DNA from: Maribacter halichondriae
GTDB lineage: Bacteria; Bacteroidota; Bacteroidia; Flavobacteriales; Flavobacteriaceae
Direction of reading: 5' to 3'
Assembly (NCBI RefSeq): GCF_027474825.1
Contig: NZ_CP107030.1
Location: 2,734,529-2,798,528 of the forward strand
Length of the DNA stretch: 64,000 bases
The notes under the pieces were generated by a model. That model was not told the origin of the DNA, ran no database searches, and worked only from the letters and a program-made list of their open reading frames with translations. Positions within the stretch are counted from its first letter, which is position 1. Each line of letters begins with the position of its first letter. Shown here piece after piece: positions 1-64,000 of this stretch. The position numbers and the translations under genes were made by a program.

Positions 1-389
1 GAAGACGCAGCTCTAAGTGCCATACCAAGGAACGATTTTATCAAATTGCTCTATGACAATCCCATAGTCTCACAGAAATTTATCGAATTGATTTCCAACA
101 ACTTGATCCACGTTCAGACACAATTGGTCGATATGGCCTTCGCCTCTGTGCGGCAGCGGGCCGCCAAGGCGCTTTTGGAATTGTACGAAAAGGGAATTAT
201 AAAAGACAAGGCGAATGGGGTTTGGGTATTCCCCGTGAGGACTTTGCGGGCATGATCGGAACGGCTACCGAAACCGCCATACGAACCCTATCCGATTTTA
301 AGGACGAAGGCCTGATTACCACCGATCATGGTAGAAGAATCCTTCTTTTAAACAAAGAGGAATTGGAAAGTATCGCTGAATTTGGGTAG
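1..389 (+). CDS. Crp/Fnr-type transcription regulator, C-terminal part (partial, frameshifted)
   Basis: Only the end of the gene lies in the window: the last part of the long dimerisation helix and the winged helix-turn-helix. Frame 1 reads through RQRAAKALLELYEK and hits a stop at 253-255. The family's recognition helix (GTATETAIRTLSDFKDEGLI) and the wing (GRRILLLNKEEL) are in another frame ending at 387-389. One extra base in the G4T3 run at 217-223 restores a single frame, so the break is probably a sequencing indel. The recognition helix keeps the E..xR spacing used by FNR-like proteins to read TGA half-sites. I infer, without proof, that it may bind the TGAY-N4-RTCA palindromes found in front of many genes downstream. 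The sensory domain is outside the window, so the signal is unknown. Confidence 0.8.
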
Positions 390-440
390 CGTGCAATTGG
401 AATGACAAATCAAGGCGGTAATCACAAAAAAGAAACCATA

Positions 441-680
441 TCAATTTAAAAGTTCCAATTGACGAGTTCTGCGAAATAGTCTAGAGAGTTTTTGAAGGGC
501 GAAGGTCAGGGCCATTTGTTGTAAAGATCCCTTGAACCCACTGAAGAACTGCACAGGGGATAAATCGGACTTCACCTTGTTCAGGTGTAATTTGAGGTTT
601 TCGGTGGCGATTTCCCTTTGTAACCTTAATATCTTAAGTCGCGCATCAATTTCCTCGAAAGAATTGTATTTAGTGATCAT
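441..680 (-). CDS. small hypothetical protein, third gene of the YtxH operon
   Basis: A 79-residue, mostly helical, charged protein with no membrane segment and a basic C-terminal stretch (KLSRLFRRTRQ). Its ATG overlaps the stop codon of the holin-like gene by 4 bp (ATGA), so translation is coupled. Such small proteins commonly accompany YtxH and holin-like genes in flavobacteria. I recall a family named DUF6327 in this position but cannot confirm membership. It is last in a three-gene operon under the operator at 1434-1445. Function unknown. Confidence 0.65.
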   Translation of the reverse strand: MITKYNSFEEIDARLKILRLQREIATENLKLHLNKVKSDLSPVQFFSGFKGSLQQMALTFALQKLSRLFRRTRQLELLN

Positions 681-1027
681 AATCCATCAAAATAAAGAGG
701 TGAAAATTTTCTGAGAACCGGTCCGTTCCATCGCTTTCTGAATATATAGAGTAGTATACTGACCACGACATAAAACCCTCCGACCAACACGAAACCGAGA
801 TAATAGCTGTCCAAAACCTCGCATAGCGCCAAAGAGGCACCCAAGGACAGGAAAAGCAACACGAAAACGACACCCAGACTTACCAAAACCGTCTGCAGGC
901 TAGTGGTAAGAAATTGCATCAATATTTTGAACACTTGAAGTTTAAGATATTCGTCGCTATGTTCCAGATAAGACCTTACGTCGGTGTCGGCCTCCATAAG
1001 GTCTTTTTTGAGTTCGTCGAAGGCCAT
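677..1027 (-). CDS. phage-holin-family (holin superfamily III-like) membrane protein
   Basis: A 116-residue protein with an amphipathic N-terminal helix of about 40 residues, then two strong membrane segments (roughly residues 42-68 and 75-95) and a basic tail. This layout matches the Phage_holin_3_6/DUF1469 family, which in chromosomes is usually not a phage lysis gene but a small envelope protein paired with YtxH. It starts 6 nt after the YtxH stop and overlaps the next gene by 4 bp. No phage genes are nearby, which argues against a true holin. Likely role: envelope stress or membrane organisation under the island regulator (inference). Confidence 0.75.
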   Translation of the reverse strand: MAFDELKKDLMEADTDVRSYLEHSDEYLKLQVFKILMQFLTTSLQTVLVSLGVVFVLLFLSLGASLALCEVLDSYYLGFVLVGGFYVVVSILLYIFRKRWNGPVLRKFSPLYFDGL

Positions 1028-1033
1028 GCGGTT

Positions 1034-1363
1034 TTATTTCTGTAGTTGGGCATTCTTCTTTTTCAGGTCTTCGAGTTTGCGCTCCAACTTTTCAATAATC
1101 TCATCGGCCTTATAGCTCATCATAGAGACCGCCTCGTCAAGCTTGCGATCAAAGGTGTCTTTTTTCTCATTGGCTGATTTGGTAAGCTCTTCTTTGGCAT
1201 GCGAGATACGGTCTGAAAGGTCGTGTGTGGTATCCTCTACTTTTCTTTTTATTTTATGTCGCGTCTCGATTCCCTTGTCGGGAGCATATAGAATTCCGAT
1301 TCCCGCGCCGATTGCTGCCCCGGTCAACAGGGCCAATAGTACATTTCCACTATCGTTTGTCAT
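1034..1363 (-). CDS. YtxH domain-containing protein
   Basis: A 109-residue protein. Residues 7-25 form a Gly/Ala-rich membrane segment (LLALLTGAAIGAGIGILYAP) followed by the YtxH-typical DKG..TR.K motif and a long charged coiled coil to the C-terminus. YtxH proteins are general-stress proteins of unknown mechanism. It is the first gene of the operon and has the palindrome TGATTTCCGTCA at 1434-1445 with a -7 box TATTTTTG at 1403-1410, giving a leader of about 35 nt. Confidence 0.85.
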   Translation of the reverse strand: MTNDSGNVLLALLTGAAIGAGIGILYAPDKGIETRHKIKRKVEDTTHDLSDRISHAKEELTKSANEKKDTFDRKLDEAVSMMSYKADEIIEKLERKLEDLKKKNAQLQK

Positions 1364-1402
1364 GATTTTGTTTTTTAAGGTTATACATTCTTAATTTCTA
1401 AT

Positions 1403-1445
1403 CAAAAATAACTTGTTGGAAAGTGAACCGAAATGATTTCCGTCA
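1403..1445 (-). promoter_or_regulatory. TGAY-N4-RTCA operator + -7 box (YtxH operon)
   Basis: Palindrome TGATTTCCGTCA at 1434-1445; 23 nt further on the minus strand is a perfect -7 box TATTTTTG (1410-1403). Same geometry as the other island promoters. Confidence 0.8.
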
Positions 1446-1504
1446 TGTTATAAGTATAAATTTCGAGTATTCCGGATTTTAAATAGCTTACATACCAAAG
1501 GTTT

Positions 1505-1537
1505 AAAAACAAAAACAGGAAGCCGAGGCCTCCTGTT
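1505..1537 (-). terminator. intrinsic terminator, minus strand
   Basis: AACAGGA at 1514-1520 pairs with TCCTGTT at 1531-1537, with further pairing inside. On the minus strand it is followed by TTTTGTTTTT. No T-run follows on the plus strand. No protein gene ends here, so it must end a non-coding transcript. Confidence 0.75.
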
Positions 1538-1539
1538 TC

Positions 1540-1690
1540 CTATGAGGGGTTAAAATTCGTTCGTACTTCCAACCAATCCTTTACACCACTTTATCGCTAA
1601 AATGACCTAGAGGTCGATTTTGGTTCGAACTGCATCGCTGCCCGCACTATGATCTATGCACCTTGCGGCAACATAAACCAATTTTTTAAA
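1540..1690 (-). ncRNA. possible second structured RNA segment
   Basis: Between two minus-strand terminators there is no ORF but potential structure: TTGGTT near 1680 can pair with AACCAA near 1622, enclosing CCGCA/TGCGG. Read-through of the upstream terminator, or a start near TTTTAGC at 1596-1602, could produce it. It has no island operator at the correct spacing, so its promoter is uncertain. Confidence 0.35.
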
Positions 1691-1717
1691 GAAACCGGGA
1701 CACCGAAATGTCCCGGT
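1686..1717 (-). terminator. intrinsic terminator of small RNA 1
   Basis: A 9-bp GC-rich stem (ACCGGGACA / TGTCCCGGT, 1694-1717) with a 6-nt loop; on the minus strand it is followed by TTCTTT. Nothing resembling a T-run follows on the plus strand. Confidence 0.8.
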
Positions 1718-1905
1718 CTCAAAGAAGGTATTGCATTTGCTTGTTACGCTTACAGCGGTTCACTCAAAATACCTATTGCTAGGCAGACTGGCAAACCACA
1801 GGGTCTAAAACAGCTGTGATACCTTCTCTGGGGCTCCGTTGCATTGCTGCGCCGAAGTACCCGTATCATAATATATTCAAAGAACGTTGTTGCTATTAAT
1901 TATGA
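1688..1905 (-). ncRNA. candidate regulon-controlled small RNA 1 (about 210 nt)
   Basis: A minus-strand transcript predicted from the operator at 1939-1950, the -7 box TATTTTAG (1915-1908) and the terminator at 1686-1717. No ORF of note. It can fold extensively: ATCATAAT/ATTATGAT near the 5' end, and GAAGGTAT/ATACCTTC closing a domain of about 100 nt. Inside that domain are CACAG/CTGTG, CCTA-GCAA-TAGG and CGCT/AGCG hairpins plus a GTTTGC/GCAAAT helix. The 5' region shares ATCATAA and GTTCTTTGAA with small RNA 2. I do not recognise it as tmRNA, RNase P or a known riboswitch; a 6S-like role is possible but unproven. Confidence 0.65.
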
Positions 1906-1907
1906 TG

Positions 1908-1950
1908 CTAAAATACAGGGACTCTATCAGGGAGAAAATGACCTAGGTCA
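1908..1950 (-). promoter_or_regulatory. operator + -7 box (small RNA 1)
   Basis: Perfect palindrome TGACCTAGGTCA at 1939-1950, then 23 nt, then TATTTTAG (1915-1908) on the minus strand. Operator and -7 box are identical to those of small RNA 2. Confidence 0.8.
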
Positions 1951-2039
1951 GTTTGGGTGATTTTTTTATTTTTTAACACTCCGGTCCGATTACCACTTGA
2001 GTCTTTAATTCTATTTCGACCCGAGAAATACTTCCCTAC

Positions 2040-2082
2040 TGATATTAATCATTTTATGCTGACTTACAAGTTGTCATTTTTG
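2040..2082 (+). promoter_or_regulatory. operator + -7 box (sigma-like gene)
   Basis: TGATATTAATCA at 2040-2051, 23 nt, then CATTTTTG at 2075-2082. The first base of the box departs from TAnnTTTG. The start codon at 2112 is about 25 nt downstream. Confidence 0.65.
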
Positions 2083-2111
2083 GAAGAAATTATGACCTAA
2101 AATACATCGGT

Positions 2112-2888
2112 ATGAAAAACACAGTAAACTATTTCGAACAAGAAAGAAAATTCCATGTATTCGTGGCGGGTACATTTTCGAAATTGGATGAGTTCAAGAA
2201 AAAAGGAGATAGCATTTCATTTAATATGGAATTGCTCAAAATTTTGCCGGAAGTGAAGCGTTACGTGGGAAGTCGACTTCTAACTACATTGAATAAAGGT
2301 ATTATCGATAAGAACAAATTCAGGACAGAAGATTTTATAGACCAACTCTTTATCGAAGTGTACGACCATTTTGATGAAGTGGCCAATGCGAAGGAACTGC
2401 ACCCATGGTTGTTCAAAAAAGCAGATGAATTGTTGGATGATGCCATTGTCGAAGAAGAATTCGATACGTTGTTCTTTGATAATATCGATGACTATTCCAA
2501 ACCCGAATGGGATGCTATGGAAGAAAAGTTCAGCACCGATGGTGATGGCGACCTGGTTATGTTTGAGGAGTTGGACGATAGTTTCTATAAAAAGAATGCA
2601 TATACGCTAAACCATGTTTTCGTGGAAGACGATGAACAGGAATTGGCGACAAAGCTTGATGAGCAATTGGATCAAGAGCGTATCGAAAACCATATGAAGA
2701 TGGTGTTCAACAGGATGTCCTCTACAATGAAAAGTGTATTCGAATTGTTTACCGATCATCAATTCTTGATTCCAGAAATAGCTAAAATCAAAAGTTTGAC
2801 TGTTCAAGAAGTAGAAAAACTTTTGGCCGATGCCAGAAAAATGCTAAGAACTAGTTTTTCAAAAAGATATTTAATTGATAGTAATTAA
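2112..2888 (+). CDS. divergent sigma-70-family-like protein
   Basis: A 258-residue protein. The C-terminal 60 residues (MSSTMKSVFELFTDHQFLI..EIAKIKSLTVQEVEKLLADARK) match the layout of sigma region 4: a helix before a helix-turn-helix, and an ARKMLR ending. Residues 45-110 resemble region 2, with helical segments and TEDFIDQLFIEVYDHF. A long acidic linker (about residues 115-190) separates them, longer than in ordinary ECF sigma factors. It leads an operon with the helical protein at 2899 and probably the gene at 3325, behind the island operator at 2040-2051. It could be an alternative sigma factor acting below the Crp/Fnr-like regulator, or a non-functional relative. No anti-sigma gene is visible. 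Confidence 0.65.
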   Translation: MKNTVNYFEQERKFHVFVAGTFSKLDEFKKKGDSISFNMELLKILPEVKRYVGSRLLTTLNKGIIDKNKFRTEDFIDQLFIEVYDHFDEVANAKELHPWLFKKADELLDDAIVEEEFDTLFFDNIDDYSKPEWDAMEEKFSTDGDGDLVMFEELDDSFYKKNAYTLNHVFVEDDEQELATKLDEQLDQERIENHMKMVFNRMSSTMKSVFELFTDHQFLIPEIAKIKSLTVQEVEKLLADARKMLRTSFSKRYLIDSN

Positions 2889-2898
2889 AAACTTAAAA

Positions 2899-3297
2899 AT
2901 GAACAGCAAAATTTCAAACCCGAAAAAAGAGCTATTGCTAGGCGCAGGCCTCGATGTGCTGCATCAAGAAAGCAGTGAATGGCAAGAAACCATTTCCTTT
3001 TGGAAAGACGAGACTAAATTTTTCGCCGATCTGTTGTCTAAAAAAGAGGCCGCGGCATCGGAATACGGAAAAATGCTAAAGAACTTGGACAAGATCCACG
3101 AAAACCTTTTTGATTATCTGTCGGATGATATTATCGACCATGAAAAATTCCTTTCCCGTTTGGTAAAAGGCGAAAAAGGATTATCGGACGGTGATTATCG
3201 CGAACAGCATCGAAAATTGAATGAAAAAATGGAAGTTTTTGGTCGGGATTTCAAGGAGTTCAAAAAGATGGTTTTTGGTTACGCGAAGAAACTTTAA
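2899..3297 (+). CDS. island helical protein, paralogue A
   Basis: A 132-residue, fully helical soluble protein of unknown function. The ATG at 2899 follows the upstream stop by 10 nt; in-frame extension would need a TTG. It shares with the proteins at 5055, 8825 and 20880 an N-terminal motif (here EWQETISFWKDETKFFADLL) and a C-terminal helix with F..F...K..VF. The pattern suggests a small four-helix bundle. All four paralogues lie behind TGAY-N4-RTCA promoters, so they are a core product of the island. The scattered His and Glu residues do not form a recognisable hemerythrin motif. Confidence 0.75.
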   Translation: MNSKISNPKKELLLGAGLDVLHQESSEWQETISFWKDETKFFADLLSKKEAAASEYGKMLKNLDKIHENLFDYLSDDIIDHEKFLSRLVKGEKGLSDGDYREQHRKLNEKMEVFGRDFKEFKKMVFGYAKKL

Positions 3298-3324
3298 ATA
3301 GTATCCGAAAAACTAAACACCCCA

Positions 3325-3666
3325 TTGGAAATTACCCTTTTTACAAGAGAATGCAAGCCTGTGGATAGTATCGCCCATTTTATGGATTTCTACTACAGTC
3401 TTCAGTTGCGCTATTTGGCCAGCGATTTACTGAATCAGGGCCTTACTCCCAAACAAATCAACGATGCCGTAATAAAGGCGATGGGTATCGGAAAATCTTC
3501 GGGGATGGATTTGCGCCAACATTTTAGACCGGTCTTTAGCGGAATCGATAAGGAAATCATAAGCGATTGTAAACTTTCACATTTTGCATACGGTCTAGTA
3601 CTGATGAATGCCGTTACCGAACTCTCATTCGTGGGAAATTTTCAAGTGGATGTTTTACAACAATAA
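3325..3666 (+). CDS. hypothetical protein
   Basis: A reading frame of up to 113 residues, 28 nt after the helical-protein stop. The start is uncertain: TTG at 3325 gives MEITLFTRE..., the first ATG is at 3382. The sequence (GLTPKQINDAVIKAMGIGKSSGMDLRQHF) is helical with no membrane segment or signal peptide. I do not recognise a family. Codon use and tight spacing suggest it is real and co-transcribed with the sigma-like gene. Confidence 0.6.
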   Translation: MEITLFTRECKPVDSIAHFMDFYYSLQLRYLASDLLNQGLTPKQINDAVIKAMGIGKSSGMDLRQHFRPVFSGIDKEIISDCKLSHFAYGLVLMNAVTELSFVGNFQVDVLQQ

Positions 3667-3683
3667 TAAGCAGCCTAGTGTAC

Positions 3684-4448
3684 TTATAAATCGATTTCAA
3701 GTCCGATAGGGCAATGGTCAGAGCCTAGTACTTCTGAAAATATGGTAACCGATTTAATTTTATCCACCAAAACAGGACTGACCAAAAAATAATCGATACG
3801 CCAGCCCGTATTCCGCTCTCGGGCCTTGAAGCGATAACTCCAATAGGTATAAGCTACGGTATCGGGATGCAGGTGCCGGTACGAATCCACAAAACCTGAA
3901 TTGACAAAGTTGTCCATTCCGTCGATTTCTATTTGGGTATATCCGGCCGTTTTATTGTAATTAGCCTTGTCGTTTTTCAAATCGATAGGCCGGTGGGCCA
4001 CGTTAAAATCACCACAGGTAATAACGGCTTTGGTCTTTTCGAGATTTTTTAGGTACTTGAGAAAATCGGAATCCCATTGTTTCCGGTAGTCCAGACGATC
4101 CAGTTGCTGCCCTGAATTGGGTACGTAGACGTTTACCAAATAAAAATTTTCGTATTCCGCACATTGGATTCTTCCTTCTGAATCATGGTCGTCAATGCCC
4201 ATGTCATCGGTCATCTTAATCGGGGCCATTTTGCTCAATACCGCGGTACCGGAATATCCTTTTTTATCCGCTGAATTATAGTGTATTTGATACCTGTCCA
4301 AAGGCGAAAGTACCTCCGCTACCTCTTCATCCTGAGCCTTGGTCTCTTGAAGGCAAAGAACATCCGCCTTCATCTTTGCGATAGATTCAAAAAAATCCTT
4401 TTTGACGATTGCTCGTATGCCGTTAACGTTCCATGAAATAATTTTCAT
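3684..4448 (-). CDS. xth: exodeoxyribonuclease III
   Basis: A 254-residue member of the endonuclease/exonuclease/phosphatase fold. Family landmarks are present: the N-terminal WNVNGIRA (Asn metal-site region), LQETKAQD (catalytic Glu), GDFNVAH (Asp/Asn), and the C-terminal RIDYF and GSDHCPIGLE (catalytic Asp-His). It removes nucleotides from 3' ends and cuts at abasic sites in base-excision repair. Length is normal. It is convergent with the gene at 3325. No island operator is seen upstream. Confidence 0.93.
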   Translation of the reverse strand: MKIISWNVNGIRAIVKKDFFESIAKMKADVLCLQETKAQDEEVAEVLSPLDRYQIHYNSADKKGYSGTAVLSKMAPIKMTDDMGIDDHDSEGRIQCAEYENFYLVNVYVPNSGQQLDRLDYRKQWDSDFLKYLKNLEKTKAVITCGDFNVAHRPIDLKNDKANYNKTAGYTQIEIDGMDNFVNSGFVDSYRHLHPDTVAYTYWSYRFKARERNTGWRIDYFLVSPVLVDKIKSVTIFSEVLGSDHCPIGLEIDL

Positions 4449-4546
4449 CCGTTTTTCTATTTTGATTACTGGAAAATAAAAATTGCCGTGATGAATTTAA
4501 AAAAATCCAATGCAATTTTAATAAATATAGGGTTGGAATATTTTCT

Positions 4547-4924
4547 CTAAGAAATCAGCTTACTTTGTAAACATCTTCGAATCGATACCAAAAGATCTTC
4601 CAGATCGGAAGGCTTTACAATGTAGTCGTATGCGCCCAACTCCAAGCTGTTTTTGATATCCCTCTTTTCGTTCTTGGCACTATAGATGATCAGGGGAATG
4701 GTTTTAAGGGACTTGTAATTTCCTAATTTGGCCAGCAGTTGAAGGCCGCCCATTTCAGGCATCAGCAAATCGCAGACGATAAGATCGGGAATGTGGCGGA
4801 ATATTTTATCAAAGCCATCCTTGCCATTGACTGCGGTTATGGTTCGGTATCCTTCCAGCTCCAAAAACTCGGCCGTATTCTCGCGAATCGTACAATCATC
4901 CTCAATGAGTAAGATAGTCGGCAT
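4547..4924 (-). CDS. single-domain response regulator
   Basis: A 125-residue CheY-like receiver domain with no output domain. Acidic pocket IEDD near the N-terminus, phospho-acceptor Asp in IVCDLLMPEMGG, conserved Ser in IIYSAK and Lys in YIVKPSDLEDL. It probably relays a phosphate or binds a partner; no histidine kinase is encoded nearby. It lies 130 nt downstream of the helical-protein gene at 5055-5441 on the same strand and may share its operator-controlled transcript. Confidence 0.88.
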   Translation of the reverse strand: MPTILLIEDDCTIRENTAEFLELEGYRTITAVNGKDGFDKIFRHIPDLIVCDLLMPEMGGLQLLAKLGNYKSLKTIPLIIYSAKNEKRDIKNSLELGAYDYIVKPSDLEDLLVSIRRCLQSKLIS

Positions 4925-5054
4925 GAAGAAAATAGATTAAAATTCAGGGACTATGAAGATAATGATTTTCTTACATATAGTACGTGTCTCGCATTGAATA
5001 GTTTTAAATTCCTGAACTATGTATTGAAGGAAATATTTACTCCAGTTATTTCCC

Positions 5055-5441
5055 CTACATATACGTACTCAGAAAACGGAAGAATTTTTTCTTAAGGTCT
5101 GCGTAGATCTGGCGTTGTGTCTCCATCTTGTTTCGGAACTCCAAATGGTTTTTGACCATGGCGATATCCAGCGCATCTTCTCCTGTCATGCTCTGTCCGG
5201 CGATCCGCGTCTCATGTTCTTCGATGGCTTCCTGAAGGTCTTCGATGACGCCACCGTGCAAGATGAATTCATTCTGGTAATGTTCCAGTTTTGCAAGTAC
5301 ATCTTTTGCTGTCCATCGGGTAACGAGTTCGCTTAATCGGTTATTGAAAGATTGTAGTTCATCCTCCCAAAAGGCAAGTTCCGATTGCCATTGCTTGTGT
5401 TCAAAATGGAGGTTCGAGTTGTAAATGATTTCCTTTTCCAT
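5055..5441 (-). CDS. island helical protein, paralogue B
   Basis: A 128-residue all-helical protein related to those at 2899, 8825 and 20880: QWQSELAFWEDELQSFNNRL near the N-terminus and an H..FRNKM.....Y..LKKKFFRFL C-terminal helix. No known family recognised. It is divergent from the lipoprotein at 5579, and both share the operator at 5517-5528, which has a perfect -7 box TACCTTTG (5493-5486) on this strand. Confidence 0.75.
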   Translation of the reverse strand: MEKEIIYNSNLHFEHKQWQSELAFWEDELQSFNNRLSELVTRWTAKDVLAKLEHYQNEFILHGGVIEDLQEAIEEHETRIAGQSMTGEDALDIAMVKNHLEFRNKMETQRQIYADLKKKFFRFLSTYM

Positions 5442-5485
5442 GATACTTCAATTTAAATTTTGTTCTTGTTCTTTGAGTTGGACTA

Positions 5486-5559
5486 CAAAGGTATTTCAAT
5501 ACAAAAGCTCTTAAAATGATATAGGTCATTTCAAAAAATTTCCATGCCAGCTTACTTTG
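5486..5559. promoter_or_regulatory. bidirectional operator with two -7 boxes
   Basis: TGATATAGGTCA at 5517-5528. Minus strand: 23 nt then TACCTTTG (5493-5486) for the helical protein. Plus strand: 23 nt then TTACTTTG (5552-5559) for the lipoprotein. Confidence 0.8.
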
Positions 5560-5578
5560 CTAAATAAAATTTAGAGCG

Positions 5579-5965
5579 ATGAAAAAATGTAAAAGATTTG
5601 TCCCGATATTGATGTTATTTGTTTTTTTCGGCTTTGCAAGTTGCGGCCCGGTAGTCATTACCTCTAGGGCAAGTAACCCGCCGCCGCCTTGGTTCTATCC
5701 GAACCGTTTAGAGGTAGTGCGCTATGTCTATTTTCCGGAATACCATTTTTACTATGACCTAACGGCACGCACTTATCTTTATTTGGATGGTGGCGTCTGG
5801 GTACGAAGAAATGTCTTGCCACCAAGGTATCGGAGTATAGATTTAAGAAGGTCGCGATATGAGCGGATACGCAATTATAACGATGACAACATTCGCAGGT
5901 ATCATGAAGAAAACAATGCGAATCGGGGGAGGAGTAATAGAACTACAACTAGGAGAAGCAATTGA
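5579..5965 (+). CDS. small basic lipoprotein, hypothetical
   Basis: A 128-residue protein with a lipoprotein signal peptide (lipobox FASC, Cys at residue 22). The mature part is rich in Tyr, Pro and Arg, with a central segment (VVRYVYFPEYHFYYDLTARTYLYL) and a low-complexity Arg/Asn tail. Similar flavobacterial proteins sit in the periplasm or outer membrane with unknown roles. It has its own island promoter at 5517-5559. Confidence 0.75.
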   Translation: MKKCKRFVPILMLFVFFGFASCGPVVITSRASNPPPPWFYPNRLEVVRYVYFPEYHFYYDLTARTYLYLDGGVWVRRNVLPPRYRSIDLRRSRYERIRNYNDDNIRRYHEENNANRGRSNRTTTRRSN

Positions 5966-6057
5966 TGAAACAGTTGGATTCAATGCGAAACCAATTTTTG
6001 AAAAAGTTTCATCCTGGTTTGCCAGAGTCGCATAAAGATGATGAAAACAAGTCCTAG
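5965..6057 (+). CDS. possible 30-residue protein overlapping the lipoprotein stop
   Basis: An ATG overlaps the preceding TGA (TGATG), the classic coupling signal. The frame encodes MKQLDSMRNQFLKKFHPGLP followed by a hydrophilic end, stopping at 6055-6057. It is short and unrecognised. It is listed because of the overlap and its protein-like composition. Confidence 0.3.
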   Translation: MKQLDSMRNQFLKKFHPGLPESHKDDENKS

Positions 6058-6289
6058 AAATTTATATCCTTAATTTATCCTGAGCAATAGTCTCCTAGAA
6101 AAAATACTGTTATCGATATTTATATACTGTCAGTATCATGAACGCAAATAAAATGAGTTGCTTCCATAAGGTCTTAATGTAGTTTAATCCGTATAGCCTT
6201 TGTAAATTTGATATGATTTTTTCTTTTCCCTTTAATAAAATCAATACTAACTTGAGATAGTGCAACTCTTGACAGTTTGACACTCAAAC

Positions 6290-6332
6290 TGACTTTTATC
6301 ATCTTTTTAAATGATTAAAACGAAGATCTTTG
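6290..6332 (+). promoter_or_regulatory. operator + -7 box (PPK2 pair)
   Basis: TGACTTTTATCA at 6290-6301, 23 nt, then GATCTTTG at 6325-6332; the first base departs from TAnnTTTG. The ppk2 start is 20 nt downstream. Apart from the small ORF, the rest of the 5966-6351 gap shows nothing recognisable. Confidence 0.65.
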
Positions 6333-6351
6333 ATAAGATAAACCCGATTGT

Positions 6352-7204
6352 ATGCTAACAGCGAAAGACTTAAAAAAAACGAATAATAAAAAAGAATTCA
6401 TTGCACTTATCAAGGCAAAGAAAAGCAAGGCAGAGGTAAACGATTTATTGGAGACCGTTCAATACGAAAAAGAATTATTGGCTCTTCAGGCAGAATTTGT
6501 AGACTTTCAGCGTTGGGTTGCAAAGACTAAAAAAAGGGTCTGTATCATTTTTGAAGGTCGCGATGCCGCGGGAAAAGGAAGTGCCATTAGGCGTTTTACC
6601 GAGCACTTGAATCCACGTTCCATGCGCGTTGTGGCGCTTACTAAACCTACTGAAGTTGAAAAAGGGCAATGGTATTTTAGACGTTATATCAAAGAATTGC
6701 CCAACCCCGGAGAAATCGTTTTTTTTGATAGAAGTTGGTACAATCGTTCTGTTGTAGAGCCGGTAATGGGGTTCTGTAACGAGGAAGAATACAAGAAATT
6801 TATGGTGCAAGTGCCTGAATTTGAGCATATGCTCTATGAAGATGGTGTTGAAATAGTCAAATTCTGGTTCTCCATTTCAAAAGACGAGCAGGTAAAAAAG
6901 ATTTAATTCACGTCTTGAAAACCCCCTAAAACGTTGGAAGTTTAGCCCTGTAGATAAAGAAGGGCAAAAATTATGGGACAAGTATACGTTCTATAAAGAA
7001 CAGATGTTCAGTAAGACCCACACCAATTTCGGCCCTTGGATTATTGTCAAGACAAACAATAAGAAAGAAGCGCGATTGGAGAGTATGCGCTATGTACTTT
7101 CCAAATACGATTATGAAGGGAAGGGAGATTCCAGTGATATTCTATTACCAGACCCAAATATTATTCAACGCTACCATCGCTTGGTAAAACAAATTGACAT
7201 ATAA
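6352..7204 (+). CDS. ppk2: polyphosphate kinase 2 family protein, copy 1 (frameshifted)
   Basis: Class I PPK2 fold: Walker A FEGRDAAGKGSAIRRFTEHL, then GQWYFRRYI and the lid FFDRSWYNRSVVEPVMGF. PPK2 enzymes move phosphate between polyphosphate and nucleotides, usually making NTP from NDP. The frame breaks at the A6 run 6894-6899; removing one A gives VKRFNSRLENPLKRWKFSP and continues to 7204 (283 residues), matching copy 2 throughout. It is the first gene of a tandem pair, the second ATG following after 1 nt, behind the operator at 6290. The break may be a sequencing indel or genuine slippage. Confidence 0.85.
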
Positions 7205-7205
7205 G

Positions 7206-8027
7206 ATGCATTCATTAAGCAAAAAAGAATTAAAGCTATTGAACTCCAAAAAAGGATTGAAACAATTCTTATTAAACGATGGTATTAGCAAAACCAAAGT
7301 CCTACGCAATCTTACCTATGAAGTTCGAATTAAGAAGCTTCAAGAAGAGCTTATAAAGCTTCAGAATTGGGTAACGGAAAATAACGAGAAAATCGTGGTG
7401 CTTTTTGAAGGACGCGATGCCGCAGGTAAAGGAGGTGCTATTAGAAGGATAACACAGCATTTGAACCCAAGGGAATTCAAGGTGGTTGCCTTGCCTAAAC
7501 CAACCACTGAAGAAGAGGGCCAGTGGTATTTTCAACGTTACATTAACAAACTACCAAGGGAAGGAAAAATTGTTTTCTTTGACAGAAGTTGGTATAACAG
7601 GGCGGTAGTAGAACCTGTAAACGATTTTTGTACGCAAGAACAGTACGACATATTCATGGATCAAGTCAATGACTTTGAACGGATGATCATTCAATCGGGC
7701 ATACGACTGATAAAACTTTATTTTTCCATTACCAAAGAAGAACAGGCAATGCGATTTGAAGCGATTAAATCAAATCCGATAAAAAAATGGAAGTTCAGCA
7801 ACGTGGATCAAAATGCCTTGAGATTATGGGATGTTTATACGGAATATAAATGTAAAATGTTCGAACATACCAACACCGAAATTGCGCCATGGACCATTAT
7901 CAAGGCAAATAAAAAAACGGAGGCCAGAATTGAGGCAATTGAATATATTCTCGACGTCATTCCATACAATCCGAAAGACGAAACCATTATTGAGCATGTA
8001 GAAATTGAGGAAAAGGTAATCGATTGA
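7206..8027 (+). CDS. ppk2: polyphosphate kinase 2 family protein, copy 2
   Basis: A 273-residue intact PPK2. FEGRDAAGKGGAIRRITQHL is the Walker A loop, FFDRSWYNRAVVEPV the lid/Walker B region, and ARIEAIEYIL is near the end. The start at ATG 7206 is preferred over a TTG 12 nt earlier, because it follows the stop of copy 1 by one base. The two copies are clearly homologous over their length yet well diverged, so the duplication is old. Having both suggests different substrates (for example ADP versus GDP) or a heteromer. Role: energy buffering from polyphosphate. Confidence 0.92.
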   Translation: MHSLSKKELKLLNSKKGLKQFLLNDGISKTKVLRNLTYEVRIKKLQEELIKLQNWVTENNEKIVVLFEGRDAAGKGGAIRRITQHLNPREFKVVALPKPTTEEEGQWYFQRYINKLPREGKIVFFDRSWYNRAVVEPVNDFCTQEQYDIFMDQVNDFERMIIQSGIRLIKLYFSITKEEQAMRFEAIKSNPIKKWKFSNVDQNALRLWDVYTEYKCKMFEHTNTEIAPWTIIKANKKTEARIEAIEYILDVIPYNPKDETIIEHVEIEEKVID

Positions 8028-8137
8028 TTGGTACTATAGCGTATTGAAGTTCATCCGGAAGAGTTGTCGTTTTCTAGCAAACGTTAGTTTTACGGGTAGT
8101 TTTTTTGTCTTATCCCTTTGTAGATACACTTAGTAAT

Positions 8138-8698
8138 TTACTTCACATCCAATTTTGATGGAAACTCTTTGAGTGCTTTTTTTACCCCTTTGATCATCCT
8201 ATCCTTATCCATTTGCTCATTAAGTTCCATATATCTTTCTGCTGTAGATTGCCAAACGACGGCCCCTGTTTCTGAATCTATTAAATCTATTATCAATGAC
8301 CCTTTAAGAAACCTGTAGGTTTCTTGATTGTAATAACTCTCGTACTCATCCCAATAACGAATTGGCTGTACATAGGGATCCATCATATCGGGGTGTTTTG
8401 TATAAACACTTTCCTTTTCCTCGAGAATGACATGAAAGCCAACCAACAATTCAGGTGTGTTTTCATCATTGACAAGACCTTTGGATTCCAATTCCTCCTT
8501 GATGATATTTTGTATTGACTGCATTCTTTCAAGATTATATCCGTAATCCGGTCCCTGATAATTTAATTCGCATCCCTGTATCCAACAATAGGTATTGTAC
8601 TTATTTAAATCTATTTTGGGGTCCTGTACGGATACTACCTTTACCCCCGCACAACTTGAGGCAAGTATGTAAACCAAAGCAATAAAAAGTGTTCTCAT
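8138..8698 (-). CDS. DUF4136-type lipoprotein
   Basis: A 186-residue protein with a lipoprotein signal (ILASSC, Cys at 16). The body fits DUF4136: an early YNTYCW strand, a helix followed by ELLVGFHV, and a late GSLIIDLIDSETGAVVWQSTA, then a helix ending near LKEFPSK. Such proteins are periplasm-facing outer-membrane lipoproteins of unknown role. It lies downstream of the helical protein at 8825-9280 on the same strand. Confidence 0.75.
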   Translation of the reverse strand: MRTLFIALVYILASSCAGVKVVSVQDPKIDLNKYNTYCWIQGCELNYQGPDYGYNLERMQSIQNIIKEELESKGLVNDENTPELLVGFHVILEEKESVYTKHPDMMDPYVQPIRYWDEYESYYNQETYRFLKGSLIIDLIDSETGAVVWQSTAERYMELNEQMDKDRMIKGVKKALKEFPSKLDVK

Positions 8699-8732
8699 GT
8701 AATTTCTATTTAGTGTTTATTACCCTTAAAAT

Positions 8733-8823
8733 TTAATTGATCGTAAATTCAACTAATAATTTCTTATGGGTTTCCAGTTGATGTTTCAGTAATTGTTTCG
8801 GCTTTCCAGATAAGCTAAAAATC
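8733..8823 (-). pseudogene. remnant of the small ETNYPELY/LKHHLETHK family
   Basis: Starting immediately after the stop of the 8825 gene, the minus strand reads FLAYLES and, after a one-base shift, QLLKHQLETHKK and a stop. This matches the last third of the proteins at 10002-10223 (LAYLESLKQLLKHHLETHKK) and 24383-24601. The N-terminal two thirds are missing. It is a decayed third copy, probably trimmed by a deletion that brought it against the helical-protein gene. Confidence 0.7.
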
Positions 8824-8824
8824 C

Positions 8825-9280
8825 CTATTTATCCTCCACAACCTGTTTGACAAATTGCTCTGTATCCATCAAATAATCCGTGACGGTAAATACTTCTTTT
8901 CGGTTACTGCGGAAATCTTTGACAAATGTGGCGATGTCATCTTCAAGCTGTTGGTGCTCCGCTCGAAACTTATGCGAATCATAGGCAAAGGGATTATCAA
9001 TGAGCTCTGCCAAATGATGTGGATGTTTGTTAACGCGGTACGCCAAGGATCCACATTGTTTTTCAATGTTTAAAAGACTTACCTCGATTTCACGAACCAT
9101 ATCAATGTTTTCCTTTTCTGAAATCCACATAAAATACTTATCGATAAGGTTGCGCAAAAATTTTAAATCATCCTCATAAAAAGAGAGATCTGATTTCCAA
9201 TGTTCGGTAAGTACATATAATTGTTGCCAATCGGCTTCGTGAATATATTGGTCGTTGGGCCTGCTTCTGAAATTGCTCAT
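8825..9280 (-). CDS. island helical protein, paralogue C
   Basis: A 151-residue helical protein, the longest of the four paralogues. It has HWKSDLSFYEDDLKFLRNLI near residue 25 and HQQLEDDIATFVKDF..NRKEVF near the end. It differs from the others by about 15 extra residues at each end. Function unknown. Its promoter is the palindrome at 9338-9349 with TAATTTTA at 9314-9307, leaving a leader of about 22 nt. Confidence 0.75.
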   Translation of the reverse strand: MSNFRSRPNDQYIHEADWQQLYVLTEHWKSDLSFYEDDLKFLRNLIDKYFMWISEKENIDMVREIEVSLLNIEKQCGSLAYRVNKHPHHLAELIDNPFAYDSHKFRAEHQQLEDDIATFVKDFRSNRKEVFTVTDYLMDTEQFVKQVVEDK

Positions 9281-9306
9281 GTCGTGTGTTCTTAAAGTGT
9301 AAAAAG

Positions 9307-9349
9307 TAAAATTACCAAGGAAAATTCCAATTAAACATGACCTTCGTCA
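9307..9349 (-). promoter_or_regulatory. operator + -7 box (helical protein C)
   Basis: TGACCTTCGTCA at 9338-9349, 23 nt, then TAATTTTA (9314-9307) on the minus strand. Confidence 0.75.
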
Positions 9350-9363
9350 GTGATAATACATAG

Positions 9364-9536
9364 AACTCGTCTTGAGTTAATCTTTTACCTACGAATTTCG
9401 CATTTTGCGTCCTGATTTTACCATTTTTAGTTTCCGTAGCATATGGCTATGCAACCAAAAAATGACTTCATCAGGCCTCAAAAGCCTTCTCCCGATAGCT
9501 ATCGGGACGGTGCCAAACATTAACTCAAAACGAGTT
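9364..9536. repeat. hairpin-rich element bounded by 16-bp inverted repeats
   Basis: AACTCGTCTTGAGTTA (9364-9379) is the inverse of TAACTCAAAACGAGTT (9521-9536) with one mismatch. Inside are three further hairpins: GCATA/TATGC near 9441-9454, AGGC/GCCT near 9473-9488, and the perfect CCCGATAGCTATCGGG (9491-9506). No ORF. The left end with its flank (9364-9394) recurs at 20236-20266 (28 of 31 bases). It may be a small non-autonomous repeat or a structured 3' region of the arsC-like transcript. Confidence 0.55.
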
Positions 9537-9615
9537 CATATTGCAGAATAATATACAAGCTGTGTACTTGTTAAAATTGACATTGGCCAGTTTCAGATTT
9601 GGAAGGGTTTCCCTT

Positions 9616-9981
9616 TTATATCTTAATAATATCCGTTGGAGTTTCTATTAAAATGGTAATATCCCCTCGCAGGGCAATGGGCTGTTTCATGATTTCAGGA
9701 TTGTGTTTTATCATTTTAATCCAGTCATCGGGAGAGAATTCATGAGGCTCAAAATGTGATTTGTAGGAAGGATGTTCTTGATTAACAAGGTCTTTTATTT
9801 CAATATACAATCGGTTCGCCAGCTCGGCAATTTGGGTTCCTGTCAGAGGAACTTTTAATATATCTATTTCCATTATGGGCAATCCCTCTGCCTTTGCATA
9901 GGCCAAAGTTTGTTTTGCCCTTGTTGATTTAGAACTATAAAACAATGTGATTTGTCTTTCCGAAGTAGCAATTTCTCCCAT
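9616..9981 (-). CDS. ArsC/Spx-family thioredoxin-fold protein lacking the catalytic Cys
   Basis: A 121-residue protein with the ArsC/Spx layout: ITLFYSSKSTRAKQTLAYAK, then a KVPLTGTQIAEL segment, LVNQEHPSY, and the C-terminal MIKHNPEIMKQPIALRGD typical of the family (...NPxLIxRPI). The usual N-terminal Cys of arsenate reductases is replaced: the loop reads SSKSTRAKQT. Arsenate reduction is therefore unlikely; a Spx-like or other binding role is more plausible. It is second in the operon with the small gene at 10002-10223 (20-nt gap), under the bidirectional operator at 10275. Confidence 0.75.
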   Translation of the reverse strand: MGEIATSERQITLFYSSKSTRAKQTLAYAKAEGLPIMEIDILKVPLTGTQIAELANRLYIEIKDLVNQEHPSYKSHFEPHEFSPDDWIKMIKHNPEIMKQPIALRGDITILIETPTDIIKI

Positions 9982-10001
9982 ATTCTTGAACTCAAATTCA
10001 A

Positions 10002-10223
10002 CTAATTATTTTTTTTATGGGTTTCCAGGTGGTGCTTCAGCAATTGCTTTAAACTCTCAAGATACGCCAGCATGGCTTCCTTGTCCACATGTGGATGGTT
10101 CTCGGCAGGAATGGTCATCGGGTTTTCATCCAAAGAACGATATAGCTCAGGGTAATTTGTCTCGATATTAGTCGTAAGCTTCTCGATTTCGGCTATTACG
10201 TTCCTTAAATCCTTCTTTACCAT
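10002..10223 (-). CDS. small helical protein of the ETNYPELY family, copy 1
   Basis: A 73-residue protein: an N-terminal helix, a central IETNYPELYRSLDENP, then HPHVDKEAMLAYLESLKQLL and KHHLETHKK. It is a clear paralogue of the gene at 24383-24601, with a remnant copy at 8733-8823. Both full copies lie opposite a universal stress protein gene and share a bidirectional operator with it, which suggests a functional link with the Usp. No known family assigned with confidence. Confidence 0.75.
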   Translation of the reverse strand: MVKKDLRNVIAEIEKLTTNIETNYPELYRSLDENPMTIPAENHPHVDKEAMLAYLESLKQLLKHHLETHKKNN

Positions 10224-10243
10224 ATTGAATTAGTTGTATGGGG

Positions 10244-10317
10244 TAAATGTATTCAAGGTTTTAATCAGAAAACATGACACAGGTCATTCAAAAGTCGTTC
10301 AGAGGGTCATAGTTTTG
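10244..10317. promoter_or_regulatory. bidirectional operator (usp1 / small gene operon)
   Basis: TGACACAGGTCA at 10275-10286. Plus: 23 nt then TAGTTTTG (10310-10317) for usp1. Minus: 23 nt then TACATTTA (10251-10244) for the 10223-9616 operon. Confidence 0.8.
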
Positions 10318-10342
10318 GAATCAATTTAAAAAAGAAATCAAG

Positions 10343-11218
10343 TTGAAAACAATTGTATACGCTACGGATTACTCCGAAAATTCGGTAGCCGCCCTGAAAT
10401 ATGCGCATACTTTGAACACACAACTAAGTAATCACTTGGTCATTACACACATATTCGATTACCCTACTGTTTTAGGTACAGAAGGGCTTGAAGAACCCTT
10501 TCCACATTTGGAAGAAACAGCCTTTAAAAACCATCGTGCCAAACTGGAGAAATTCTGCGAGGAACATTTCGGTAGTGATTGGAAGGACCCAAATATTCGG
10601 TTGGAGGCCGTAGAAAACAAATCGGTCATCAAAGGTATTATTTCAGTAGCCGAAGAATGGCATGCCCAAATGATTGTTGTTGGCATGAAAGGTGGAAGCG
10701 GTCTACGGGAACTGATTATGGGAAGCACGGCAAAACAGCTAATTGAAAAAGCGCCTTGCCCTGTATTGGCGATTCCCGCCGATGCGAGTCATGTGGCGAT
10801 TAAAACCATCGTGTATGCCACCGATTTTGAAGAAGAGGACATCTATGCGATCCAGAAACTGGTCGAAATTGCCAAGCCCCTTGAAGCGACCGTAAATGTA
10901 GTACATATTTCCACAAAGGAAGAATATAAGGGGGATATGCAGATGGCGTGGTTCAAAGAAGCACTCAAAGAAAAGGTAACGTATAAAGGGATTACGTTTC
11001 AGCAACTGTTTTCAGAAGATATTTTTGATTCGCTTCGAATTTATTTAGGGAATGTGGGGGCCGACCTGATGGTCATGCTGGAAAGAGAAAAGAAAGGATT
11101 TCTCAAAAAATTGTTCCATCAGGATCTCGTCAAAAAAATGGAGTCCTATGGTCGGGTACCGCTTTTGAGCTTTAGGGAGGGCCATCATCAACTCTTTTAT
11201 TTTAGCGCGGTACTTTAA
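10343..11218 (+). CDS. universal stress protein, tandem UspA domains
   Basis: A 291-residue protein of two UspA domains (about 1-147 and 152-291). The first carries the ATP-binding pattern G-x2-G-x9-GS (GMKGGSGLRELIMGST) and PVLAIP; the second is degenerate and ends RVPLLSF. The start codon is TTG at 10343, supported by alignment with usp2 (both begin MK.I.YATDYSENS.AAL) and by the TSS expected near 10323. A homologous second copy is at 23421-24266. Usp proteins act in survival under hypoxia and energy stress; here it is under the island operator. Confidence 0.9.
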   Translation: MKTIVYATDYSENSVAALKYAHTLNTQLSNHLVITHIFDYPTVLGTEGLEEPFPHLEETAFKNHRAKLEKFCEEHFGSDWKDPNIRLEAVENKSVIKGIISVAEEWHAQMIVVGMKGGSGLRELIMGSTAKQLIEKAPCPVLAIPADASHVAIKTIVYATDFEEEDIYAIQKLVEIAKPLEATVNVVHISTKEEYKGDMQMAWFKEALKEKVTYKGITFQQLFSEDIFDSLRIYLGNVGADLMVMLEREKKGFLKKLFHQDLVKKMESYGRVPLLSFREGHHQLFYFSAVL

Positions 11219-11317
11219 ACGCAAGATGGTTTTATAAATTGAAAATATCATGGCCAGAAGAATATATAGTATACTGATTGCAATAACAGGAAGGGTAATA
11301 CAACTGGAGTGTAGGGT

Positions 11318-12508
11318 CTACTGATCTGTGAACAATCCAAACGCCTGCTTAGCAATTTCCAACTCTTCATTAGTGGGGATGATCAAAATCTTAACTTTAG
11401 AATCATCGGAATTGATTTCCCGCAATGCCGATGATTTCATTTCGTTTTTTGAATCATCCAAAGCAATCCCTAAATAATCCATATCGGCACAGACCATTTT
11501 GCGGAGTAAAGCGGAATTTTCCCCGATACCTGCCGTGAAAACGACGGCATCCAAACCGTTCATTGCCGCCGTGTAAGCACCGATGTATTTTTTGATTCGA
11601 TACGCATTCATTTCCAAAGCAAGAATACAATCGGCATTTCCTTTTTCGGCTTCGGCTTGAATATCCCGTAAATCACTATATCTCGTTAGGCCTAACATGC
11701 CACTTTTTTTGATGAGTAATTCATTTACTTCATTCAAACTATAACCCAAAGTCTCTACCAAATAGAAAATAATCGAATGGTCGATATCCCCGCTCCGTGA
11801 GCCCATGATGAGTCCGTTTGAGGGGGTAAACCCCAAACTGTGGTCGATGCTTTTTCCATTTTTCACCGCAGTCATACTACAGCCATTTCCTAAATGTATG
11901 GTAATGATTTTGGAATTTTTCTCCTGCAAATAGTCAATAGCTTTTTCCGAAACATATTTATGGCTGGTACCATGAAATCCGTAAACTTGAATGCCATGTG
12001 CGGAATAAAATTTATTTGGAATGGCGTATTTTTTAGCCTTTTCGGGAATGGACTGGTGGAAGGATGTATCAAAAACGGCAACCTGCTTAGCCTTCGGAAA
12101 AACTTCCTCCGCCAAAACAATTCCCTCTAGATTCTGCGGATTGTGCAGGGGAGCCAAAATGGAAAGCTCCTTGATTTTTTCTTTAACTTCTTGTGTAACG
12201 AAAGTGGTGTCGGAAAAAGTATTTCCCCCATGAACGACCCGATGGCCGACGATTTCGATTTCCTCGGCATTTTTAACGACCCCGATTTCAACATCCAACA
12301 ATAACTCTGCTATTTTTTGGAAACCAGTTTTGTGGTTTTGAATTTCTAGGATTTCCTTTTTCTCAACAGCATCCGTTTTGTATTTCAAAACGGCATCTTT
12401 TGAACCGATACGCTCCACGATTCCACTACAAATGACCTTTTCGGAAGGCATACCCATAAGTTGGTATTTGATGGAGGAACTGCCAGCGTTGATGATTAGG
12501 ATGTTCAT
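11318..12508 (-). CDS. ackA: acetate kinase
   Basis: A 396-residue protein of normal length with the acetokinase signatures: N-terminal INAGSSSIKYQL, VVHGG, FDTSFHQSIP, and HLGNGCSMTAVKNGKS (phosphate-2 loop). It interconverts acetyl phosphate + ADP and acetate + ATP, giving ATP by substrate-level phosphorylation when respiration is limited. It follows pta by 94 nt on the same strand; the gap holds a palindromic repeat. It is convergent with usp1. Confidence 0.96.
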   Translation of the reverse strand: MNILIINAGSSSIKYQLMGMPSEKVICSGIVERIGSKDAVLKYKTDAVEKKEILEIQNHKTGFQKIAELLLDVEIGVVKNAEEIEIVGHRVVHGGNTFSDTTFVTQEVKEKIKELSILAPLHNPQNLEGIVLAEEVFPKAKQVAVFDTSFHQSIPEKAKKYAIPNKFYSAHGIQVYGFHGTSHKYVSEKAIDYLQEKNSKIITIHLGNGCSMTAVKNGKSIDHSLGFTPSNGLIMGSRSGDIDHSIIFYLVETLGYSLNEVNELLIKKSGMLGLTRYSDLRDIQAEAEKGNADCILALEMNAYRIKKYIGAYTAAMNGLDAVVFTAGIGENSALLRKMVCADMDYLGIALDDSKNEMKSSALREINSDDSKVKILIIPTNEELEIAKQAFGLFTDQ

Positions 12509-12527
12509 GTTTTTTGATTATTAACCT

Positions 12528-12594
12528 GTCATTCTGAATATAATGAGGAATCTGTCAAATCTATGGACGGATTCTTCGCTGCGCTCTGAGTGAC
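12528..12594. repeat. REP-like imperfect palindrome between pta and ackA
   Basis: GTCATTCTGA at the left end and TCTGAGTGAC at the right end are inverted, and GGAATCTGTC/GGACGGATTC pair inside. It resembles the GTCATTCTGA...GAATCT repeats scattered between Bacteroidota genes. Placed inside the pta-ackA transcript, it would form a hairpin that could change relative mRNA stability. Confidence 0.6.
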
Positions 12595-12602
12595 AAATAA
12601 AC

Positions 12603-14696
12603 TCATAACCCCTGCGCCTGTATAGCGGTAATGATTACTGTATTAAATATATCGTCAACGGTGCAACCCCGGCTTAAATCGTTTACGGGTTTATTCAACC
12701 CTTGCAACATCGGTCCGATAGCCAATGCCCCGGTTTCACGCTGTACGGCTTTATATGTATTGTTACCTGTATTCAAATCGGGGAAAATAAATACAGTTGC
12801 CTGACCTGCCACTTGGGAGTCGGGGAGTTTGCTCTTGCCAACGTTGATATCTACGGCTGCATCGTACTGAATAGGGCCTTCCACCTTTAAATCGGGCCGT
12901 TTCTTCCTGATTATTTCAGTTGCTTTACGAACCCTATCTACATCTTCGCCCACTCCAGAGGCCCCAGAGGAGTAGGAAAGCATGGCAATCTTGGGCTCGA
13001 TACCAAAAGCGTTACTGGTGGCCGCAGAGGAAATGGCAATTTCCGATAGTTGCTCCGCCGTGGGGTTCGGATTGATAGCGCAATCGCCAAAGACCGTTAC
13101 CCGGTTGGGAAGACACATAAAGAAAACCGAGGAAACGATGGAAACCTCTGGCCTTGTTTTTATAAACTGCAAAGCGGGCCGTATGGTATGCTGTGTAGTG
13201 TGTACGGCTCCGGATACCATTCCGTCGGCATGGCCTTTGTAGACCATCATCGTGCCGAAATACGAAACATCTTCCATCAGGTCCTTGGCCATGGCCAGAT
13301 TGACATTCTTGTGTTTTCGTAATTCGAACAGGGTGGTCGCATAGTCCATAAAATGGGATGATTTTTTAGGATCGATTATGTCGATTTTTTCTATATCCAA
13401 CCCGATATCCAGTTCTGTAATCTTCGCCATTACTTTTACTGTATCTCCTAAGAGCGTGATTTTTACGGCATCAGCATCGATAAGCTTTTTGGTAGCCATT
13501 AAGATACGTTCGTCAGTTCCCTCGGGGAGTACGATATGTTTTTTGGCGGATTTTGCCCTTTTCAGCAGATTGTACTGGAACATCCTTGGGGTAATACCCT
13601 CAGCCTTAAATGTGATGAGTCTCTCGGCAAGATCATTGGTAGGGACGTATTTTTCGAAATCCTGTATGGAGGTGGTTATTTTTTCTGTGTTCTCGGCGTA
13701 TATCTTAGGCCGTATGGCACCTATACGATTGGCGACGGAAAATGTGCCTCCCTTGACGGATAGTATGGGAATAATATCGGAAAGTCCCTCTATCAATTTA
13801 ATGATGGATTTTTCTGGCAGCAAGTCGCCCGTAAGTACAACGCCCGAAAGATTTGGATAATTAGCCGAGATATTGGCCTGTAGCGCACCTAAAATAATAT
13901 CTGCCCGGTCGCCCGGTGTAATGACCAGGCTATCCATTTTTAAATGGGTCAGATAATTGCGGAGCTGCATTGCACCGACGCTAAAGCCCCCGACCTGATT
14001 GTTGAGAAAAGATTCACCGAACAAAATTTTGGCATTCAGTTCTTGTGCGATTTCCTTTACTGTTGGATTGCCCAAAACCGGATTCATAGGAATGGCACCG
14101 ATCAAAACTTTTTTCGGCAATTTTTTCTTTAGCCCGGTAACGACAAGTGTTACATTTTCGGGCTGTACTTTATTGGCCACCGTCAAGAGTACCTCGACCC
14201 CTTTTTCCTTGAAGGAGTCGTACGCCATGTAAAGGTTGCCCACAAGTTCTTCCAAAGTTTTGCCGGTTCCACTGGCAATAATAACCGCGGGAATTCCTAA
14301 ATTTTTTGCAATGATTACATTGATGTCCCATTCTATAATAGCACCTTCTCCCGAAAAATCGGTGCCTTCGACCAATACAAAATCGAACCGGTCTTCGATG
14401 GCCTTGAATTTGTGGATGATGTGGCCCACGATTTCATCGTCCTTATCCTGATTTTTGAGCTGAACGACTTGGCTACGGGTATAGGCGTAGGTATCTTCAG
14501 GTTTTAAGTCTACTTCAAAATAGGTCAGCACTGTTTTGATGTGGTTATCGATTTTGCCTTTTTCAAGGTCATCTATTATCGGCCTGAAATAGCCCACTTT
14601 GGCCATTTTCCCCAATAAAAGTTGCATCAGGCCCAAAGAGACTATCGATTTTCCGCTGTTGGGTTCAGTGGTGGCTACATAAATGGCTTTACTCAT
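12603..14696 (-). CDS. pta: phosphate acetyltransferase (long form)
   Basis: A 697-residue, three-part Pta. The N-terminal dethiobiotin-synthetase-like P-loop domain has TEPNSGKSIVSLGL at residues 10-23. A central DRTGG domain follows, and the catalytic PTA_PTB domain runs from about residue 370 (KHIVLPEGTDERIL) to the end, with SYSSGASGVGED. It converts acetyl-CoA + Pi to acetyl phosphate, feeding AckA. Start at ATG 14696. Upstream on the same strand, the terminator of small RNA 2 ends about 65 nt before the start. pta has either its own promoter in that gap (TAAATTTA near 14722) or is reached by read-through of that terminator. Confidence 0.95.
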   Translation of the reverse strand: MSKAIYVATTEPNSGKSIVSLGLMQLLLGKMAKVGYFRPIIDDLEKGKIDNHIKTVLTYFEVDLKPEDTYAYTRSQVVQLKNQDKDDEIVGHIIHKFKAIEDRFDFVLVEGTDFSGEGAIIEWDINVIIAKNLGIPAVIIASGTGKTLEELVGNLYMAYDSFKEKGVEVLLTVANKVQPENVTLVVTGLKKKLPKKVLIGAIPMNPVLGNPTVKEIAQELNAKILFGESFLNNQVGGFSVGAMQLRNYLTHLKMDSLVITPGDRADIILGALQANISANYPNLSGVVLTGDLLPEKSIIKLIEGLSDIIPILSVKGGTFSVANRIGAIRPKIYAENTEKITTSIQDFEKYVPTNDLAERLITFKAEGITPRMFQYNLLKRAKSAKKHIVLPEGTDERILMATKKLIDADAVKITLLGDTVKVMAKITELDIGLDIEKIDIIDPKKSSHFMDYATTLFELRKHKNVNLAMAKDLMEDVSYFGTMMVYKGHADGMVSGAVHTTQHTIRPALQFIKTRPEVSIVSSVFFMCLPNRVTVFGDCAINPNPTAEQLSEIAISSAATSNAFGIEPKIAMLSYSSGASGVGEDVDRVRKATEIIRKKRPDLKVEGPIQYDAAVDINVGKSKLPDSQVAGQATVFIFPDLNTGNNTYKAVQRETGALAIGPMLQGLNKPVNDLSRGCTVDDIFNTVIITAIQAQGL

Positions 14697-14759
14697 ATTG
14701 TGAAGTCTATTTGAACCGTAAATTTATGAGATTCTTCCTCAGTATCCCATCAATATATT

Positions 14760-14793
14760 AAAAACAGAAACAGGAGGCCAATGGCCTCCTGTT
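14760..14793 (-). terminator. intrinsic terminator of small RNA 2 / upstream of pta
   Basis: A perfect 11-bp stem AACAGGAGGCC / GGCCTCCTGTT (14769-14793) with a 3-nt loop, followed on the minus strand by TCTGTTTTTA. There is no T-run on the plus strand. Confidence 0.85.
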
Positions 14794-14971
14794 ATCTCGA
14801 AGTTACATGCATCAAATCTGAATTTTAATTCTATAAATATGCCCTATATCGGGCCAACCTATAGGATCTAAAATTTTAGATAATGCAGGTACCTTCCCGT
14901 TCTTGTTAAATGAATATGGGCTTCCCCAAACCTCGATCCATTTTTTCAAAGAACTATAACCAACTTATGAT
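14760..14971 (-). ncRNA. candidate regulon-controlled small RNA 2 (about 210 nt), or pta leader
   Basis: A minus-strand transcript predicted from operator 15007-15018, -7 box TATTTTAG (14983-14976) and the terminator at 14760-14793. Only a tiny 11-codon ORF (MDRGLGKPIFI) occurs. The RNA can form an ATCTAAAATTTTAGAT hairpin (perfect 16-nt palindrome near 14866-14881) and a GCCC/GGGC hairpin. Promoter, length, terminator stem (AACAGGAGGCC) and the 5' words ATCATAA and GTTCTTTGAA match small RNA 1 and its neighbour. It lies between ppsA and pta, so it may instead be an attenuated 5' leader of pta-ackA. Confidence 0.6.
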
Positions 14972-14975
14972 ACCG

Positions 14976-15018
14976 CTAAAATATATCTTAACAATGATTG
15001 ACAAAATGACCTAGGTCA
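14976..15018 (-). promoter_or_regulatory. operator + -7 box (small RNA 2)
   Basis: Perfect palindrome TGACCTAGGTCA at 15007-15018; 23 nt; TATTTTAG (14983-14976). Identical in operator and -7 box to small RNA 1. Confidence 0.8.
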
Positions 15019-15045
15019 TTATGGCGATATTTTTTCAACCTACTT

Positions 15046-17435
15046 TCAATTACTGCTTATTACATTTCCATAGGTCACAAAACTTTCTTCGGCCTTGTTC
15101 ATATTTTCGATGCCCTGCAATAAGGCATCCGGATTGAACGAAATGCTATCGATACCTTCCTTGACCAAAAATTTGGCAAACTCCGGAAAATCACTGGGTG
15201 CCTGCCCGCACAATCCAATTTTAGTTTTTGTCTTTTTGGCGGATCGAATGGCCATTGCGATCATACGTTTTGAGGCCTCATCGTTTTCATCGAAAAGTTT
15301 GCCCATGAGCTCCGAATCCCGATCGATACCCAAGGTCAATTGCGTCAGGTCGTTGGAACCTATCGAAAATCCATCAAAGATCTCGGCAAATTCTTCGGCC
15401 AGAATCACGTTACTGGGAATTTCGACCATGGTATAGACCTCAAGTCCGTTTTCGCCTCTTTTCAAACCGTTTTCTTCCATCACGGACAGTACTTTTCTAC
15501 CTTCAGACAAGGTTCTGCAAAAAGGCACCATAACTTTAAGATTTTCAAGGCCCATCTGTTCCCGTACTTTTTTGATGGCGGCACATTCCAAGGCAAATCC
15601 TGCTTTGTACAAATCGTTATAATATCTAGAGGCACCCCTAAAACCGAGCATGGGGTTTTCTTCATGCGGTTCAAAATCGGTTCCGCCAATAAGGTTGGCA
15701 TATTCGTTGGTCTTGAAATCACTTAATCTAACGATGACTTCCTTTGGAAAAAATGCGGCGGCAATGATCGCGATGCCCTCGGCAAGTTTATCGATAAAAT
15801 AGGTTTTCTTGTCCTTATAATTTTTGGTCATTTCCGCAATTTGATTTTTTACGGCGGATTCCTTGATAGCATCAAAATTGACCAAGGCCATCGGATGTAT
15901 CTTCACCCAATGCGTTATAATAAATTCCATACGTAGTAGACCGACACCGTTATTGGGATAAAAGGAAAGTTGAAAGGCATTTTCAGGGTCGGCCAGTATC
16001 AGTTTGGCCTCCGTGCTAGGGATCCTTATGTTGGAAAAATCGATCTGTCGCTCCTCAAAGGGCACCTTGCCTTTAAAGATATATCCGGTCTTACCTTGGG
16101 CGCAGGATAGCGTGATGGTTTCCCCATCCGTTATTTCAGTGGTGGCGTTTCCGCAACCCACGATGGCAGGCACGCCCAATTCACGGGCGACTATGGCCGC
16201 ATGACTGGTCCTGCCGCCTTTATTGGTTATGATTCCCCCGACCTGTTTCAGCAAGGGATCCCAATCTGGAGTGATTGTATCGGTAACGATAATCGAATCG
16301 GAATTTAAATGTTTTGCCTCTTTTGGGGAATTCAAAAGTACGGCCTTCCCCACTTTTATTTTGGAACCCACGGCATTTCCATGGACCAAGACCGTTCCCT
16401 TTTCGGTCAGGCGATATTCAATATGCACATTCTTATTTTTGATATGATGCACCGTTTCAGGCCGTGCCTGAATGATAAAGAGTTCATCGGAAATTCCGTC
16501 TTTGGCCCATTCGATATCCATCGGTTTTTGATAATGTTCCTCGATCAATAAGGCCCATTTTCCCAAAGTGATGACTTCCTCATCCGATAATACATATCGT
16601 TCTTGTTTCTCAACGGGAGTATTTATGTTGATAACCGTCGTCGTATCTTCTTCACCACCGTAGACCATGGTCAATTTTTTATCGCCCAATTTTTTTGGAG
16701 GATGGAGTATTTTCCGTTTCGCAAACTCGGTTTAAAGACATAGAATTCGTCTGGGGTTACAGTTCCCTGAACGATGTTCTCGCCCAGACCCCATACGCCC
16801 GATAAGAGGATGGCATTTTCAAATCCGGATTCGGGCTCAATAGTAAACCCGACTCCAGAACAACCTTTGTCCGCCCGGACCATTAATTGCACCCCGACCG
16901 ATAAGGCTACATCCGAATGCTTGAAACCTTTGTCTTCGCGATACTTTATAGCCCTATTGGTATAGAGGGAGGCAAAACATTTTTTTGCCGCTTGTAAAAC
17001 GGCCTCTTCGCCCCTGACATTTAAAAAGGTCTCATGCTGGCCAGCGAAACTGGCATCGGGCAAGTCTTCGGCCGTGGCACTGCTGCGTACGGCGACCGCG
17101 GCATCCTTACCTAAATTCTTGTAGGCCTCGACGATTGCTGAGGTAAATTCATGTGAAAATTCGCCCTTGAGAATAAGGTCTCTTGCGCGTTCGCCGATCA
17201 AGCTTAGATTGCCGTAATTTTTTCTATCCAACCCTGTAAGAATATTTTGTAACGCCTCTTCAATATGGTTTTCTTTAAGGAATTTCCAAAAGGCCGCTGA
17301 GGTAGTTGCAAAACCATTGGGTATTCGAATGCCCTTTGAAGTCAATTGGTTGTACATTTCGCCCAAGGAGGCATTTTTGCCTCCAACGGCGGGGATATCT
17401 TCTATACCTATAGACTTAAATGATTTGATTAACAT
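15046..17435 (-). CDS. ppsA: phosphoenolpyruvate synthase (frameshifted)
   Basis: It makes PEP from pyruvate and ATP. The repaired product is 796 residues, normal for the family. It carries the N-terminal PPDK_N domain (AVGGKNASLGEMYNQL, AVRSSATAEDLPDASFAGQ), the phospho-His domain (GGRTSHAAIVARELG) and the C-terminal TIM-barrel (GSNDLTQLTLGIDRD, GLCGQAPSD with the catalytic Cys). The frame breaks at the run 16690-16696; one more A (minus strand) restores ILQKKLGDKKLTMV. The start is put at ATG 17435, because the more upstream ATG at 17462 overlaps the -7 box TAGATTTG (17467-17460) of its operator promoter. Confidence 0.92.
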
Positions 17436-17459
17436 GTTGCGTAGTTTAGAGATTTTGCC

Positions 17460-17502
17460 CAAATCTAAGCGCAGACTGTATGGTTACCAATGACCTTGGT
17501 CA
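17460..17502 (-). promoter_or_regulatory. operator + -7 box (ppsA)
   Basis: TGACCTTGGTCA at 17491-17502, 23 nt, perfect -7 box TAGATTTG (17467-17460). It decides the ppsA start codon. Confidence 0.85.
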
Positions 17503-17526
17503 TTTTGAACGATTTTAAAACAGCCA

Positions 17527-17982
17527 CTAGGATTTCCGTAGCTTTCCGGTAATTTCACCAATTTTGATACGATATATTATAGGATTGTCATCCGTATAAA
17601 TTTTGCTCGAAAAGTCACTTATAAAATGTACTTCTTTTTCAGCATTGCGATTGATGATTTTCTTTACGCCTTCCGAAAATTCATGCAACATATGTTTGGC
17701 ATTGATTCCATCAAGTTCTTCGTAAGTACCATGCACCATGACAGATCGCCAATCTTGCACTGATTTGATTTCATTCACGCTCAAGGCCACTGCTGGGTTT
17801 TTTCGCATCGCTTTTACTTTATGGCCTTTCGAAGAATAACTGGTAATAGTATGGGTATCGCTATCGTAATAATATGTTATTGGTAAGACGTAAGGACTCG
17901 CCCCTGTCAAATAAGCCAGTTGGGCGATATAATTGTTGCTCAAAATTGCTATGCATTCTTTTGTGTCCAATTTTCTTCTCAT
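17527..17982 (-). CDS. pyridoxamine 5'-phosphate oxidase-family FMN-binding protein
   Basis: A 151-residue split-barrel flavin protein: an N-terminal helix (DTKECIAILSNNYIAQLAYL), PYVLPITYYYD, SSKGHKVKAMRKNPAVALSV and the DWRSVMVHGTYEEL strand. This is the subfamily annotated PNPOx-like or nitroimidazole-resistance-like, not the vitamin B6 enzyme. Substrate unknown; flavin or F420-type cofactor binding is inferred. Its own operator promoter is at 18009-18051. Confidence 0.85.
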   Translation of the reverse strand: MRRKLDTKECIAILSNNYIAQLAYLTGASPYVLPITYYYDSDTHTITSYSSKGHKVKAMRKNPAVALSVNEIKSVQDWRSVMVHGTYEELDGINAKHMLHEFSEGVKKIINRNAEKEVHFISDFSSKIYTDDNPIIYRIKIGEITGKLRKS

Positions 17983-18008
17983 GACCTGTTAGTTTACATC
18001 AATGATAC

Positions 18009-18051
18009 CAAAACTATCATTTGCCCATTAGAAAACATATGATATTGGTCA
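18009..18051 (-). promoter_or_regulatory. operator + -7 box (PNPOx-like gene)
   Basis: TGATATTGGTCA at 18040-18051, 23 nt, perfect TAGTTTTG (18016-18009), minus strand. Confidence 0.85.
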
Positions 18052-18098
18052 GTTGCAAAATTCCGGAAAATGATATTCTAAATCGAAAAAGGGATAAC

Positions 18099-18141
18099 TG
18101 ATCTAGGTCATTGTAGGCCGCTCATTGGCAAGGTATTTTTA
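18099..18141 (+). promoter_or_regulatory. operator + -7 box (PepSY-like gene)
   Basis: TGATCTAGGTCA at 18099-18110, 23 nt, TATTTTTA at 18134-18141. Any start codon before about 18147 is excluded. Confidence 0.8.
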
Positions 18142-18196
18142 CATCGTAAACTCAAAAAGTTTACCGCTAATACATATTAATTTAAATAATACGATC

Positions 18197-18706
18197 ATGA
18201 AAAAAATTCTATTTGGTTTATTAACAATTGGATTAACCGCCCAAACTTATTCTCAAATCATAAAGACGGAAGAGCTATCGGAAGTTACCGTAGTAGCCAC
18301 TAATTACAAATATTTGAATGATGTGAATTCTCAAGAGGTGGCATCCATTCCCGTAGAATTGTTAGAGCGAAAGGTGGCCGCGTTCGATCCCACAAGTTCT
18401 GATTTTTATTTGGATGAATTTGACCGGTATAACATATCTTTTTATATCCCTGAGGGCAAGATTCTTGCCGCTTATGATAAGGACGGAAAGCTAATCCGTA
18501 CAGCTGAGAAATTCAAGGATATTAATTTACCCACCGCTGTTAAGGAAGCCGTTTTAGACAGGTACCCAAAATGGACCATTACCAAAGATGTTTATTTGGT
18601 AAGTTATAGCGATGCTAAAGGCTCAAAAAAGACCTACAAATTAAAATTGGAAAACGGCAAGGACGTTATCAGGGTAAAAGCCGATGAAGACGGAAATATT
18701 CTATAA
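18197..18706 (+). CDS. secreted PepSY-like protein
   Basis: A 169-residue exported protein: a signal peptide (MKKILFGLLTIGLTAQTYSQ) and a mature domain with LPTAVKEAVLDRYPKWTITK and a C-terminal YKLKLENGKDVIRVKADEDG. This helix-then-strands pattern is that of PepSY-like/BLIP-fold periplasmic proteins. The more upstream ATG at 18125 would precede the predicted TSS and spoil the signal peptide, so 18197 is used. A hairpin terminator follows at 18715-18738. Confidence 0.75.
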   Translation: MKKILFGLLTIGLTAQTYSQIIKTEELSEVTVVATNYKYLNDVNSQEVASIPVELLERKVAAFDPTSSDFYLDEFDRYNISFYIPEGKILAAYDKDGKLIRTAEKFKDINLPTAVKEAVLDRYPKWTITKDVYLVSYSDAKGSKKTYKLKLENGKDVIRVKADEDGNIL

Positions 18707-18714
18707 ACCATAAG

Positions 18715-18738
18715 GGCAGGGAAACACCCTGCCTTTTT
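18715..18738 (+). terminator. intrinsic terminator
   Basis: GGCAGGG (18715-18721) pairs with CCCTGCC (18727-18733), followed by TTTTT. Confidence 0.8.
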
Positions 18739-18760
18739 AGTATCATTTAAAAAAAGAATT

Positions 18761-18964
18761 ATGTCAGTATTAAAAGTAATAGAACTTATGGGCAATTCAA
18801 CGGTCAGTTTTGAGGATGCCGTTCAGAATGTCATCAAAGAGGCCTCAAAGACCGTAAAGAATATCAAATCGGTCTATGTCAAAGACATGCAGGTCACGGT
18901 CAACAATAATCAGATTGCCCAATATCGTGTCAATACCAAGGTAAGTTTTGGTATTATGGATTGA
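18761..18964 (+). CDS. dodecin family protein
   Basis: A 67-residue protein, the normal dodecin size: VLKVIELMGNSTVSFEDAVQ, ASKTVKNIKSVYVKDMQ and the final strand IAQYRVNTKVSFGIMD. Dodecins form hollow dodecamers that store flavin, or in some lineages coenzyme A. The aromatic flavin-stacking Trp found in archaeal dodecins is absent at the usual place, so the ligand is uncertain. It is next to an FMN-binding protein gene, consistent with flavin handling under stress. Confidence 0.88.
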   Translation: MSVLKVIELMGNSTVSFEDAVQNVIKEASKTVKNIKSVYVKDMQVTVNNNQIAQYRVNTKVSFGIMD

Positions 18965-18975
18965 ATTGAACTACA

Positions 18976-19038
18976 GATAGAGGATATTCGCAAAGTGTTA
19001 CGTTACCGAAACCCGTTTTGGGGTTATCCTCTTTTCAT
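18976..19038 (+). terminator. probable terminator after dodecin
   Basis: GAGGAT/ATCCTC encloses an AACCC-gttttg-GGGTT-type hairpin and is followed by TTTT. The stem is long but interrupted, so confidence is moderate. Confidence 0.45.
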
Positions 19039-19097
19039 AAATGCTCCACCGAGCATCTTGCCTTACAAATCTGAAGGAATCTATTAATAAGAACATC

Positions 19098-19571
19098 ATG
19101 AACCATCATACCCTACCCGATAAACCGCGTACGAAGCGCAGGCGGCCTTTCCCAAAAATCCATGAAAAAGGGATTAAATATTTAGAGGTTGAAGGGAATT
19201 CGTTGCAAAACCTTTTTAAAAATAGTCTCAAAGCCATGGCCCATAGATTAAAACGAGGGTCCCATGATTCGGTGAGTCACTACGACTGCGTCATGCGGGT
19301 CGAGGCTATTGCGGATGACCCCAAAGAGCTTTTATTCGCTTTTTTGACCAAGGTATTGGCATTGACCCATACGCATAGAACTATTTTTGTTTCGATGCAC
19401 GTTCTAGAATTTAGCGAGAAAAAAATTGTTGCCCAAGTTTATGGCATTTGGTACGACAACTTGGATGAAAAGATTAAATCTATCCCCGAGCACGGAATTC
19501 ATATCCATAAAAATGAAGACCAATCATGGCTAAGTTCGATTAAATTTGAACTGGAAAGTCGCCAAAATTGA
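19098..19571 (+). CDS. archease-like protein
   Basis: A 157-residue protein. From about residue 22 it follows archease: YLEVEGNSLQNLFKNSLKAM, then VEAIADDPKELLFAFLTKVL, and VYGIWYD near the end. Archeases activate RtcB-type RNA ligases or other RNA-modifying enzymes. Classical archeases have metal-binding Asp residues; only some equivalents are visible here. The N-terminus is a basic tail (KPRTKRRRPFPK). The ATG at 19098 is chosen over the upstream 19041 frame, which lies in the terminator-like region. Its stop abuts the convergent phosphoribosyltransferase gene. No rtcB is nearby. Confidence 0.7.
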   Translation: MNHHTLPDKPRTKRRRPFPKIHEKGIKYLEVEGNSLQNLFKNSLKAMAHRLKRGSHDSVSHYDCVMRVEAIADDPKELLFAFLTKVLALTHTHRTIFVSMHVLEFSEKKIVAQVYGIWYDNLDEKIKSIPEHGIHIHKNEDQSWLSSIKFELESRQN

Positions 19572-20213
19572 TTAATGATTTCGAACATTGGTATTATTGA
19601 CTTGCTCCAATAGTCGAATGGCCTCTTCATCCGAAACTTGAGGGAAATCCTCATAAAACTGTCCCACCGCCCGAAAATTTCGGGGAGTTTTCAAACAAAT
19701 AACTTCATCGACAAGCGTTGAATCCTTTAAGGTCCGGATCGTCGAAATAGGTGCCACCGGCACGGCCACTACAATTTTTTCCGGTTTTTGTTGGCGGGCC
19801 AGTGTTGCAGTTACAAGGATTGTATTTCCGGTAGCGATGCCATCATCGATAATGATGACAGTTTTATTTTTTAGCTTTTGGGGAATTCTATTTTGATAGT
19901 ATTGATCGTGTCGCTCCTTCAGTTTTTGCCGAATTCGTTGTGTTTCTTCTTTAATATAACCCTTGGTCACTCCCATGGCATCGGAAAGGATAACATTTTC
20001 CAAGCTAACGGCACCAATAGCATATTCCTTGTTATACGGATGCCCTATTTTTTTAGAGAGCGCTACGTCCAACGGAGTTTGTAATGTTTCCGCCACTATA
20101 GCCCCTAAAGGCAATCCGCCTCTGGGAATGGCCAATACCACAATATCATGATTCTTGAACCGCACTAAATTATCGGCCAATTGGGTTCCCGCATCTATCC
20201 TATTCTTAAACAT
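19572..20213 (-). CDS. phosphoribosyltransferase family protein
   Basis: A 213-residue type I PRTase fold: N-terminal FKNRIDAGTQLADNL, PRGGLPLGAIVAE, and the PRPP loop VIIIDDGIATGNTILV. The family is often an uncharacterised stress-associated PRTase; members occur in the mycobacterial DosR regulon. Substrate base unknown. No island operator immediately upstream; it may be transcribed from the 21296 operon across the 242-nt gap. The stop touches that of the archease-like gene. Confidence 0.88.
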   Translation of the reverse strand: MFKNRIDAGTQLADNLVRFKNHDIVVLAIPRGGLPLGAIVAETLQTPLDVALSKKIGHPYNKEYAIGAVSLENVILSDAMGVTKGYIKEETQRIRQKLKERHDQYYQNRIPQKLKNKTVIIIDDGIATGNTILVTATLARQQKPEKIVVAVPVAPISTIRTLKDSTLVDEVICLKTPRNFRAVGQFYEDFPQVSDEEAIRLLEQVNNTNVRNH

Positions 20214-20235
20214 AACGGGGTGTTTTTAATTTTTG

Positions 20236-20266
20236 AACTCGTCTTGAATTATTCTTTTACCTATGA
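20236..20266. repeat. direct repeat of 9364-9394
   Basis: AACTCGTCTTGAATTATTCT and the following 11 bases match 9364-9394 at 28 of 31 positions. Both copies lie in gene-free stretches next to regulon genes. The rest of 20214-20455 holds no ORF or clear promoter. Confidence 0.6.
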
Positions 20267-20455
20267 TTTCCATACCTACCCACCGAGCAGGTTTTCCAAA
20301 CTATAACTCATGATGGGTTCAGTATTTGAAAATACGCTTGGCTTATTTCGATACTATTTTAAATCGTTACAACGAAGAATTTGTGTATTGAACCAACTAC
20401 ATCATAGAAATAGAGGTTGTGCGTATTTCGGTAGCGTATTGAATGGAATCTTTGC

Positions 20456-20857
20456 TCAATTCTTAAGTTCTGAATCCACGCCAAACTTCCGCTTGCACTT
20501 CTCGATTTCCTCTTTTGCCCGTTGCCCTGAAAAGCCCAGTGCGATAGCATATTTAAAAATGAGCTTTTCCTCGGCACTATCGATGGTATAATCGGCGTAT
20601 ATAACGGAAAACAGATCACGCAACCGTTCGATTCTTTCTTCAAGACCAAAGGTGCTGATATAGGGATTGCGCTCAGGATTTTTTAGGATCGCTTTATATT
20701 CCTCATCGGAAATATTTAGCTTAACGGCCAGCCGTCCTAAGACAATTTCTTCTTCCCTTTTGATAGTACCGTCAACTTGGGCCAAATTGACCAGGGCCAT
20801 AAAATGGGCTGAATTGCTGGTATGCTCTGCTGTATCATATAAATCTGAGATAGACAT
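20456..20857 (-). CDS. TerB-like (tellurite-resistance TerB fold) protein
   Basis: A 133-residue helical protein with the TerB pattern: HFMALVNLAQVDGTIKREEE near the N-terminus (acidic metal-binding type turn) and a second repeat VIYADYTIDSAEEKLIFKYA. TerB-fold proteins bind metal ions and membranes and occur in stress systems; tellurite resistance as such is not implied. It follows the helical protein D by 22 nt in one operon. Confidence 0.8.
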   Translation of the reverse strand: MSISDLYDTAEHTSNSAHFMALVNLAQVDGTIKREEEIVLGRLAVKLNISDEEYKAILKNPERNPYISTFGLEERIERLRDLFSVIYADYTIDSAEEKLIFKYAIALGFSGQRAKEEIEKCKRKFGVDSELKN

Positions 20858-20879
20858 TTTTTTCGTTTTTTATGGATTA

Positions 20880-21296
20880 TTAAAGAATACCTCCGGTATA
20901 TTTGAAAACTTTGGTTTTGTATTCATTGAAACCGGTATAAAAATCATTGAATCGTTTTTTTAAAACCCCGTGATTCTCTTGGTAAAAAGTATCGCATGCA
21001 ATATCCTCGCATTCCAAAATTCCTTTTAAGGTGGTTTCGTAAATATTTACCTCCTTTTTTAGGCTTTCCAACTCTTGGATTTTTGTTTCGATTTCATTTT
21101 TAAAATTTTGCAAGCGCTCAAATAGCGTGGGCTTTGATTCGGTAAAAGCCTTCGAATTCAACAGTCTTTTTATGAACCTAATTTCATTTTCCTTATGGCC
21201 TATCATTGACTTCCAACCCATGGCGTCGTTGTGAAATTCAGCTAATAATTCCGCCGATGTATGCTCTTGTTTTATCATTGTATTGGGTATTGACAA
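20880..21296 (-). CDS. island helical protein, paralogue D
   Basis: A 138-residue helical protein, the most diverged of the four paralogues: GWKSMIGHKENEIRFIKRLL near residue 27 and H..LKKRFNDFYTGFNEYKTKVF near the end. The middle contains a predicted coiled coil (RLQNFKNEIETKIQELESLK). Promoter: operator 21336-21347 and box TAGATTTC at 21312-21305, leaving a leader of about 5-10 nt. Confidence 0.72.
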   Translation of the reverse strand: MSIPNTMIKQEHTSAELLAEFHNDAMGWKSMIGHKENEIRFIKRLLNSKAFTESKPTLFERLQNFKNEIETKIQELESLKKEVNIYETTLKGILECEDIACDTFYQENHGVLKKRFNDFYTGFNEYKTKVFKYTGGIL

Positions 21297-21304
21297 ACCT
21301 AGGG

Positions 21305-21347
21305 GAAATCTATACTATAAATTGGATTAATAAAATGATTATGATCA
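21305..21347 (-). promoter_or_regulatory. operator + -7 box (helical protein D operon)
   Basis: TGATTATGATCA at 21336-21347, 23 nt, TAGATTTC (21312-21305), minus strand; the last base departs from consensus. Confidence 0.7.
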
Positions 21348-21456
21348 GTTTGAAAATATAAATATGATTTAAAATAGTATTGAAATAGATTTTAGACGAA
21401 CTCTAAATTTAAATAAGCCGTCTCAGATGGTTGCCGAAAAATTTTATCAATACTGC

Positions 21457-21499
21457 TGATCTTAGTCATGCTAGCTATGGATTGTTAAGACTAATTTTA
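21457..21499 (+). promoter_or_regulatory. operator + -7 box (quinone reductase-like gene)
   Basis: TGATCTTAGTCA at 21457-21468, 23 nt, TAATTTTA at 21492-21499; ATG at 21522 is 22 nt further. Confidence 0.78.
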
Positions 21500-21521
21500 A
21501 GTCGTCAATAGAAATGCTTAC

Positions 21522-22541
21522 ATGAAAGCAGCTTATCTAAAAAAATATGGCCCCGCCGATACCGCCTTTGAAATCAGGGATGGCATACAGCCAATACCAA
21601 AACCCAATCAAGTTTTGATAAGCGTGGAGGCGTTCGGGCTCAACTTTGCCGATGTAATGGCACGATTGGGACTCTATAAAGCGGCACCTCCTTTACCGGC
21701 GATTTTAGGATATGATGTAGTGGGAACAATCTCGGAAATCGGTTCGGAAGTCCGGACGTTAAAAATAGGGGATAGGGTAACCGCCCTTACCCGTTTTGGG
21801 GGCTATGCGCAATATGCCGTTGCGGAGAACAATGTTGTCTTTAAGATTCCGGAAACACTTACTGCCGGGGTAGCAGTTGCTTTGGCCACCCAGTACAGCA
21901 CCGCTTATTTTTTAAGCCATACCATGGCGAATCTTCAAGAAAATGATAAGGTTTTGATTCATGCCGCAGCAGGGGGTGTGGGAACGGCCTTGACGCAAAT
22001 GGCATTGCACAAAGAATGTATAGTGTTCGGCACCTGCAGTTCTCCGGAGAAAATGGATTATCTATGGAAAAACGGAGTACACCACCCCATCAATCACAAG
22101 ACGGAAGATTTTACGGAAGCAGTTAGGAAAGCCCTAGGTAAAAAAGGATTGGACGCCATATTTGACCCCGTAGGTGGTACCTCCGTAAAGAAAGGATATC
22201 GATTGCTCGGCGCGGGTGGTCGGCTGTTCTCATTCGGTGTTTCTAGTATGAACCAGACCAAATCCATTTTTGGAAAGTTGAGGGTGGCCTACCAGTTCGG
22301 ATTTTATCATCCGTTGCAATTCTTGAGCAATTCAAAAGGAATCGTCGGGATCAATATCCTGAAAGTTGGGGAAGCAAATCCTGAAAAACTTTCTCGGGCT
22401 ATGGAAGCGGTCGTTCAAATGACTGAAGAAGGTATACTAAAACCCCATGTCGGGGGCGAATTTTCCGTTGATAATTTGGCCGAGGCGCATGCGTTTTTGG
22501 AATCCCGAAAATCGATGGGAAAAATCGTGGTCAAGTGGTAA
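21522..22541 (+). CDS. zinc-free MDR-family quinone oxidoreductase-like protein
   Basis: A 339-residue medium-chain dehydrogenase/reductase. N-terminal GroES-like domain (FGLNFADVMARLGLY, LGYDVVGTISEIG) and Rossmann domain with the NADPH loop VLIHAAAGGVGTALTQMA. It lacks the structural-zinc Cys cluster, as in quinone reductases. Likely NADPH-dependent reduction of quinones or reactive carbonyls. It starts a two-gene unit with the SDR gene 10 nt downstream, behind an island operator. Confidence 0.88.
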   Translation: MKAAYLKKYGPADTAFEIRDGIQPIPKPNQVLISVEAFGLNFADVMARLGLYKAAPPLPAILGYDVVGTISEIGSEVRTLKIGDRVTALTRFGGYAQYAVAENNVVFKIPETLTAGVAVALATQYSTAYFLSHTMANLQENDKVLIHAAAGGVGTALTQMALHKECIVFGTCSSPEKMDYLWKNGVHHPINHKTEDFTEAVRKALGKKGLDAIFDPVGGTSVKKGYRLLGAGGRLFSFGVSSMNQTKSIFGKLRVAYQFGFYHPLQFLSNSKGIVGINILKVGEANPEKLSRAMEAVVQMTEEGILKPHVGGEFSVDNLAEAHAFLESRKSMGKIVVKW

Positions 22542-22551
22542 CTAAATTTAG

Positions 22552-23424
22552 ATGATGAAGGAAAACTACCTTAACAACAAAGTGGCATTGATCAGCGGGT
22601 CAAGTATGGGCATCGGCAAGGCGATTGCTATGGAACTGGCATCCAAAGGAGCCAAAGTAGTGTTGAATGGTAGGGATGCCGAAAAATTATACGGTACCGA
22701 AAAAGAGCTAAAGGCATTGGGGTATAGTGTTGCAGCATTGGTTGCCGACATCCGTTATCCTGAGCAATGCGACCATTTGATTCAAGAGGGTATTAAGACT
22801 TATGGAGCTCTCGATATTCTCGTAAACAACGCGGCAGTTAGTAGTCGAGGTTCTGTGGAGCATATGGCGACCGGGAACTTTAAAATCCTGGCGGATACTA
22901 ATTATATGGGCGCAGCCTATTTGAGTAAGTATGCGATTCCACATTTGAGAAAGACATGCGGACATTTGATTTTTGTCAACAGCGCGGGAGGCTTTCGAGG
23001 TATGCCCTATAATTCCGCTTATTCCGCCTCGAAAGTAGCACAAGCTGCACTCGCGGATGCCATAAGAATAGAACTCTATGATGATGACATTCATGTGGGT
23101 GTGGCCTTTGTAGGTTTTACCGAAAACGACCCCGAAAAGACTATCTTGGATGTTGATGGTTCATGGGTATATCTACCCACACGGACAAATATCGTGTTGG
23201 CAAAACCACAGGAAGTGGCCAAAAGTATTTGTTCGATGGTTGTTAATAGAAATGATACGATTACTTTGACAAAACTAGGGTATCTAGCGGGTTTTACTAC
23301 CCGATATCTTCCGGCCCTCAGTAGTTGGATTCTTCAAATGAAAAGAGATGATATCAAAGAGGAGTTTACCATGATAGGAGGCAAGAAAGTAGTTAAGAAA
23401 ATCTCCGTTGGAGAACTACCTTAA
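22552..23424 (+). CDS. short-chain dehydrogenase/reductase
   Basis: A 290-residue SDR: cofactor loop SGSSMGIGKAIAMELASKGA (TGxxxGIG type), NNAAVSSRG, catalytic Ser-Tyr-Lys (VNSAGG...YNSAYSASKVA). The Arg in NGRDAEK suggests NADP preference. Substrate unknown. It is 10 nt downstream of the quinone reductase-like gene; the last 4 bases overlap the convergent usp2 stop. Confidence 0.9.
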   Translation: MMKENYLNNKVALISGSSMGIGKAIAMELASKGAKVVLNGRDAEKLYGTEKELKALGYSVAALVADIRYPEQCDHLIQEGIKTYGALDILVNNAAVSSRGSVEHMATGNFKILADTNYMGAAYLSKYAIPHLRKTCGHLIFVNSAGGFRGMPYNSAYSASKVAQAALADAIRIELYDDDIHVGVAFVGFTENDPEKTILDVDGSWVYLPTRTNIVLAKPQEVAKSICSMVVNRNDTITLTKLGYLAGFTTRYLPALSSWILQMKRDDIKEEFTMIGGKKVVKKISVGELP

Positions 23425-24266
23425 AGTACTCCTACGGAATAACTCAATAAAGGAATACCGATGTTGGATTCCATTCTCAAGACCATGTCCCGATCAAAAA
23501 GTTTACGAATAACTCCCTTATCCTTGCGCTCCAACATGACCAGTAAATCGGCCTCTTTCTCCAACAAAGAACTCAGTAGTTTTTCATAAATGTTTTCGGA
23601 GTAGATCAGATTGTATTCCAGTTTATTGTAATCTACCTTTTGCTGTACCATCTCTTTGAACCATTGCAGTTGCTGATCGCCAACGTATTCTTTTTTAGTG
23701 GTTATATGGATTACCCTGATGATCGCATCGAACGCTTCCGCAATTTTCGCCAATCTTCGGATGGCAAAGATATCGGCCTTCTCAAAGTCACTTGCATATA
23801 CGATGGTCTTGCAATATTTAGTATTTGAGGTCTCAGGAACGGCCAATACGGCACAAGGAGCCTTTCGAATCAGTGCCTTTGCGGTGCTTCCGAAGATAAA
23901 CTCCTTTACGGCACTTGCACCTTTTGTTCCTACAACGGCCAGGTCTACATTGTGGTCGATTACTTTTTCTATGATTCCATCCGAGGTTGAACCATCCTCA
24001 TCTACGAGTAGCTCTAAATTGATTGTTTTTAGTTTATCCCCTAAGTGTTCGGCACAAAAATCCTCAAGTTTTGCGCGATGTTCTGCAAAAAGTCGCTTTT
24101 CTTTTCGAATGTAGGATATGGAAACCGGGCTCGCCACCGATACCGGAATATCAAAAACATGCATGACCAGTAATTTTGCATTCAACTTTTCCGCAAAAAA
24201 ATGGGCAAAATTCAAGGCGGCTATCGAATTTTCGGAATAGTCGGTAGCATAGAGTATGTTTTTCAT
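23421..24266 (-). CDS. universal stress protein, tandem UspA domains (second copy)
   Basis: A 281-residue protein of two UspA domains, paralogous to usp1 over its whole length. The first domain has the ATP-binding pattern GTKGASAVKEFIFGSTAKAL and PCAVLAVP; the second lacks it. It starts with ATG while usp1 uses TTG. It is divergent from the small ETNYPELY gene, sharing the bidirectional operator at 24323-24334, exactly as usp1 does with its own small partner. The whole Usp/small-gene cassette is thus duplicated. Confidence 0.9.
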   Translation of the reverse strand: MKNILYATDYSENSIAALNFAHFFAEKLNAKLLVMHVFDIPVSVASPVSISYIRKEKRLFAEHRAKLEDFCAEHLGDKLKTINLELLVDEDGSTSDGIIEKVIDHNVDLAVVGTKGASAVKEFIFGSTAKALIRKAPCAVLAVPETSNTKYCKTIVYASDFEKADIFAIRRLAKIAEAFDAIIRVIHITTKKEYVGDQQLQWFKEMVQQKVDYNKLEYNLIYSENIYEKLLSSLLEKEADLLVMLERKDKGVIRKLFDRDMVLRMESNIGIPLLSYSVGVL

Positions 24267-24291
24267 GATTTTGTGTTTTTGATGTACCCTG

Positions 24292-24365
24292 TAAAATTAT
24301 CCTGACCCGAAGTAGTACAAAATGACATTGGTCATTTCCGTTTGTGGCCCTAGGTAATAGCTTTG
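24292..24365. promoter_or_regulatory. bidirectional operator (usp2 / small gene operon)
   Basis: TGACATTGGTCA at 24323-24334. Minus: 23 nt then TAATTTTA (24299-24292) for usp2. Plus: 23 nt then TAGCTTTG (24358-24365) for the operon from 24383. Confidence 0.82.
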
Positions 24366-24382
24366 TGCAAAGATGTTCTCAA

Positions 24383-24601
24383 ATGAAAAATCTACAACGT
24401 ATTCTATCGGAGATTGTTCAGTTGACCAGCAGTATGGAAACCAACTACCCTGAACTCTATCAATTTTTGGATGAAACCCCGATTACCATTCCATCGACCG
24501 CCCATCCTGATTTGACCGAACTTACCTTAACGGAATATTTGGAAGACTTAAAAGAGTTGCTAAAACACCACTTGCAAACCCATAAAAATAAACTGGCATG
24601 A
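24383..24601 (+). CDS. small helical protein of the ETNYPELY family, copy 2
   Basis: A 72-residue paralogue of 10002-10223: METNYPELYQFLDETPITIP, LTEYLEDLKELLKHHLQTHK. The ATG at 24383 is chosen because an in-frame start at 24344 lies upstream of the -7 box (24358-24365) and the alignment with copy 1 begins here. First gene of a probable operon reaching 26959. Function unknown. Confidence 0.75.
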   Translation: MKNLQRILSEIVQLTSSMETNYPELYQFLDETPITIPSTAHPDLTELTLTEYLEDLKELLKHHLQTHKNKLA

Positions 24602-24738
24602 AATGAGGCATAACAATTCTTGATATCAACCGACATATTTAATGGCGAAATCGAAGATTCATGAACACCTTGAAAAAATAATTGATAAAGACGTGAATAA
24701 TTACATCTGACCGATAAAAAACAATAAAATTTAACCAG

Positions 24739-25254
24739 ATGAAAGGTTTTAAAAAATTACTTTGGATATTCCTAGGCCTAATAACTGCTTTTTTCCTCTT
24801 CCTTATTTGGTATCAATACCGCTACTCTATGGATGTCATTGACCCCTTTGAAGTTAACGCACCCAACCTGGAAATAAAGTTGCTGGTCGCTACCCAGGGC
24901 AGTGCTTTTAAGGACAGCATTACGAATGCCGTGGTAGATTATTATAGACCAAATTCCATTTATATCAAGGTCATCGATGTCAGCGGGCTTCCCGAAATAG
25001 ACCCAGCCGATTTTAATGCCATTTTGGTCATCCATACCTGGGAGAACTGGAAACCTCCTACCGAAGTCAAATCCTTTATTGAACGAACTAAAAACGATTC
25101 TAATAAAATTGTGGTTCTGACCACCTCGGGCGAGGGCAGTTATAAGATGGAAGATGTAGATGCCATGACGGGGGAGTCCATAATTGAAGAAGTACCCGTT
25201 TTTACAGGGAAGATTATAGAAAGGCTGAACCCTTTATTGAATTTTAAAGATTGA
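24739..25254 (+). CDS. membrane-anchored flavodoxin-like-fold protein, hypothetical
   Basis: A 171-residue protein: an N-terminal membrane anchor (residues 6-24) and an alpha/beta domain with LEIKLLVATQGSAFKDSITN, FNAILVIHTWENWKPP and NKIVVLTTSGEG, which reads like a flavodoxin-type nucleotide-binding fold. No clear FMN loop (T/SxTGxT) is present, so cofactor binding is uncertain. It lies 137 nt after the small helical gene on the same strand. Confidence 0.65.
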   Translation: MKGFKKLLWIFLGLITAFFLFLIWYQYRYSMDVIDPFEVNAPNLEIKLLVATQGSAFKDSITNAVVDYYRPNSIYIKVIDVSGLPEIDPADFNAILVIHTWENWKPPTEVKSFIERTKNDSNKIVVLTTSGEGSYKMEDVDAMTGESIIEEVPVFTGKIIERLNPLLNFKD

Positions 25255-25258
25255 AAAA

Positions 25259-25387
25259 ATGGCACTTAGAAAAACAAGAAGATTTGGAATGGAGATGAAT
25301 CAATGGGTCTGGGTAATCATCGTAATCGTAATTGCCGTTGCACTGTTGATGGGGGTATTCGTATTTTTTGGTACTCCTGTCGATTAG
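25259..25387 (+). CDS. 42-residue single-span membrane protein
   Basis: A short ORF starting 4 nt after the previous stop and ending 47 nt before the next gene. A basic start (MALRKTRRFG), a membrane span of about 20 hydrophobic residues (VWVIIVIVIAVALLMGVFVF) and a short tail fit a real small membrane protein. Tight spacing with both neighbours supports translation. Confidence 0.6.
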   Translation: MALRKTRRFGMEMNQWVWVIIVIVIAVALLMGVFVFFGTPVD

Positions 25388-25434
25388 GTTTAGCGGATTT
25401 TAATTTAGGTTATGTGATTTTTAAAGAGAAGGTC

Positions 25435-25950
25435 ATGGCAAAAAAGAATAGAATCATATTGGTTTTTGGCCTTCCCGGTTCCGGTAAAAGTTATTTCGCC
25501 TCTAATCTTGCTAAAATGCTTGGTGCTGATTATGTGAACAGCGATCGGTTGCGGAAAGAATTGTTTCCAAAAAGAACCTACTCCGAAAAGGAAAAATCCA
25601 AAGTCTACGATACGATGTTGAAAGAAATGGCGGTGGCAATAGGCCAAGGCAAGAACTTGGTACTCGATGCCACCTTCCATAAAAATGCAACAAAGGAATT
25701 GTTTATGGAAAAAGCTAAGGAAAATCTTTTTTTTATAGAAGTGAGGGCCGATGAAAAAATCATCAAGGAACGCTTGAAAAAGGATAGACCTAATAGCGAG
25801 GCGGATTATGAAGTCCACAAGTTAATCAGGCAACAATGGGAACCTTTGGAACGGCCCCATCTAATTCTCCAATCTACAAATGATAACATCGATGACATGT
25901 TGAAAAAGGCGATCAAATACCTGAACGATGACACAAGAGCAGATCGATAA
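25435..25950 (+). CDS. P-loop kinase-like ATP-binding protein
   Basis: A 171-residue protein with Walker A VFGLPGSGKSYFASNLA, a VLDATFHKNATK switch and a Leu/Arg-rich lid (RADEKIIKERLKKDRP). It matches the AAA_33/zeta-like kinase half of proteins in which it is fused to an APH-fold domain. The ATG at 25435 is chosen because it gives the standard family start; the frame upstream is the small membrane protein region. Its stop overlaps the start of the next gene by 23 nt. Confidence 0.85.
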   Translation: MAKKNRIILVFGLPGSGKSYFASNLAKMLGADYVNSDRLRKELFPKRTYSEKEKSKVYDTMLKEMAVAIGQGKNLVLDATFHKNATKELFMEKAKENLFFIEVRADEKIIKERLKKDRPNSEADYEVHKLIRQQWEPLERPHLILQSTNDNIDDMLKKAIKYLNDDTRADR

Positions 25951-26959
25951 ACTTCTTTCAGAGGGAGAGTTCCCAGAATCGACCGAACAAAGACAATTGG
26001 TAGAAACCCATATTTCTTGGGTCGTTCTGTGCGACCGATTCGTATATAAGATCAAAAAACCGATCCGGTATTCATTTTTGGATTTCTCGACCTTGAAACT
26101 CAGAAAGCATTTCTGCGAAAGGGAGCTCGACCTAAACAAAAGATTTGCCAAAGGAGTATATCTCGAAGTACTCCCGATCTATGAAACTGGCGGACAATAC
26201 CAAATCGGTGGTAATGGAGATGTTGTTATTGACCATACCTTAAAAATGCGCAAACTCGACCCAATAAAACAGATGGATGTTCTTGTGAGGAACGATAAAG
26301 TAAGTCCAACGGATATACGCAATCTGGCAAAACGGATTGCAGACTTCCATAAAGAAACCAACATCATTTTCAATAAAGATGTTTTGGATGTAAAGGAAAA
26401 ATTCAACGCGTTGGGCGAGGAAAGGGAATTTCTGGTGGAGCACTTAAATAAGAATAGTGGCAGGCTTATCGACCGCGCCATCAAAGCCTCGAACGACTTT
26501 CTGAAAATCAACAAAACGTTGTTGGCAGACCGGTTGGGTCACGGATTTTTTCGAGATTGCCATGGCGACCTTCATACCCGTAATATTTTTCTGTTGCCTG
26601 AACCCCAACCCTTTGATTGCATCGAATTCAATGATGATTACCGACAGATCGATGTACTGAACGAAGTGGCCTTTCTCTGTATGGATCTCGATGCCTTGGG
26701 TAGAAAAGACCTTTCCGAACTCTTTGTAAACCATTACCATCAACTTTTTCCTGTCATGCGTAACGAGAAAGAACGCCAACTTTTTATTTACTACAAAAGT
26801 TACCGTGCCAATGTGCGGGCGAAGGTCAACAGCCTTCGGGCAAAAAGTGCATCAAACAAAGCGGACAAAACAAAAGCACTTAATGAGGCTTTGAAATATC
26901 TGAGGTTGATGGAATCTTACTTAAATTCCTTTGAAACATTATTTACCAAGGCTTTGTGA
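25928..26959 (+). CDS. aminoglycoside phosphotransferase-fold protein
   Basis: A 343-residue kinase-fold protein: LVETHISWVVLCDRFVYKIK (ATP-site Lys), HGFFRDCHGDLHTRNIFLLP (catalytic HGDLHxxN) and CIEFNDDYRQIDVLNEVAFL (metal-binding Asp). It corresponds to the APH half of the bifunctional APH/AAA proteins, of which mycobacterial Rv2004c, a DosR-regulon product, is an example. Here the two halves are separate but overlapping genes. Substrate unknown; antibiotic modification is not implied. Confidence 0.82.
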   Translation: MTQEQIDKLLSEGEFPESTEQRQLVETHISWVVLCDRFVYKIKKPIRYSFLDFSTLKLRKHFCERELDLNKRFAKGVYLEVLPIYETGGQYQIGGNGDVVIDHTLKMRKLDPIKQMDVLVRNDKVSPTDIRNLAKRIADFHKETNIIFNKDVLDVKEKFNALGEEREFLVEHLNKNSGRLIDRAIKASNDFLKINKTLLADRLGHGFFRDCHGDLHTRNIFLLPEPQPFDCIEFNDDYRQIDVLNEVAFLCMDLDALGRKDLSELFVNHYHQLFPVMRNEKERQLFIYYKSYRANVRAKVNSLRAKSASNKADKTKALNEALKYLRLMESYLNSFETLFTKAL

Positions 26960-27054
26960 AAATTTATGGGCACCAGCTCTTCGACGAAATGCGCATGTTC
27001 TCGACTTATTTCAATACATCTTGGCAATGAGCCTTTATTCGACAGGTTCATGTA

Positions 27055-27097
27055 TGATATTTATCATTCTTCAAATGGCAATTGTCCCTTAGCTTTA
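27055..27097 (+). promoter_or_regulatory. operator + -7 box (CDP-alcohol transferase operon)
   Basis: TGATATTTATCA at 27055-27066, 23 nt, TAGCTTTA at 27090-27097. Confidence 0.75.
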
Positions 27098-27166
27098 TCT
27101 CTAAGATGAAATTTGATACACGTCGAACATGTGCGGCGATATGACCTTTAAATACTATGAAAACCT

Positions 27167-27769
27167 ATGTGGACCTTTAAAAACTTTAACATAGCCGATT
27201 GGTTTTCATTTTACCGTGTCATTGCAGTACCCTTATTAGTAGCGTTATTATGGTTCGGAGAACGCGAACTTTTTACTTGGTTCTTGCTCATTAGTTACAG
27301 TACCGATGCCATCGATGGGTATTTGGCTAGAAAACTCAAAATAACCAGTGCCCGAGGTTCACAATTAGATTCGATTGGGGATCAATTGACTTTTTCGATG
27401 GGCCTTATTGGCCTTATCATATTCGAGACCGCCTTTATCAAAGCGAATATCATACTCATTCTTATTGCATTTGTGCCTTATCTTCTTCAAATGGTAATCG
27501 CTTATTTCAAATATGGCAAGGCGACAGCCTTTCATACCTATCTTGCCAAATTTTCCGCTCTTGTTCAAGGTGTATTCATTTTGTGGCTCCTATTTTTTGG
27601 GCCGGTGTATTGGCTGTTCTACTTTATGATTGTATTGGGACTTTTGGAAACGATAGAGGAGATTACGCTTATCTTTATGTACGATACTTGGGTATCGGAT
27701 GTAAAAGGTTTTTATTTCGCACTACAGGACAAAAGAAGATTTAATGGCACTGATGTCGTAAAACAATAA
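27167..27769 (+). CDS. CDP-alcohol phosphatidyltransferase
   Basis: A 200-residue membrane enzyme with a complete CDP-OH-P signature: D-x2-DG-x2-AR-x8-G-x3-D-x3-D, reading DAIDGYLARKLK, then SARGSQLDSIGD. About five membrane segments follow. It joins CDP-diacylglycerol to an alcohol (glycerol phosphate, inositol-like or another); the acceptor cannot be told from sequence. First gene of an operon with the phosphoesterase 7 nt downstream. Suggests membrane-lipid remodelling in the regulon. Confidence 0.88.
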   Translation: MWTFKNFNIADWFSFYRVIAVPLLVALLWFGERELFTWFLLISYSTDAIDGYLARKLKITSARGSQLDSIGDQLTFSMGLIGLIIFETAFIKANIILILIAFVPYLLQMVIAYFKYGKATAFHTYLAKFSALVQGVFILWLLFFGPVYWLFYFMIVLGLLETIEEITLIFMYDTWVSDVKGFYFALQDKRRFNGTDVVKQ

Positions 27770-27776
27770 ATAAAGC

Positions 27777-28994
27777 ATGCGATCTTATTCCCTTTTCGCA
27801 ATTGTTCTTTTATGTCTGGCATTATTACTCATAGATATTTTTGCTTTCTATTGGTTGCTTTCCATAACACGACCATTTCCATCTACGCTGCTGAAAAACA
27901 GCATTTATTTTGCTTTTTGGATTTTTACCATTGGGTTGATTACTTCCATTTTGATTCTAAAGATAAGACTAGATCTAGTCGCCCCTGAACGCCAACAACT
28001 TTTGATATCGAGATTGTACGGGTTGACCGTATCGTCATTTATCCCCAAACTGATTTTCGTAATCGTTATTAGCATTTTATACTTTTCAAACCATGTGTTT
28101 TCTGAAAGTGAATCGCTTATTGTGATTCCCTTAATTGGTGTTTTCTCCGGCTTTCTACCTTTTTTTGTGATTCTCTATGCTGTCTTTAGTGCGGTCTACC
28201 GGTTCAAGGTGCATCATATCAAATTGAAATGTGACGTTTTACCAACAAATTTTAAAGGGCTGCGTATTGTGCATATATCCGACCTTCATTTGGGCAGTTT
28301 TAATTTCAAGTATCATGTGCTGGACCGTGCCATCAAAAAAATAAATCATTTAAGGCCCGATTTTATCTTTTTTACGGGGGATCTGGTCAACAATTTCGCA
28401 TGGGAATTAAGGGGATGGGATTCCGTTCTAAATCAATTGTCGGCCAAGCAAGGAAAATATGCCGTTTTGGGAAACCATGACTACGGCGATTACAGTCGAT
28501 GGGAATCACAAAAAGAAAAACAGGACAATTTTCGTGGCATCAGGGATTTTTACAAAAAAATCGGTTTTAAACTGTTGATGAACGAGGCGGGCCTTTTTGA
28601 AAAGACGAATGAAAGAATGGCTATCATTGGAGTAGAAAATTGGGGAAATCCACCTTTTAAACAATATGGCGATTTGCAAAAGGCTTTGAAAAAAGTAAAT
28701 GATATTCCCTTTAAAATTTTGCTGTCACACGATCCATCGCATTGGCGTGAAGAAGTGGCTCACCATACTAATATTGCTTTGACACTTTCTGGTCATACCC
28801 ATGGTATGCAGGCCGGTATCAATCTCAAAAACAAAAAGTGGAGCCCTATCAAGTATAAATATGAACATTGGGCAGGTCTGTACAAGGAAAGCAAGCAATA
28901 CCTTTATGTGACCCGAGGTCTAGGTTGGATGGGGTTCCCTGGTAGATTGGGCATGCGCCCTGAGATCACTTATATCCAATTGGAAAAGTCCTAG
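27777..28994 (+). CDS. membrane-anchored metallophosphoesterase
   Basis: A 405-residue protein with about four N-terminal membrane segments (residues 1-140) and a calcineurin-like domain. Metal motifs: IVHISDLHLG (DxH), FFTGDLVNN (GD), AVLGNHDYG (GNHD), LLSHDPSHW (H) and LSGHTHGMQAG (GHxH). It belongs to the YkuE/YaeI-type group acting on phospholipid-like phosphodiesters or pyrophosphates. Co-transcribed with the CDP-alcohol transferase, so a lipid head-group role is plausible. Confidence 0.88.
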   Translation: MRSYSLFAIVLLCLALLLIDIFAFYWLLSITRPFPSTLLKNSIYFAFWIFTIGLITSILILKIRLDLVAPERQQLLISRLYGLTVSSFIPKLIFVIVISILYFSNHVFSESESLIVIPLIGVFSGFLPFFVILYAVFSAVYRFKVHHIKLKCDVLPTNFKGLRIVHISDLHLGSFNFKYHVLDRAIKKINHLRPDFIFFTGDLVNNFAWELRGWDSVLNQLSAKQGKYAVLGNHDYGDYSRWESQKEKQDNFRGIRDFYKKIGFKLLMNEAGLFEKTNERMAIIGVENWGNPPFKQYGDLQKALKKVNDIPFKILLSHDPSHWREEVAHHTNIALTLSGHTHGMQAGINLKNKKWSPIKYKYEHWAGLYKESKQYLYVTRGLGWMGFPGRLGMRPEITYIQLEKS

Positions 28995-29050
28995 TCAATA
29001 TACTTTCTTTATCGATATCAGTTCAACCCATCTAACGACTTCATAGATAC

Positions 29051-29093
29051 TGATATTGGTCATTCCATAACCTCCAAAGCCGTCTTATTTTTG
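29051..29093 (+). promoter_or_regulatory. operator + -7 box (permease operon)
   Basis: TGATATTGGTCA at 29051-29062, 23 nt, perfect TATTTTTG at 29086-29093. The ATG at 29111 follows after 17 nt. Confidence 0.85.
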
Positions 29094-29110
29094 AAAAGAT
29101 TTATTTTCCG

Positions 29111-30278
29111 ATGAAAAGATATACCATCAACCTACCCAATGTTTTTTACTTTTTTGGCATTACTGCCTTAATCGTTTATCTGCTTATAGAAGGTCAAGTA
29201 ATTCTTGTTCCGTTTATTTTTAGTTTTTTTTTGCCCTGATGCTAAAGCCTATTGTTAGTTTTTTTGAGGCTAAAATGCACAATAGATTCGTATCGATAAT
29301 AGCAGCCTACCTTGTGGCCGTAGTACCTTTAATGGGAGTGCTTTTTTCTTCTTCAATCAATCCAGAATTTTGTTTGGTGAGCTACCTTCGGTTAGGGATA
29401 GGTTGAATAGTGTAGCAACAGAATCCATGGGATGGTTCGACCAGCAGTTCGAATTGGATCCCAAAACTTCATTTAACTGGGTATCAGAAAACCTTCTTTC
29501 CGTACTCGATCTTCCTTTAGGATTGTTACAAGAAAGCTTTCAATCGGGCACGACCATCCTTGTGAATACGGTCTTGATTAGTTTGATTACGTATTTCATG
29601 TTGTTATATCGAAAGGCGTTCAAGAATTTCTTTCTTTCACAGATCAATCCGAAATACAGGGAAACTACGGAACATCTTTTTGATCAGTTGCAAAAATTGA
29701 CGAAGCGCTATATGATAGGGCAAGGACTGATCGTCGTTATTCTCGGTGTCCTCATTGGGTCGGGGTTATGGTTGATCGGCGTACCCTATCCTTTTTTCTG
29801 GGGGTTTTTGGCAGGCTTCCTTGAAATCATACCCTATGTAGGCACTACCATTGGTGGTATCCTGCCCTTTACCTATATGTTGATGGTCGCCGATACGCTT
29901 TGGCAACCTTGGGCAGTGTTGATCTTATATATTATAGTTCAACAAATAGAAGGTAATCTGATCTCGCCCAATGTAATGGGTTCTAGCATCAAGGTCAATC
30001 CATTATTTATCATAACAGGACTCTTTTTAGGGGGATTTATTTGGGGTGTCTCGGGCATGATTCTGGTATTACCCGTTTTGGCAATTTCCAAAGAGGTATT
30101 TAGAAGTTTTGATGTACTAGCTCCCCTTAGTTATTTGATGGAGGATGGGCTTTCAAGGAAATCAAATGTTTTTCTTGAAGAATTTGATAGCAGTGAGTAC
30201 CGTTTTTTCCATGTTTTTTTTGAGGAAAAGGGGGATGGGAAAGAAAAAAAGAAAGCAATACTGATAATTGAGACATGA
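29111..30278 (+). CDS. AI-2E family (PerM-type) membrane transporter, two frameshifts
   Basis: Starting at ATG 29111 (MKRYTINLPNVFYFFG), the frame breaks in the T9 run 29224-29232 and again in the T6 run 29342-29347. One extra T in each gives a continuous 389-residue protein with about seven membrane segments, including the family's late GFLAGFLEIIPYVGTTIGG and a pre-C-terminal QQIEGNLISPNVMG. This family moves small molecules or ions; it is not restricted to AI-2. Both breaks are one-base losses in T-runs, so a sequencing cause is likely. Confidence 0.85.
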
Positions 30279-30619
30279 AGATAAAAGATAAATTGTTGGT
30301 GGTTAAAATCATCCATTCAATAATTTGGGTCTTCTATAATATGGTCATATTTTATTTGTTGTACGCCGTTATTGCGAATAAAATAGACCGTTGGGTATGG
30401 ATCTGTGTTGGTTTGGTATTGCTAGAAGGCCTGATTTTGGTACTATTCAAAATGTTTTGCCCGTTGACCGTAATAGCTCGTAAATATTCCGATTCTACCA
30501 AAGATAATTTTGATATTTTTTTGCCGAATTGGTTGGCGAAGTACAATAAACTCATTTATACGAGCATTTTTGGTGGAGCGATTGTTATCCTGATTTATAG
30601 GCTCCTTACCTCCGACTGA
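30275..30619 (+). CDS. small integral membrane protein, hypothetical
   Basis: A 114-residue protein with three hydrophobic segments (about 15-35, 40-62 and 90-110). Its ATG overlaps the permease stop by 4 bp (ATGA), so it is coupled to it. I recognise no family. It is convergent with the mla operon. Confidence 0.7.
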   Translation: MKIKDKLLVVKIIHSIIWVFYNMVIFYLLYAVIANKIDRWVWICVGLVLLEGLILVLFKMFCPLTVIARKYSDSTKDNFDIFLPNWLAKYNKLIYTSIFGGAIVILIYRLLTSD

Positions 30620-30668
30620 ATAAAGGTAATGGGAACCAAAATTTTTGGATCTTGGGATCATTATTTTC

Positions 30669-31642
30669 TTACTCCTTCTTTTCTTGCTCCTTTTTCTGCT
30701 TTCTAAAATAACCCCTGGTCAAAAAGTTATGCTTTAAGGCTTCCATGTTCTCATTGAAACGCTCCGTTCCTTGCTCGATGTTGAACATCGTTCTTTCCAA
30801 TTGATTGACCACGGCAGTATCCTTTGAAACATAGTTTACCAAGCCATCCCCCCTTTTATTCCTCCGACAATGGTATTCAAATCTTGGGTCATCTTGTTTA
30901 TTTCAATGCTGGATGTCTCTAGGTTTTCAATAACATTCCGCATTTTTCCAGCTGATATTGTATCGGTAAGGAGTACTCCCGCGGTGCTTTCCTCAAAATC
31001 GATTTTACCTATAATCTTGTTCAATTCGGAAATTGCGTAATTCGCTTGATTACTGGTATACTTTAAATTGGTAATCGTTTGTTGTAGATCGCCTGCCATC
31101 GTGGTATCGTTGAGCAACCTGCCCAAAGTACCTTTTCCCTTTATCAATGATTGGGTCACTTTCAAAAGATCTTCTGTCAACAAAGCCGCATTTTCATTGG
31201 TGGTATTCAAGGTAGTCATCATATCTTGAGTGGCCACTTTGCTATACGATGGTAGTTCGTCCCCCGGCTGTATCAACTGCGCAGTACCTTCCCCTGGAAT
31301 GATGTTGATGAGCATGCTTCCTACGAGACCATCAGAACCAATAGCTGCTATGGCATCTTTTTTAATATGTTCCAGCATTTTGTCGGCAATAATCATATGT
31401 ACCCTTATGGTAGTGTCGTTGACCATTTCGATCTTGTTTACCGTACCGACATTTATTCCCGAAAAACGGACATTGTTTCCATTTTGGAGTCCGCTAGCGT
31501 TCTTGAATACTGCTGTTACAGGAAAGGTCTTCCCGAACATATTTTGCCGGTTCCCGATTAGATATGCGGCTACGAGTAATAGCAGCGTACCAAGGACTAC
31601 GAAAATGCCCAATTTCAAATTTTCCATTGCTGTCTTCGCCAT
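30669..31642 (-). CDS. mlaD: MCE/MlaD-family lipid-binding protein (frameshifted)
   Basis: A 324-residue repaired product: an N-terminal anchor (ENLKLGIFVVLGTLLLLVAA), the MCE domain (FKNASGLQNGNNVRFSGINV, GTVNKIEM, IAAIGSDGLVGSMLINIIPG) and a long helical C-terminus. MCE proteins form the periplasmic hexamer that carries phospholipids between membranes. The frame breaks at the C6 run 30848-30853; one more G (minus strand) restores GGDGLVNYVSKDTAVVNQLE and the end KKEQEKKE at 30669. As sequenced it also reads in-frame from mlaF, an apparent fusion explained by another lost base. Confidence 0.85.
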
Positions 31643-31646
31643 ACCG

Positions 31647-32427
31647 TTATTTTTTAAAAATGCTTCTACTTTTGGGTCATTGGATGCCGATAGTTCAGCA
31701 TAGGTACCTTCCGCATAATTGATGCCATCCACCAATAAGATCATCTTTTCGGAAATGACCCGAGCGCAATCCACATCGTGCGTAATGATCAATGATGAGG
31801 TTCCATATTTCTTTTGAATGGACCGCATCAATTCTATAATCTCTTTGGAGGTAATCGGATCTAAACCGCTGGTAGGTTCATCGTACAAGATTACCTTGGG
31901 TTTTAAGATAAGTGTGCGGGCCAAGGCGACCCGCCGTTTCATTCCCCGGAAAGTTCGGCAGGCATTAAATCTAGCGTGTGGGCCAGACCTACATTTTCCA
32001 AAGCCTCAAGTACCAGAGGTGTAGTGTCATTAACAACACCCAACTTTTCTTTATGCCGCCGCATCGGGAATTCCAGATTTTCGCGAACGGTCATGGAATC
32101 GTATAATGCACTTCCTTGAAAAAGAAATCCGATGTCAGATCGCAGTTCGTCAAGATGCTGCTGATCAAGGGTATTAATTTCCTTCCCTAAAACCTCTACA
32201 TAACCACTATCAGGAGTTATCAATCCGACCAAGCACTTGATCATGACCGACTTTCCAGAACCTGATTTTCCCATGACCACCAGATTTTCGCCTTTATACA
32301 AGGTCATATTGAAACCGTTCAATACGTGGTTGTCGCCAAAACTTTTACGCAGGTCACTTATTTCAATGACCACCTCCTTCTCTTCGACCTTAGCCTCTGC
32401 AATCTTTATATGTTCTTTTGTATTCAT
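31647..32427 (-). CDS. mlaF: ABC transporter ATP-binding protein MlaF (frameshifted)
   Basis: A 260-residue repaired ATPase of the Mla lipid transporter. Walker A VMGKSGSGKSVMIK, the Q-loop GFLFQGSALYDSMTV, signature LSGGMKRRVALARTL, Walker B ILYDEPTSGLDP, switch TSLIITHDV. The signature is split by loss of one G in the run 31944-31947 (reads LSGE-stop). Near the end, the T6 run 31650-31655 lacks one T, which removes the stop and joins the frame to mlaD. The start is ATG 32427, next to the mlaE stop; an ATG at 32439 is also possible. Confidence 0.9.
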
Positions 32428-32428
32428 A

Positions 32429-33211
32429 TTAGAGTTCATAAAAAATATCGGAAATAAATACAGCGATAAAATCCACAACGAACAGTAAAAGCGAGGCCAT
32501 GACCACGGCTGTATTTGCCGCCAAGCCAACGCCGGCCGTTCCCTTATCGCTATAATATCCTTTGTAACAGCCCACAAGTCCAATGACAAATCCGAAAAAG
32601 AACGACTTAATGGTTGCCGGTACCAGGTCCCCATAGGATAAGGCATCAAAAACCGTATTGAAATAGAGTTGGAACGAAACGGCACCCTTTAAATTTTCAA
32701 TCAAGGCCGAGCCATAAAGAGCGACCAAATCGCCGAAAATAACCAATAAGGGAAGCATTAGAGTAGTGGCCAGAATTCGAGTTACGACCAGATATTTAAA
32801 CGGATTGGTACCCGAAACTTCCATGGCATCGATTTGTTCGGTAACACGCATTGAACCTAATTCCGCACCAATTCCTGAAGCGATTCGACCTGCACAGATC
32901 AAAGCTGTAATTACGGGACCTATTTCACGTACAATTGAAATTCCAACCATATTGGGCATCCATGAGACTGCGCCAAATTGAATAAGTGTAGGTCTGGATT
33001 GTAGTGTGAACACCAAACCGATAATAAACCCTGTCAAACCGACCAACAATAATGAGCGAACGCCCATTTGGTAACATTGTCGATGCAATTCCTTCAATTC
33101 GAACGGCGGTTTTAAAACCTCCTTAAAAAAACGACCCGCAAAATAGGAGAGGTCACCTATTTGGATAAAAAACTGTTTGGTCTTATCGACCATTTCAGTT
33201 GCTAGCGTCAT
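32429..33211 (-). CDS. mlaE: MlaE-family ABC transporter permease
   Basis: A 260-residue permease: GLTGFIIGLVFTLQSRPTLI, IVREIGPVITALICAGRIAS and GAELGSMRVTEQIDAMEV are the family's conserved core, with about five membrane segments. It is the first gene of mlaE-F-D, the inner-membrane complex trafficking phospholipids. The ATG at 33211 is chosen because the longer TTG frame (33244) starts inside the -7 box TATATTTG (33249-33242). Confidence 0.92.
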   Translation of the reverse strand: MTLATEMVDKTKQFFIQIGDLSYFAGRFFKEVLKPPFELKELHRQCYQMGVRSLLLVGLTGFIIGLVFTLQSRPTLIQFGAVSWMPNMVGISIVREIGPVITALICAGRIASGIGAELGSMRVTEQIDAMEVSGTNPFKYLVVTRILATTLMLPLLVIFGDLVALYGSALIENLKGAVSFQLYFNTVFDALSYGDLVPATIKSFFFGFVIGLVGCYKGYYSDKGTAGVGLAANTAVVMASLLLFVVDFIAVFISDIFYEL

Positions 33212-33241
33212 ATTACTTTCCAGAGTTTCTATGGGTTTCAC

Positions 33242-33284
33242 CAAATATAGAGTAGGCGCAATTGGTTAAAAATGACGATGGTCA
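33242..33284 (-). promoter_or_regulatory. operator + -7 box (mlaEFD)
   Basis: TGACGATGGTCA at 33273-33284, 23 nt, perfect TATATTTG (33249-33242), minus strand. Confidence 0.85.
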
Positions 33285-33387
33285 TACGGTCAAACACTGG
33301 AAAATTCATGCCGTAAAAGAGTTTGGATTGGTGAAGAGACCCATGAAGACCCGTTGGTGGTTCGGGGAATCAAAACCCAAGCGATCA

Positions 33388-33430
33388 TGACGCAAGTCAT
33401 ATTTTTGATGTTAGCTACCTCCTACTTTTG
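33388..33430 (+). promoter_or_regulatory. operator + -7 box (L,D-transpeptidase)
   Basis: TGACGCAAGTCA at 33388-33399, 23 nt, perfect TACTTTTG at 33423-33430, plus strand. The divergent mla and LDT genes have separate operators. Confidence 0.82.
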
Positions 33431-33545
33431 AGAAAAGTGTGTGATGCACGCAACAAATTTGGATATTCTGTTGTAGGAACTGAAAATGACCTCGGCAGAA
33501 AGACCCGGTCAGGGGGCGCTTTTAGAAGAATCAGAAAATAAGCCT

Positions 33546-34496
33546 ATGCCAAGAAAATGCAAACATAGTAGGGGCTGGTTATTGATAGGTATGGTGTGGC
33601 TGATCCTGGTATCGTGCAATACCCATAATCCGACCCAAGGTGAAAAGATGACCACGAATATCAAAGTATTTTTGGCGGACAAGAATAAATTAGATTTACC
33701 CACTAACATTCAAATAAACCAAAATGTAACCATTGGTGAGTATTTTGGTTATATGGATTCTTTGGTGCGACGTTATGATACTTTGGTTCCTTACCCATTA
33801 TCGGAACATCTTTTGGCACGGAATAATCCTTGGGTCATCGATACCTTGGCCAACACCGATTATTATCGAATGATAGAACGGGATTCATTTGTGTACGACC
33901 AAAGGAAAATGATCGTTCTTCCTAAAGGTAGCATCCTGCAATTTCCAGATTCCTTAAAAGCTTGCACGATACTTCGGAATTTTGAACGTACCGAAATTGA
34001 TGTAAATATTCCTGAATATACACTCCGCATCTTTCAAGATTCCATTTTACTTTACACCTTTCCCGTACGTGTCGGTCAGAATCGAAAGCGCTATTTGGCA
34101 ATGGGAGACCGCGAAACCGATCTACGGACCAAACGGGGCAAAGGCACGATAGTAAAACATGTAAAGCATCCCGATTTTTACAATCCTGTGGATGGAAAGC
34201 AATTTTTCTTGACGAAAAGGGATGATGGCCAAACTACGCTAATGCCCCAAATACCTTGGATAGAAACGCAGATCAATGGGGTCAGAAACGGACAGATGAT
34301 ACACCCGACGACGAATCCGGAAACTCTGGGCAAGGCCTATTCCAATGGATGTATCGGTACAAAGGAAGCTGATGCCTGGGTCATTTATTACTACGCCCCG
34401 TTGGGAACCGGAATACGAATACGTTATGATCTACAGAATTTCGAGGAGGGAATTGTAGTATCTATCTTTAAGGATGTTTATGGCTATGGCATCTAA
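33546..34496 (+). CDS. L,D-transpeptidase (YkuD) lipoprotein
   Basis: A 316-residue protein. The ATG at 33546 gives a clean lipoprotein signal (WLLIGMVWLILVSC); the in-frame ATG at 33486 would add 20 hydrophilic residues before it. The YkuD catalytic region is clear: MIHPTTNPETLGKAYSNGCI, i.e. HP..N...G...S.GC with the nucleophilic Cys. It makes 3-3 peptidoglycan cross-links or attaches proteins to peptidoglycan, a change typical of stationary or stressed cells. It is the last gene of the operator-marked island. Confidence 0.88.
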   Translation: MPRKCKHSRGWLLIGMVWLILVSCNTHNPTQGEKMTTNIKVFLADKNKLDLPTNIQINQNVTIGEYFGYMDSLVRRYDTLVPYPLSEHLLARNNPWVIDTLANTDYYRMIERDSFVYDQRKMIVLPKGSILQFPDSLKACTILRNFERTEIDVNIPEYTLRIFQDSILLYTFPVRVGQNRKRYLAMGDRETDLRTKRGKGTIVKHVKHPDFYNPVDGKQFFLTKRDDGQTTLMPQIPWIETQINGVRNGQMIHPTTNPETLGKAYSNGCIGTKEADAWVIYYYAPLGTGIRIRYDLQNFEEGIVVSIFKDVYGYGI

Positions 34497-34499
34497 GGT

Positions 34500-34793
34500 C
34501 TAAGGCCTCTCATACCTTCCTAATCGCCGTTTTAGCGACCGAATCTCTTCAGGCATTTGTTGCATCCTTTCCATTAAGCAGTGAATAGCCTCTATGCCTA
34601 CCCAATTGATACTCAGATCTTGGTGGAGTCGAACCATTCTTTCCACTTTGGGCAAGTCCTCTAAAGTGATAAAACGGTCATTGTTATGCACCTCAAGAAT
34701 TATCAAATCATACGATTCCAATTCTATGTTGAAGGTTTGGTCTATCTTATGGACCTGGCAAAAGTCATTGATATGTATTAATTGCGTTTCCAT
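34500..34793 (-). CDS. cbpM: CbpM-type chaperone modulator
   Basis: A 97-residue MerR-like helical protein: LIHINDFCQVHKIDQTFNIE at the start and a conserved LSINWVGIEAIHCLMERMQQ helix. CbpM binds the J-domain of CbpA and inhibits its DnaK co-chaperone and DNA-binding activities. It starts 10 nt after the repaired end of the CbpA fragment, the normal cbpA-cbpM order. Since that CbpA lacks its J-domain here, the target is missing at this locus. Confidence 0.85.
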   Translation of the reverse strand: METQLIHINDFCQVHKIDQTFNIELESYDLIILEVHNNDRFITLEDLPKVERMVRLHQDLSINWVGIEAIHCLMERMQQMPEEIRSLKRRLGRYERP

Positions 34794-34803
34794 CCGAATT
34801 AGA

Positions 34804-35232
34804 TTATAGGTTCGTTACTGCCAATACCTCAAAAAGTTCTTTTTGCCTTTTGGTAAGTTTAGAAGGTATCTTAGCCGATACGTAATGAATGGATCTCCGA
34901 ACTGCCCTTCTTTTTTGTACTTGGGCAATCCTTTTCGGGTCAGTTTTACTTTGGTTCCGTTTTGAGTTTCGGACTTCACACTCGACTTTACCTTTCCGCT
35001 TAAGGTTTCCGTAGTGATTTCCCCTCCCAGAATAGCAGTGGTAAAACGTATTTCCACCGATTTATAAAGATTGTCTTTTTCTCGCCCGAAACTTGTATTG
35101 TTCAGAATTTTGAAAGAGATGTACAGGTCGCCATCGGGACCATTATTTACTCCGGGGCCGCCATGTCCGGTAATTTTAATGGTCTGTCCGTCTTCTTCTC
35201 CTGCGGGGATGGTTATGCGAACAAGGTTTTTA
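34804..35232 (-). pseudogene. cbpA: CbpA/DnaJ C-terminal fragment (J-domain missing, frameshifted)
   Basis: From about 35232 the minus strand reads VRITIPAGEEDGQTIKITGH, then GDLYISFKI and AILGGEITTETLSGKV, the C-terminal substrate-binding half of CbpA. The frame breaks near 34875; one added base gives AKIPSKLTKRQKELFEVLAV and a stop at 34804. The J-domain and linker are absent: upstream sequence belongs to an LRR protein in another frame. Either a deletion fused two genes or the assembly is chimeric here. The longest open stretch is only 80 residues (34815-35057). Confidence 0.8.
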
Positions 35233-35614
35233 GATTTGCGTTTTGGCTTAGATCTAATGTCGCAAGAACATCATTATTAGCAAAGCTCAGATTTTCTAAT
35301 AAGGTTAATGTCGAGAGTGGTACGGTAGTAAAATTATTGCTGCCTAAATTTAAATCCGTCAAATCGACAAAGATTTCTAACCCGCTAAAGTCGGTAATAT
35401 CGGTTCTGGTAATGGTAATCGTTGTGATCGTTGTCGCATCACTATCTAGAATATCTCTGGTTAGGCCGTTGGTATCTATGCCTAAATCAATAAGTTCTTG
35501 CTCGAAATTGGCATCGGGTATTGGGGTCGTCTGAGCTGCTAGGGTACAAGCGAACAATAGCAACAAATAGGGTAGTATCTTTTTTGTCGTAAGTCTTGAT
35601 TGGTTACCCGACAA
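35213..35614 (-). pseudogene. leucine-rich-repeat secreted protein, N-terminal fragment
   Basis: 133 residues: a signal peptide (ILPYLLLLFACTLAAQ), the flavobacterial TPIPDANFEQELIDLGIDTN segment, then LRR-type repeats (LTDLNLGSNNFTTVPLSTLT, LATLDLSQNANLKTLFA). Such proteins usually have many more repeats and a type IX sorting tail; here the gene ends within a repeat exactly where CbpA sequence begins. The stop at 35213-35215 lies in CbpA-derived DNA. Confidence 0.75.
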
Positions 35615-35917
35615 ATGGTAGGGTCTTTCGATAACGGAAACTAGTGGCGCTTATTATGTAACTCGCTGATTTTGTTGTGAATATGCGAGTTATGGATGTG
35701 GTCGAAAGATATTCTGCAATTTAATGCTGGTAATTTCTGTGATGGTAAGCGGATTTTGGTAACGGCAGAATGTGTTTTGCCATCATTTTCCTAGACTGAA
35801 AATTAGTGATACTGAATGATAGTTGTCAAAACTGTTACAACATCAAAACTTGGTGCATTTTACCTATGCCAGCTATATTGATTTTGGTTTTTAGCATCGA
35901 ATTTTTCAGGCCCTACA
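35615..35917. other. intergenic gap without recognisable gene
   Basis: About 300 bases between the LRR fragment and the antiporter stop. There is one TGATAGTTGTCA palindrome (35817-35828), but no TAnnTTTG box at 23 nt on either side, so I do not count it as an operator. Nothing else recognised. Confidence 0.6.
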
Positions 35918-37282
35918 CTATTCTTTTGGAATATCCTTTTTGATCTCCGAAGCGTTTTCAGTAAAGCTATCTTTGTGCGAAGTTTCCGGTTGCGATACTT
36001 CCTGGTTACCCTCCAAACCATGATTATGCTCCCTTAAAGCATCTTCCGCCTCGTTTCTAGCCAAAAGTTCCTCATCAATTTCATCGAGCAGGGTACCCAT
36101 CTTTTTCTTATCCTTGATCATGGCCCAGGTCATAATAAGGCTGGTGGCAATAATGACAAAAAGTAGCACCCCGGTAGGGAAACTTTCAATTTGAGCTTGC
36201 GCAGGTATGGCATAGAACAATAATACGGTAATCAATCCTCGGGGGGCGATAAAGAGCTGCGGTAGAATGTCCTTTCCGATAAACACCCTCAACAACACCC
36301 ATCGAATGGCATAGATCGAGGCGATGATCAAAATACTGATTAGTGCCACATTGAGGCTAAAGAGGGAAGTCAGTACTATGGTCAGTCCAAAAATAACGAA
36401 GAAGAATGTACGCACTACAAAGGCCGTTTCGAGTGTGATAATATGTAGTTCGTGATAGATTTGGTGTATTTTTTCGTGCTCTAAGAACACTTCCATTTTT
36501 CCAGGGAAGAAGAGTTTTATGTTTTTGATGACCAGTCCGAAAATGAGTATAATGATTAAAGAAGATAAGTGCATTTTTTTTCCGACGGCATATAACAAAA
36601 GCAGTACGGCAATCAATAAAAATTGCTTCGCTTGGCTCTTAATCCGTTGAAAAATAAGGATCAGGGCGTAGCTGGCTGCTATGGCCACGACAATGGTCAA
36701 GACAATGTTTCCCGCAAAACCGGCAACACCACCATCTTGGGCAGGGTCTAACCCTCCTGCCAGAAAATAAAACATCATAATACCCATGATATCGGAAAAA
36801 GTGCTTTCGTAGATATGGAATTCTTTTTTATCCTCCGATAATCCTCCGACACTAGGTATGATAATCGCACTCGACAAAATAGAAAGTGGCGTGGCATACA
36901 ACCAGGCCGATTGCATGGTCATTTCCGGAATGAATTGATAAATGATCAAAGCGGCCACCCAGGCCGAGGCGACCAGACCGATTAAGGCAATGGCCATCGA
37001 TTTCAAGATAGGCACCAACTTTTCACGTTTCAGTTCAAGTTCCAATGCCGCTTCGAGTACGATCATAATCAATCCTACCGTTCCTAAAATCTCAAGCGAT
37101 CCCGAGAAATCGGGCAAGGTGGGAATGAAATATTTTAAGATATACTGTAAGATGACCCCCAGTACGATCAACATCAGCACCGAGGGTATATTGGTCTTTT
37201 TCGAAATACCATTGAACCAAAATGAAAGAATTACGATGACGGCCGCTGCAATAATAAGATCGAATGAGGATAGAATTTCCAT
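35918..37282 (-). CDS. cation:proton antiporter (CPA1-type)
   Basis: A 454-residue protein with about 12 membrane segments and a hydrophilic acidic C-terminal tail of about 70 residues. The Na_H_Exchanger fold is suggested by TNIPSVLMLIVLGVILQYIL, ALELELKREKLVPILKSMAI and LSILSSAIIIPSVGGLSED. The start is ATG 37282 (MEILSSFDLIIAAAV), which opens directly into the first membrane segment; a start at 37321 would add a polar tail. Probable role: Na+ or K+ / H+ exchange. Confidence 0.85.
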   Translation of the reverse strand: MEILSSFDLIIAAAVIVILSFWFNGISKKTNIPSVLMLIVLGVILQYILKYFIPTLPDFSGSLEILGTVGLIMIVLEAALELELKREKLVPILKSMAIALIGLVASAWVAALIIYQFIPEMTMQSAWLYATPLSILSSAIIIPSVGGLSEDKKEFHIYESTFSDIMGIMMFYFLAGGLDPAQDGGVAGFAGNIVLTIVVAIAASYALILIFQRIKSQAKQFLLIAVLLLLYAVGKKMHLSSLIIILIFGLVIKNIKLFFPGKMEVFLEHEKIHQIYHELHIITLETAFVVRTFFFVIFGLTIVLTSLFSLNVALISILIIASIYAIRWVLLRVFIGKDILPQLFIAPRGLITVLLFYAIPAQAQIESFPTGVLLFVIIATSLIMTWAMIKDKKKMGTLLDEIDEELLARNEAEDALREHNHGLEGNQEVSQPETSHKDSFTENASEIKKDIPKE

Positions 37283-37454
37283 AAGGTTGGTTTTTCGAAT
37301 TGAATTGTTTAAAAATAACATTTAAAAAGTTATGGTACTTTTTTAAGGCATCAAATAACAAGGGTGAGTGTAAAACCACGTATTGAATTCACAGTGGTTT
37401 TGTATGCCTAACAAGATATACGGATGACGATTATGTTGCATTTCAAAAAAAATG

Positions 37455-37462
37455 TATATTTG
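37455..37462 (+). promoter_or_regulatory. -7 box of the rimP-nusA-infB operon
   Basis: TATATTTG, a perfect TAnnTTTG, with a TTG about 16 nt upstream. No TGAY-N4-RTCA operator is present. It would start a leader of roughly 170 nt before rimP. Confidence 0.65.
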
Positions 37463-37492
37463 CACCACTGAAAGAATAGTAAAGTATTCATG

Positions 37493-37519
37493 AGGGGACC
37501 ATTATAGTCCTCTTTTTTG
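37493..37519 (+). terminator. terminator-like hairpin in the rimP leader (possible attenuator)
   Basis: AGGGGAC (37493-37499) pairs with GTCCTCT (37507-37513), loop CATTATA, then TTTTTT. It stands between the promoter and rimP, so it would stop most transcripts before the operon unless suppressed. Confidence 0.6.
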
Positions 37520-37638
37520 TTTGTGAAACTTTGGTTTGAAAGGCTGAGAAGCAGTCGAATCAAACCAATCAGTTGAACAAATTCCCTCAAAGGCGGGAAT
37601 CTGTAGCAGGCGGGAATCTCTTGAAAAGAAACAGGGCT

Positions 37639-38100
37639 ATGTTGAAAGATAAGGCAGAGGTACTTTTGAAAGAAGCGGTGGCACAAGACGAATCATTGTT
37701 TCTGATCGATTTTTCGGTTTCGACCGATAACAAGGTAAAAGTGGTTCTTGACGGTGACAATGGGGTTTCGGTAGAAGATTGCATGAAGGTAAGTAGGGCC
37801 ATTGAACACAATTTGGATCGTGAGGAAGAAAATTTCTCACTTGAAGTGGCCTCTGCCGGCGCAACGGCGCCATTGCATTTGCCCCGACAGTTTAAAAAAA
37901 ATATTGGAAGAAAGTTACAGGTCGATACCCTTGAGGAGAGTTTTGAGGCTAATTTGACCGCCACCACGGACAAAGGAATTGTCCTGGAATGGAAAGCAAG
38001 GGAACCCAAACCCATAGGAAAAGGGAAAGTTACGGTTCAGAAAAAAAGAGAGATCGATTTTTCTGATATCAAGGAAGCAAAAGTTGTTTTAAAATTTTAA
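37639..38100 (+). CDS. rimP: ribosome maturation factor RimP
   Basis: A 153-residue RimP: an alpha/beta N-terminal domain with DFSVSTDNKVKVVLDGDNGV, the DCMKVSRAIEHNLD helix and LEVASAGATAPL (the family's ...VSSPGxxRPL position is partly changed), then an SH3-like C-terminus. It is needed for 30S subunit maturation. The ATG at 37639 is chosen; the frame upstream has only a TTG. First gene of the classical rimP-nusA-infB operon. Confidence 0.93.
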   Translation: MLKDKAEVLLKEAVAQDESLFLIDFSVSTDNKVKVVLDGDNGVSVEDCMKVSRAIEHNLDREEENFSLEVASAGATAPLHLPRQFKKNIGRKLQVDTLEESFEANLTATTDKGIVLEWKAREPKPIGKGKVTVQKKREIDFSDIKEAKVVLKF

Positions 38101-38113
38101 TTCTAGTTTAGAA

Positions 38114-39346
38114 ATGGAAAATATTGCGTTGATCGAGTCTTTCTCGGAATTTAAGGATGACAAGTTCATTGACAGGGTAACGCTGATGGCGATTTTGGAA
38201 GACGTGTTCCGGAATGCGCTTAAGAAAAAATTCGGATCCGATGATAACTTTGATATTATCATCAACCCAGACAAAGGAGATTTGGAAATCTGGAGAAATA
38301 GGATTGTAGTTGAAGATGGCGAGGTAGAGGAGCCCAACGAAGAAATTTCATTATCTGAGGCGCGTAAAATCGAGCCTGATTTTGAGGTTGGGGAAGACGT
38401 TTCTGAAGAGGTGAAATTAATCGATTTAGGAAGAAGGGCCATTTTAGCCCTTCGTCAGAATTTGATTTCGAAAATCCATGAACACGATAATACCACTATT
38501 TACAAACAATTTAAAGATCTTGAGGGCGAAATATATACCGCAGAGGTACATCATATTCGCCACAAGGCCATTATCTTATTGGATGATGAGGGCAATGAGA
38601 TTATACTTCCGAAAGACCGTCAAATTCCTTCCGATTTTTTCCGAAAGGGAGATAATGTTCGTGGTATCATTGAAAGTGTTGAATTAAAAGGAAGCAAGCC
38701 GACCATTATCATGTCAAGAAGCTCGCCCAAATTTTTAGAGCAATTGTTCTTTCAAGAAATTCCCGAAGTGTTCGATGGGTTGATTACGATAAAGAAAGCA
38801 GTGCGTATACCAGGGGAGAAAGCCAAGGTTGCCGTGGATTCTTATGATGACCGTATTGACCCGGTTGGTGCCTGTGTGGGTATGAAAGGTAGTCGTATTC
38901 ACGGCATCGTACGAGAATTGGGCAATGAAAATATCGACGTAATTAATTGGACGGCCAATCCACAGTTAATGGTCACCCGGGCATTGAGTCCTGCGAGAGT
39001 GACCTCGGTGAAACTGAACGATGAGAAAATGACTGCGCAGGTCTATTTAAAGCCAGAAGAGGTCTCCAAAGCTATTGGACGAGGCGGACATAATATTCGA
39101 TTGGCAGGCCAATTGACCGGATACGAGATAGACGTCTTTAGGGAAGGCGTCGAAGAAGATGTAGAATTGACCGAATTCTCGGATGAAATCGAGGCATGGA
39201 TTATCGAAGAATTCAAGAAGATCGGTATGGATACGGCACGTAGTGTCTTGGAACAAGATGTAGACGACCTGGTAAAACGTACCGATTTAGAAGAAGAAAC
39301 AATTGTGGAAGTTGTACGTATACTGAAAGAAGAATTAGAAGATTAG
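38114..39346 (+). CDS. nusA: transcription termination/antitermination protein NusA
   Basis: A 410-residue protein: NusA N-terminal domain (ALIESFSEFKDDKFIDRVTL), S1 domain (about residues 130-200), KH1 (GACVGMKGSRIHGIVRELG) and KH2 (AIGRGGHNIRLAGQLTGYEI). It lacks the two C-terminal acidic repeats of E. coli NusA, as is usual in Bacteroidota. It controls pausing, termination and antitermination, and follows rimP by 13 nt. Confidence 0.96.
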   Translation: MENIALIESFSEFKDDKFIDRVTLMAILEDVFRNALKKKFGSDDNFDIIINPDKGDLEIWRNRIVVEDGEVEEPNEEISLSEARKIEPDFEVGEDVSEEVKLIDLGRRAILALRQNLISKIHEHDNTTIYKQFKDLEGEIYTAEVHHIRHKAIILLDDEGNEIILPKDRQIPSDFFRKGDNVRGIIESVELKGSKPTIIMSRSSPKFLEQLFFQEIPEVFDGLITIKKAVRIPGEKAKVAVDSYDDRIDPVGACVGMKGSRIHGIVRELGNENIDVINWTANPQLMVTRALSPARVTSVKLNDEKMTAQVYLKPEEVSKAIGRGGHNIRLAGQLTGYEIDVFREGVEEDVELTEFSDEIEAWIIEEFKKIGMDTARSVLEQDVDDLVKRTDLEEETIVEVVRILKEELED

Positions 39347-39419
39347 CTATATATTAGCAGCAAATAACAAGGAAACGACTCATTTTTGATGTATTTCCGA
39401 AGAACAGGAAACGGTATTT

Positions 39420-42110
39420 ATGGCAGATAATGCAACGGTAAGGCTTAATAAAGTTTTAAGGGAACTTAATATTTCTCTGGATAGGGCGGTTGATTTTCTC
39501 AACTCCATAGGTCACGATGTGGATGCACGTCCGACGACCAAAATTTCCAATGAGGTATATCAGGTGCTGCTTGATGAGTTCCAGACCGATATGAGCAAGA
39601 AAGTTGCATCAAAAGAGGTCGGAGAGGAAAAACGCAAGGAGAAGGAAGCCATAAGATTACAGTTGGAACAAGAACAGGAAGAAAGGCGTTTGGCACGTGA
39701 AAAACGTTCCGCAGCTTCCGAAATCGTAAAGGCCAAGGCAGCTGAATTGAGCGGGCCAAAAACCATTGGTAAAATAGACCTTAATCCCAAGAAAAAAGCC
39801 AAAGAAGAAGTCGCTAAGAAAGAAGTCGTTAAAGCGAAGGAGGAAAAACTAGAGGAAACTCCGGTCAAAGAATCAAAAGCTACAGAACCTGCTAAAGAAG
39901 AGGTAAATGAGGTAAAAAAGGAAACATCCAAAACGGATGAAGAACTCCCAAAAGAAAAAATAGAAACACAATATAAAAAGCTTTCAGGGCCAACGATAGC
40001 AGGAGACAAGATTGACCTTTCCAAATTTCAAAAGCCCAAAAAGAAGAAAGAAGAGCCGAAGACGGGTGATACCAACGACCGTAAGAAAAGAAGAAAACGA
40101 ATTGTCAGCAATACCGACAGCTCGAGAAGGGGCTCAGGTTCCGATGCAAGAAAAGGTGGAAAACGTTTTGCGACCGTCAACAAGGTAGAGCCTACCGAAG
40201 AGGATGTGCAAAAACAGGTTCGTGAAACACTTGAAAAGCTTCAAGGAAAATCTAAAAAAGGGAAAGGCGCCAAATATAGAAGAGACAAAAGAGATCAGCA
40301 CCGTCAACAGACAGAGGCCGATCTTGAACAACAAGAACTGGAGAGTAAAATCTTAAAGGTAACAGAGTTCGTAACGGCGAGCGAGGTAGCGACCATGATG
40401 GATGTTCCGACTACCGAAATCATTTCGGCTTGTATGTCTCTGGGCATTATGGTGACCATGAACCAACGTTTGGATGCCGAGACGCTATCCATAGTCGCCG
40501 ATGAGTTTGGCTATGAAGTCGAATTCGTAACGGCCGATATCGAGGAAAGCATTATCGAAGAAGAAGATGCACCTGAAGATTTGGAGCCAAGAGCACCTAT
40601 TGTTACCGTTATGGGCCATGTTGACCATGGTAAGACATCGCTGTTGGACTATATTCGTCAAGAAAATGTAATCGCTGGAGAAAGCGGCGGAATCACGCAG
40701 CATATCGGTGCCTACGCTGTAACCTTGGAAAACGGACAAAAAATCTCGTTCTTGGATACTCCGGGTCACGAAGCCTTTACGGCGATGCGTGCTCGTGGGG
40801 CTCAGGTGACCGATATTGCGATCATAGTCATTGCTGCGGATGATGACATCATGCCGCAGACCAAAGAGGCCATAAGCCATGCCCAGGCGGCAGGTGTGCC
40901 TATTGTTTTTGCAATAAATAAAATTGATAGGCCGACGGCCAACCCGGATAAAATTAAAGAAGGGCTTGCCAACATGAACCTTTTGGTCGAGGATTGGGGA
41001 GGAAAAATCCAATCGCACGACATTTCCGCAAAGACGGGTGAAGGAGTTAAAGAATTGTTGGAAAAAGTATTATTGGAGGCCGAACTTTTAGAATTAAAAG
41101 CCAATCCAAATAAATTGGCCAGTGGAACCGTAGTAGAGGCATTCTTGGACAAAGGAAAAGGATATGTTTCCACGATATTGGTACAAGCGGGAACCTTGAA
41201 AATCGGGGATTATGTATTAGCAGGAACGTGTAGCGGTAAGATTAAGGCCATGCAAGACGAACGCGGAAAAATTGTCGAAAAAGTCGGGCCTTCTTCGCCC
41301 ATCTCGATTTTAGGTCTTGACGGCGCGCCACAAGCTGGTGACAAGTTCAACGTCATGGAAGATGAGCGTGAAGCAAAAGGCATTGCGAACCGCAGGTCTC
41401 AGTTACAACGCGAACAGTCCGTTAGAACGCAGCGGCATATAACGCTTGATGAAATTGGAAGACGTATCGCCTTGGGCGACTTTAAAGAGCTGAATATCAT
41501 TCTTAAAGGTGATGTGGATGGTTCCGTAGAGGCTTTGACCGATTCGTTCCAACAATTGTCAACCGATGAGATTCAGGTGAATATCATTCATAAAGCGGTC
41601 GGACCGATTACAGAGTCCGATGTATTGTTGGCCTCCGCTTCCGATGCGGTAATCATCGGGTTTAATGTGAGACCTATGGGTAATGCGAGAACGGTTGCCG
41701 ATAAAGAGGAAATCGATATCCGCATGTATTCCATCATCTACGATGCCATTAATGATCTCAAAGATGCCATGGAGGGAATGCTCTCCCCAGAAATCAAGGA
41801 GGAGATTACGGGCACTGCCGAAATACGCGAAACCTTCAAAATTTCAAAAATCGGTACCATTGCAGGATGTATGGTAACTAGTGGAAAAATATTCAGAAAC
41901 TCAAATATTCGATTGATACGGGATGGTGTTGTCATCTATACCGGAGAACTTTCATCGCTGAAGCGTTTCAAAGACGATGTCAAGGAAGTGGCAAAAGGTT
42001 ATGATTGTGGACTTCAGATCAAGAATTACAACGACATTCAGGAAAGTGATATCGTTGAGGCTTTCCAAGAGGTTGCCGTGAAAAAGAAGTTGAAGTCAAA
42101 AGCAAAATAG
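39420..42110 (+). CDS. infB: translation initiation factor IF-2
   Basis: 896 residues. A short IF2_N domain ([20 protein letters not shown]) leads into a long Lys/Glu-rich linker (about residues 50-300), a second IF2_N-like segment, and the G domain with [27 protein letters not shown] and NKIDRP. Domains II to IV follow. It brings fMet-tRNA to the 30S subunit. It is the last gene of rimP-nusA-infB, ended by the bidirectional terminator at 42142-42172. Confidence 0.97.
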
Positions 42111-42141
42111 ATGGGGTTTATTAAAACGCTATCGAATAGCT

Positions 42142-42172
42142 AAAAAAATCGACCTATTTGGTCGATTTTTTT
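42142..42172. terminator. bidirectional terminator between infB and the SPOR gene
   Basis: AAAAAAATCGACC / GGTCGATTTTTTT around a short loop; T-runs on both strands serve two convergent genes. Confidence 0.9.
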
Positions 42173-42528
42173 GGTTTTAAAAGCATTGCGTCAGGATATT
42201 TTACCCGTACTTCCATAAACTTTCGTTCAGCATCCAGTTTGTCTTTGAATCGACCGATTCTTACACGATATGTAGGTGAGTCAAAATCGATTTTTGTTGG
42301 AAGATTAGGGAAATCTATTTCCACTTCCGATTTTATTCTTTCTGCTTTCGAAAGCGGCCCGAAACCCACTTGGATTCTATAATATTCAGCGTTTGAATTG
42401 GCTGATTTATAAATCTCGAGCAGGTCGGTAATTTTGGTATCCTGTTGAATGTTTACTTGACCTTGTTGGCCGTACGAGAAAGTAACGGCAAGTAGTATAA
42501 CCAGTGTATAAATGGATGTTTTCATCAC
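42154..42528 (-). CDS. SPOR domain-containing protein
   Basis: A 124-residue exported protein with a signal peptide (LVILLAVTFSYGQ) and a SPOR-like domain from about residue 48: YYRIQVGFGPLSKAERIKSE, TYRVRIGRFKDKLDAERKFM. SPOR domains bind peptidoglycan stripped of stem peptides, typically at division sites. The short form has no other domain. It is convergent with infB; its last 6 codons lie inside the shared terminator. Confidence 0.85.
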   Translation of the reverse strand: MMKTSIYTLVILLAVTFSYGQQGQVNIQQDTKITDLLEIYKSANSNAEYYRIQVGFGPLSKAERIKSEVEIDFPNLPTKIDFDSPTYRVRIGRFKDKLDAERKFMEVRVKYPDAMLLKPKKSTK

Positions 42529-42664
42529 AATTTTCTATTAAAGGTAATGGATGGTACAAATGTAATTTTTAAATCCCTAAAGGGATCAAAATCTCATTTA
42601 TTTAGAACAATTATAAATTATAAATTATAAATCCGTTAACATTTTCCAAATAAAGTCTATGTCG

Positions 42665-42672
42665 TATTTTTG
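42665..42672 (+). promoter_or_regulatory. -7 box of the act-cox operon
   Basis: TATTTTTG, perfect match to TAnnTTTG, 85 nt before actA. No palindromic operator upstream. The AT-rich repeats (ATTATAAATTATAAATTATA) just before it may act as an UP-like element. Confidence 0.6.
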
Positions 42673-42757
42673 CGGTCAATTTAGGTGTCGATAAAGACTA
42701 CTTTCATCCTTTATATAGGAATTATCGTGCCAAGATTTCGATTGAAATATTCTATAT

Positions 42758-44137
42758 ATGAAAAAGGTTACATACCGCGATCAACTAGCCAAAGTTTTAG
42801 GTATCAGTTTATTAGTAATCCTATTTTTTTCACATTCTCTTATTGCGCAAGAAGAGGCCACAGATGAAATGATCGATATAGTCGAGACCGCTGTTTCAGA
42901 TGCGGGTGAGGGTGATCCTGTGAACGGGAAGGCACTTTTCAATCAAAATTGTGCCGCTTGTCATGCCATGGATCGAAAAATGACAGGCCCGGCACTGGCA
43001 AATGTAGAAAGTCGTCTTGCCGAGGAAGAAGGTTTGGACAAGGCCTGGTTATATGCTTGGATAAAGAATAGTCCAGCAATGATTAAATCGGGCGATGCCT
43101 ATGCCGTCAAAATCTACAACGAGTACAATCAGGCGGCGATGACCGCTTTCCCGACACTTTCTGACGGGGATATTGATGATATTTTAGCGTATACGGCAGC
43201 ACCTGCAGCTGCACCTGCAGCCCAGGCCGCCACTTCGGACTCAGGTGGAGGAGATGCTTCAAAATCATCGGGAATTTCGAACGAACTCATTCTGGGGGCC
43301 TTGGCCTTAGTGTTCGCGTTACTGATTTTTATGCTTTTCTCTGTCAACAAAACATTGAGAAGGGTCATGGAGGCCAATGGGGTAGAGGTGGAAAAGGAAG
43401 TGGGTAAACGCACTCCTATTTGGAAGGCTTTTGCCAAAAATCAATTTTTGGTGCTTGTTACGGCCATATTTTTGCTTTTGGGAAGTGCTTATTTTGCCTA
43501 CGGATGGATGATGCAAATAGGTATCGATCAAGGGTATCAGCCAATACAGCCTATCCACTATTCTCATAAAGTACATGCGGGTGACAATAAAATCGAATGT
43601 AAGTATTGCCACTCTTCGGCGAGGGTTTCAAAACACTCGGGTATACCTTCTTTGAATGTTTGTATGAATTGTCATAAGTCTATTTATGAATATAAGGGCA
43701 ATCCTGAAGGGCCAAGTAGTGAAGATTTAGCCAACGGGTATACCAATGAATTCTATACTGGTGAAATCAAGAAATTGTACAAAGCCGTTGGGTGGGATGA
43801 AGAGAATCAGAAATACACTGGGGAGTCTCAGCCAGTAGAGTGGGTTCGAATTCATAACCTTCCCGACTTTGCTTATTTCAATCATTCGCAACATGTTTCG
43901 GTAGCGGGTATCGAATGTCAAACCTGTCACGGTCCTGTTGAGGAAATGGAAATTATGTACCAATATTCTCCGTTGACCATGGGTTGGTGTATCAATTGCC
44001 ACCGAGAAACCAATGTGAAAGTCGAAGGCAACGAATATTATGAAAAAATTCATGCAGAGCTTTCCAAGAAATATGGAGTTGAGAATTTGACCGCGGCACA
44101 AATGGGTGGCCTTGAATGTGGAAAGTGCCACTATTAA
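42758..44137 (+). CDS. actA: alternative complex III subunit ActA, fused to a monohaem cytochrome c domain
   Basis: 459 residues with six c-type haem motifs: CAACH in an N-terminal cytochrome c domain (about residues 60-140), then CKYCH, CMNCH, CQTCH, CINCH and CGKCH of the ActA pentahaem part. There is a signal peptide or anchor at the start and two further membrane segments (about 170-195 and 225-250). It takes electrons from the quinol-oxidising part of the complex. The Ala/Pro-rich linker separates the fused domains. First gene of the operon. Confidence 0.93.
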   Translation: MKKVTYRDQLAKVLGISLLVILFFSHSLIAQEEATDEMIDIVETAVSDAGEGDPVNGKALFNQNCAACHAMDRKMTGPALANVESRLAEEEGLDKAWLYAWIKNSPAMIKSGDAYAVKIYNEYNQAAMTAFPTLSDGDIDDILAYTAAPAAAPAAQAATSDSGGGDASKSSGISNELILGALALVFALLIFMLFSVNKTLRRVMEANGVEVEKEVGKRTPIWKAFAKNQFLVLVTAIFLLLGSAYFAYGWMMQIGIDQGYQPIQPIHYSHKVHAGDNKIECKYCHSSARVSKHSGIPSLNVCMNCHKSIYEYKGNPEGPSSEDLANGYTNEFYTGEIKKLYKAVGWDEENQKYTGESQPVEWVRIHNLPDFAYFNHSQHVSVAGIECQTCHGPVEEMEIMYQYSPLTMGWCINCHRETNVKVEGNEYYEKIHAELSKKYGVENLTAAQMGGLECGKCHY

Positions 44138-44169
44138 ACTATTAAGCAGCTAATTACAGAGATATACGT

Positions 44170-47100
44170 ATGGCATCGAATAAAAAATATTGGAAGAGCG
44201 AAGCGGAGTTAAACCCTAACGATTCCATTGTTGAGACGCTAAAGCAGAACGAATTTGTCGAAGAAATTCCAGTGGATGAATTTTTGGGTGACAAAGAAGG
44301 TTTGTCATCAAGTAGTACCAATCGAAGGGACTTTTTGAAGTATGTCGGTTTCAGTACTGCTGCGGCTGCAATGGCGGCCTGTGAAGGCCCTGTGATTAAG
44401 TCCATACCGTATGTTGTACAACCTGAGAACATTATTCCTGGGGTAGCAAATTACTACGCGACTACCATTGCCAACGGATTTGATTTTGCCAGTATCTTGG
44501 TAAAAACACGTGAAGGAAGACCTATAAAAATCGAAAATAATACCGATGTAAAAGTAGGCGGAGGTGCCAATGCACGAGTACAGGCTTCTGTACTTTCGCT
44601 ATATGATTCAACGCGTTTGCAAGGTCCGGTATCGGGCGGAGAACCTGTGGATTGGGATACTTTAGATACCCGGGTACGTGCCCAATTAGGAACGGCAAGT
44701 AATTCAGGAAAACAAATCGCCATATTGACACAGACCTATGCGAGTCCGTCGACAAAAAGATTGATGGCGGAATTCAAGGAGGCTTACCCGACCGCTACTC
44801 ATATAACCTATGACGCTATTTCAGAAGATGCGGCCCTGACCGCTTTTGAAAACCAATACGGAGAACGTGCCTTAGCCGATTATGATTTTGAAAAGGCAGG
44901 ACTCATCGTTTCTTTCGGAGCTGATTTCTTAGGAGATTGGCAAGGTGGTGGATATGATGGCAGCTATTCGAAAGGGCGTGTGCCAAAGAACGGTAAAATG
45001 TCACGACATGTGCAGTTCGAGGCCAATATGTCTTTGACCGGTGCCAATGCGGACCAAAGAATTCCTTTGACGCCGATGCAACAGAAAGTAGCTTTGGCGC
45101 AATTATATGCCAAGTTGAACGGTACAAGTATCGGTGGGGAGTTACCTGAATATGCACAAAGAGCATTGGATGTTATTGTAAAGCAAATCGGAGCGAACAA
45201 ATCAGGAGCGGTAGTCGTTACCGGAATTGATGACGTAAACGCCCAAGCGGTAGTTTTGTCTATTAATGAAATGTTAGGTAGTACGGCCTTCGATGCCGCT
45301 GCACCCAGATATACAAGGCAAGGTAATACAAAAGCTGTCAACCAATTGGTAGCTGATATGAAGGCCGATAAGGTCGGGGTGTTATTGATGGATGGGGTCA
45401 ACCCCATGTATTCGCTTCCCAACGCTTCCGATTTTAAGGAAGGTCTGGAAAAGGTTGATTTGTCGGTAGCATTTTCGACGAACTGGAACGAGACTACAGA
45501 GGCTGCTACGTTCACGGCCGCTGCCAATCATTATTTGGAATCTTGGGGTGATACCCAATTGAAAAAAGGTCATTATAGTTTGATGCAGCCCGCGATTCGT
45601 GAATTGTTCGATACCAGACAATTCCAAGGAGCGATGCTACAATGGATGGGCAGTGACAAAAGCTACTACGATTATATCAAGGAGACTTGGAACACTTTCG
45701 TTTTGAACGGAGGCAGTTGGAGCCAGGCTTTGCAAGATGGTGTGTTCTCTGGTTCAAGTGCGCCGATGGATTCGGAAAGTGAAATGGCCGATCCGGCCAT
45801 ATCTGCTCCGGTCATTGCCGATAAAGAAGCTGAGGATGAGACGGAAGAAGTTGCCGAAACGACTACGAATTCAATAGCGAATTCGGTTCAAAGTTTGGCT
45901 AATGCTACCAGTGGTGGCGGAATGGAATTGACACTGTATTCCAAAGTAGGCATGGGCGATGGTCAGCAAGCCAACAACCCATGGTTACAAGAGTTTCCGG
46001 ATCCGATTACCCGTGTAACTTGGGACAATTATGTTATTGTTTCAAGAGCAGATTCAGAAAAATTGGGACTTGAAAATTGGAATGTTGCCAATGGTGGCAT
46101 GAATGGTAGTTATGCGAAAATTACAGTGAATGGCGTGACGATTGACAATGTTCCTGTTATCGTTCAACCGGGTCAAGCAAACGGGTCTATAGGTCTTTCA
46201 TTCGGTTATGGCAAGAAAGTCGGAATGAAGTCGGAAATGCAGACCGGTGTGAACGCCTTTTTATTATATCAAGGATTCAATAGTATTCAATCTGCAACAA
46301 TAGAAAAATCTGCCGGGGAGCATGAATTTGCTTGTGTTCAGCTACATAAGACATTGATGGGTAGGGGCGATATTATTAAAGAGACCACTCTAGAAATATT
46401 CAATACCAAAGATCATTCGGAATGGAACGAAGTTCCTATGGTGTCTTTAAACCATCAAGAAGTTCCTGCCACAACGGTAGACCTTTGGGATAGTTTTGAT
46501 CGCTCAATCGGGCATCATTTTAATATGTCCATCGATTTGAATGCCTGTACGGGTTGCGGTGCTTGCATTATTGCCTGTCATGCCGAGAACAACGTTCCGG
46601 TGGTCGGAAAACAAGAGGTACGAAAAAGTAGGGATATGCACTGGTTGCGTATCGATAGATATTATTCCTCCGAAGAAACATTTGAAGGGGATAATACCAA
46701 AAAAGATGAATTTGATGGTCTTTCTGGAGAGAAGGGTTCTTTGGGTGGGTTTGGTGAGTTGGAGCATCCAGCGGCCAATCCTCAAGTGGTTTTTCAACCT
46801 GTGATGTGCCAGCACTGTAACCATGCGCCGTGTGAAACGGTCTGTCCGGTTGCGGCAACATCGCACGGTCGTCAGGGTCAAAATCAGATGGCATACAACC
46901 GATGTGTAGGTACGCGGTATTGTGCGAACAACTGTCCGTACAAAGTGCGTCGATTTAACTGGTTCCTCTATAACAATAATGACGAGTTCGATTTCCATAT
47001 GAACAATGATTTAGGCAAGATGGTATTGAATCCTGATGTGAACGTTCGTTCAAGAGGGGTTATCGAAAAATGTTCGATGTGTATCCAAAAAACACAGAAA

Positions 47101-47331
47101 ACGATTTTGGATGCCAAAAGGGATGGTCGATTGATTAAGGATGGTGAATTCCAGACCGCATGTTCATCCGCATGTAATAACGGAGCCATCGTTTTTGGAG
47201 ATGTTAATGATAAAGAAAGTAAAATTGCCGAGTTGAAAGAAAGTGATAGGATGTACCATTTATTGGAGAGTGTGGGAACAAAACCCAATGTATTCTATCA
47301 TGTAAAAGTGAGAAACACTAACGAAGCATAA
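44170..47331 (+). CDS. actB: alternative complex III subunit ActB (molybdopterin-like + Fe-S)
   Basis: 1053 residues. A Tat-type signal (RRDFLKYVGFSTAAAAMAAC) begins near residue 52. A molybdopterin-oxidoreductase-like domain, which in this complex carries no Mo cofactor, is followed from about residue 780 by a ferredoxin-like domain with Cys clusters (CTGCGACIIAC, CQHCNHAPCETVC, CVGTRYCANNC, CSMCIQK). Those ligate four Fe-S clusters. An acidic, low-complexity insertion lies near residues 530-580. It bridges ActA and the membrane part. Confidence 0.95.
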   Translation: MASNKKYWKSEAELNPNDSIVETLKQNEFVEEIPVDEFLGDKEGLSSSSTNRRDFLKYVGFSTAAAAMAACEGPVIKSIPYVVQPENIIPGVANYYATTIANGFDFASILVKTREGRPIKIENNTDVKVGGGANARVQASVLSLYDSTRLQGPVSGGEPVDWDTLDTRVRAQLGTASNSGKQIAILTQTYASPSTKRLMAEFKEAYPTATHITYDAISEDAALTAFENQYGERALADYDFEKAGLIVSFGADFLGDWQGGGYDGSYSKGRVPKNGKMSRHVQFEANMSLTGANADQRIPLTPMQQKVALAQLYAKLNGTSIGGELPEYAQRALDVIVKQIGANKSGAVVVTGIDDVNAQAVVLSINEMLGSTAFDAAAPRYTRQGNTKAVNQLVADMKADKVGVLLMDGVNPMYSLPNASDFKEGLEKVDLSVAFSTNWNETTEAATFTAAANHYLESWGDTQLKKGHYSLMQPAIRELFDTRQFQGAMLQWMGSDKSYYDYIKETWNTFVLNGGSWSQALQDGVFSGSSAPMDSESEMADPAISAPVIADKEAEDETEEVAETTTNSIANSVQSLANATSGGGMELTLYSKVGMGDGQQANNPWLQEFPDPITRVTWDNYVIVSRADSEKLGLENWNVANGGMNGSYAKITVNGVTIDNVPVIVQPGQANGSIGLSFGYGKKVGMKSEMQTGVNAFLLYQGFNSIQSATIEKSAGEHEFACVQLHKTLMGRGDIIKETTLEIFNTKDHSEWNEVPMVSLNHQEVPATTVDLWDSFDRSIGHHFNMSIDLNACTGCGACIIACHAENNVPVVGKQEVRKSRDMHWLRIDRYYSSEETFEGDNTKKDEFDGLSGEKGSLGGFGELEHPAANPQVVFQPVMCQHCNHAPCETVCPVAATSHGRQGQNQMAYNRCVGTRYCANNCPYKVRRFNWFLYNNNDEFDFHMNNDLGKMVLNPDVNVRSRGVIEKCSMCIQKTQKTILDAKRDGRLIKDGEFQTACSSACNNGAIVFGDVNDKESKIAELKESDRMYHLLESVGTKPNVFYHVKVRNTNEA

Positions 47332-47365
47332 AAATATAATTAGAAAGTAACTATAATAGAAGTCT

Positions 47366-49117
47366 ATGGCGTCGCATTACGAAGCACCTATACGAAAACC
47401 CTTAGTTATCGGAGACAAAGGCTACCACGATGTTACCGTGGATATTGCCGCTCCTGTAGAAGGTAAGGCCAATAAGCACTGGTGGATTGTTTTTACCATT
47501 GCGTTGGTAGCATTCCTTTGGGGCGTTGGGTGTATTATCTACACGATTTCAACAGGTATCGGTACATGGGGTCTTAACAAGACCGTAAACTGGGCCTGGG
47601 ATATTACCAACTTCGTTTGGTGGGTAGGTATTGGTCATGCAGGAACACTAATTTCAGCAGTACTCCTGCTCTTTAGACAAAAATGGAGAATGGCCATCAA
47701 CCGTTCTGCGGAGGCGATGACCATTTTCTCGGTGATTCAAGCTGGACTTTTCCCGATCATTCACATGGGTCGCCCTTGGTTGGCCTATTGGGTTTTACCT
47801 ATCCCGAACCAATTCGGTTCGCTTTGGGTCAACTTTAATTCCCCTTTATTGTGGGATGTATTCGCGATATCGACCTATCTGTCCGTTTCACTGGTTTTCT
47901 GGTGGACAGGTTTGTTGCCTGATTTTGCCATGATCCGAGATCGCGCGGTAAGACCTTTTCAAAAGAAAATTTATAGCCTTTTGAGCTTCGGATGGAGTGG
48001 ACGCGCAAAAGATTGGCAGCGATTTGAGGAGGTTTCCTTGGTATTGGCCGGACTAGCTACTCCGTTGGTACTTTCTGTTCACACCATTGTATCCTTCGAC
48101 TTTGCTACCTCGGTCATCCCCGGATGGCATACTACCATTTTTCCACCCTACTTTGTTGCCGGTGCGATTTTCTCAGGTTTTGCTATGGTGAATACCCTTT
48201 TGATAATTATGCGTAAAGTATGTCATTTAGAAAATTATATTACCGTACAGCATATCGAATTGATGAATATAGTCATCATGTTGACAGGATCTATTGTAGG
48301 TTGTGCCTATATCACTGAGTTGTTTATGGCTTGGTATTCAGGGGTTGAATATGAACAATATGCCTTTTTGAATAGGGCAACAGGACCGTACTGGTGGGCC
48401 TATTGGTCAATGATGACCTGTAATGTATTCTCGCCTCAGTTCATGTGGTTCAAGAAATTGCGTACCAGTATCATGTTCTCGTTCTTTATTTCGATTGTGG
48501 TAAACATAGGTATGTGGTTCGAACGTTTTGTAATTATCGTGACTTCGCTTCACAGAGATTACCTTCCTTCTTCATGGACGATGTTCTCACCAACATTTGT
48601 CGATATCGGAATTTTCATCGGTACCATAGGATTCTTCTTTGTATTGTTTCTCTTGTATGCAAGAACCTTCCCGGTAATTGCTCAGGCCGAAGTAAAATCC
48701 ATTTTGAAGTCCTCAGGTGAGAGGTACAAGAAATTGCGTGATGCGGGCCAGCCATTGTACACTATTGAAAAGAAGGGTATTGTTGCGGAACCTAAAAAAG
48801 AAATAATTACCGACGATGTTCTTATGGGAGAAGTTGTTCCTGCTAAAGATGATAAACTTGGCGTTAATGAACTTCTTAGTTCCATTGGAACCTTCGATTC
48901 CGCTAAGGAAACACCTGATGATTTGAAAAAAGTAAAAGGCATCGGGCCAAAAATGGAACAGACATTGAACCAAATAGGAATTTACACTTTTGCACAAGTA
49001 GGCCGAATGACCGCTAAGGAATACGATTTGTTGGATTCTATTACCGAAGCATTTCCCGGTAGGGCACAACGCGATGACTGGGCTGGGCAAGCTCGAATTT
49101 TAAATTCTAAGAAATAA
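47366..49117 (+). CDS. actC: alternative complex III subunit ActC (NrfD/PsrC family) with C-terminal HhH domain
   Basis: A 583-residue membrane protein with about ten membrane segments (residues 35-440), the quinol-binding NrfD-type subunit. Beyond the usual end it carries an extra, soluble tail of roughly 110 residues including TPDDLKKVKGIGPKMEQTLN and IYTFAQVGRMTAKEYDLLDS. That is a helix-hairpin-helix pattern, normally seen in DNA-binding proteins and in some bacterial respiratory proteins. It is separated from the membrane core by a charged linker. Start 34 nt after actB. Confidence 0.93.
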   Translation: MASHYEAPIRKPLVIGDKGYHDVTVDIAAPVEGKANKHWWIVFTIALVAFLWGVGCIIYTISTGIGTWGLNKTVNWAWDITNFVWWVGIGHAGTLISAVLLLFRQKWRMAINRSAEAMTIFSVIQAGLFPIIHMGRPWLAYWVLPIPNQFGSLWVNFNSPLLWDVFAISTYLSVSLVFWWTGLLPDFAMIRDRAVRPFQKKIYSLLSFGWSGRAKDWQRFEEVSLVLAGLATPLVLSVHTIVSFDFATSVIPGWHTTIFPPYFVAGAIFSGFAMVNTLLIIMRKVCHLENYITVQHIELMNIVIMLTGSIVGCAYITELFMAWYSGVEYEQYAFLNRATGPYWWAYWSMMTCNVFSPQFMWFKKLRTSIMFSFFISIVVNIGMWFERFVIIVTSLHRDYLPSSWTMFSPTFVDIGIFIGTIGFFFVLFLLYARTFPVIAQAEVKSILKSSGERYKKLRDAGQPLYTIEKKGIVAEPKKEIITDDVLMGEVVPAKDDKLGVNELLSSIGTFDSAKETPDDLKKVKGIGPKMEQTLNQIGIYTFAQVGRMTAKEYDLLDSITEAFPGRAQRDDWAGQARILNSKK

Positions 49118-49120
49118 GAT

Positions 49121-49714
49121 ATGGCATCTAAAGTTATACATGCATATTACAACGATGATGACGTGCTTATGCATGCGGTCAAAAAAGTAAAGGCGGAGAA
49201 ACATCATATCGAGGAAGTGTTTTGCCCATTTCCGGTACATGGTTTGGACAAGGCGATGGGGCTTGCCCCTACACGGATTGCCATCACATCTTTTATGTAT
49301 GGATGTTTGGGCTTGGTGGTCTCCATAGTCATGATGAATTACATTATGATTGAAGATTGGCCTCAAGATATCGGTGGAAAACCGAGTTTCAGTTATATAG
49401 AGAATATGCCGGCTTTTGTGCCAATTATGTTCGAATTGACAGTATTCTTTGCGGCGCATTTAATGGTGATTACGTTTTATTTGAGAAGTAGACTTTGGCC
49501 TTTTAAAAAAGCTGAGAATCCGGACGTAAGAACGACCGACGATCATTTTATTATGGAAATCGAGTTGCACGACAATGAAAAGGAACTTACAAATTTGTTG
49601 TTGGATACCGGTGCCGTTGAAATTAATGTATCAGAAAAAACCTTCATTGAATATGAACAGTTTTGTAAAAATAATAGTTGTCTTTGGGCTGATTTTGACG
49701 ATTGCTTCGTGTAA
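49121..49714 (+). CDS. actD: alternative complex III subunit ActD (DUF3341)
   Basis: A 197-residue protein with two membrane segments (about 55-80 and 95-120) and the family's N-terminal ferredoxin-like region (VKKVKAEKHHIEEVFCPFPV). It anchors to ActC/ActF in the complex. It starts 3 nt after actC. Its last 20 codons overlap the beginning of actE in another frame (62 nt), which is long for this operon; a missed stop caused by an indel cannot be excluded. Confidence 0.9.
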   Translation: MASKVIHAYYNDDDVLMHAVKKVKAEKHHIEEVFCPFPVHGLDKAMGLAPTRIAITSFMYGCLGLVVSIVMMNYIMIEDWPQDIGGKPSFSYIENMPAFVPIMFELTVFFAAHLMVITFYLRSRLWPFKKAENPDVRTTDDHFIMEIELHDNEKELTNLLLDTGAVEINVSEKTFIEYEQFCKNNSCLWADFDDCFV

Positions 49715-50216
49715 CACGGATAAAAAAGAACCCAATTATCAATACATGCCGAATATGTACGAACCTGTGGGTTACGAGACGTATGGTGAGGTCGATTTTT
49801 TACCGAACAATCAAGAGGCCAAGTTGCCGGCTGAAAATACGATTATGAGAGGTTGGTTGCCCTATGAATTTGAGAACACTCCTGAAGGTAAAGAATTGGC
49901 AAGATTGAATCCGAGTCCGCTAGATTCGTTGCAAATGGAAGATAATCTAGCTTCGGGCCAAGCCTTGTATACGATTTACTGTGCTATTTGTCATGGCGAC
50001 AAGGGTGCTGGGCAAGGTACTTTGGTGAAGCGCGAAAAAATACTTGGTGTGCCAAGCTATGCTGATGCCGCGAGAAGCATTACGGTAGGAACGAGTTATC
50101 ATACAATGCAGTATGGTCTAAATTCCATGGGCTCATATGCCTCCCAAATGAATACGGAAGAAATGTGGCAGGTTTCGGAATATGTGATGAAACTCAAACA
50201 AGACTTAACAAAATAA
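49653..50216 (+). CDS. actE: alternative complex III subunit ActE (monohaem cytochrome c lipoprotein)
   Basis: A 187-residue lipoprotein: signal with lipobox (LILTIASC), haem motif CAICH at about residue 107 and the distal Met in the C-terminal half. It passes electrons from ActA to the oxidase. The ATG at 49653 starts exactly at the signal peptide (MNSFVKIIVVFGLILT); the more upstream frame is shadow coding of actD. Confidence 0.92.
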   Translation: MNSFVKIIVVFGLILTIASCNTDKKEPNYQYMPNMYEPVGYETYGEVDFLPNNQEAKLPAENTIMRGWLPYEFENTPEGKELARLNPSPLDSLQMEDNLASGQALYTIYCAICHGDKGAGQGTLVKREKILGVPSYADAARSITVGTSYHTMQYGLNSMGSYASQMNTEEMWQVSEYVMKLKQDLTK

Positions 50217-50232
50217 TACAGAGAACAGAGCT

Positions 50233-51569
50233 ATGTATACGGTTTCTAATAAGTTGAAAATAGGTTCCATTATTCTAATGGTCGTTGGAGCTTTGGGTAT
50301 AATCGGAGGATTCGTATCCGCACCGGGTACGGTCGAAGAGGCGAAGGCCATAGTGGCAAGCCACGACGATGGTCATGGTGAATCTCATGGCGAAGATGCC
50401 GCGCATGTTGGCGACCAATCCCATGGAGCGGTCGGTGAACATAGTGGTGAAGCAACGCATGACGCCTCTCACGACGAGCACCTACTGCACCAATTACAGA
50501 ACAAACCTTGGGCCGCACTATATGTTGCCGCCTTCTTTTTCATGATGATTGCTTTGGGGGTTCTAGCCTTCTATGCTATTCAACGGGCCGCTCAGGCAGG
50601 TTGGTCTCCACTACTATTTCGGGTAATGGAGGGCATAACGGCTTACTTGGTTCCAGGCGGTATTGCGGTTTTTGTGCTGTTGGTCTTGTCGGTCATGCAC
50701 ATGAACCATCTGTTTGTATGGATGGACCCCGAGGTCGTTGCACACGACGAATTGCTACAGGGAAAAGCAGGGTATCTCAATCCAACTTTCTTTTTAATAA
50801 GGGCCGTCATCTTTTTAGGAGGCTGGATTGCCTATAGGGAATATTCCAGAAAGCTATCATTGCAACAAGATGAGTCTGGAGATAATTCGAATTTCAAACT
50901 GAACTTTAGAATATCGGCCGCCTTTTTGGTCTTCTATTTGATATCCGAGTCCATCATGTCTTGGGATTGGATTATGAGCGTAGACCCACACTGGTTCAGC
51001 ACACTTTTTGGTTGGTATATTTTTGCCAGCATGTTCGTATCGGGCATCACGGTAATTGCAATGGTAACCATCTATTTGAAATCAAAGGGACATTTGCCCG
51101 ATGTGAATGACAGCCACATTCATGACTTGGCGAAATTTATGTTCGGTATCAGTATATTTTGGACGTATCTATGGTTCTCACAATTTATGCTGATATGGTA
51201 TTCCAATATTCGGAAGAGGTTACGTATTACGTAACCCGAATAGAAGACTATAAATTACCATTTTTTGGAATGGTAGTGATGAACTTTTTGTTCCCCGTGC
51301 TTTTATTGATGAATAGCGATTACAAGCGTATCAATTGGTTCGTTATCATGGCAGGAATCGTAATTTTGGCAGGGCATTATATGGATATATTCAATGCAAT
51401 CATGCCATCAACGGTTGGAGACCAATGGTACATAGGAATGGCCGAGATAGGTGCAGTATTGTTTTTTGCAGGATTCTTTATTTTCTGGGTATTTAGGGCC
51501 CTTTCAAGTGCACCTTTGCAGCCCAAACGGAATCCCTTTATCGAGGAGAGCCGTCATTTTCATTATTAG
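50233..51569 (+). CDS. actF: alternative complex III subunit ActF (frameshifted)
   Basis: A 445-residue repaired membrane protein with about ten spans, homologous to ActC and NrfD-like. The frame breaks at 51211, where CC appears as a single C; repair gives WYSNIPEEVTYYVTRIEDYK and continues to 51569. Between spans 1 and 2 is a His/Asp/Glu-rich loop of about 60 residues (HDDGHGESHGEDAAH). ActF completes the membrane part of the complex, so a true loss of function is unlikely in a respiring cell. Confidence 0.9.
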
Positions 51570-51597
51570 TAAGTAAAGTATAATATTAAATCATACA

Positions 51598-52656
51598 ATG
51601 ACTACATTATTAACTTTAACCGTTTTGATACTGGTGGCCGTCGCAATTTGGCAGATGACCAAAATATTCGAACTCAGTCAGCTTAGAACGGAAACGGCGC
51701 AGATTGCGAACGACAAGGATAACAAGAACAACGGATATCTTATGTTGGTCTTTCTGGTGTTCATCTACGGGATAACGATTTTCAGTTTTTGGAAATACGG
51801 TAAATTCCTTTTGCCCGAATCGTCTTCCGCACATGGTGCAGAGTATGATTCCTTGATGTTATGGTCATTTGTGATTATATTTATAGTCCAGACGATTACT
51901 CAATTCTTATTACATTATTATGCGTATAAGTATAAAGGTAAAAAAGGAAAAAAGGCTTTGTTTTTCGCCGATAACAATATGCTTGAAGCCATTTGGACCA
52001 TAATACCCGTTATCGTTCTTGCAGGACTTATTTTATGGGGCCTCTACACATGGACCGATATTATGGATATTAATGACGATGACGATCCGTTGGTGGTAGA
52101 GCTTTATGCTCAGCAGTTCAACTGGACGGCTCGATATGGTGGGGCTGACAATGTTCTTGGCGGTGCCAATGTGCGTATGATCGATATTGACAAAGCCAAT
52201 GTTCTAGGTTTAGATGAAGGGGACTCCTATGCCTCCGATGATGTCATAGTTAAAGAATTGCATCTTCCTGTCGGTAGAAAAGTGAACTTCAAGTTTCGTT
52301 CGCAAGATGTATTGCACTCGGCGTATTTCCCCCATTTCAGGGCCCAGATGAACTGCGTTCCTGGTATGACTACCGAGTTTTCCTTTACTCCGATTACCAC
52401 TACTGCAGAAATAAGGCAAAACCCTGATGTAATTGATAAAGTAGAACGAACGAACAAGATCAGGGCTGAAAGGGCTGCCAATGGTGAACCGAATTCAGAC
52501 CCATGGGAATATGACTATATCTTGCTCTGCAACAAAATTTGTGGAAAGTCGCATTATAACATGCAGATGAAGATTATTGTGGAGACAGAGGAAGAATATA
52601 ACGAGTGGATGAAGACCCAACGGACGTTTGGTCAGACAATGGCATCGATGCAATAA
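51598..52656 (+). CDS. coxB: cytochrome c oxidase subunit II
   Basis: 352 residues with three N-terminal membrane segments (one signal-like, then about 45-65 and 80-105) and a periplasmic cupredoxin domain. CuA ligands are visible: the His of DVLHSAYFPHFRAQMN and the late CNKICGKSHYNM (two Cys, His, Met). It receives electrons from cytochrome c or ActE and passes them to CoxA. An insertion of about 40 residues between the two ligand groups is typical of flavobacteria. Confidence 0.95.
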   Translation: MTTLLTLTVLILVAVAIWQMTKIFELSQLRTETAQIANDKDNKNNGYLMLVFLVFIYGITIFSFWKYGKFLLPESSSAHGAEYDSLMLWSFVIIFIVQTITQFLLHYYAYKYKGKKGKKALFFADNNMLEAIWTIIPVIVLAGLILWGLYTWTDIMDINDDDDPLVVELYAQQFNWTARYGGADNVLGGANVRMIDIDKANVLGLDEGDSYASDDVIVKELHLPVGRKVNFKFRSQDVLHSAYFPHFRAQMNCVPGMTTEFSFTPITTTAEIRQNPDVIDKVERTNKIRAERAANGEPNSDPWEYDYILLCNKICGKSHYNMQMKIIVETEEEYNEWMKTQRTFGQTMASMQ

Positions 52657-52698
52657 CGAGCTGTAAAAAGAAAATTTAATATTTTAAAGCATTTATTT

Positions 52699-54528
52699 AT
52701 GTCAGCTATAGGACACGAACACGGAGATGATCACGGCCATGATGACGGGCACCACCATCACAAGCAGACCTTTGTAACTAAATACATTTTTAGTACAGAT
52801 CACAAAATGATCTCGAAGCAGTATTTTATAACAGGCGTTATGGTAATGGGTTTTATTGGTATTGCCATGTCACTCATGTTCAGAATGCAACTGGCATGGC
52901 CAGGTGAGGCATTCCCGATTTTCGAAACTTTGTTGGGAAAATGGGCTCCTGATGGCGTGATGGATGCAGATATCTATTTGTCATTGGTTACCATTCATGG
53001 TACGATTATGGTATTCTTTGTGCTGACGGCAGGCTTAAGTGGTACCTTTAGCAACCTCTTGATTCCGTTACAGATCGGGGCCAGGGATATGGCATCCGGG
53101 TTTTTGAATATGCTTTCGTATTGGATGTTTTTCATATCGAGTGTTATTATGTTGATTTCACTGTTCGTGGAAGCGGGTCCCGCTTCTGCGGGATGGACCA
53201 TATATCCACCGCTTAGTGCGCTTCCTATGGCTCAATCGGGTTCTGGTATGGGTATGACACTCTGGTTGGTTTCAATGGCCATTTTTATTGCCTCTTCGTT
53301 GTTAGGATCTTTGAACTTCATTGTTACGGTCATCAACCTTAGAACGAAGGGCATGTCAATGACACGCTTGCCCTTGACTATTTGGGCATTTTTTGTAACT
53401 GCTATTATTGGCGTTATTTCGTTCCCGGTATTATTGTCCGCAGCCTTGTTGTTGATTATGGACAGAAGTTTCGGAACATCCTTTTTCTTATCCGATATCT
53501 TTATCCAAGGGGAAGTCTTGCATTATCAAGGCGGTTCACCGGTACTTTATGAGCATCTATTCTGGTTCTTGGGCCATCCTGAAGTATATATTGTAATACT
53601 GCCTGCCATGGGAATCGTTTCCGAGGTAATGTCGGTAAATTCACGTAAGCCTATTTTCGGGTATCGTGCGATGATCGCTTCCATTTTGGCCATTGCATTT
53701 TTATCGACGATAGTTTGGGGGCACCATATGTTCATTTCTGGAATGAACCCTTTCTTGGGATCGGTATTTACATTTACCACATTATTGATTGCTATTCCTT
53801 CAGCGGTAAAGGCATTTAACTGGATAACCACCTTATGGAAGGGAAACCTACAAATGAACCCGGGCATGCTGTTTTCGATCGCTATGGTATCTACTTTTAT
53901 TACTGGGGGTCTAACGGGTATCATTTTGGGTGACAGTGCCTTGGATATCAATGTTCACGATACGTATTTTGTGGTAGCACATTTCCACTTGGTAATGGGT
54001 ATATCGGCACTCTACGGACTTTTTGCCGGAGTGTACCATTGGTTCCCGAAAATGTTCGAGGGCAAGATGATGAACAAAAATTTGGGTTACGTCCATTTTT
54101 GGATTACCGCAGTGGGTTCGTATGGTATATTCTTCCCCATGCATTTTATTGGAATGGCAGGTGTACCGAGACGATATTATGAGAATACCGCTTTTCCGAT
54201 GTTCGACGAAATGACCAACATTCAGGTATTAATGACGGTATTCGCCCTAATTACTGCGGGAGCGCAATTGGTATTTGCCTATAACTTTATCAGCAGTATT
54301 TTCTATGGCAAAAAAGGACCAAAGAACCCTTGGAAAGCCACTACTTTAGAGTGGACGGCTGAAGTCAAGCACATTCATGGCAACTGGGACGGACCCATAC
54401 CACATGTACACCGCTGGCCTTACGACTACAGTAAGACCGATGAGAACGGGGAATATGTAATTCCCGGTCAGGATTTTGTCCCGCAGACCGTTCCGCTGCA
54501 GGAAGATGAAGAAGAATTACAGCATTAA
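52699..54528 (+). CDS. coxA: cytochrome c oxidase subunit I
   Basis: A 609-residue haem-copper oxidase with 12 membrane segments. Ligands: the low-spin haem His in LVTIHGTIMVFFVLTAG; CuB His and Tyr in WFLGHPEVYIVILPAMG; the His pair in VWGHHMFISGMNP; and the haem a3 region HDTYFVVAHFHLVMG. The N-terminus is His-rich (HEHGDDHGHDDGHHHHKQ). It is the A-type oxidase of the supercomplex with ACIII. No subunit III or IV gene follows in the window. Confidence 0.96.
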   Translation: MSAIGHEHGDDHGHDDGHHHHKQTFVTKYIFSTDHKMISKQYFITGVMVMGFIGIAMSLMFRMQLAWPGEAFPIFETLLGKWAPDGVMDADIYLSLVTIHGTIMVFFVLTAGLSGTFSNLLIPLQIGARDMASGFLNMLSYWMFFISSVIMLISLFVEAGPASAGWTIYPPLSALPMAQSGSGMGMTLWLVSMAIFIASSLLGSLNFIVTVINLRTKGMSMTRLPLTIWAFFVTAIIGVISFPVLLSAALLLIMDRSFGTSFFLSDIFIQGEVLHYQGGSPVLYEHLFWFLGHPEVYIVILPAMGIVSEVMSVNSRKPIFGYRAMIASILAIAFLSTIVWGHHMFISGMNPFLGSVFTFTTLLIAIPSAVKAFNWITTLWKGNLQMNPGMLFSIAMVSTFITGGLTGIILGDSALDINVHDTYFVVAHFHLVMGISALYGLFAGVYHWFPKMFEGKMMNKNLGYVHFWITAVGSYGIFFPMHFIGMAGVPRRYYENTAFPMFDEMTNIQVLMTVFALITAGAQLVFAYNFISSIFYGKKGPKNPWKATTLEWTAEVKHIHGNWDGPIPHVHRWPYDYSKTDENGEYVIPGQDFVPQTVPLQEDEEELQH

Positions 54529-54550
54529 AGGATAAAATATTTTTAAATAA

Positions 54551-54582
54551 ATGCCCGACAATAACAGTTGGGCATTTTTTTT
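54551..54582 (+). terminator. terminator of the act-cox operon
   Basis: ATGCCCGAC / GTTGGGCAT (9 bp, one G-U) with a 7-nt loop, followed by eight T. Confidence 0.9.
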
Positions 54583-54737
54583 GATATATTTAATCTGGGA
54601 CTGCACTATTTGTGGACGTCATTCTGGGTCTGCTTCTGCAATCTAGCGAGCACAATCTAATTGTTGGGGACGGTTTTGGATTCGTAAAAAAATGCTCACC
54701 CTAATATAACGGTTCCGTTAAAAATCAAGAATACAAC

Positions 54738-55559
54738 ATGAAGAACATTGCCATTTTTATCGCTGTTATTTTTTGCTTTCAGGCTTTCGGTCAGCGCAAA
54801 CCCAAAATAAAAGGAAACAAAAGTGTCATTGAGGTACGTGAAGAACTTCCACCCTTTAGTGCAATAGAACTAAGGGACGATCTCGATATAACATTACAAA
54901 AAGCCTCTAGTGAAGGCTACTCGATTACAGCAGATGACAACCTTATCGATGTGCTAAAGTTTGAAGTAGAAGATAGCATTTTGGTCATTAGTTCGTATTA
55001 TAAAATAACTGCAAAGAAGAAACTCGGAATAACCGTAAATTACAATTATATCGAGGCCCTTACCATGCAAGATGGGCGTATAGAGATGAAAGATATCGTA
55101 TCAAGTGAGCAACTTTATGTCAACACTTTCGGAAGTTCTAAACTACAGCTTAATGCAAATGCGCCATTTGTAAGCCTCAATATGGAAGGAAATAGTTCGG
55201 GAGATTTCAATATCGATAGTGACTCCTTGAGTATGGTTCTTAAAGACCGTATCGATGTGGGTATTTATGCCGTCAGTGATTCGAGTGTTTTAAAGATGAG
55301 CGAAAATGCCTCGGCAAAATTTGAGGGTACGGCCGATACCTTCACTATAAACCTATATGGAAACGCAAACCTTAAGGCAGAAAAATTGGAAGCTGCTTCC
55401 GTTTTTGCCACCCTCGAAGAATCACCTAACGCGCGTATTAATGCCTATAAAGATTTTGAATTGTCTTCTCGAGGGTCTTCAAAGACCTACTTTTATGGAG
55501 CGGCTAAAATCGTACTCATCGATTTTTTAGATACTTCGCAATTACATCGGGAGAAATAA
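54738..55559 (+). CDS. secreted GIN-domain protein (DUF2807)
   Basis: A 273-residue protein: a signal peptide (IFIAVIFCFQAFGQ), then the head-GIN pattern VREELPPFSAIELRDDLDIT and repeated beta-helix-like strands rich in Asn, Ser and Gly (YGNANLKAEKLEAASVFATL). Proteins of this type are exported or periplasmic beta-solenoids of unknown function. It has no T9SS tail. It stands alone between the cox terminator and the convergent acyl-CoA oxidase gene. Confidence 0.82.
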   Translation: MKNIAIFIAVIFCFQAFGQRKPKIKGNKSVIEVREELPPFSAIELRDDLDITLQKASSEGYSITADDNLIDVLKFEVEDSILVISSYYKITAKKKLGITVNYNYIEALTMQDGRIEMKDIVSSEQLYVNTFGSSKLQLNANAPFVSLNMEGNSSGDFNIDSDSLSMVLKDRIDVGIYAVSDSSVLKMSENASAKFEGTADTFTINLYGNANLKAEKLEAASVFATLEESPNARINAYKDFELSSRGSSKTYFYGAAKIVLIDFLDTSQLHREK

Positions 55560-55605
55560 CTTAGTTGGACGCTGATACTACAAATCAATCTTTTTAGTTT
55601 GAACT

Positions 55606-57870
55606 TTATTCAGCTATAGGAGCACTCATACAATGTTCAGGAATACCGAATCCGTCCACGAGAACACCAATATGTGGTCGAAGTTCCGTACAAAGTCTTT
55701 CTACGCGTTGTCGAATGGCCTTTGATTTAGTTCCTGCGATATAACCCTGTTCCAAATACCACGCTGCATCTTTTCGAATTTCATGGAGCGCATAAAGAGT
55801 CCCTAATTTAAAAAAGAGCGATTTGTTTTTTTCATCTTCGATACCTTCGATAAAATCGCAATAGGTGTTGTAGGCTAACTCATGGCTATACGCTTTTCCC
55901 AAGGCCAGCAAATGTGACTGTACTTTTAGGAAAGCTTGATAAGATGGCACTCCTTTTTTGATATAATCTCGAATACGCCTGGCCAGAGTATAGGTCAATC
56001 GTCTTGTGCGATAGTTAAAGGCATGTTTGTGGAATTTGGGATTGTACAAATGATCCTTATCCACTTTATTTGAGTACACAGGATTTATAGTGGTCAGTTT
56101 ATCACTGATCTGTATTCCTAATATTTTAAGAACTGAGGCGAACCCGGCACTATTGAATTCAGCTTTGAAATCGGAAAGAACTCCCTTCGCGGCCAATTGT
56201 AACAAAACGGTATTATCGCCTTCAAAAGTGGTAAAGATATCGACGTCGCCTTTGAGGTCGGCAATGCGATTTTCGATTAGATAACCTTTTCCGCCGCAGG
56301 CCTCACGACATTCTTGAATCGTATTGTTGGCGTACCATGTGATTATGGATTTCAACCCAGCGACTTGGGTCTCGACTTTTCGTTTATCCGGTTGTGAATC
56401 ATCACAATAAACTTCCATCATTTTTGCCAATGTCACATCGTAAACAAAGGCACTTGCAACCAAAGGAGTCAAACGCAATTGATGTGAAGGGTAATCCATC
56501 AAAAGGTCTTCTTGAATCTTGATACTATCATTGAATTGCCTTCTTTTAAGCGCATGTTTGATAGCTACGGCCAAGGCCATTTTCGCTCCGCCCAATCCTG
56601 CACGTGCCACACAGATGCGCCCTCCAACCAAAGTGCCCAACATCGTAAAGAATCTTTTATTCGGGTTTTTTATGTCGGAATGATACGAGCCATCATCATA
56701 GATGGACCCATATTTATTCAAAAGATTTTCCCTTGGAACTGAAACTTGATTGAACCAGATTTTACCATTGTCGACACCATTCAGTCCTAATTTGTAACCA
56801 TTGTCTTCAACCGTAATTCCCGGAAGTTCTTCGTGGTTTTCATCTCGTAGCGGAACTAAAATCGCATGTACCCCTTCATTCTTTCCGTCGACGATAAGTT
56901 GTGCGAAAACCGAGGCCATTTTTGAATGCAAGGCGTTGCCGATATATTCTTTATTATCATTTTTACCGGGAGTGTGAATGATAATACGGTCCGTGGCCTT
57001 GTCATAGGTTGCAGTCGTTTTGATGCCCCTTACATTGGATCCATGACCCGTTTCGGTCATGGCGAAGCAGCCCAATAATTTAGCAGCCCCCGTTTCATTT
57101 AAATAGGCATCGTGATGTTTTTTGGTGCCCAATTTTTGAATGCTTCCTCCGAAAAGTCCGAACTGAACTCCGAACTTTATGGTCAGGCTGCCATCGACGT
57201 AGATCATATTTTCAAACATATACGCGTAGCCTTCCATATCTCCGGTTCCTCCATAGGCTTCCGGGTAGGCCATAGCCCCGTAACCTCTTTCCGCCAGAAA
57301 TTTGACTTGGTCGAGAACGACTTCCCGAAATTCTTCTTTGTTCCGATGGATATCCCACTCAAATATTTTATCCTTTAAAATATCCCTAAAGGTATCTACG
57401 ACCTCGGCATGTCCTCCTTTTAAAATTATATCGATTTCTGAAGCATCATAAAAATCAGATGTGCTTTCATGTATAACCTCCACATCGAAAAGATGATTGT
57501 AATGATTGGGCTGTATACCCAAGTTTACCTCGATATCTTTCAAACTATCGTTAAACGGACAAACATCGAAGTATTCACATACAACTTTCTGGCTAAAAGT
57601 GGCCAGCGGATATGTTTCGCTCTCAATAAGCTTTACCTCAGAATTCGAGACTATTTGGTTCCAAGCCTTTAACTCTTTGTCAGAGGGAGGGTTTTTGGGA
57701 TTTAACCATGATACAAGTGTTTTTTGCTCTTCTTGGGAAAGACTGTCGTCTTGGTCAATCGCTTTTTGAACGACATTGAGTTCTGAAGCGGTTACCAAAT
57801 CATCGGACCAGATAACATAGAAAAAAGGAATATATTGAAGAATACCGGAGGAGTACTTGTTCTTTTGCAT
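55606..57870 (-). CDS. acyl-CoA oxidase/dehydrogenase-like protein
   Basis: 754 residues, longer than ordinary acyl-CoA dehydrogenases and close to the oxidase type. Flavin-site motif GCFAMTETGHGSNVRGIKTT; a substrate-binding region; a C-terminal helical domain with ECREACGGKGYLIENRIADL, where the catalytic Glu of oxidases is expected. Bacterial long ACOX-like enzymes start fatty acid beta-oxidation, using oxygen or ETF. No other beta-oxidation gene is adjacent. Upstream lies the pckA terminator. Confidence 0.88.
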   Translation of the reverse strand: MQKNKYSSGILQYIPFFYVIWSDDLVTASELNVVQKAIDQDDSLSQEEQKTLVSWLNPKNPPSDKELKAWNQIVSNSEVKLIESETYPLATFSQKVVCEYFDVCPFNDSLKDIEVNLGIQPNHYNHLFDVEVIHESTSDFYDASEIDIILKGGHAEVVDTFRDILKDKIFEWDIHRNKEEFREVVLDQVKFLAERGYGAMAYPEAYGGTGDMEGYAYMFENMIYVDGSLTIKFGVQFGLFGGSIQKLGTKKHHDAYLNETGAAKLLGCFAMTETGHGSNVRGIKTTATYDKATDRIIIHTPGKNDNKEYIGNALHSKMASVFAQLIVDGKNEGVHAILVPLRDENHEELPGITVEDNGYKLGLNGVDNGKIWFNQVSVPRENLLNKYGSIYDDGSYHSDIKNPNKRFFTMLGTLVGGRICVARAGLGGAKMALAVAIKHALKRRQFNDSIKIQEDLLMDYPSHQLRLTPLVASAFVYDVTLAKMMEVYCDDSQPDKRKVETQVAGLKSIITWYANNTIQECREACGGKGYLIENRIADLKGDVDIFTTFEGDNTVLLQLAAKGVLSDFKAEFNSAGFASVLKILGIQISDKLTTINPVYSNKVDKDHLYNPKFHKHAFNYRTRRLTYTLARRIRDYIKKGVPSYQAFLKVQSHLLALGKAYSHELAYNTYCDFIEGIEDEKNKSLFFKLGTLYALHEIRKDAAWYLEQGYIAGTKSKAIRQRVERLCTELRPHIGVLVDGFGIPEHCMSAPIAE

Positions 57871-57904
57871 GCATTGAAATTACAACTTAGAAGGGAAAAT
57901 CAAA

Positions 57905-57941
57905 ATAAAAAATCCCCGTTGACCTATACAACGGGGATTTT
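57905..57941 (-). terminator. terminator of pckA
   Basis: AAAATCCCCGTTG / CAACGGGGATTTT around a 7-nt loop; on the minus strand a T-rich tail (TTTTATTTTG) follows. It lies just after the pckA stop. Confidence 0.88.
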
Positions 57942-57967
57942 TCATCAAATAATAATTTACAAAGCTA

Positions 57968-59553
57968 TTATGCAGTCTCCTTTATTTTCGGCCCAGCTAC
58001 GATAATTTCTGGATTTACATTGGCTTTGAACTGCTCGAAGTTTTCATTGAACAACCTAACCAATTTGTTCTTTACCTGAGCATACTTGGCCTTGTCGTCC
58101 CAAGTATTCTTTGGAATCAGTACTTCCCCAGGTACATTCGGACAGCTCGTCGGAATCTGAACACCGAATTCTTCGTCGGTCACAAATTCGACATTGTCAA
58201 AATCGTGGTTGTGAATCGCATCGATCATGGCCCTGGTATACTTTAATTTCATACGTTTTCCGGTTCCGTTCCATCCAGTATTCACCAACCAGGCCGTTGC
58301 TTTGTGTGTTTTTATCTTTTCCGCCAATAATTCGGCATATCGGTTCGGATGCCACATCATAAAGGCGGCTCCGAAACACGCGCTAAAGGTGGCTTGTGGT
58401 TCTGTAACGCCCATCTCGGTACCGGCTACTTTGGCGGTATAACCAGAAATAAAGTGATAACTGGCTTGTTCGGGGGTCAATTTACTCACCGGGGGAGAAC
58501 GCCAAAAGCATCACAGGTCAAGAAAATAATGTTTTCAGGATGGCCGGCAATGCAGGGTATCTGAACGTTTTCTATGAAATCGATAGGGTATGAGGCCCTG
58601 GTGTTTTGTGTAATAGAAACGTCTGTATAATCTACTTTTCGAGAGTCTTTATCATAGACCACATTCTCTAGCACAGTTCCAAATCGAATGGCATTGAAGA
58701 TATCCGGTTCATTTTCGGCAGAAAGGTCAATGGCTTTGGCATAGCAACCTCCTTCGATATTGAAAGTACCATCATCTGTCCAACAATGTTCGTCATCACC
58801 GATAAGTTTTCGCTTTGGGTCGGCACTCAAGGTAGTCTTTCCAGTTCCGGAGAGTCCGAACAGAATGGTAACGTCACCCTTTTCACCCACGTTGGCAGAA
58901 CAGTGCATGGGCATTACATTCTCAAGCGGCATAAGGTAATTCATAACACCGAAGATGCCTTTCTTCATTTCGCCTGCATATTGGGTGCCTAAAATCACGA
59001 TTTCCTTACGTTCCAAATTAACGTCGATACTGGTCTTAGAGGTCATTTCAGAGGTATATCGGTTTGCTGGGAAGCCCCCCGCATTCATTACCACATAATC
59101 AGGTTCACCAAAATCGGCCAATTCGGCGACGGTAGGCATGATCAACATATTCTGCATAAAAAGGGCATGGTAGGCACGGGTACAGATAATTCTTATTTTG
59201 ATTCGATATTTAGGATCCCAGCCAGCATAGGCATCGACGACAAAAAGGTGGTCGCGGGTATTTAGATAGTCCAAGGCGCGTTCATGGTTGACCATATAAG
59301 TATGTTCATCAAGACCGATATTGATATCGCCCCAATCAATATTTTTTTCTGAGTCGGGATGTCTAACAATCCGTTTATCTTTCGGACTTCTACCGGTTTT
59401 TTCACCGGAAAACGTCATTAGGGCACCGACATCTGATATGGCAGTGCCTTTTTCAAGGCGTAGGCCTAGTTCATAAAGTACGGGAACACTACTGTTTCGG
59501 TAGATTTTTTCGGTCTCTATACCGTATTGTTTCAGGTTGAATGTTTCTGCCAT
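57968..59553 (-). CDS. pckA: phosphoenolpyruvate carboxykinase (ATP) (frameshifted)
   Basis: It makes PEP from oxaloacetate and ATP. The repaired length is 528 residues, normal for the family. Kinase-1a loop [20 protein letters not shown], the kinase-2 region with DDEHCW, and the adenine-binding C-terminal [10 protein letters not shown]. The frame breaks at the G5 run 58491-58495; one more C (minus strand) restores DAFGVLPPVSKLT. The start is ATG 59553 ([11 protein letters not shown]); the frame upstream is promoter sequence. It carries the same operator type as the stress island. Confidence 0.94.
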
Positions 59554-59596
59554 GTTTCTCGTTTTTATAATTATGTGCTTTTCTTTTCGATATAGA

Positions 59597-59639
59597 CAAA
59601 GGTTATAATTATGTACTTCAAAAAAGATGACAATTGTCA
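59597..59639 (-). promoter_or_regulatory. operator + -7-like box (pckA), outside the island
   Basis: Perfect palindrome TGACAATTGTCA at 59628-59639, 23 nt, then AACCTTTG (59604-59597). Only the first base of the box departs from TAnnTTTG. Confidence 0.7.
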
Positions 59640-59720
59640 TGCAATTAAAAAGGTAAATGTGAGTCAACACAAGATTTGGGTAAAAGGGATGGAAGCGTTT
59701 GATTTGCTATCTTTGATTTC

Positions 59721-60743
59721 ATGAACGAATATCTAGACGCGACTGGCGAACATTTTTCCCCAGAGGAAATCGATATTGAAAGGGCCTTACGACCAATTTC
59801 ATTTGATGACTTTACCGGGCAAGAACAGGTTTTGGAAAATCTGAAGGTTTTCGTAGAAGCTGCCAACCAACGTGATGAAGCTTTGGACCATACGTTGTTT
59901 CATGGCCCTCCGGGATTGGGCAAAACAACCTTGGCCCATATTTTGGCCAACGAGCTTGGTGTGGGAATTAAAGTAACCTCCGGCCCCGTATTGGATAAAC
60001 CTGGTGACCTTGCCGGATTATTGACCAATCTAGATGAACGAGATGTTCTGTTTATTGATGAGATTCATCGGTTGAGTCCGATAGTGGAAGAATATCTCTA
60101 TTCGGCTATGGAAGATTATAAAATCGATATCATGATTGAAACTGGCCCGAATGCACGATCGGTACAGATTAATTTGAATCCGTTTACGTTGATAGGTGCT
60201 ACAACGAGGTCGGGATTATTGACCGCGCCGATGCGTGCTCGATTCGGAATTTCGAGCCGATTGGAATATTATGATACTGAACTGCTTTCTACCATAGTGC
60301 AACGTAGCTCAGAGATTTTGAAAGTGCCTATTACCAATGATGCGGCAATTGAAATTGCCGGGCGGAGCAGGGGAACTCCAAGAATTTGTAATGCACTTTT
60401 GCGACGTGTACGTGATTTTGCCCAGATAAAAGGAACCGGGAATATCGATTTGGAAATTTCGAAATACGGACTAAAAGCCCTTCATGTCGATGCGCACGGG
60501 TTGGATGAAATGGACAATAAGATTTTGACCACCCTGATTGATAAGTTCAAAGGTGGCCCCGTAGGAATTACCACGATTGCTACTGCGGTTTCCGAAAGTG
60601 CCGAAACCATTGAAGAAGTCTACGAACCTTTCTTGATTCAGCAAGGTTTTATCATGCGTACACCAAGGGGTAGGGAAGTTACCGAGCTGGCCTACAAACA
60701 TTTAGGAAGAATCAAAGGTGGCACACAACCAGGGTTGTTTTGA
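59721..60743 (+). CDS. ruvB: Holliday junction branch migration helicase RuvB
   Basis: A 340-residue AAA+ motor: Walker [21 protein letters not shown], Walker [13 protein letters not shown], sensor 1 GATTRSG, and the C-terminal winged helix ending in TELAYKHLG. It moves Holliday junctions with RuvA and RuvC. A TATCTTTG box about 7 nt before the ATG suggests a very short leader. Its stop overlaps the TTG start of the P450 gene. Confidence 0.97.
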
Positions 60744-62073
60744 CGAATAAGATTCCCACCATTTCCCGCTATACCATTCTAAAGAATAAAAATCGAATTC
60801 TAGAAAACCCTTTGCCGTTCCACCGCGAAAGCTTCGAAAAATATGGCGATACCTTTAGAATAGATTTGGGCAAAAAAAGTAATTGGCTCTTTACCCGTGA
60901 CCCTGAATCGATACAGCATATTCTTCAAAAAAATCACAAGAATTACAATAAGTCCGATTTACAGACCAAAGACCTCGGAAAATATATTGGCCAAGGTTTG
61001 TTGACCTCCAATGGGGAATTTTGGCGTGTGCACCGACGAATGATACAGCCCACTTTTCACAAGAAAAAGTTAGATGGTTTAATGGATATTATGTATCAGG
61101 CCGTTCAAAGTGAGCTACAAGAAATCAAACCCTACCAAGAACAAGACATTTTTCCCTTAATGGGCGATTTGGCGTTTCAGGTAGTCGCACAATCACTTTT
61201 TAGTGCCGACAATCTTCGCGAAAAAATTAAAAAGCTCAAAGAGATTACGATACGCATTCAAGAAATGTTGGTCAAGGAGTTACGGTTACCTTATTTAAAA
61301 TGGTGGTTTCAATTGAATGGAGAAATAAAAAAACATTTGCTGCTACGTGACAAGGCAAGTGAAATTCTAAATAAGATTATTCAAGATCGGGTCGATTCCG
61401 GTATAGAAAAAGATGATCTGCTCGATATGCTTTTGGGCGCACGTTACGAAGACGGTACGCCAATGCCCAGAAAACAGTTAATCGATGAAGTAATGGTACT
61501 TTTTACGGCAGGGCACGAGACCACGGCAAACGCCCTAAGTTTTGCGCTGTTATTGTTGGCCAAGCATCCTGAAATTCAGGAAAAATTGTTTCAAGAAACG
61601 GAGGGCATTGATTTTGAACTTGGCACCGTAATGAAACAAATCGGCAAACTTGGCTATACCAAACAATGCATCGAAGAAACACTTAGACTATACCCTCCAT
61701 TGTTTGTTTTGGATAGAATTAGCCTGGATTCGGATACCGTGAACGGACAGGATTTTAAAAAGGGACTGTATGGTTGATGAGTTTTTTTGAGTTGCATCGC
61801 CATTCCGATTTTTGGGAAAAGCCGGAAGTTTTTGATCCAGATCGTTTTGCACCTGAAAATAAAAAGGATTTTTCAAATTACTATTTTCCATTCGGTGCTG
61901 GCCCCCGTATGTGCATCGGAAATAATTTTGCAATGTACGAGATGATAATGACCGTTGCTTCGGTAGTTAAAAAGTACAAGTTATCCAGTCAGTCTAGTGA
62001 AATTGTTTTAAATCCTATGCTTACTTTAAAACCGAGTGAGGCTCTGATAAAATTTGATGAACGACAAACATAA
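60740..62073 (+). CDS. cytochrome P450 (frameshifted)
   Basis: A 444-residue repaired P450: I-helix [16 protein letters not shown]-helix EETLRLYPP (ExxR) and haem-binding [13 protein letters not shown] (FxxGxxxCxG). The frame breaks at the A5 run 61757-61761; one more A gives [20 protein letters not shown]. No ATG fits the family start, so TTG at 60740, overlapping the ruvB stop, is taken. The substrate is unknown; fatty acid or terpene hydroxylation is typical for related bacterial enzymes. No ferredoxin is adjacent. Confidence 0.88.
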
Positions 62074-62520
62074 AATAAAAATCGAACTAAATCGAGGCCA
62101 AACGCCCTAGGTTTTTTAATAGATATAATTAATGTCTCTATCTAATTGTCCTTAGGAAATATTGATTTTCTTTTTGGTATTAGGGTCTAAATAAAGATTT
62201 CATGTCCCCGGTACTAATGGATTTTTTATTGTTTGAAATAACTCACATTTTTAATCTATATATGCTAAAATGAGAAAATAGGGTTTGCCCGGATCAATAG
62301 CCGTTCAACGAAAAAATATTTAAGATGTTAAACTTTTGTTACTTTTGTATCGGCAAATAGAAAAATAGACCGAATATCATCGTTTTGAAGAAGCATACGG
62401 AATTTTCAAAAGGCATTTTCTGGATTTTTATTTTCTGGTTATATTAAAAGGGCAAGGCGTATGATACAAATTTTATGGTCTTTAAAGCAGTATTAAAATT
62501 TTACTTAAAAATAAAATGGT
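62074..62520. other. 447-base gap with a promoter-like box
   Basis: No ORF recognised. TACTTTTG at 62340-62347 is a perfect -7 box and would give a leader of about 170 nt for the Kelch-like lipoprotein. No island operator is present. Confidence 0.5.
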
Positions 62521-63834
62521 ATGAAAATTAAAAAAATTGGTTTATTGGGCCTGATGGCCATCGCCCTCTTCGGGTGCAAAAAAAGTGACGATACACCCAC
62601 TCCTCCTATAGATCCGCCGCCTCCGGCTAATATGGCTCCTGGAGCTTTTGACTTATTGGAGGCCACCGATGGGGCCGAAGGAGTGGACTTTCTGCCTACC
62701 TTGACTTGGCAGGCCGCTACAGATCCTGAAGGAGATACTGTCAGTTACGACCTCTTTTTGGATACCGCAGATGATCCAACAACTCTTTTGTCGGGCGGAC
62801 TTTCCGCTACATCTTTTACGGTAGCCGATAGTCTTGAGAGGGCTACTGACTACAATTGGAAAGTAGTTGCCAAAGACACTGAGGGAAATACGACTTCTAG
62901 CGTTGTTTTCGGCTTTACCACGGTGGGATTGGTCACTCCGTCCGACCCGGTAACGTCTGCCGCGGAATTTACGGCACGTCAAGGTCACGCCTCAGCGGCC
63001 TTCGATGGCAAACTCTGGGTAATTGGCGGAAATGATATCGACAACATTCAGCATGATGTATGGTCTTCTACCGACGGTGCCACGTGGACGTTAGAGACAG
63101 CCGATCCAGGTTTTGAGACGCGTTCAAGTCATGCTTCGGTCGTATTCCAAAATCAATTATGGGTAATTGGTGGGGTTTCTTTTCGCCAGATAGATAACGG
63201 CCCAGGAGTACCACCTACGGACGAATTGTATTATCTAGAGGATGTCTGGTCTAGTACGAACGGTACTGATTGGATAGAGCAAGCCGATACTGTAGGTTTC
63301 GGGCCACGTGATGGGATAACCGCAGGGGTGCTCGGAGACAAAATTTTCGTAATCGGCGGATTTGATGGTACCGATTACAAAAACGATGTATGGTCGACTA
63401 CTGATGGCGTGACTTGGGTAGAAGAAACTGCTTCAGCAGAATTTTCACCAAGATCTGGTCACACTACTGCGATTTTTGATAACAAGATCTGGGTTGCGGG
63501 AGGTTGGAATGGAGTTGATACGTATAACGACGTATGGTACAGTTCCGATGGAGTTACTTGGACCGAAGCTACCGACGATGGGCCATTTTCATTACCTGTA
63601 AATATGACTATGACGGCCTTTGACGGCAAGCTTTGGGTCATTGGAGGTTTTACAACGACCGCAGTGAACGATATTTGGTATAGTTCCGATGGTGTAGAAT
63701 GGCGACAATCGTTACCCACAGCTGGTTTTTCTGCAAGAGGCGAACATACCACCGTCTTGTTTAATGATAAATTATGGGTTATTGGTGGATATGATGGCAC
63801 TAGTTTGGTAAACGATGTCTGGGTTATCGATTAA
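62521..63834 (+). CDS. Kelch-repeat-like lipoprotein
   Basis: A 437-residue lipoprotein (lipobox ALFGC). A Pro/Asp linker is followed by a fibronectin-like domain (about residues 40-135) and then six Kelch-like repeats of about 45-50 residues with the recurring words LWVIGG, NDVWSSTDG and TWTEAT/ETA. Six blades make a closed beta-propeller. Surface-exposed binding is likely; the ligand is unknown. An apparently isolated gene. Confidence 0.85.
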   Translation: MKIKKIGLLGLMAIALFGCKKSDDTPTPPIDPPPPANMAPGAFDLLEATDGAEGVDFLPTLTWQAATDPEGDTVSYDLFLDTADDPTTLLSGGLSATSFTVADSLERATDYNWKVVAKDTEGNTTSSVVFGFTTVGLVTPSDPVTSAAEFTARQGHASAAFDGKLWVIGGNDIDNIQHDVWSSTDGATWTLETADPGFETRSSHASVVFQNQLWVIGGVSFRQIDNGPGVPPTDELYYLEDVWSSTNGTDWIEQADTVGFGPRDGITAGVLGDKIFVIGGFDGTDYKNDVWSTTDGVTWVEETASAEFSPRSGHTTAIFDNKIWVAGGWNGVDTYNDVWYSSDGVTWTEATDDGPFSLPVNMTMTAFDGKLWVIGGFTTTAVNDIWYSSDGVEWRQSLPTAGFSARGEHTTVLFNDKLWVIGGYDGTSLVNDVWVID

Positions 63835-63892
63835 AGAATGACCTTGAAAATTCAAAGAGGATATTCAACGATTGAATTATTAAGTATTGAAC

Positions 63893-63930
63893 AACGGCCG
63901 AAAACTGCTAAACAGTTTTCGGCCGTTGTT
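63893..63930. terminator. strong hairpin, probable bidirectional terminator
   Basis: A 15-bp perfect stem AACGGCCGAAAACTG / CAGTTTTCGGCCGTT with a 5-nt loop. The tail is GTTTTG on the plus strand; the minus strand also carries several T. Confidence 0.75.
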
Positions 63931-63955
63931 TTGTAGGCTACAAAAGTTTGGACAT

Positions 63956-64000
63956 CTATTGTTCATCAAGAAATTGGTCAAGTTTCCCTTTTGCGGAAAA
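63956..64000 (-). CDS. possible C-terminus of a gene entering from the right edge
   Basis: The minus strand reads FSAKGKLDQFLDEQ and a stop at 63956-63958, just beyond the bidirectional terminator. Too short to identify; listed because position and composition suit the end of a convergent gene. Confidence 0.3.
   Translation of the reverse strand, partial: FSAKGKLDQFLDEQ

Follow-up and report, generated by a model that had tools for sequence, protein, structure and literature searches.

The window analysed here is a stretch of 64,000 nt from Maribacter halichondriae (GCF_027474825.1, NZ_CP107030.1, positions 2,734,529-2,798,528 of the forward strand). It opens with the end of a gene for a hybrid regulator, followed over 33 kb by genes and RNA-like transcripts preceded by a palindrome and a promoter box. 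All 18 palindromes listed in a preliminary description of this DNA (1434 to 33388), when read directly, fit TGAY-N4-RTCA. Each is accompanied, exactly 23 nt away on one side or both, by a box that shares 5 or 6 of the 6 fixed letters of TAnnTTTG. The palindromes at 5517, 10275 and 24323 are boxed on both sides, which gives the 21 promoters counted earlier; the symmetry of the palindrome allows one copy to serve promoters pointing in opposite directions, as at 10275 and 24323. The features are listed below, each operator being named by the position of its palindrome and given with the box that stands 23 nt from it.

1..389, plus: end of a receiver-cNMP-HTH_Crp hybrid gene (HTH_Crp_2), in frames 1-255 and 57-389, the second with MIGTATETAIRTLSDF
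1403..1445, minus: operator 1434, TATTTTTG, predicted start 1398; gene 1034-1363 (YtxH-like)
1505..1647, minus: second, weaker tandem unit of the RNA family of 1686..1903, with a terminator-like end (37.5 bits, E 1.3e-4)
1686..1903, minus: predicted structured RNA of ~218 nt with an intrinsic terminator at its end (folding z -8.4)
1908..1950, minus: operator 1939, TATTTTAG; predicted small-RNA start 1903
2040..2082, plus: operator 2040, CATTTTTG; gene 2112-2888
5486..5528, minus: operator 5517, minus side, TACCTTTG; gene 5055-5441, uncharacterised paralogue family
5517..5559, plus: operator 5517, plus side, TTACTTTG; gene 5579-5965
6290..6332, plus: operator 6290, GATCTTTG; gene 6352-6906, polyphosphate kinase 2, frame ends early
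9307..9349, minus: operator 9338, TAATTTTA; gene 8825-9280, uncharacterised paralogue family
10244..10286, minus: operator 10275, minus side, TACATTTA; small gene 10002-10223
10275..10317, plus: operator 10275, plus side, TAGTTTTG; gene 10343-11218, universal stress protein
14752..14971, minus: terminated, rod-folding leader or RNA (z -7.2) before pta (12603-14696) and ackA (11318-12508)
14976..15018, minus: operator 15007, TATTTTAG; predicted start 14971
17460..17502, minus: operator 17491, TAGATTTG; PEP-utilising enzyme, split into 16671-17462 and 15046-16689
18009..18051, minus: operator 18040, TAGTTTTG; gene 17527-17982, pyridoxamine oxidase-like
18099..18141, plus: operator 18099, TATTTTTA; gene within 18125-18706
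21305..21347, minus: operator 21336, TAGATTTC; gene 20880-21296, uncharacterised paralogue family
21457..21499, plus: operator 21457, TAATTTTA; dehydrogenase genes 21522-22541 and 22552-23424
24292..24334, minus: operator 24323, minus side, TAATTTTA; gene 23421-24266, universal stress protein
24323..24365, plus: operator 24323, plus side, TAGCTTTG; small gene 24383-24601, a paralogue of 10002-10223 (55% identity)
27055..27097, plus: operator 27055, TAGCTTTA; genes 27167-27769 (CDP-alcohol phosphatidyltransferase) and 27777-28994
29051..29093, plus: operator 29051, TATTTTTG; AI-2E-type transporter, read in pieces, 29111-30278
33242..33284, minus: operator 33273, TATATTTG; MlaE permease 32429-33244, then Mla/ABC genes
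33388..33430, plus: operator 33388, TACTTTTG; gene 33486-34496, L,D-transpeptidase domain

Palindrome, spacing and promoter geometry

Spacing 23 accounts for 22 boxes in the window (at least 5/6 letters), whereas the 54 other spacings between 5 and 59 average 0.5 and never exceed 3. Upon 100 first-order Markov re-samplings of the window, a mean of 5.1 palindromes was obtained versus 21 observed, with a mean of 0.09 boxes (maximum 2) at spacing 23. A palindrome with the TGA-N6-TCA core, as in Crp/Fnr class II members, is above chance. Of the three palindromes that had not been listed, those at 22967 (within a gene) and 35817 lack a box, and the one at 59628 has a 5/6 box on one side. The base after the palindrome is T in 90% of cases, G is found next to TGA in only 3%, and the outer operator base is A or C where an FNR site has T.

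Across the whole genome we found 68 strict sites (30 + 38), with TAnnTTT at spacing 23, and none for the reversed pattern, a count far above chance; when spacings of 21-25 were allowed, the numbers were 80 and 6. Spacing 23 was represented 56 times in the window and 11 further stretches of the same genome, with no other spacing above 4, and 92 times at 21 loci of relatives, with at most 10 elsewhere. The regulon had been described as repeated across 33 kb; it is present there, but it is not limited to that segment and is larger than first noted, 56 of the 68 sites falling in four clusters at about 1.08-1.12, 1.68-1.74, 2.54-2.56 and 2.67-2.77 Mb. The 149 genomes of the family, this one included, hold 2541 sites versus 176 for the reversed pattern. 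Sites also stand before orthologous genes: the universal stress protein gene 10343-11218 has a relaxed site at 23 nt before 13 of its 21 orthologues, the other 8 having none within 160 nt.

PMC9723704 places the promoter box of a flavobacterium at -12 to -5. Combined with the constant 23 nt between palindrome and sigma-A box, this map predicts a palindrome centred at -41.5, the class II position. The counts, the spacing and the published box position support the earlier reading of a large Crp/Fnr-type class II regulon.

Predicted small RNAs

The sites had been said to precede a gene or a small RNA, and those at 1939 and 15007 (minus side), which have no directly following protein gene, indeed precede RNA-like transcripts. 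The RNA downstream of 1939 belongs to a covarying family whose members in other genomes mostly have the operator at a fixed distance. Its match to the covariance model covers 1685-1830 (94.7 bits), its own sequence being one of the model's 12 rows. The tandem unit at 1505..1647 was left out of model building and lacks a separate operator within 200 nt. The RNA at 14752..14971 was not matched by the model at E values up to 1. No match above the gathering score was obtained with Rfam 15 for window positions 1-34000 and the stretches L005, L024, L219 and L220. Part of the regulon output is predicted to be small RNA, and these RNAs may be made and act as regulators.

Two types of candidate regulator

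The protein at 1-389 was previously taken for a Crp/Fnr-type regulator. Its output domain is of the Crp type, but it is not a plain Crp/Fnr protein; it is the end of a receiver-Crp hybrid adjoining a histidine kinase. The gene begins about 0.7 kb upstream of the window, where Pfam detects Response_reg and cNMP_binding, and its frame is broken, like many genes of this assembly, orthologues being intact in relatives. The genome encodes three hybrids and one FNR-like protein with the same kind of recognition helix; all three hybrids are interrupted by frame changes, most simply explained as sequencing errors. In all 20 of the 20 loci compared in relatives, a kinase gene lies directly before the hybrid gene, three of these hybrids being identified from their coordinates, and the receivers keep the phosphorylation residues D, D, T/S and K in 13 of 13 rows, as in two-component response regulators. 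In all 13 aligned hybrids Glu occupies the place of the cAMP-binding Arg82 of CRP. The simplest picture is therefore that phosphorylation replaces cAMP as the switch. The kinase-hybrid operon itself carries sites.

The FNR-like protein has four invariant cysteines. Compared with the FNR-type chains 9qlt and 5cvr/5e44, three of the four cluster cysteines align and E and R are kept in the recognition helix. Of the canonical FNR cluster cysteines, C20, C23, C29 and C122, the place of C29 is taken by N, and another invariant Cys is found at 67. With respect to the FNR hallmark (E209, S212, R213 and the site TTGAT-N4-ATCAA), the place of S212 is I and the outer base differs as described above. The protein scores 109 bits against an NCBIfam Fnr cut-off of 228.

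According to PMC1274295, residues 180/181/185 (CRP numbering) read the site. In the hybrids they are T/E/R in 7 of 10 rows, S/E/R in 2 and P/E/R in 1; the FNR-like proteins also have T/E/R, by helix. Neither this mostly T/E/R pattern nor the rarity of G at the base that R180 would recognise corresponds to CRP (R180/E181/R185, TGTGA). Among 19 other readable Crp/Fnr proteins, 12 have R-V-R, R-P-x or R-A-R. The remaining 7 (K/E/R twice, E/E/R, V/E/R, P/E/R, R/E/R and R/Q/N) fall outside these contrasting classes, so these residues by themselves are not enough to identify the two regulators.

Site number does follow the two regulators, each combining a cNMP fold with HTH_Crp (Pfam). Among 148 genomes of the family, our own left out, which are related and thus not independent, those with neither regulator (n=20) have a median of 1 site (42 in total, control 22), those with only the FNR-like protein (n=53) of 11 (666, control 74), those with only a hybrid (n=29) of 16 (519, control 26) and those with both (n=42) of 28 (1211, control 49). 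Partial FNR-like matches occur in two genomes without a hybrid (5 sites, control 0) and two with one (30, control 5). The same order was seen in the class beyond the family (153 genomes), with small numbers per genome: 73 sites versus 37 with neither (n=42), 192 versus 27 with the FNR-like protein (n=37), 229 versus 21 with a hybrid (n=44) and 336 versus 19 with both (n=30). The class assignments rest on FNR-like cut-offs chosen after the scores were seen (1e-75 in the family, 1e-50 in the class), and the search could have missed diverged proteins. Genomes with neither regulator are smaller (median 2.1 Mb); sites per Mb keep the order, and the eight such genomes of at least 3 Mb hold 21 sites versus 15 in the control.

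Interpretation and related systems

We consider it probable, at roughly three chances in four, that the sites are class II operators at which the FNR-like protein or the hybrid binds and activates a low-oxygen survival regulon that includes the predicted small RNAs. The FNR-like protein, with its four cysteines, would sense oxygen; the hybrid would be phosphorylated by the kinase encoded beside it; and either, bound 41.5 nt before the start, would act as an activator. Binding, activation and the two inputs, oxygen and a kinase signal, are inferred. The likely targets, with hemN, cbb3 assembly, fermentation, universal stress proteins and ribosome hibernation, would fit life short of oxygen, and hemN and ccoS point to low oxygen rather than carbon. 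In Flavobacterium psychrophilum, oxygen limitation induces cbb3 and heme genes (PMC9723704).

Exclusive control by the FNR-like protein, the hybrids of the same clusters reading other sites, would agree with the excess of sites in genomes that have this protein alone, with the site at its own gene and with the possible escape of diverged homologues from the search. We nevertheless find it unlikely, as the hybrid-only genomes hold 519 sites versus 26 in the family and 229 versus 21 outside it, hemN and ccoS carry sites in both hybrid-only genomes read, as in all four FNR-only ones, and the hybrids have E/R and mostly T at 180. Slightly less likely still is that the two proteins oppose each other, one activating and one repressing; like recognition residues would force competition for the site, but the class II distance is fixed in hybrid-only and FNR-only genomes alike, suggesting that each can activate.

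A carbon- or cAMP-type CRP/MalR regulon would share the TGA-N6-TCA core and the protein family, and PMC8510549 predicts carbon sensing for Flavobacteriales CRP/FNR homologues. It appears improbable, given T, S or P rather than R at position 180, the near absence of G beside TGA, first genes that include hemN, ccoS, pflB, pta and stress genes, and the Glu at the Arg82 place of the hybrids. Least credible of all is a promoter element recognised by a sigma factor or another protein: the tight distance to the -7 box and the T that follows the palindrome would suit it, but enrichment tracks the two Crp/Fnr proteins in two genome samples, whereas the primary sigma factor is expected in every genome.

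Starting from the preferred reading, in which either protein activates from one site, a broader view is possible but tentative, and we hold it at somewhat less than even odds. In Bacteroidota a single operator code would be read interchangeably by two proteins: an FNR-like iron-sulfur protein in which one cysteine has moved, and a hybrid driven by a kinase. After loss of the FNR-like protein the two-component pathway would have taken over the whole low-oxygen regulon, so that a phosphorelay would stand in for a metal sensor while the operators stayed the same. One kinase of these hybrids in our genome carries a LOV (blue-light) domain, and the tandem, rod-shaped RNAs of ~210 nt would be a new family forming an FnrS-like arm. 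In the portions of the open-licence literature available to us, we found no description of this regulon, nor of an FNR-type operator code that governs oxygen responses of the Bacteroidota, one of the major phyla in sea, soil and gut. The operator, promoter geometry, two regulator classes, gene list and RNA family are all directly testable.

Proteobacterial FNR regulons have class II operators, with hemN and cbb3 genes among the targets. The present system resembles them in its Crp/Fnr protein, helix E and R and three aligned cysteines; it differs in the neighbouring helix positions (T and I), the missing outer T of TTGAT, the replaced cysteine and the invariant one at 67, the Bacteroidota box TAnnTTTG and a second regulator class that tracks the same site. 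FnrS of E. coli is a small RNA under a Crp/Fnr low-oxygen regulator, as predicted here; unlike FnrS, our predicted RNA is about 210 nt long, with a ~100-nt rod, its own terminator, tandem units and no Rfam match in the stretches searched. In the DosS/DosR dormancy regulon, a sensor kinase and a response regulator likewise switch on genes for universal stress proteins and survival when oxygen is low (predicted in our case), but DosR is a LuxR/NarL-type regulator, whereas the output here is HTH_Crp_2 on a Crp/Fnr operator. As in FixL-FixJ-FixK, signalling by a PAS kinase would end in a Crp/Fnr protein; there FixJ, a regulator in its own right, activates fixK, whereas receiver and Crp are here in one protein. 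The FixK2 structure 4i2o was among those listed in our comparison.

Spacing and range of the operator

The preliminary description had placed 18 palindromes of the form TGAY-N4-RTCA in the window, all of which were found where it had put them. At exactly 23 nt from every palindrome there is a box that keeps five or six of the six fixed letters of TAnnTTTG. Three of the 18 serve both sides, in agreement with the 21 promoters counted before. At a spacing of 23 nt the window holds 22 boxes, as against a mean of 0.5 and a maximum of 3 at 54 other spacings (range 5-59), and against a mean of 0.09 and a maximum of 2 at that spacing in 100 first-order Markov re-samplings of the window; palindromes number 21, against a mean of 5.1 in the re-samplings. 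Across the genome, a single contig of 4.53 Mb, the strict pattern (palindrome, 23 nt, TAnnTTT) occurs 68 times and the reversed pattern, used as a control, 0 times, so that the count exceeds chance as had been anticipated. On these genome-wide counts and the re-sampling, we rejected a chance origin of the palindrome-box pairs. A regulon confined to 33 kb was also rejected, since the 68 sites extend genome-wide, with 56 of them in four clusters. The logo of the sites reads [AC]TGA[CT]NNNN[AG]TCAT, where G accounts for 3% at the first place and the base after the palindrome is T in 90%.

According to the parts of PMC9723704 used here, the sigma-A box TAnnTTTG of F. psychrophilum lies at -12 to -5 relative to the start sites. 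Taken with the 23-nt gap, this published position predicts that the palindrome spans -47 to -36, with its centre at -41.5. A frame was found behind 67 of the 68 sites, and the predicted leaders are 13-74 nt long in 53 cases and shorter in nine, where the start codon in some instances precedes the predicted start; five are 110-160 nt long.

The strict pattern was found 2541 times in 149 genomes of the Flavobacteriaceae (reversed, 176) and 870 times in 157 genomes of the Bacteroidia without M. halichondriae (reversed, 116), an enrichment weaker than that in the family. Thirteen of 21 orthologues of the universal stress protein at 10343 have a relaxed site (TGA-N6-TCA and, 23 nt away, a box keeping 4 or more of its 6 letters) within the 160 nt upstream, one of them only at -160, and the inner palindrome bases vary. 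The window's universal stress protein has its nearest named relatives in Maribacter (identity up to 78%).

Candidate regulators

Seven HTH_Crp_2 proteins of M. halichondriae scored over threshold. Three are hybrids, in which a receiver, a cNMP domain and HTH_Crp are joined and whose genes lie beside histidine kinase genes; a fourth protein is FNR-like, has 242 aa and contains CESC. The site clusters contain all four genes. The window holds part of one:
1-389, end of one hybrid.
The protein at 1-389 was considered as sole regulator and rejected.

Relatives commonly have intact hybrids of about 350-390 aa, and a hybrid was detected in 74 of 149 family genomes (E < 1e-80) and in 76 of 157 class genomes, representing 39 of 63 families (E < 1e-70). 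A kinase gene lies upstream on the same strand in all 20 hybrid loci read, and in several of these the hybrid is followed by a universal stress gene that has a site itself. The receivers keep D, D, T/S and K in 13/13 rows, and Glu occupies in 13/13 what we take to be the place of CRP Arg82. A plain cAMP CRP was considered as the regulator and rejected. Several PAS domains are present in the kinase before the window's hybrid (L001:16958-19342; L numbers are loci of this genome or of relatives). One of them bears the LOV signature GKNCRFLQ / NYRKDGSLFWN / FIGVQNDVT, and models of YtvA and of blue-light kinases matched the kinase below cut-off. It would be striking if a low-oxygen regulon did receive light as an input; blue light as a general signal was rejected, as the LOV signature with its cysteine occurs only in this kinase and in 6 of 20 kinases of relatives.

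Aligned with the FNR-type chain 9qlt, which belongs to one protein group with 5e44, the FNR-like protein has cluster cysteines 1, 2 and 4, and N in place of the third; Cys is found at position 67 in 11/11 rows, and Fnr is its best NCBIfam match, below cut-off. For these reasons we class it as FNR-like and not as FNR. We predict that it senses oxygen.

The number of sites follows regulator content. Among 148 family genomes, four of which had a partial FNR-like match and were kept separate, the median was 1 with neither regulator (n=20), 11 with the FNR-like protein (n=53), 16 with a hybrid (n=29) and 28 with both (n=42); presence was scored at E < 1e-75, at a gap in scores, for the FNR-like protein and at E < 1e-80 for the hybrid. 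Mann-Whitney p values were 1e-9 (FNR-like vs neither), 8e-9 (hybrid vs neither) and 5e-11 (both vs FNR-like), and are descriptive because the genomes are related and unequal in size. In the class outside the family, 153 genomes gave the same order (medians 1, 4, 4 and 10.5), with a looser FNR-like threshold of 1e-50. Ten genomes with neither regulator were inspected, and another HTH_Crp_2 protein was found in nine (E up to 0.001), over the curated cut-off in seven.

In CRP, residues 180, 181 and 185 touch the site, R180 being assigned to the outer G and E181 to the A of TGA (PMC1274295, in the parts used here). At these places the hybrids have T/E/R (7/10 rows), S/E/R (2/10) or P/E/R (1/10), and the FNR-like helix, TES[AC]IR or TESLIR, is also T/E/R. 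The E. coli reference in this comparison is the sequence as we take it to be. The helix was read in the 30 Crp/Fnr matches with loci, one of which had no readable helix; among the other Crp/Fnr proteins, 12 of 19 had R-V-R, R-P-x or R-A-R, and the remaining seven had K/E/R (two), E/E/R, V/E/R, P/E/R, R/E/R and R/Q/N. The residues thus fit the operator, and, since these seven fall outside the contrasting classes, do not by themselves single out the hybrid and the FNR-like protein. The simplest account is a single class II operator that would be read by two Crp/Fnr classes, the FNR-like protein and the hybrid.

Genes behind the operator

Genes were named by eye, except those with a Pfam run. Site-bearing genes of M. 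halichondriae include those of universal stress proteins, Hsp20, a DnaJ-like protein, thioredoxin, Dps and HPF, ccoS, hemN, and those of acetate and PEP enzymes; the FNR-like gene has a site as well, and so does the kinase-hybrid operon, with a leader of 138 nt. Sites were found upstream of hemN and ccoS in 2/2 genomes with only the hybrid and in 4/4 with only the FNR-like protein. Usp domains occur among the first genes in both sets (4/36 and 5/48), as do CBS proteins (3 and 1), and the FNR-only set includes pyruvate formate-lyase (2), pta (2) and NapC/NirT (1). This reading covered all sites of genomes G029, G170, G098 and G109, 19 of the 23 G019 regions and 9 of the 13 G087 regions; the FNR-only list omits frameless sites, as well as five frames that were short or overlapped (L122, L126:2598, L156, L176:1857 and L180:3142). 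The regulon is like the FNR and DosR regulons in content, their gene content being general background, and by the tests made is a member of neither.

Oxygen limitation raises cbb3 oxidase and heme enzymes in F. psychrophilum (PMC9723704, section 24). In the parts of PMC8510549 used here, CRP/FNR homologues of Flavobacteriales are assigned to carbon sensing, which the gene content disfavours for this operator.

Four small paralogues without a Pfam match (2875-3297, 5055-5441, 8825-9280 and 20880-21296) share 19-27% identity over long alignments; three directly follow operators, and similar-looking proteins follow sites in G170. A duplicated module (10002-11218 and 23421-24601) has two genes diverging from one common operator: that of a universal stress protein and that of a small protein (72-73 aa) with 55% identity between the copies.

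Frame changes break many genes of the assembly (hybrids, PPK2, PEP-utilising enzyme, ABC ATPase, hemN, a Usp):
1-389, broken frame
6352-6906, broken frame
15046-17462, broken frame
30836-32685, broken frame
L003:6184-7243, broken frame
L007:14380-15228, broken frame
L010:3940-5600, broken frame
Completeness is 94.68%, as compared with 99% in two genomes of the genus. Most simply these are sequencing indels, the hybrids being intact in relatives; frames were analysed as assembled, unmended.

Predicted small RNAs

Sites 1939 and 15007 (minus) share the box TATTTTAG, and no gene follows either; their predicted transcripts have a strong terminator at +209 and +207. The same layout, an operator followed by a predicted, geneless and terminated transcript, was also seen in relatives. 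Ten sequences folded singly gave a long hairpin and a terminator (z -5.3 to -8.4), the hairpin of L219 being branched. Nineteen candidates passed the scan, 18 were aligned (without L070) and 12 entered a covariance model, leaving out the 15007 copy, L070, L091, two of L104, L098 and L099.

Against 149 family genomes, under Infernal's stricter filters, for which reason weak members may be missed, the model matched M. halichondriae and ten others (E up to 0.001), with short matches in G035 (53 bases) and G080 (78). In eight of the ten, an operator is found 114-125 nt ahead of the match, G035 and G100 being without; G013, one of the eight, was already known from the site-based scan. The hybrid is present in all matching genomes except G035. 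No stretch searched against Rfam gave a match.

From the alignment of 12 sequences, RNAalifold recovered the apical stem and terminator only. The fuller rod is a single-sequence fold of one member filtered on that same alignment, so that the 12-sequence pair counts lean towards it. In 20 members, in an alignment fitted to the model, 32 of 41 pairs had changes on both sides; cells with such changes numbered 108, against 31.6 in shuffles (0/500 as high), and paired cells made up 89.9%, against 39-52% when slid. Eight of the 20 rows were outside model building, two of them near copies of model rows.

A search of the window and 67 loci with the model also located:
1505-1647, second tandem RNA unit.
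At E up to 1 the model did not pick up the 15007 transcript, which may be either a relative or the leader of pta. Tandem arrays were also seen at L094:560-1490, L024:17681-18220 and L021:12755-13366; in most tandem loci the operator precedes the first unit alone, and in L021 and L022 the first two. Counted from transcript starts (alignment A5), GTTCTTTGAA lies near +20 in 5 of 11 RNAs, and many RNAs of that alignment have a ACCTTTTGA-like stretch that is largely unpaired; both are possible target-pairing stretches.
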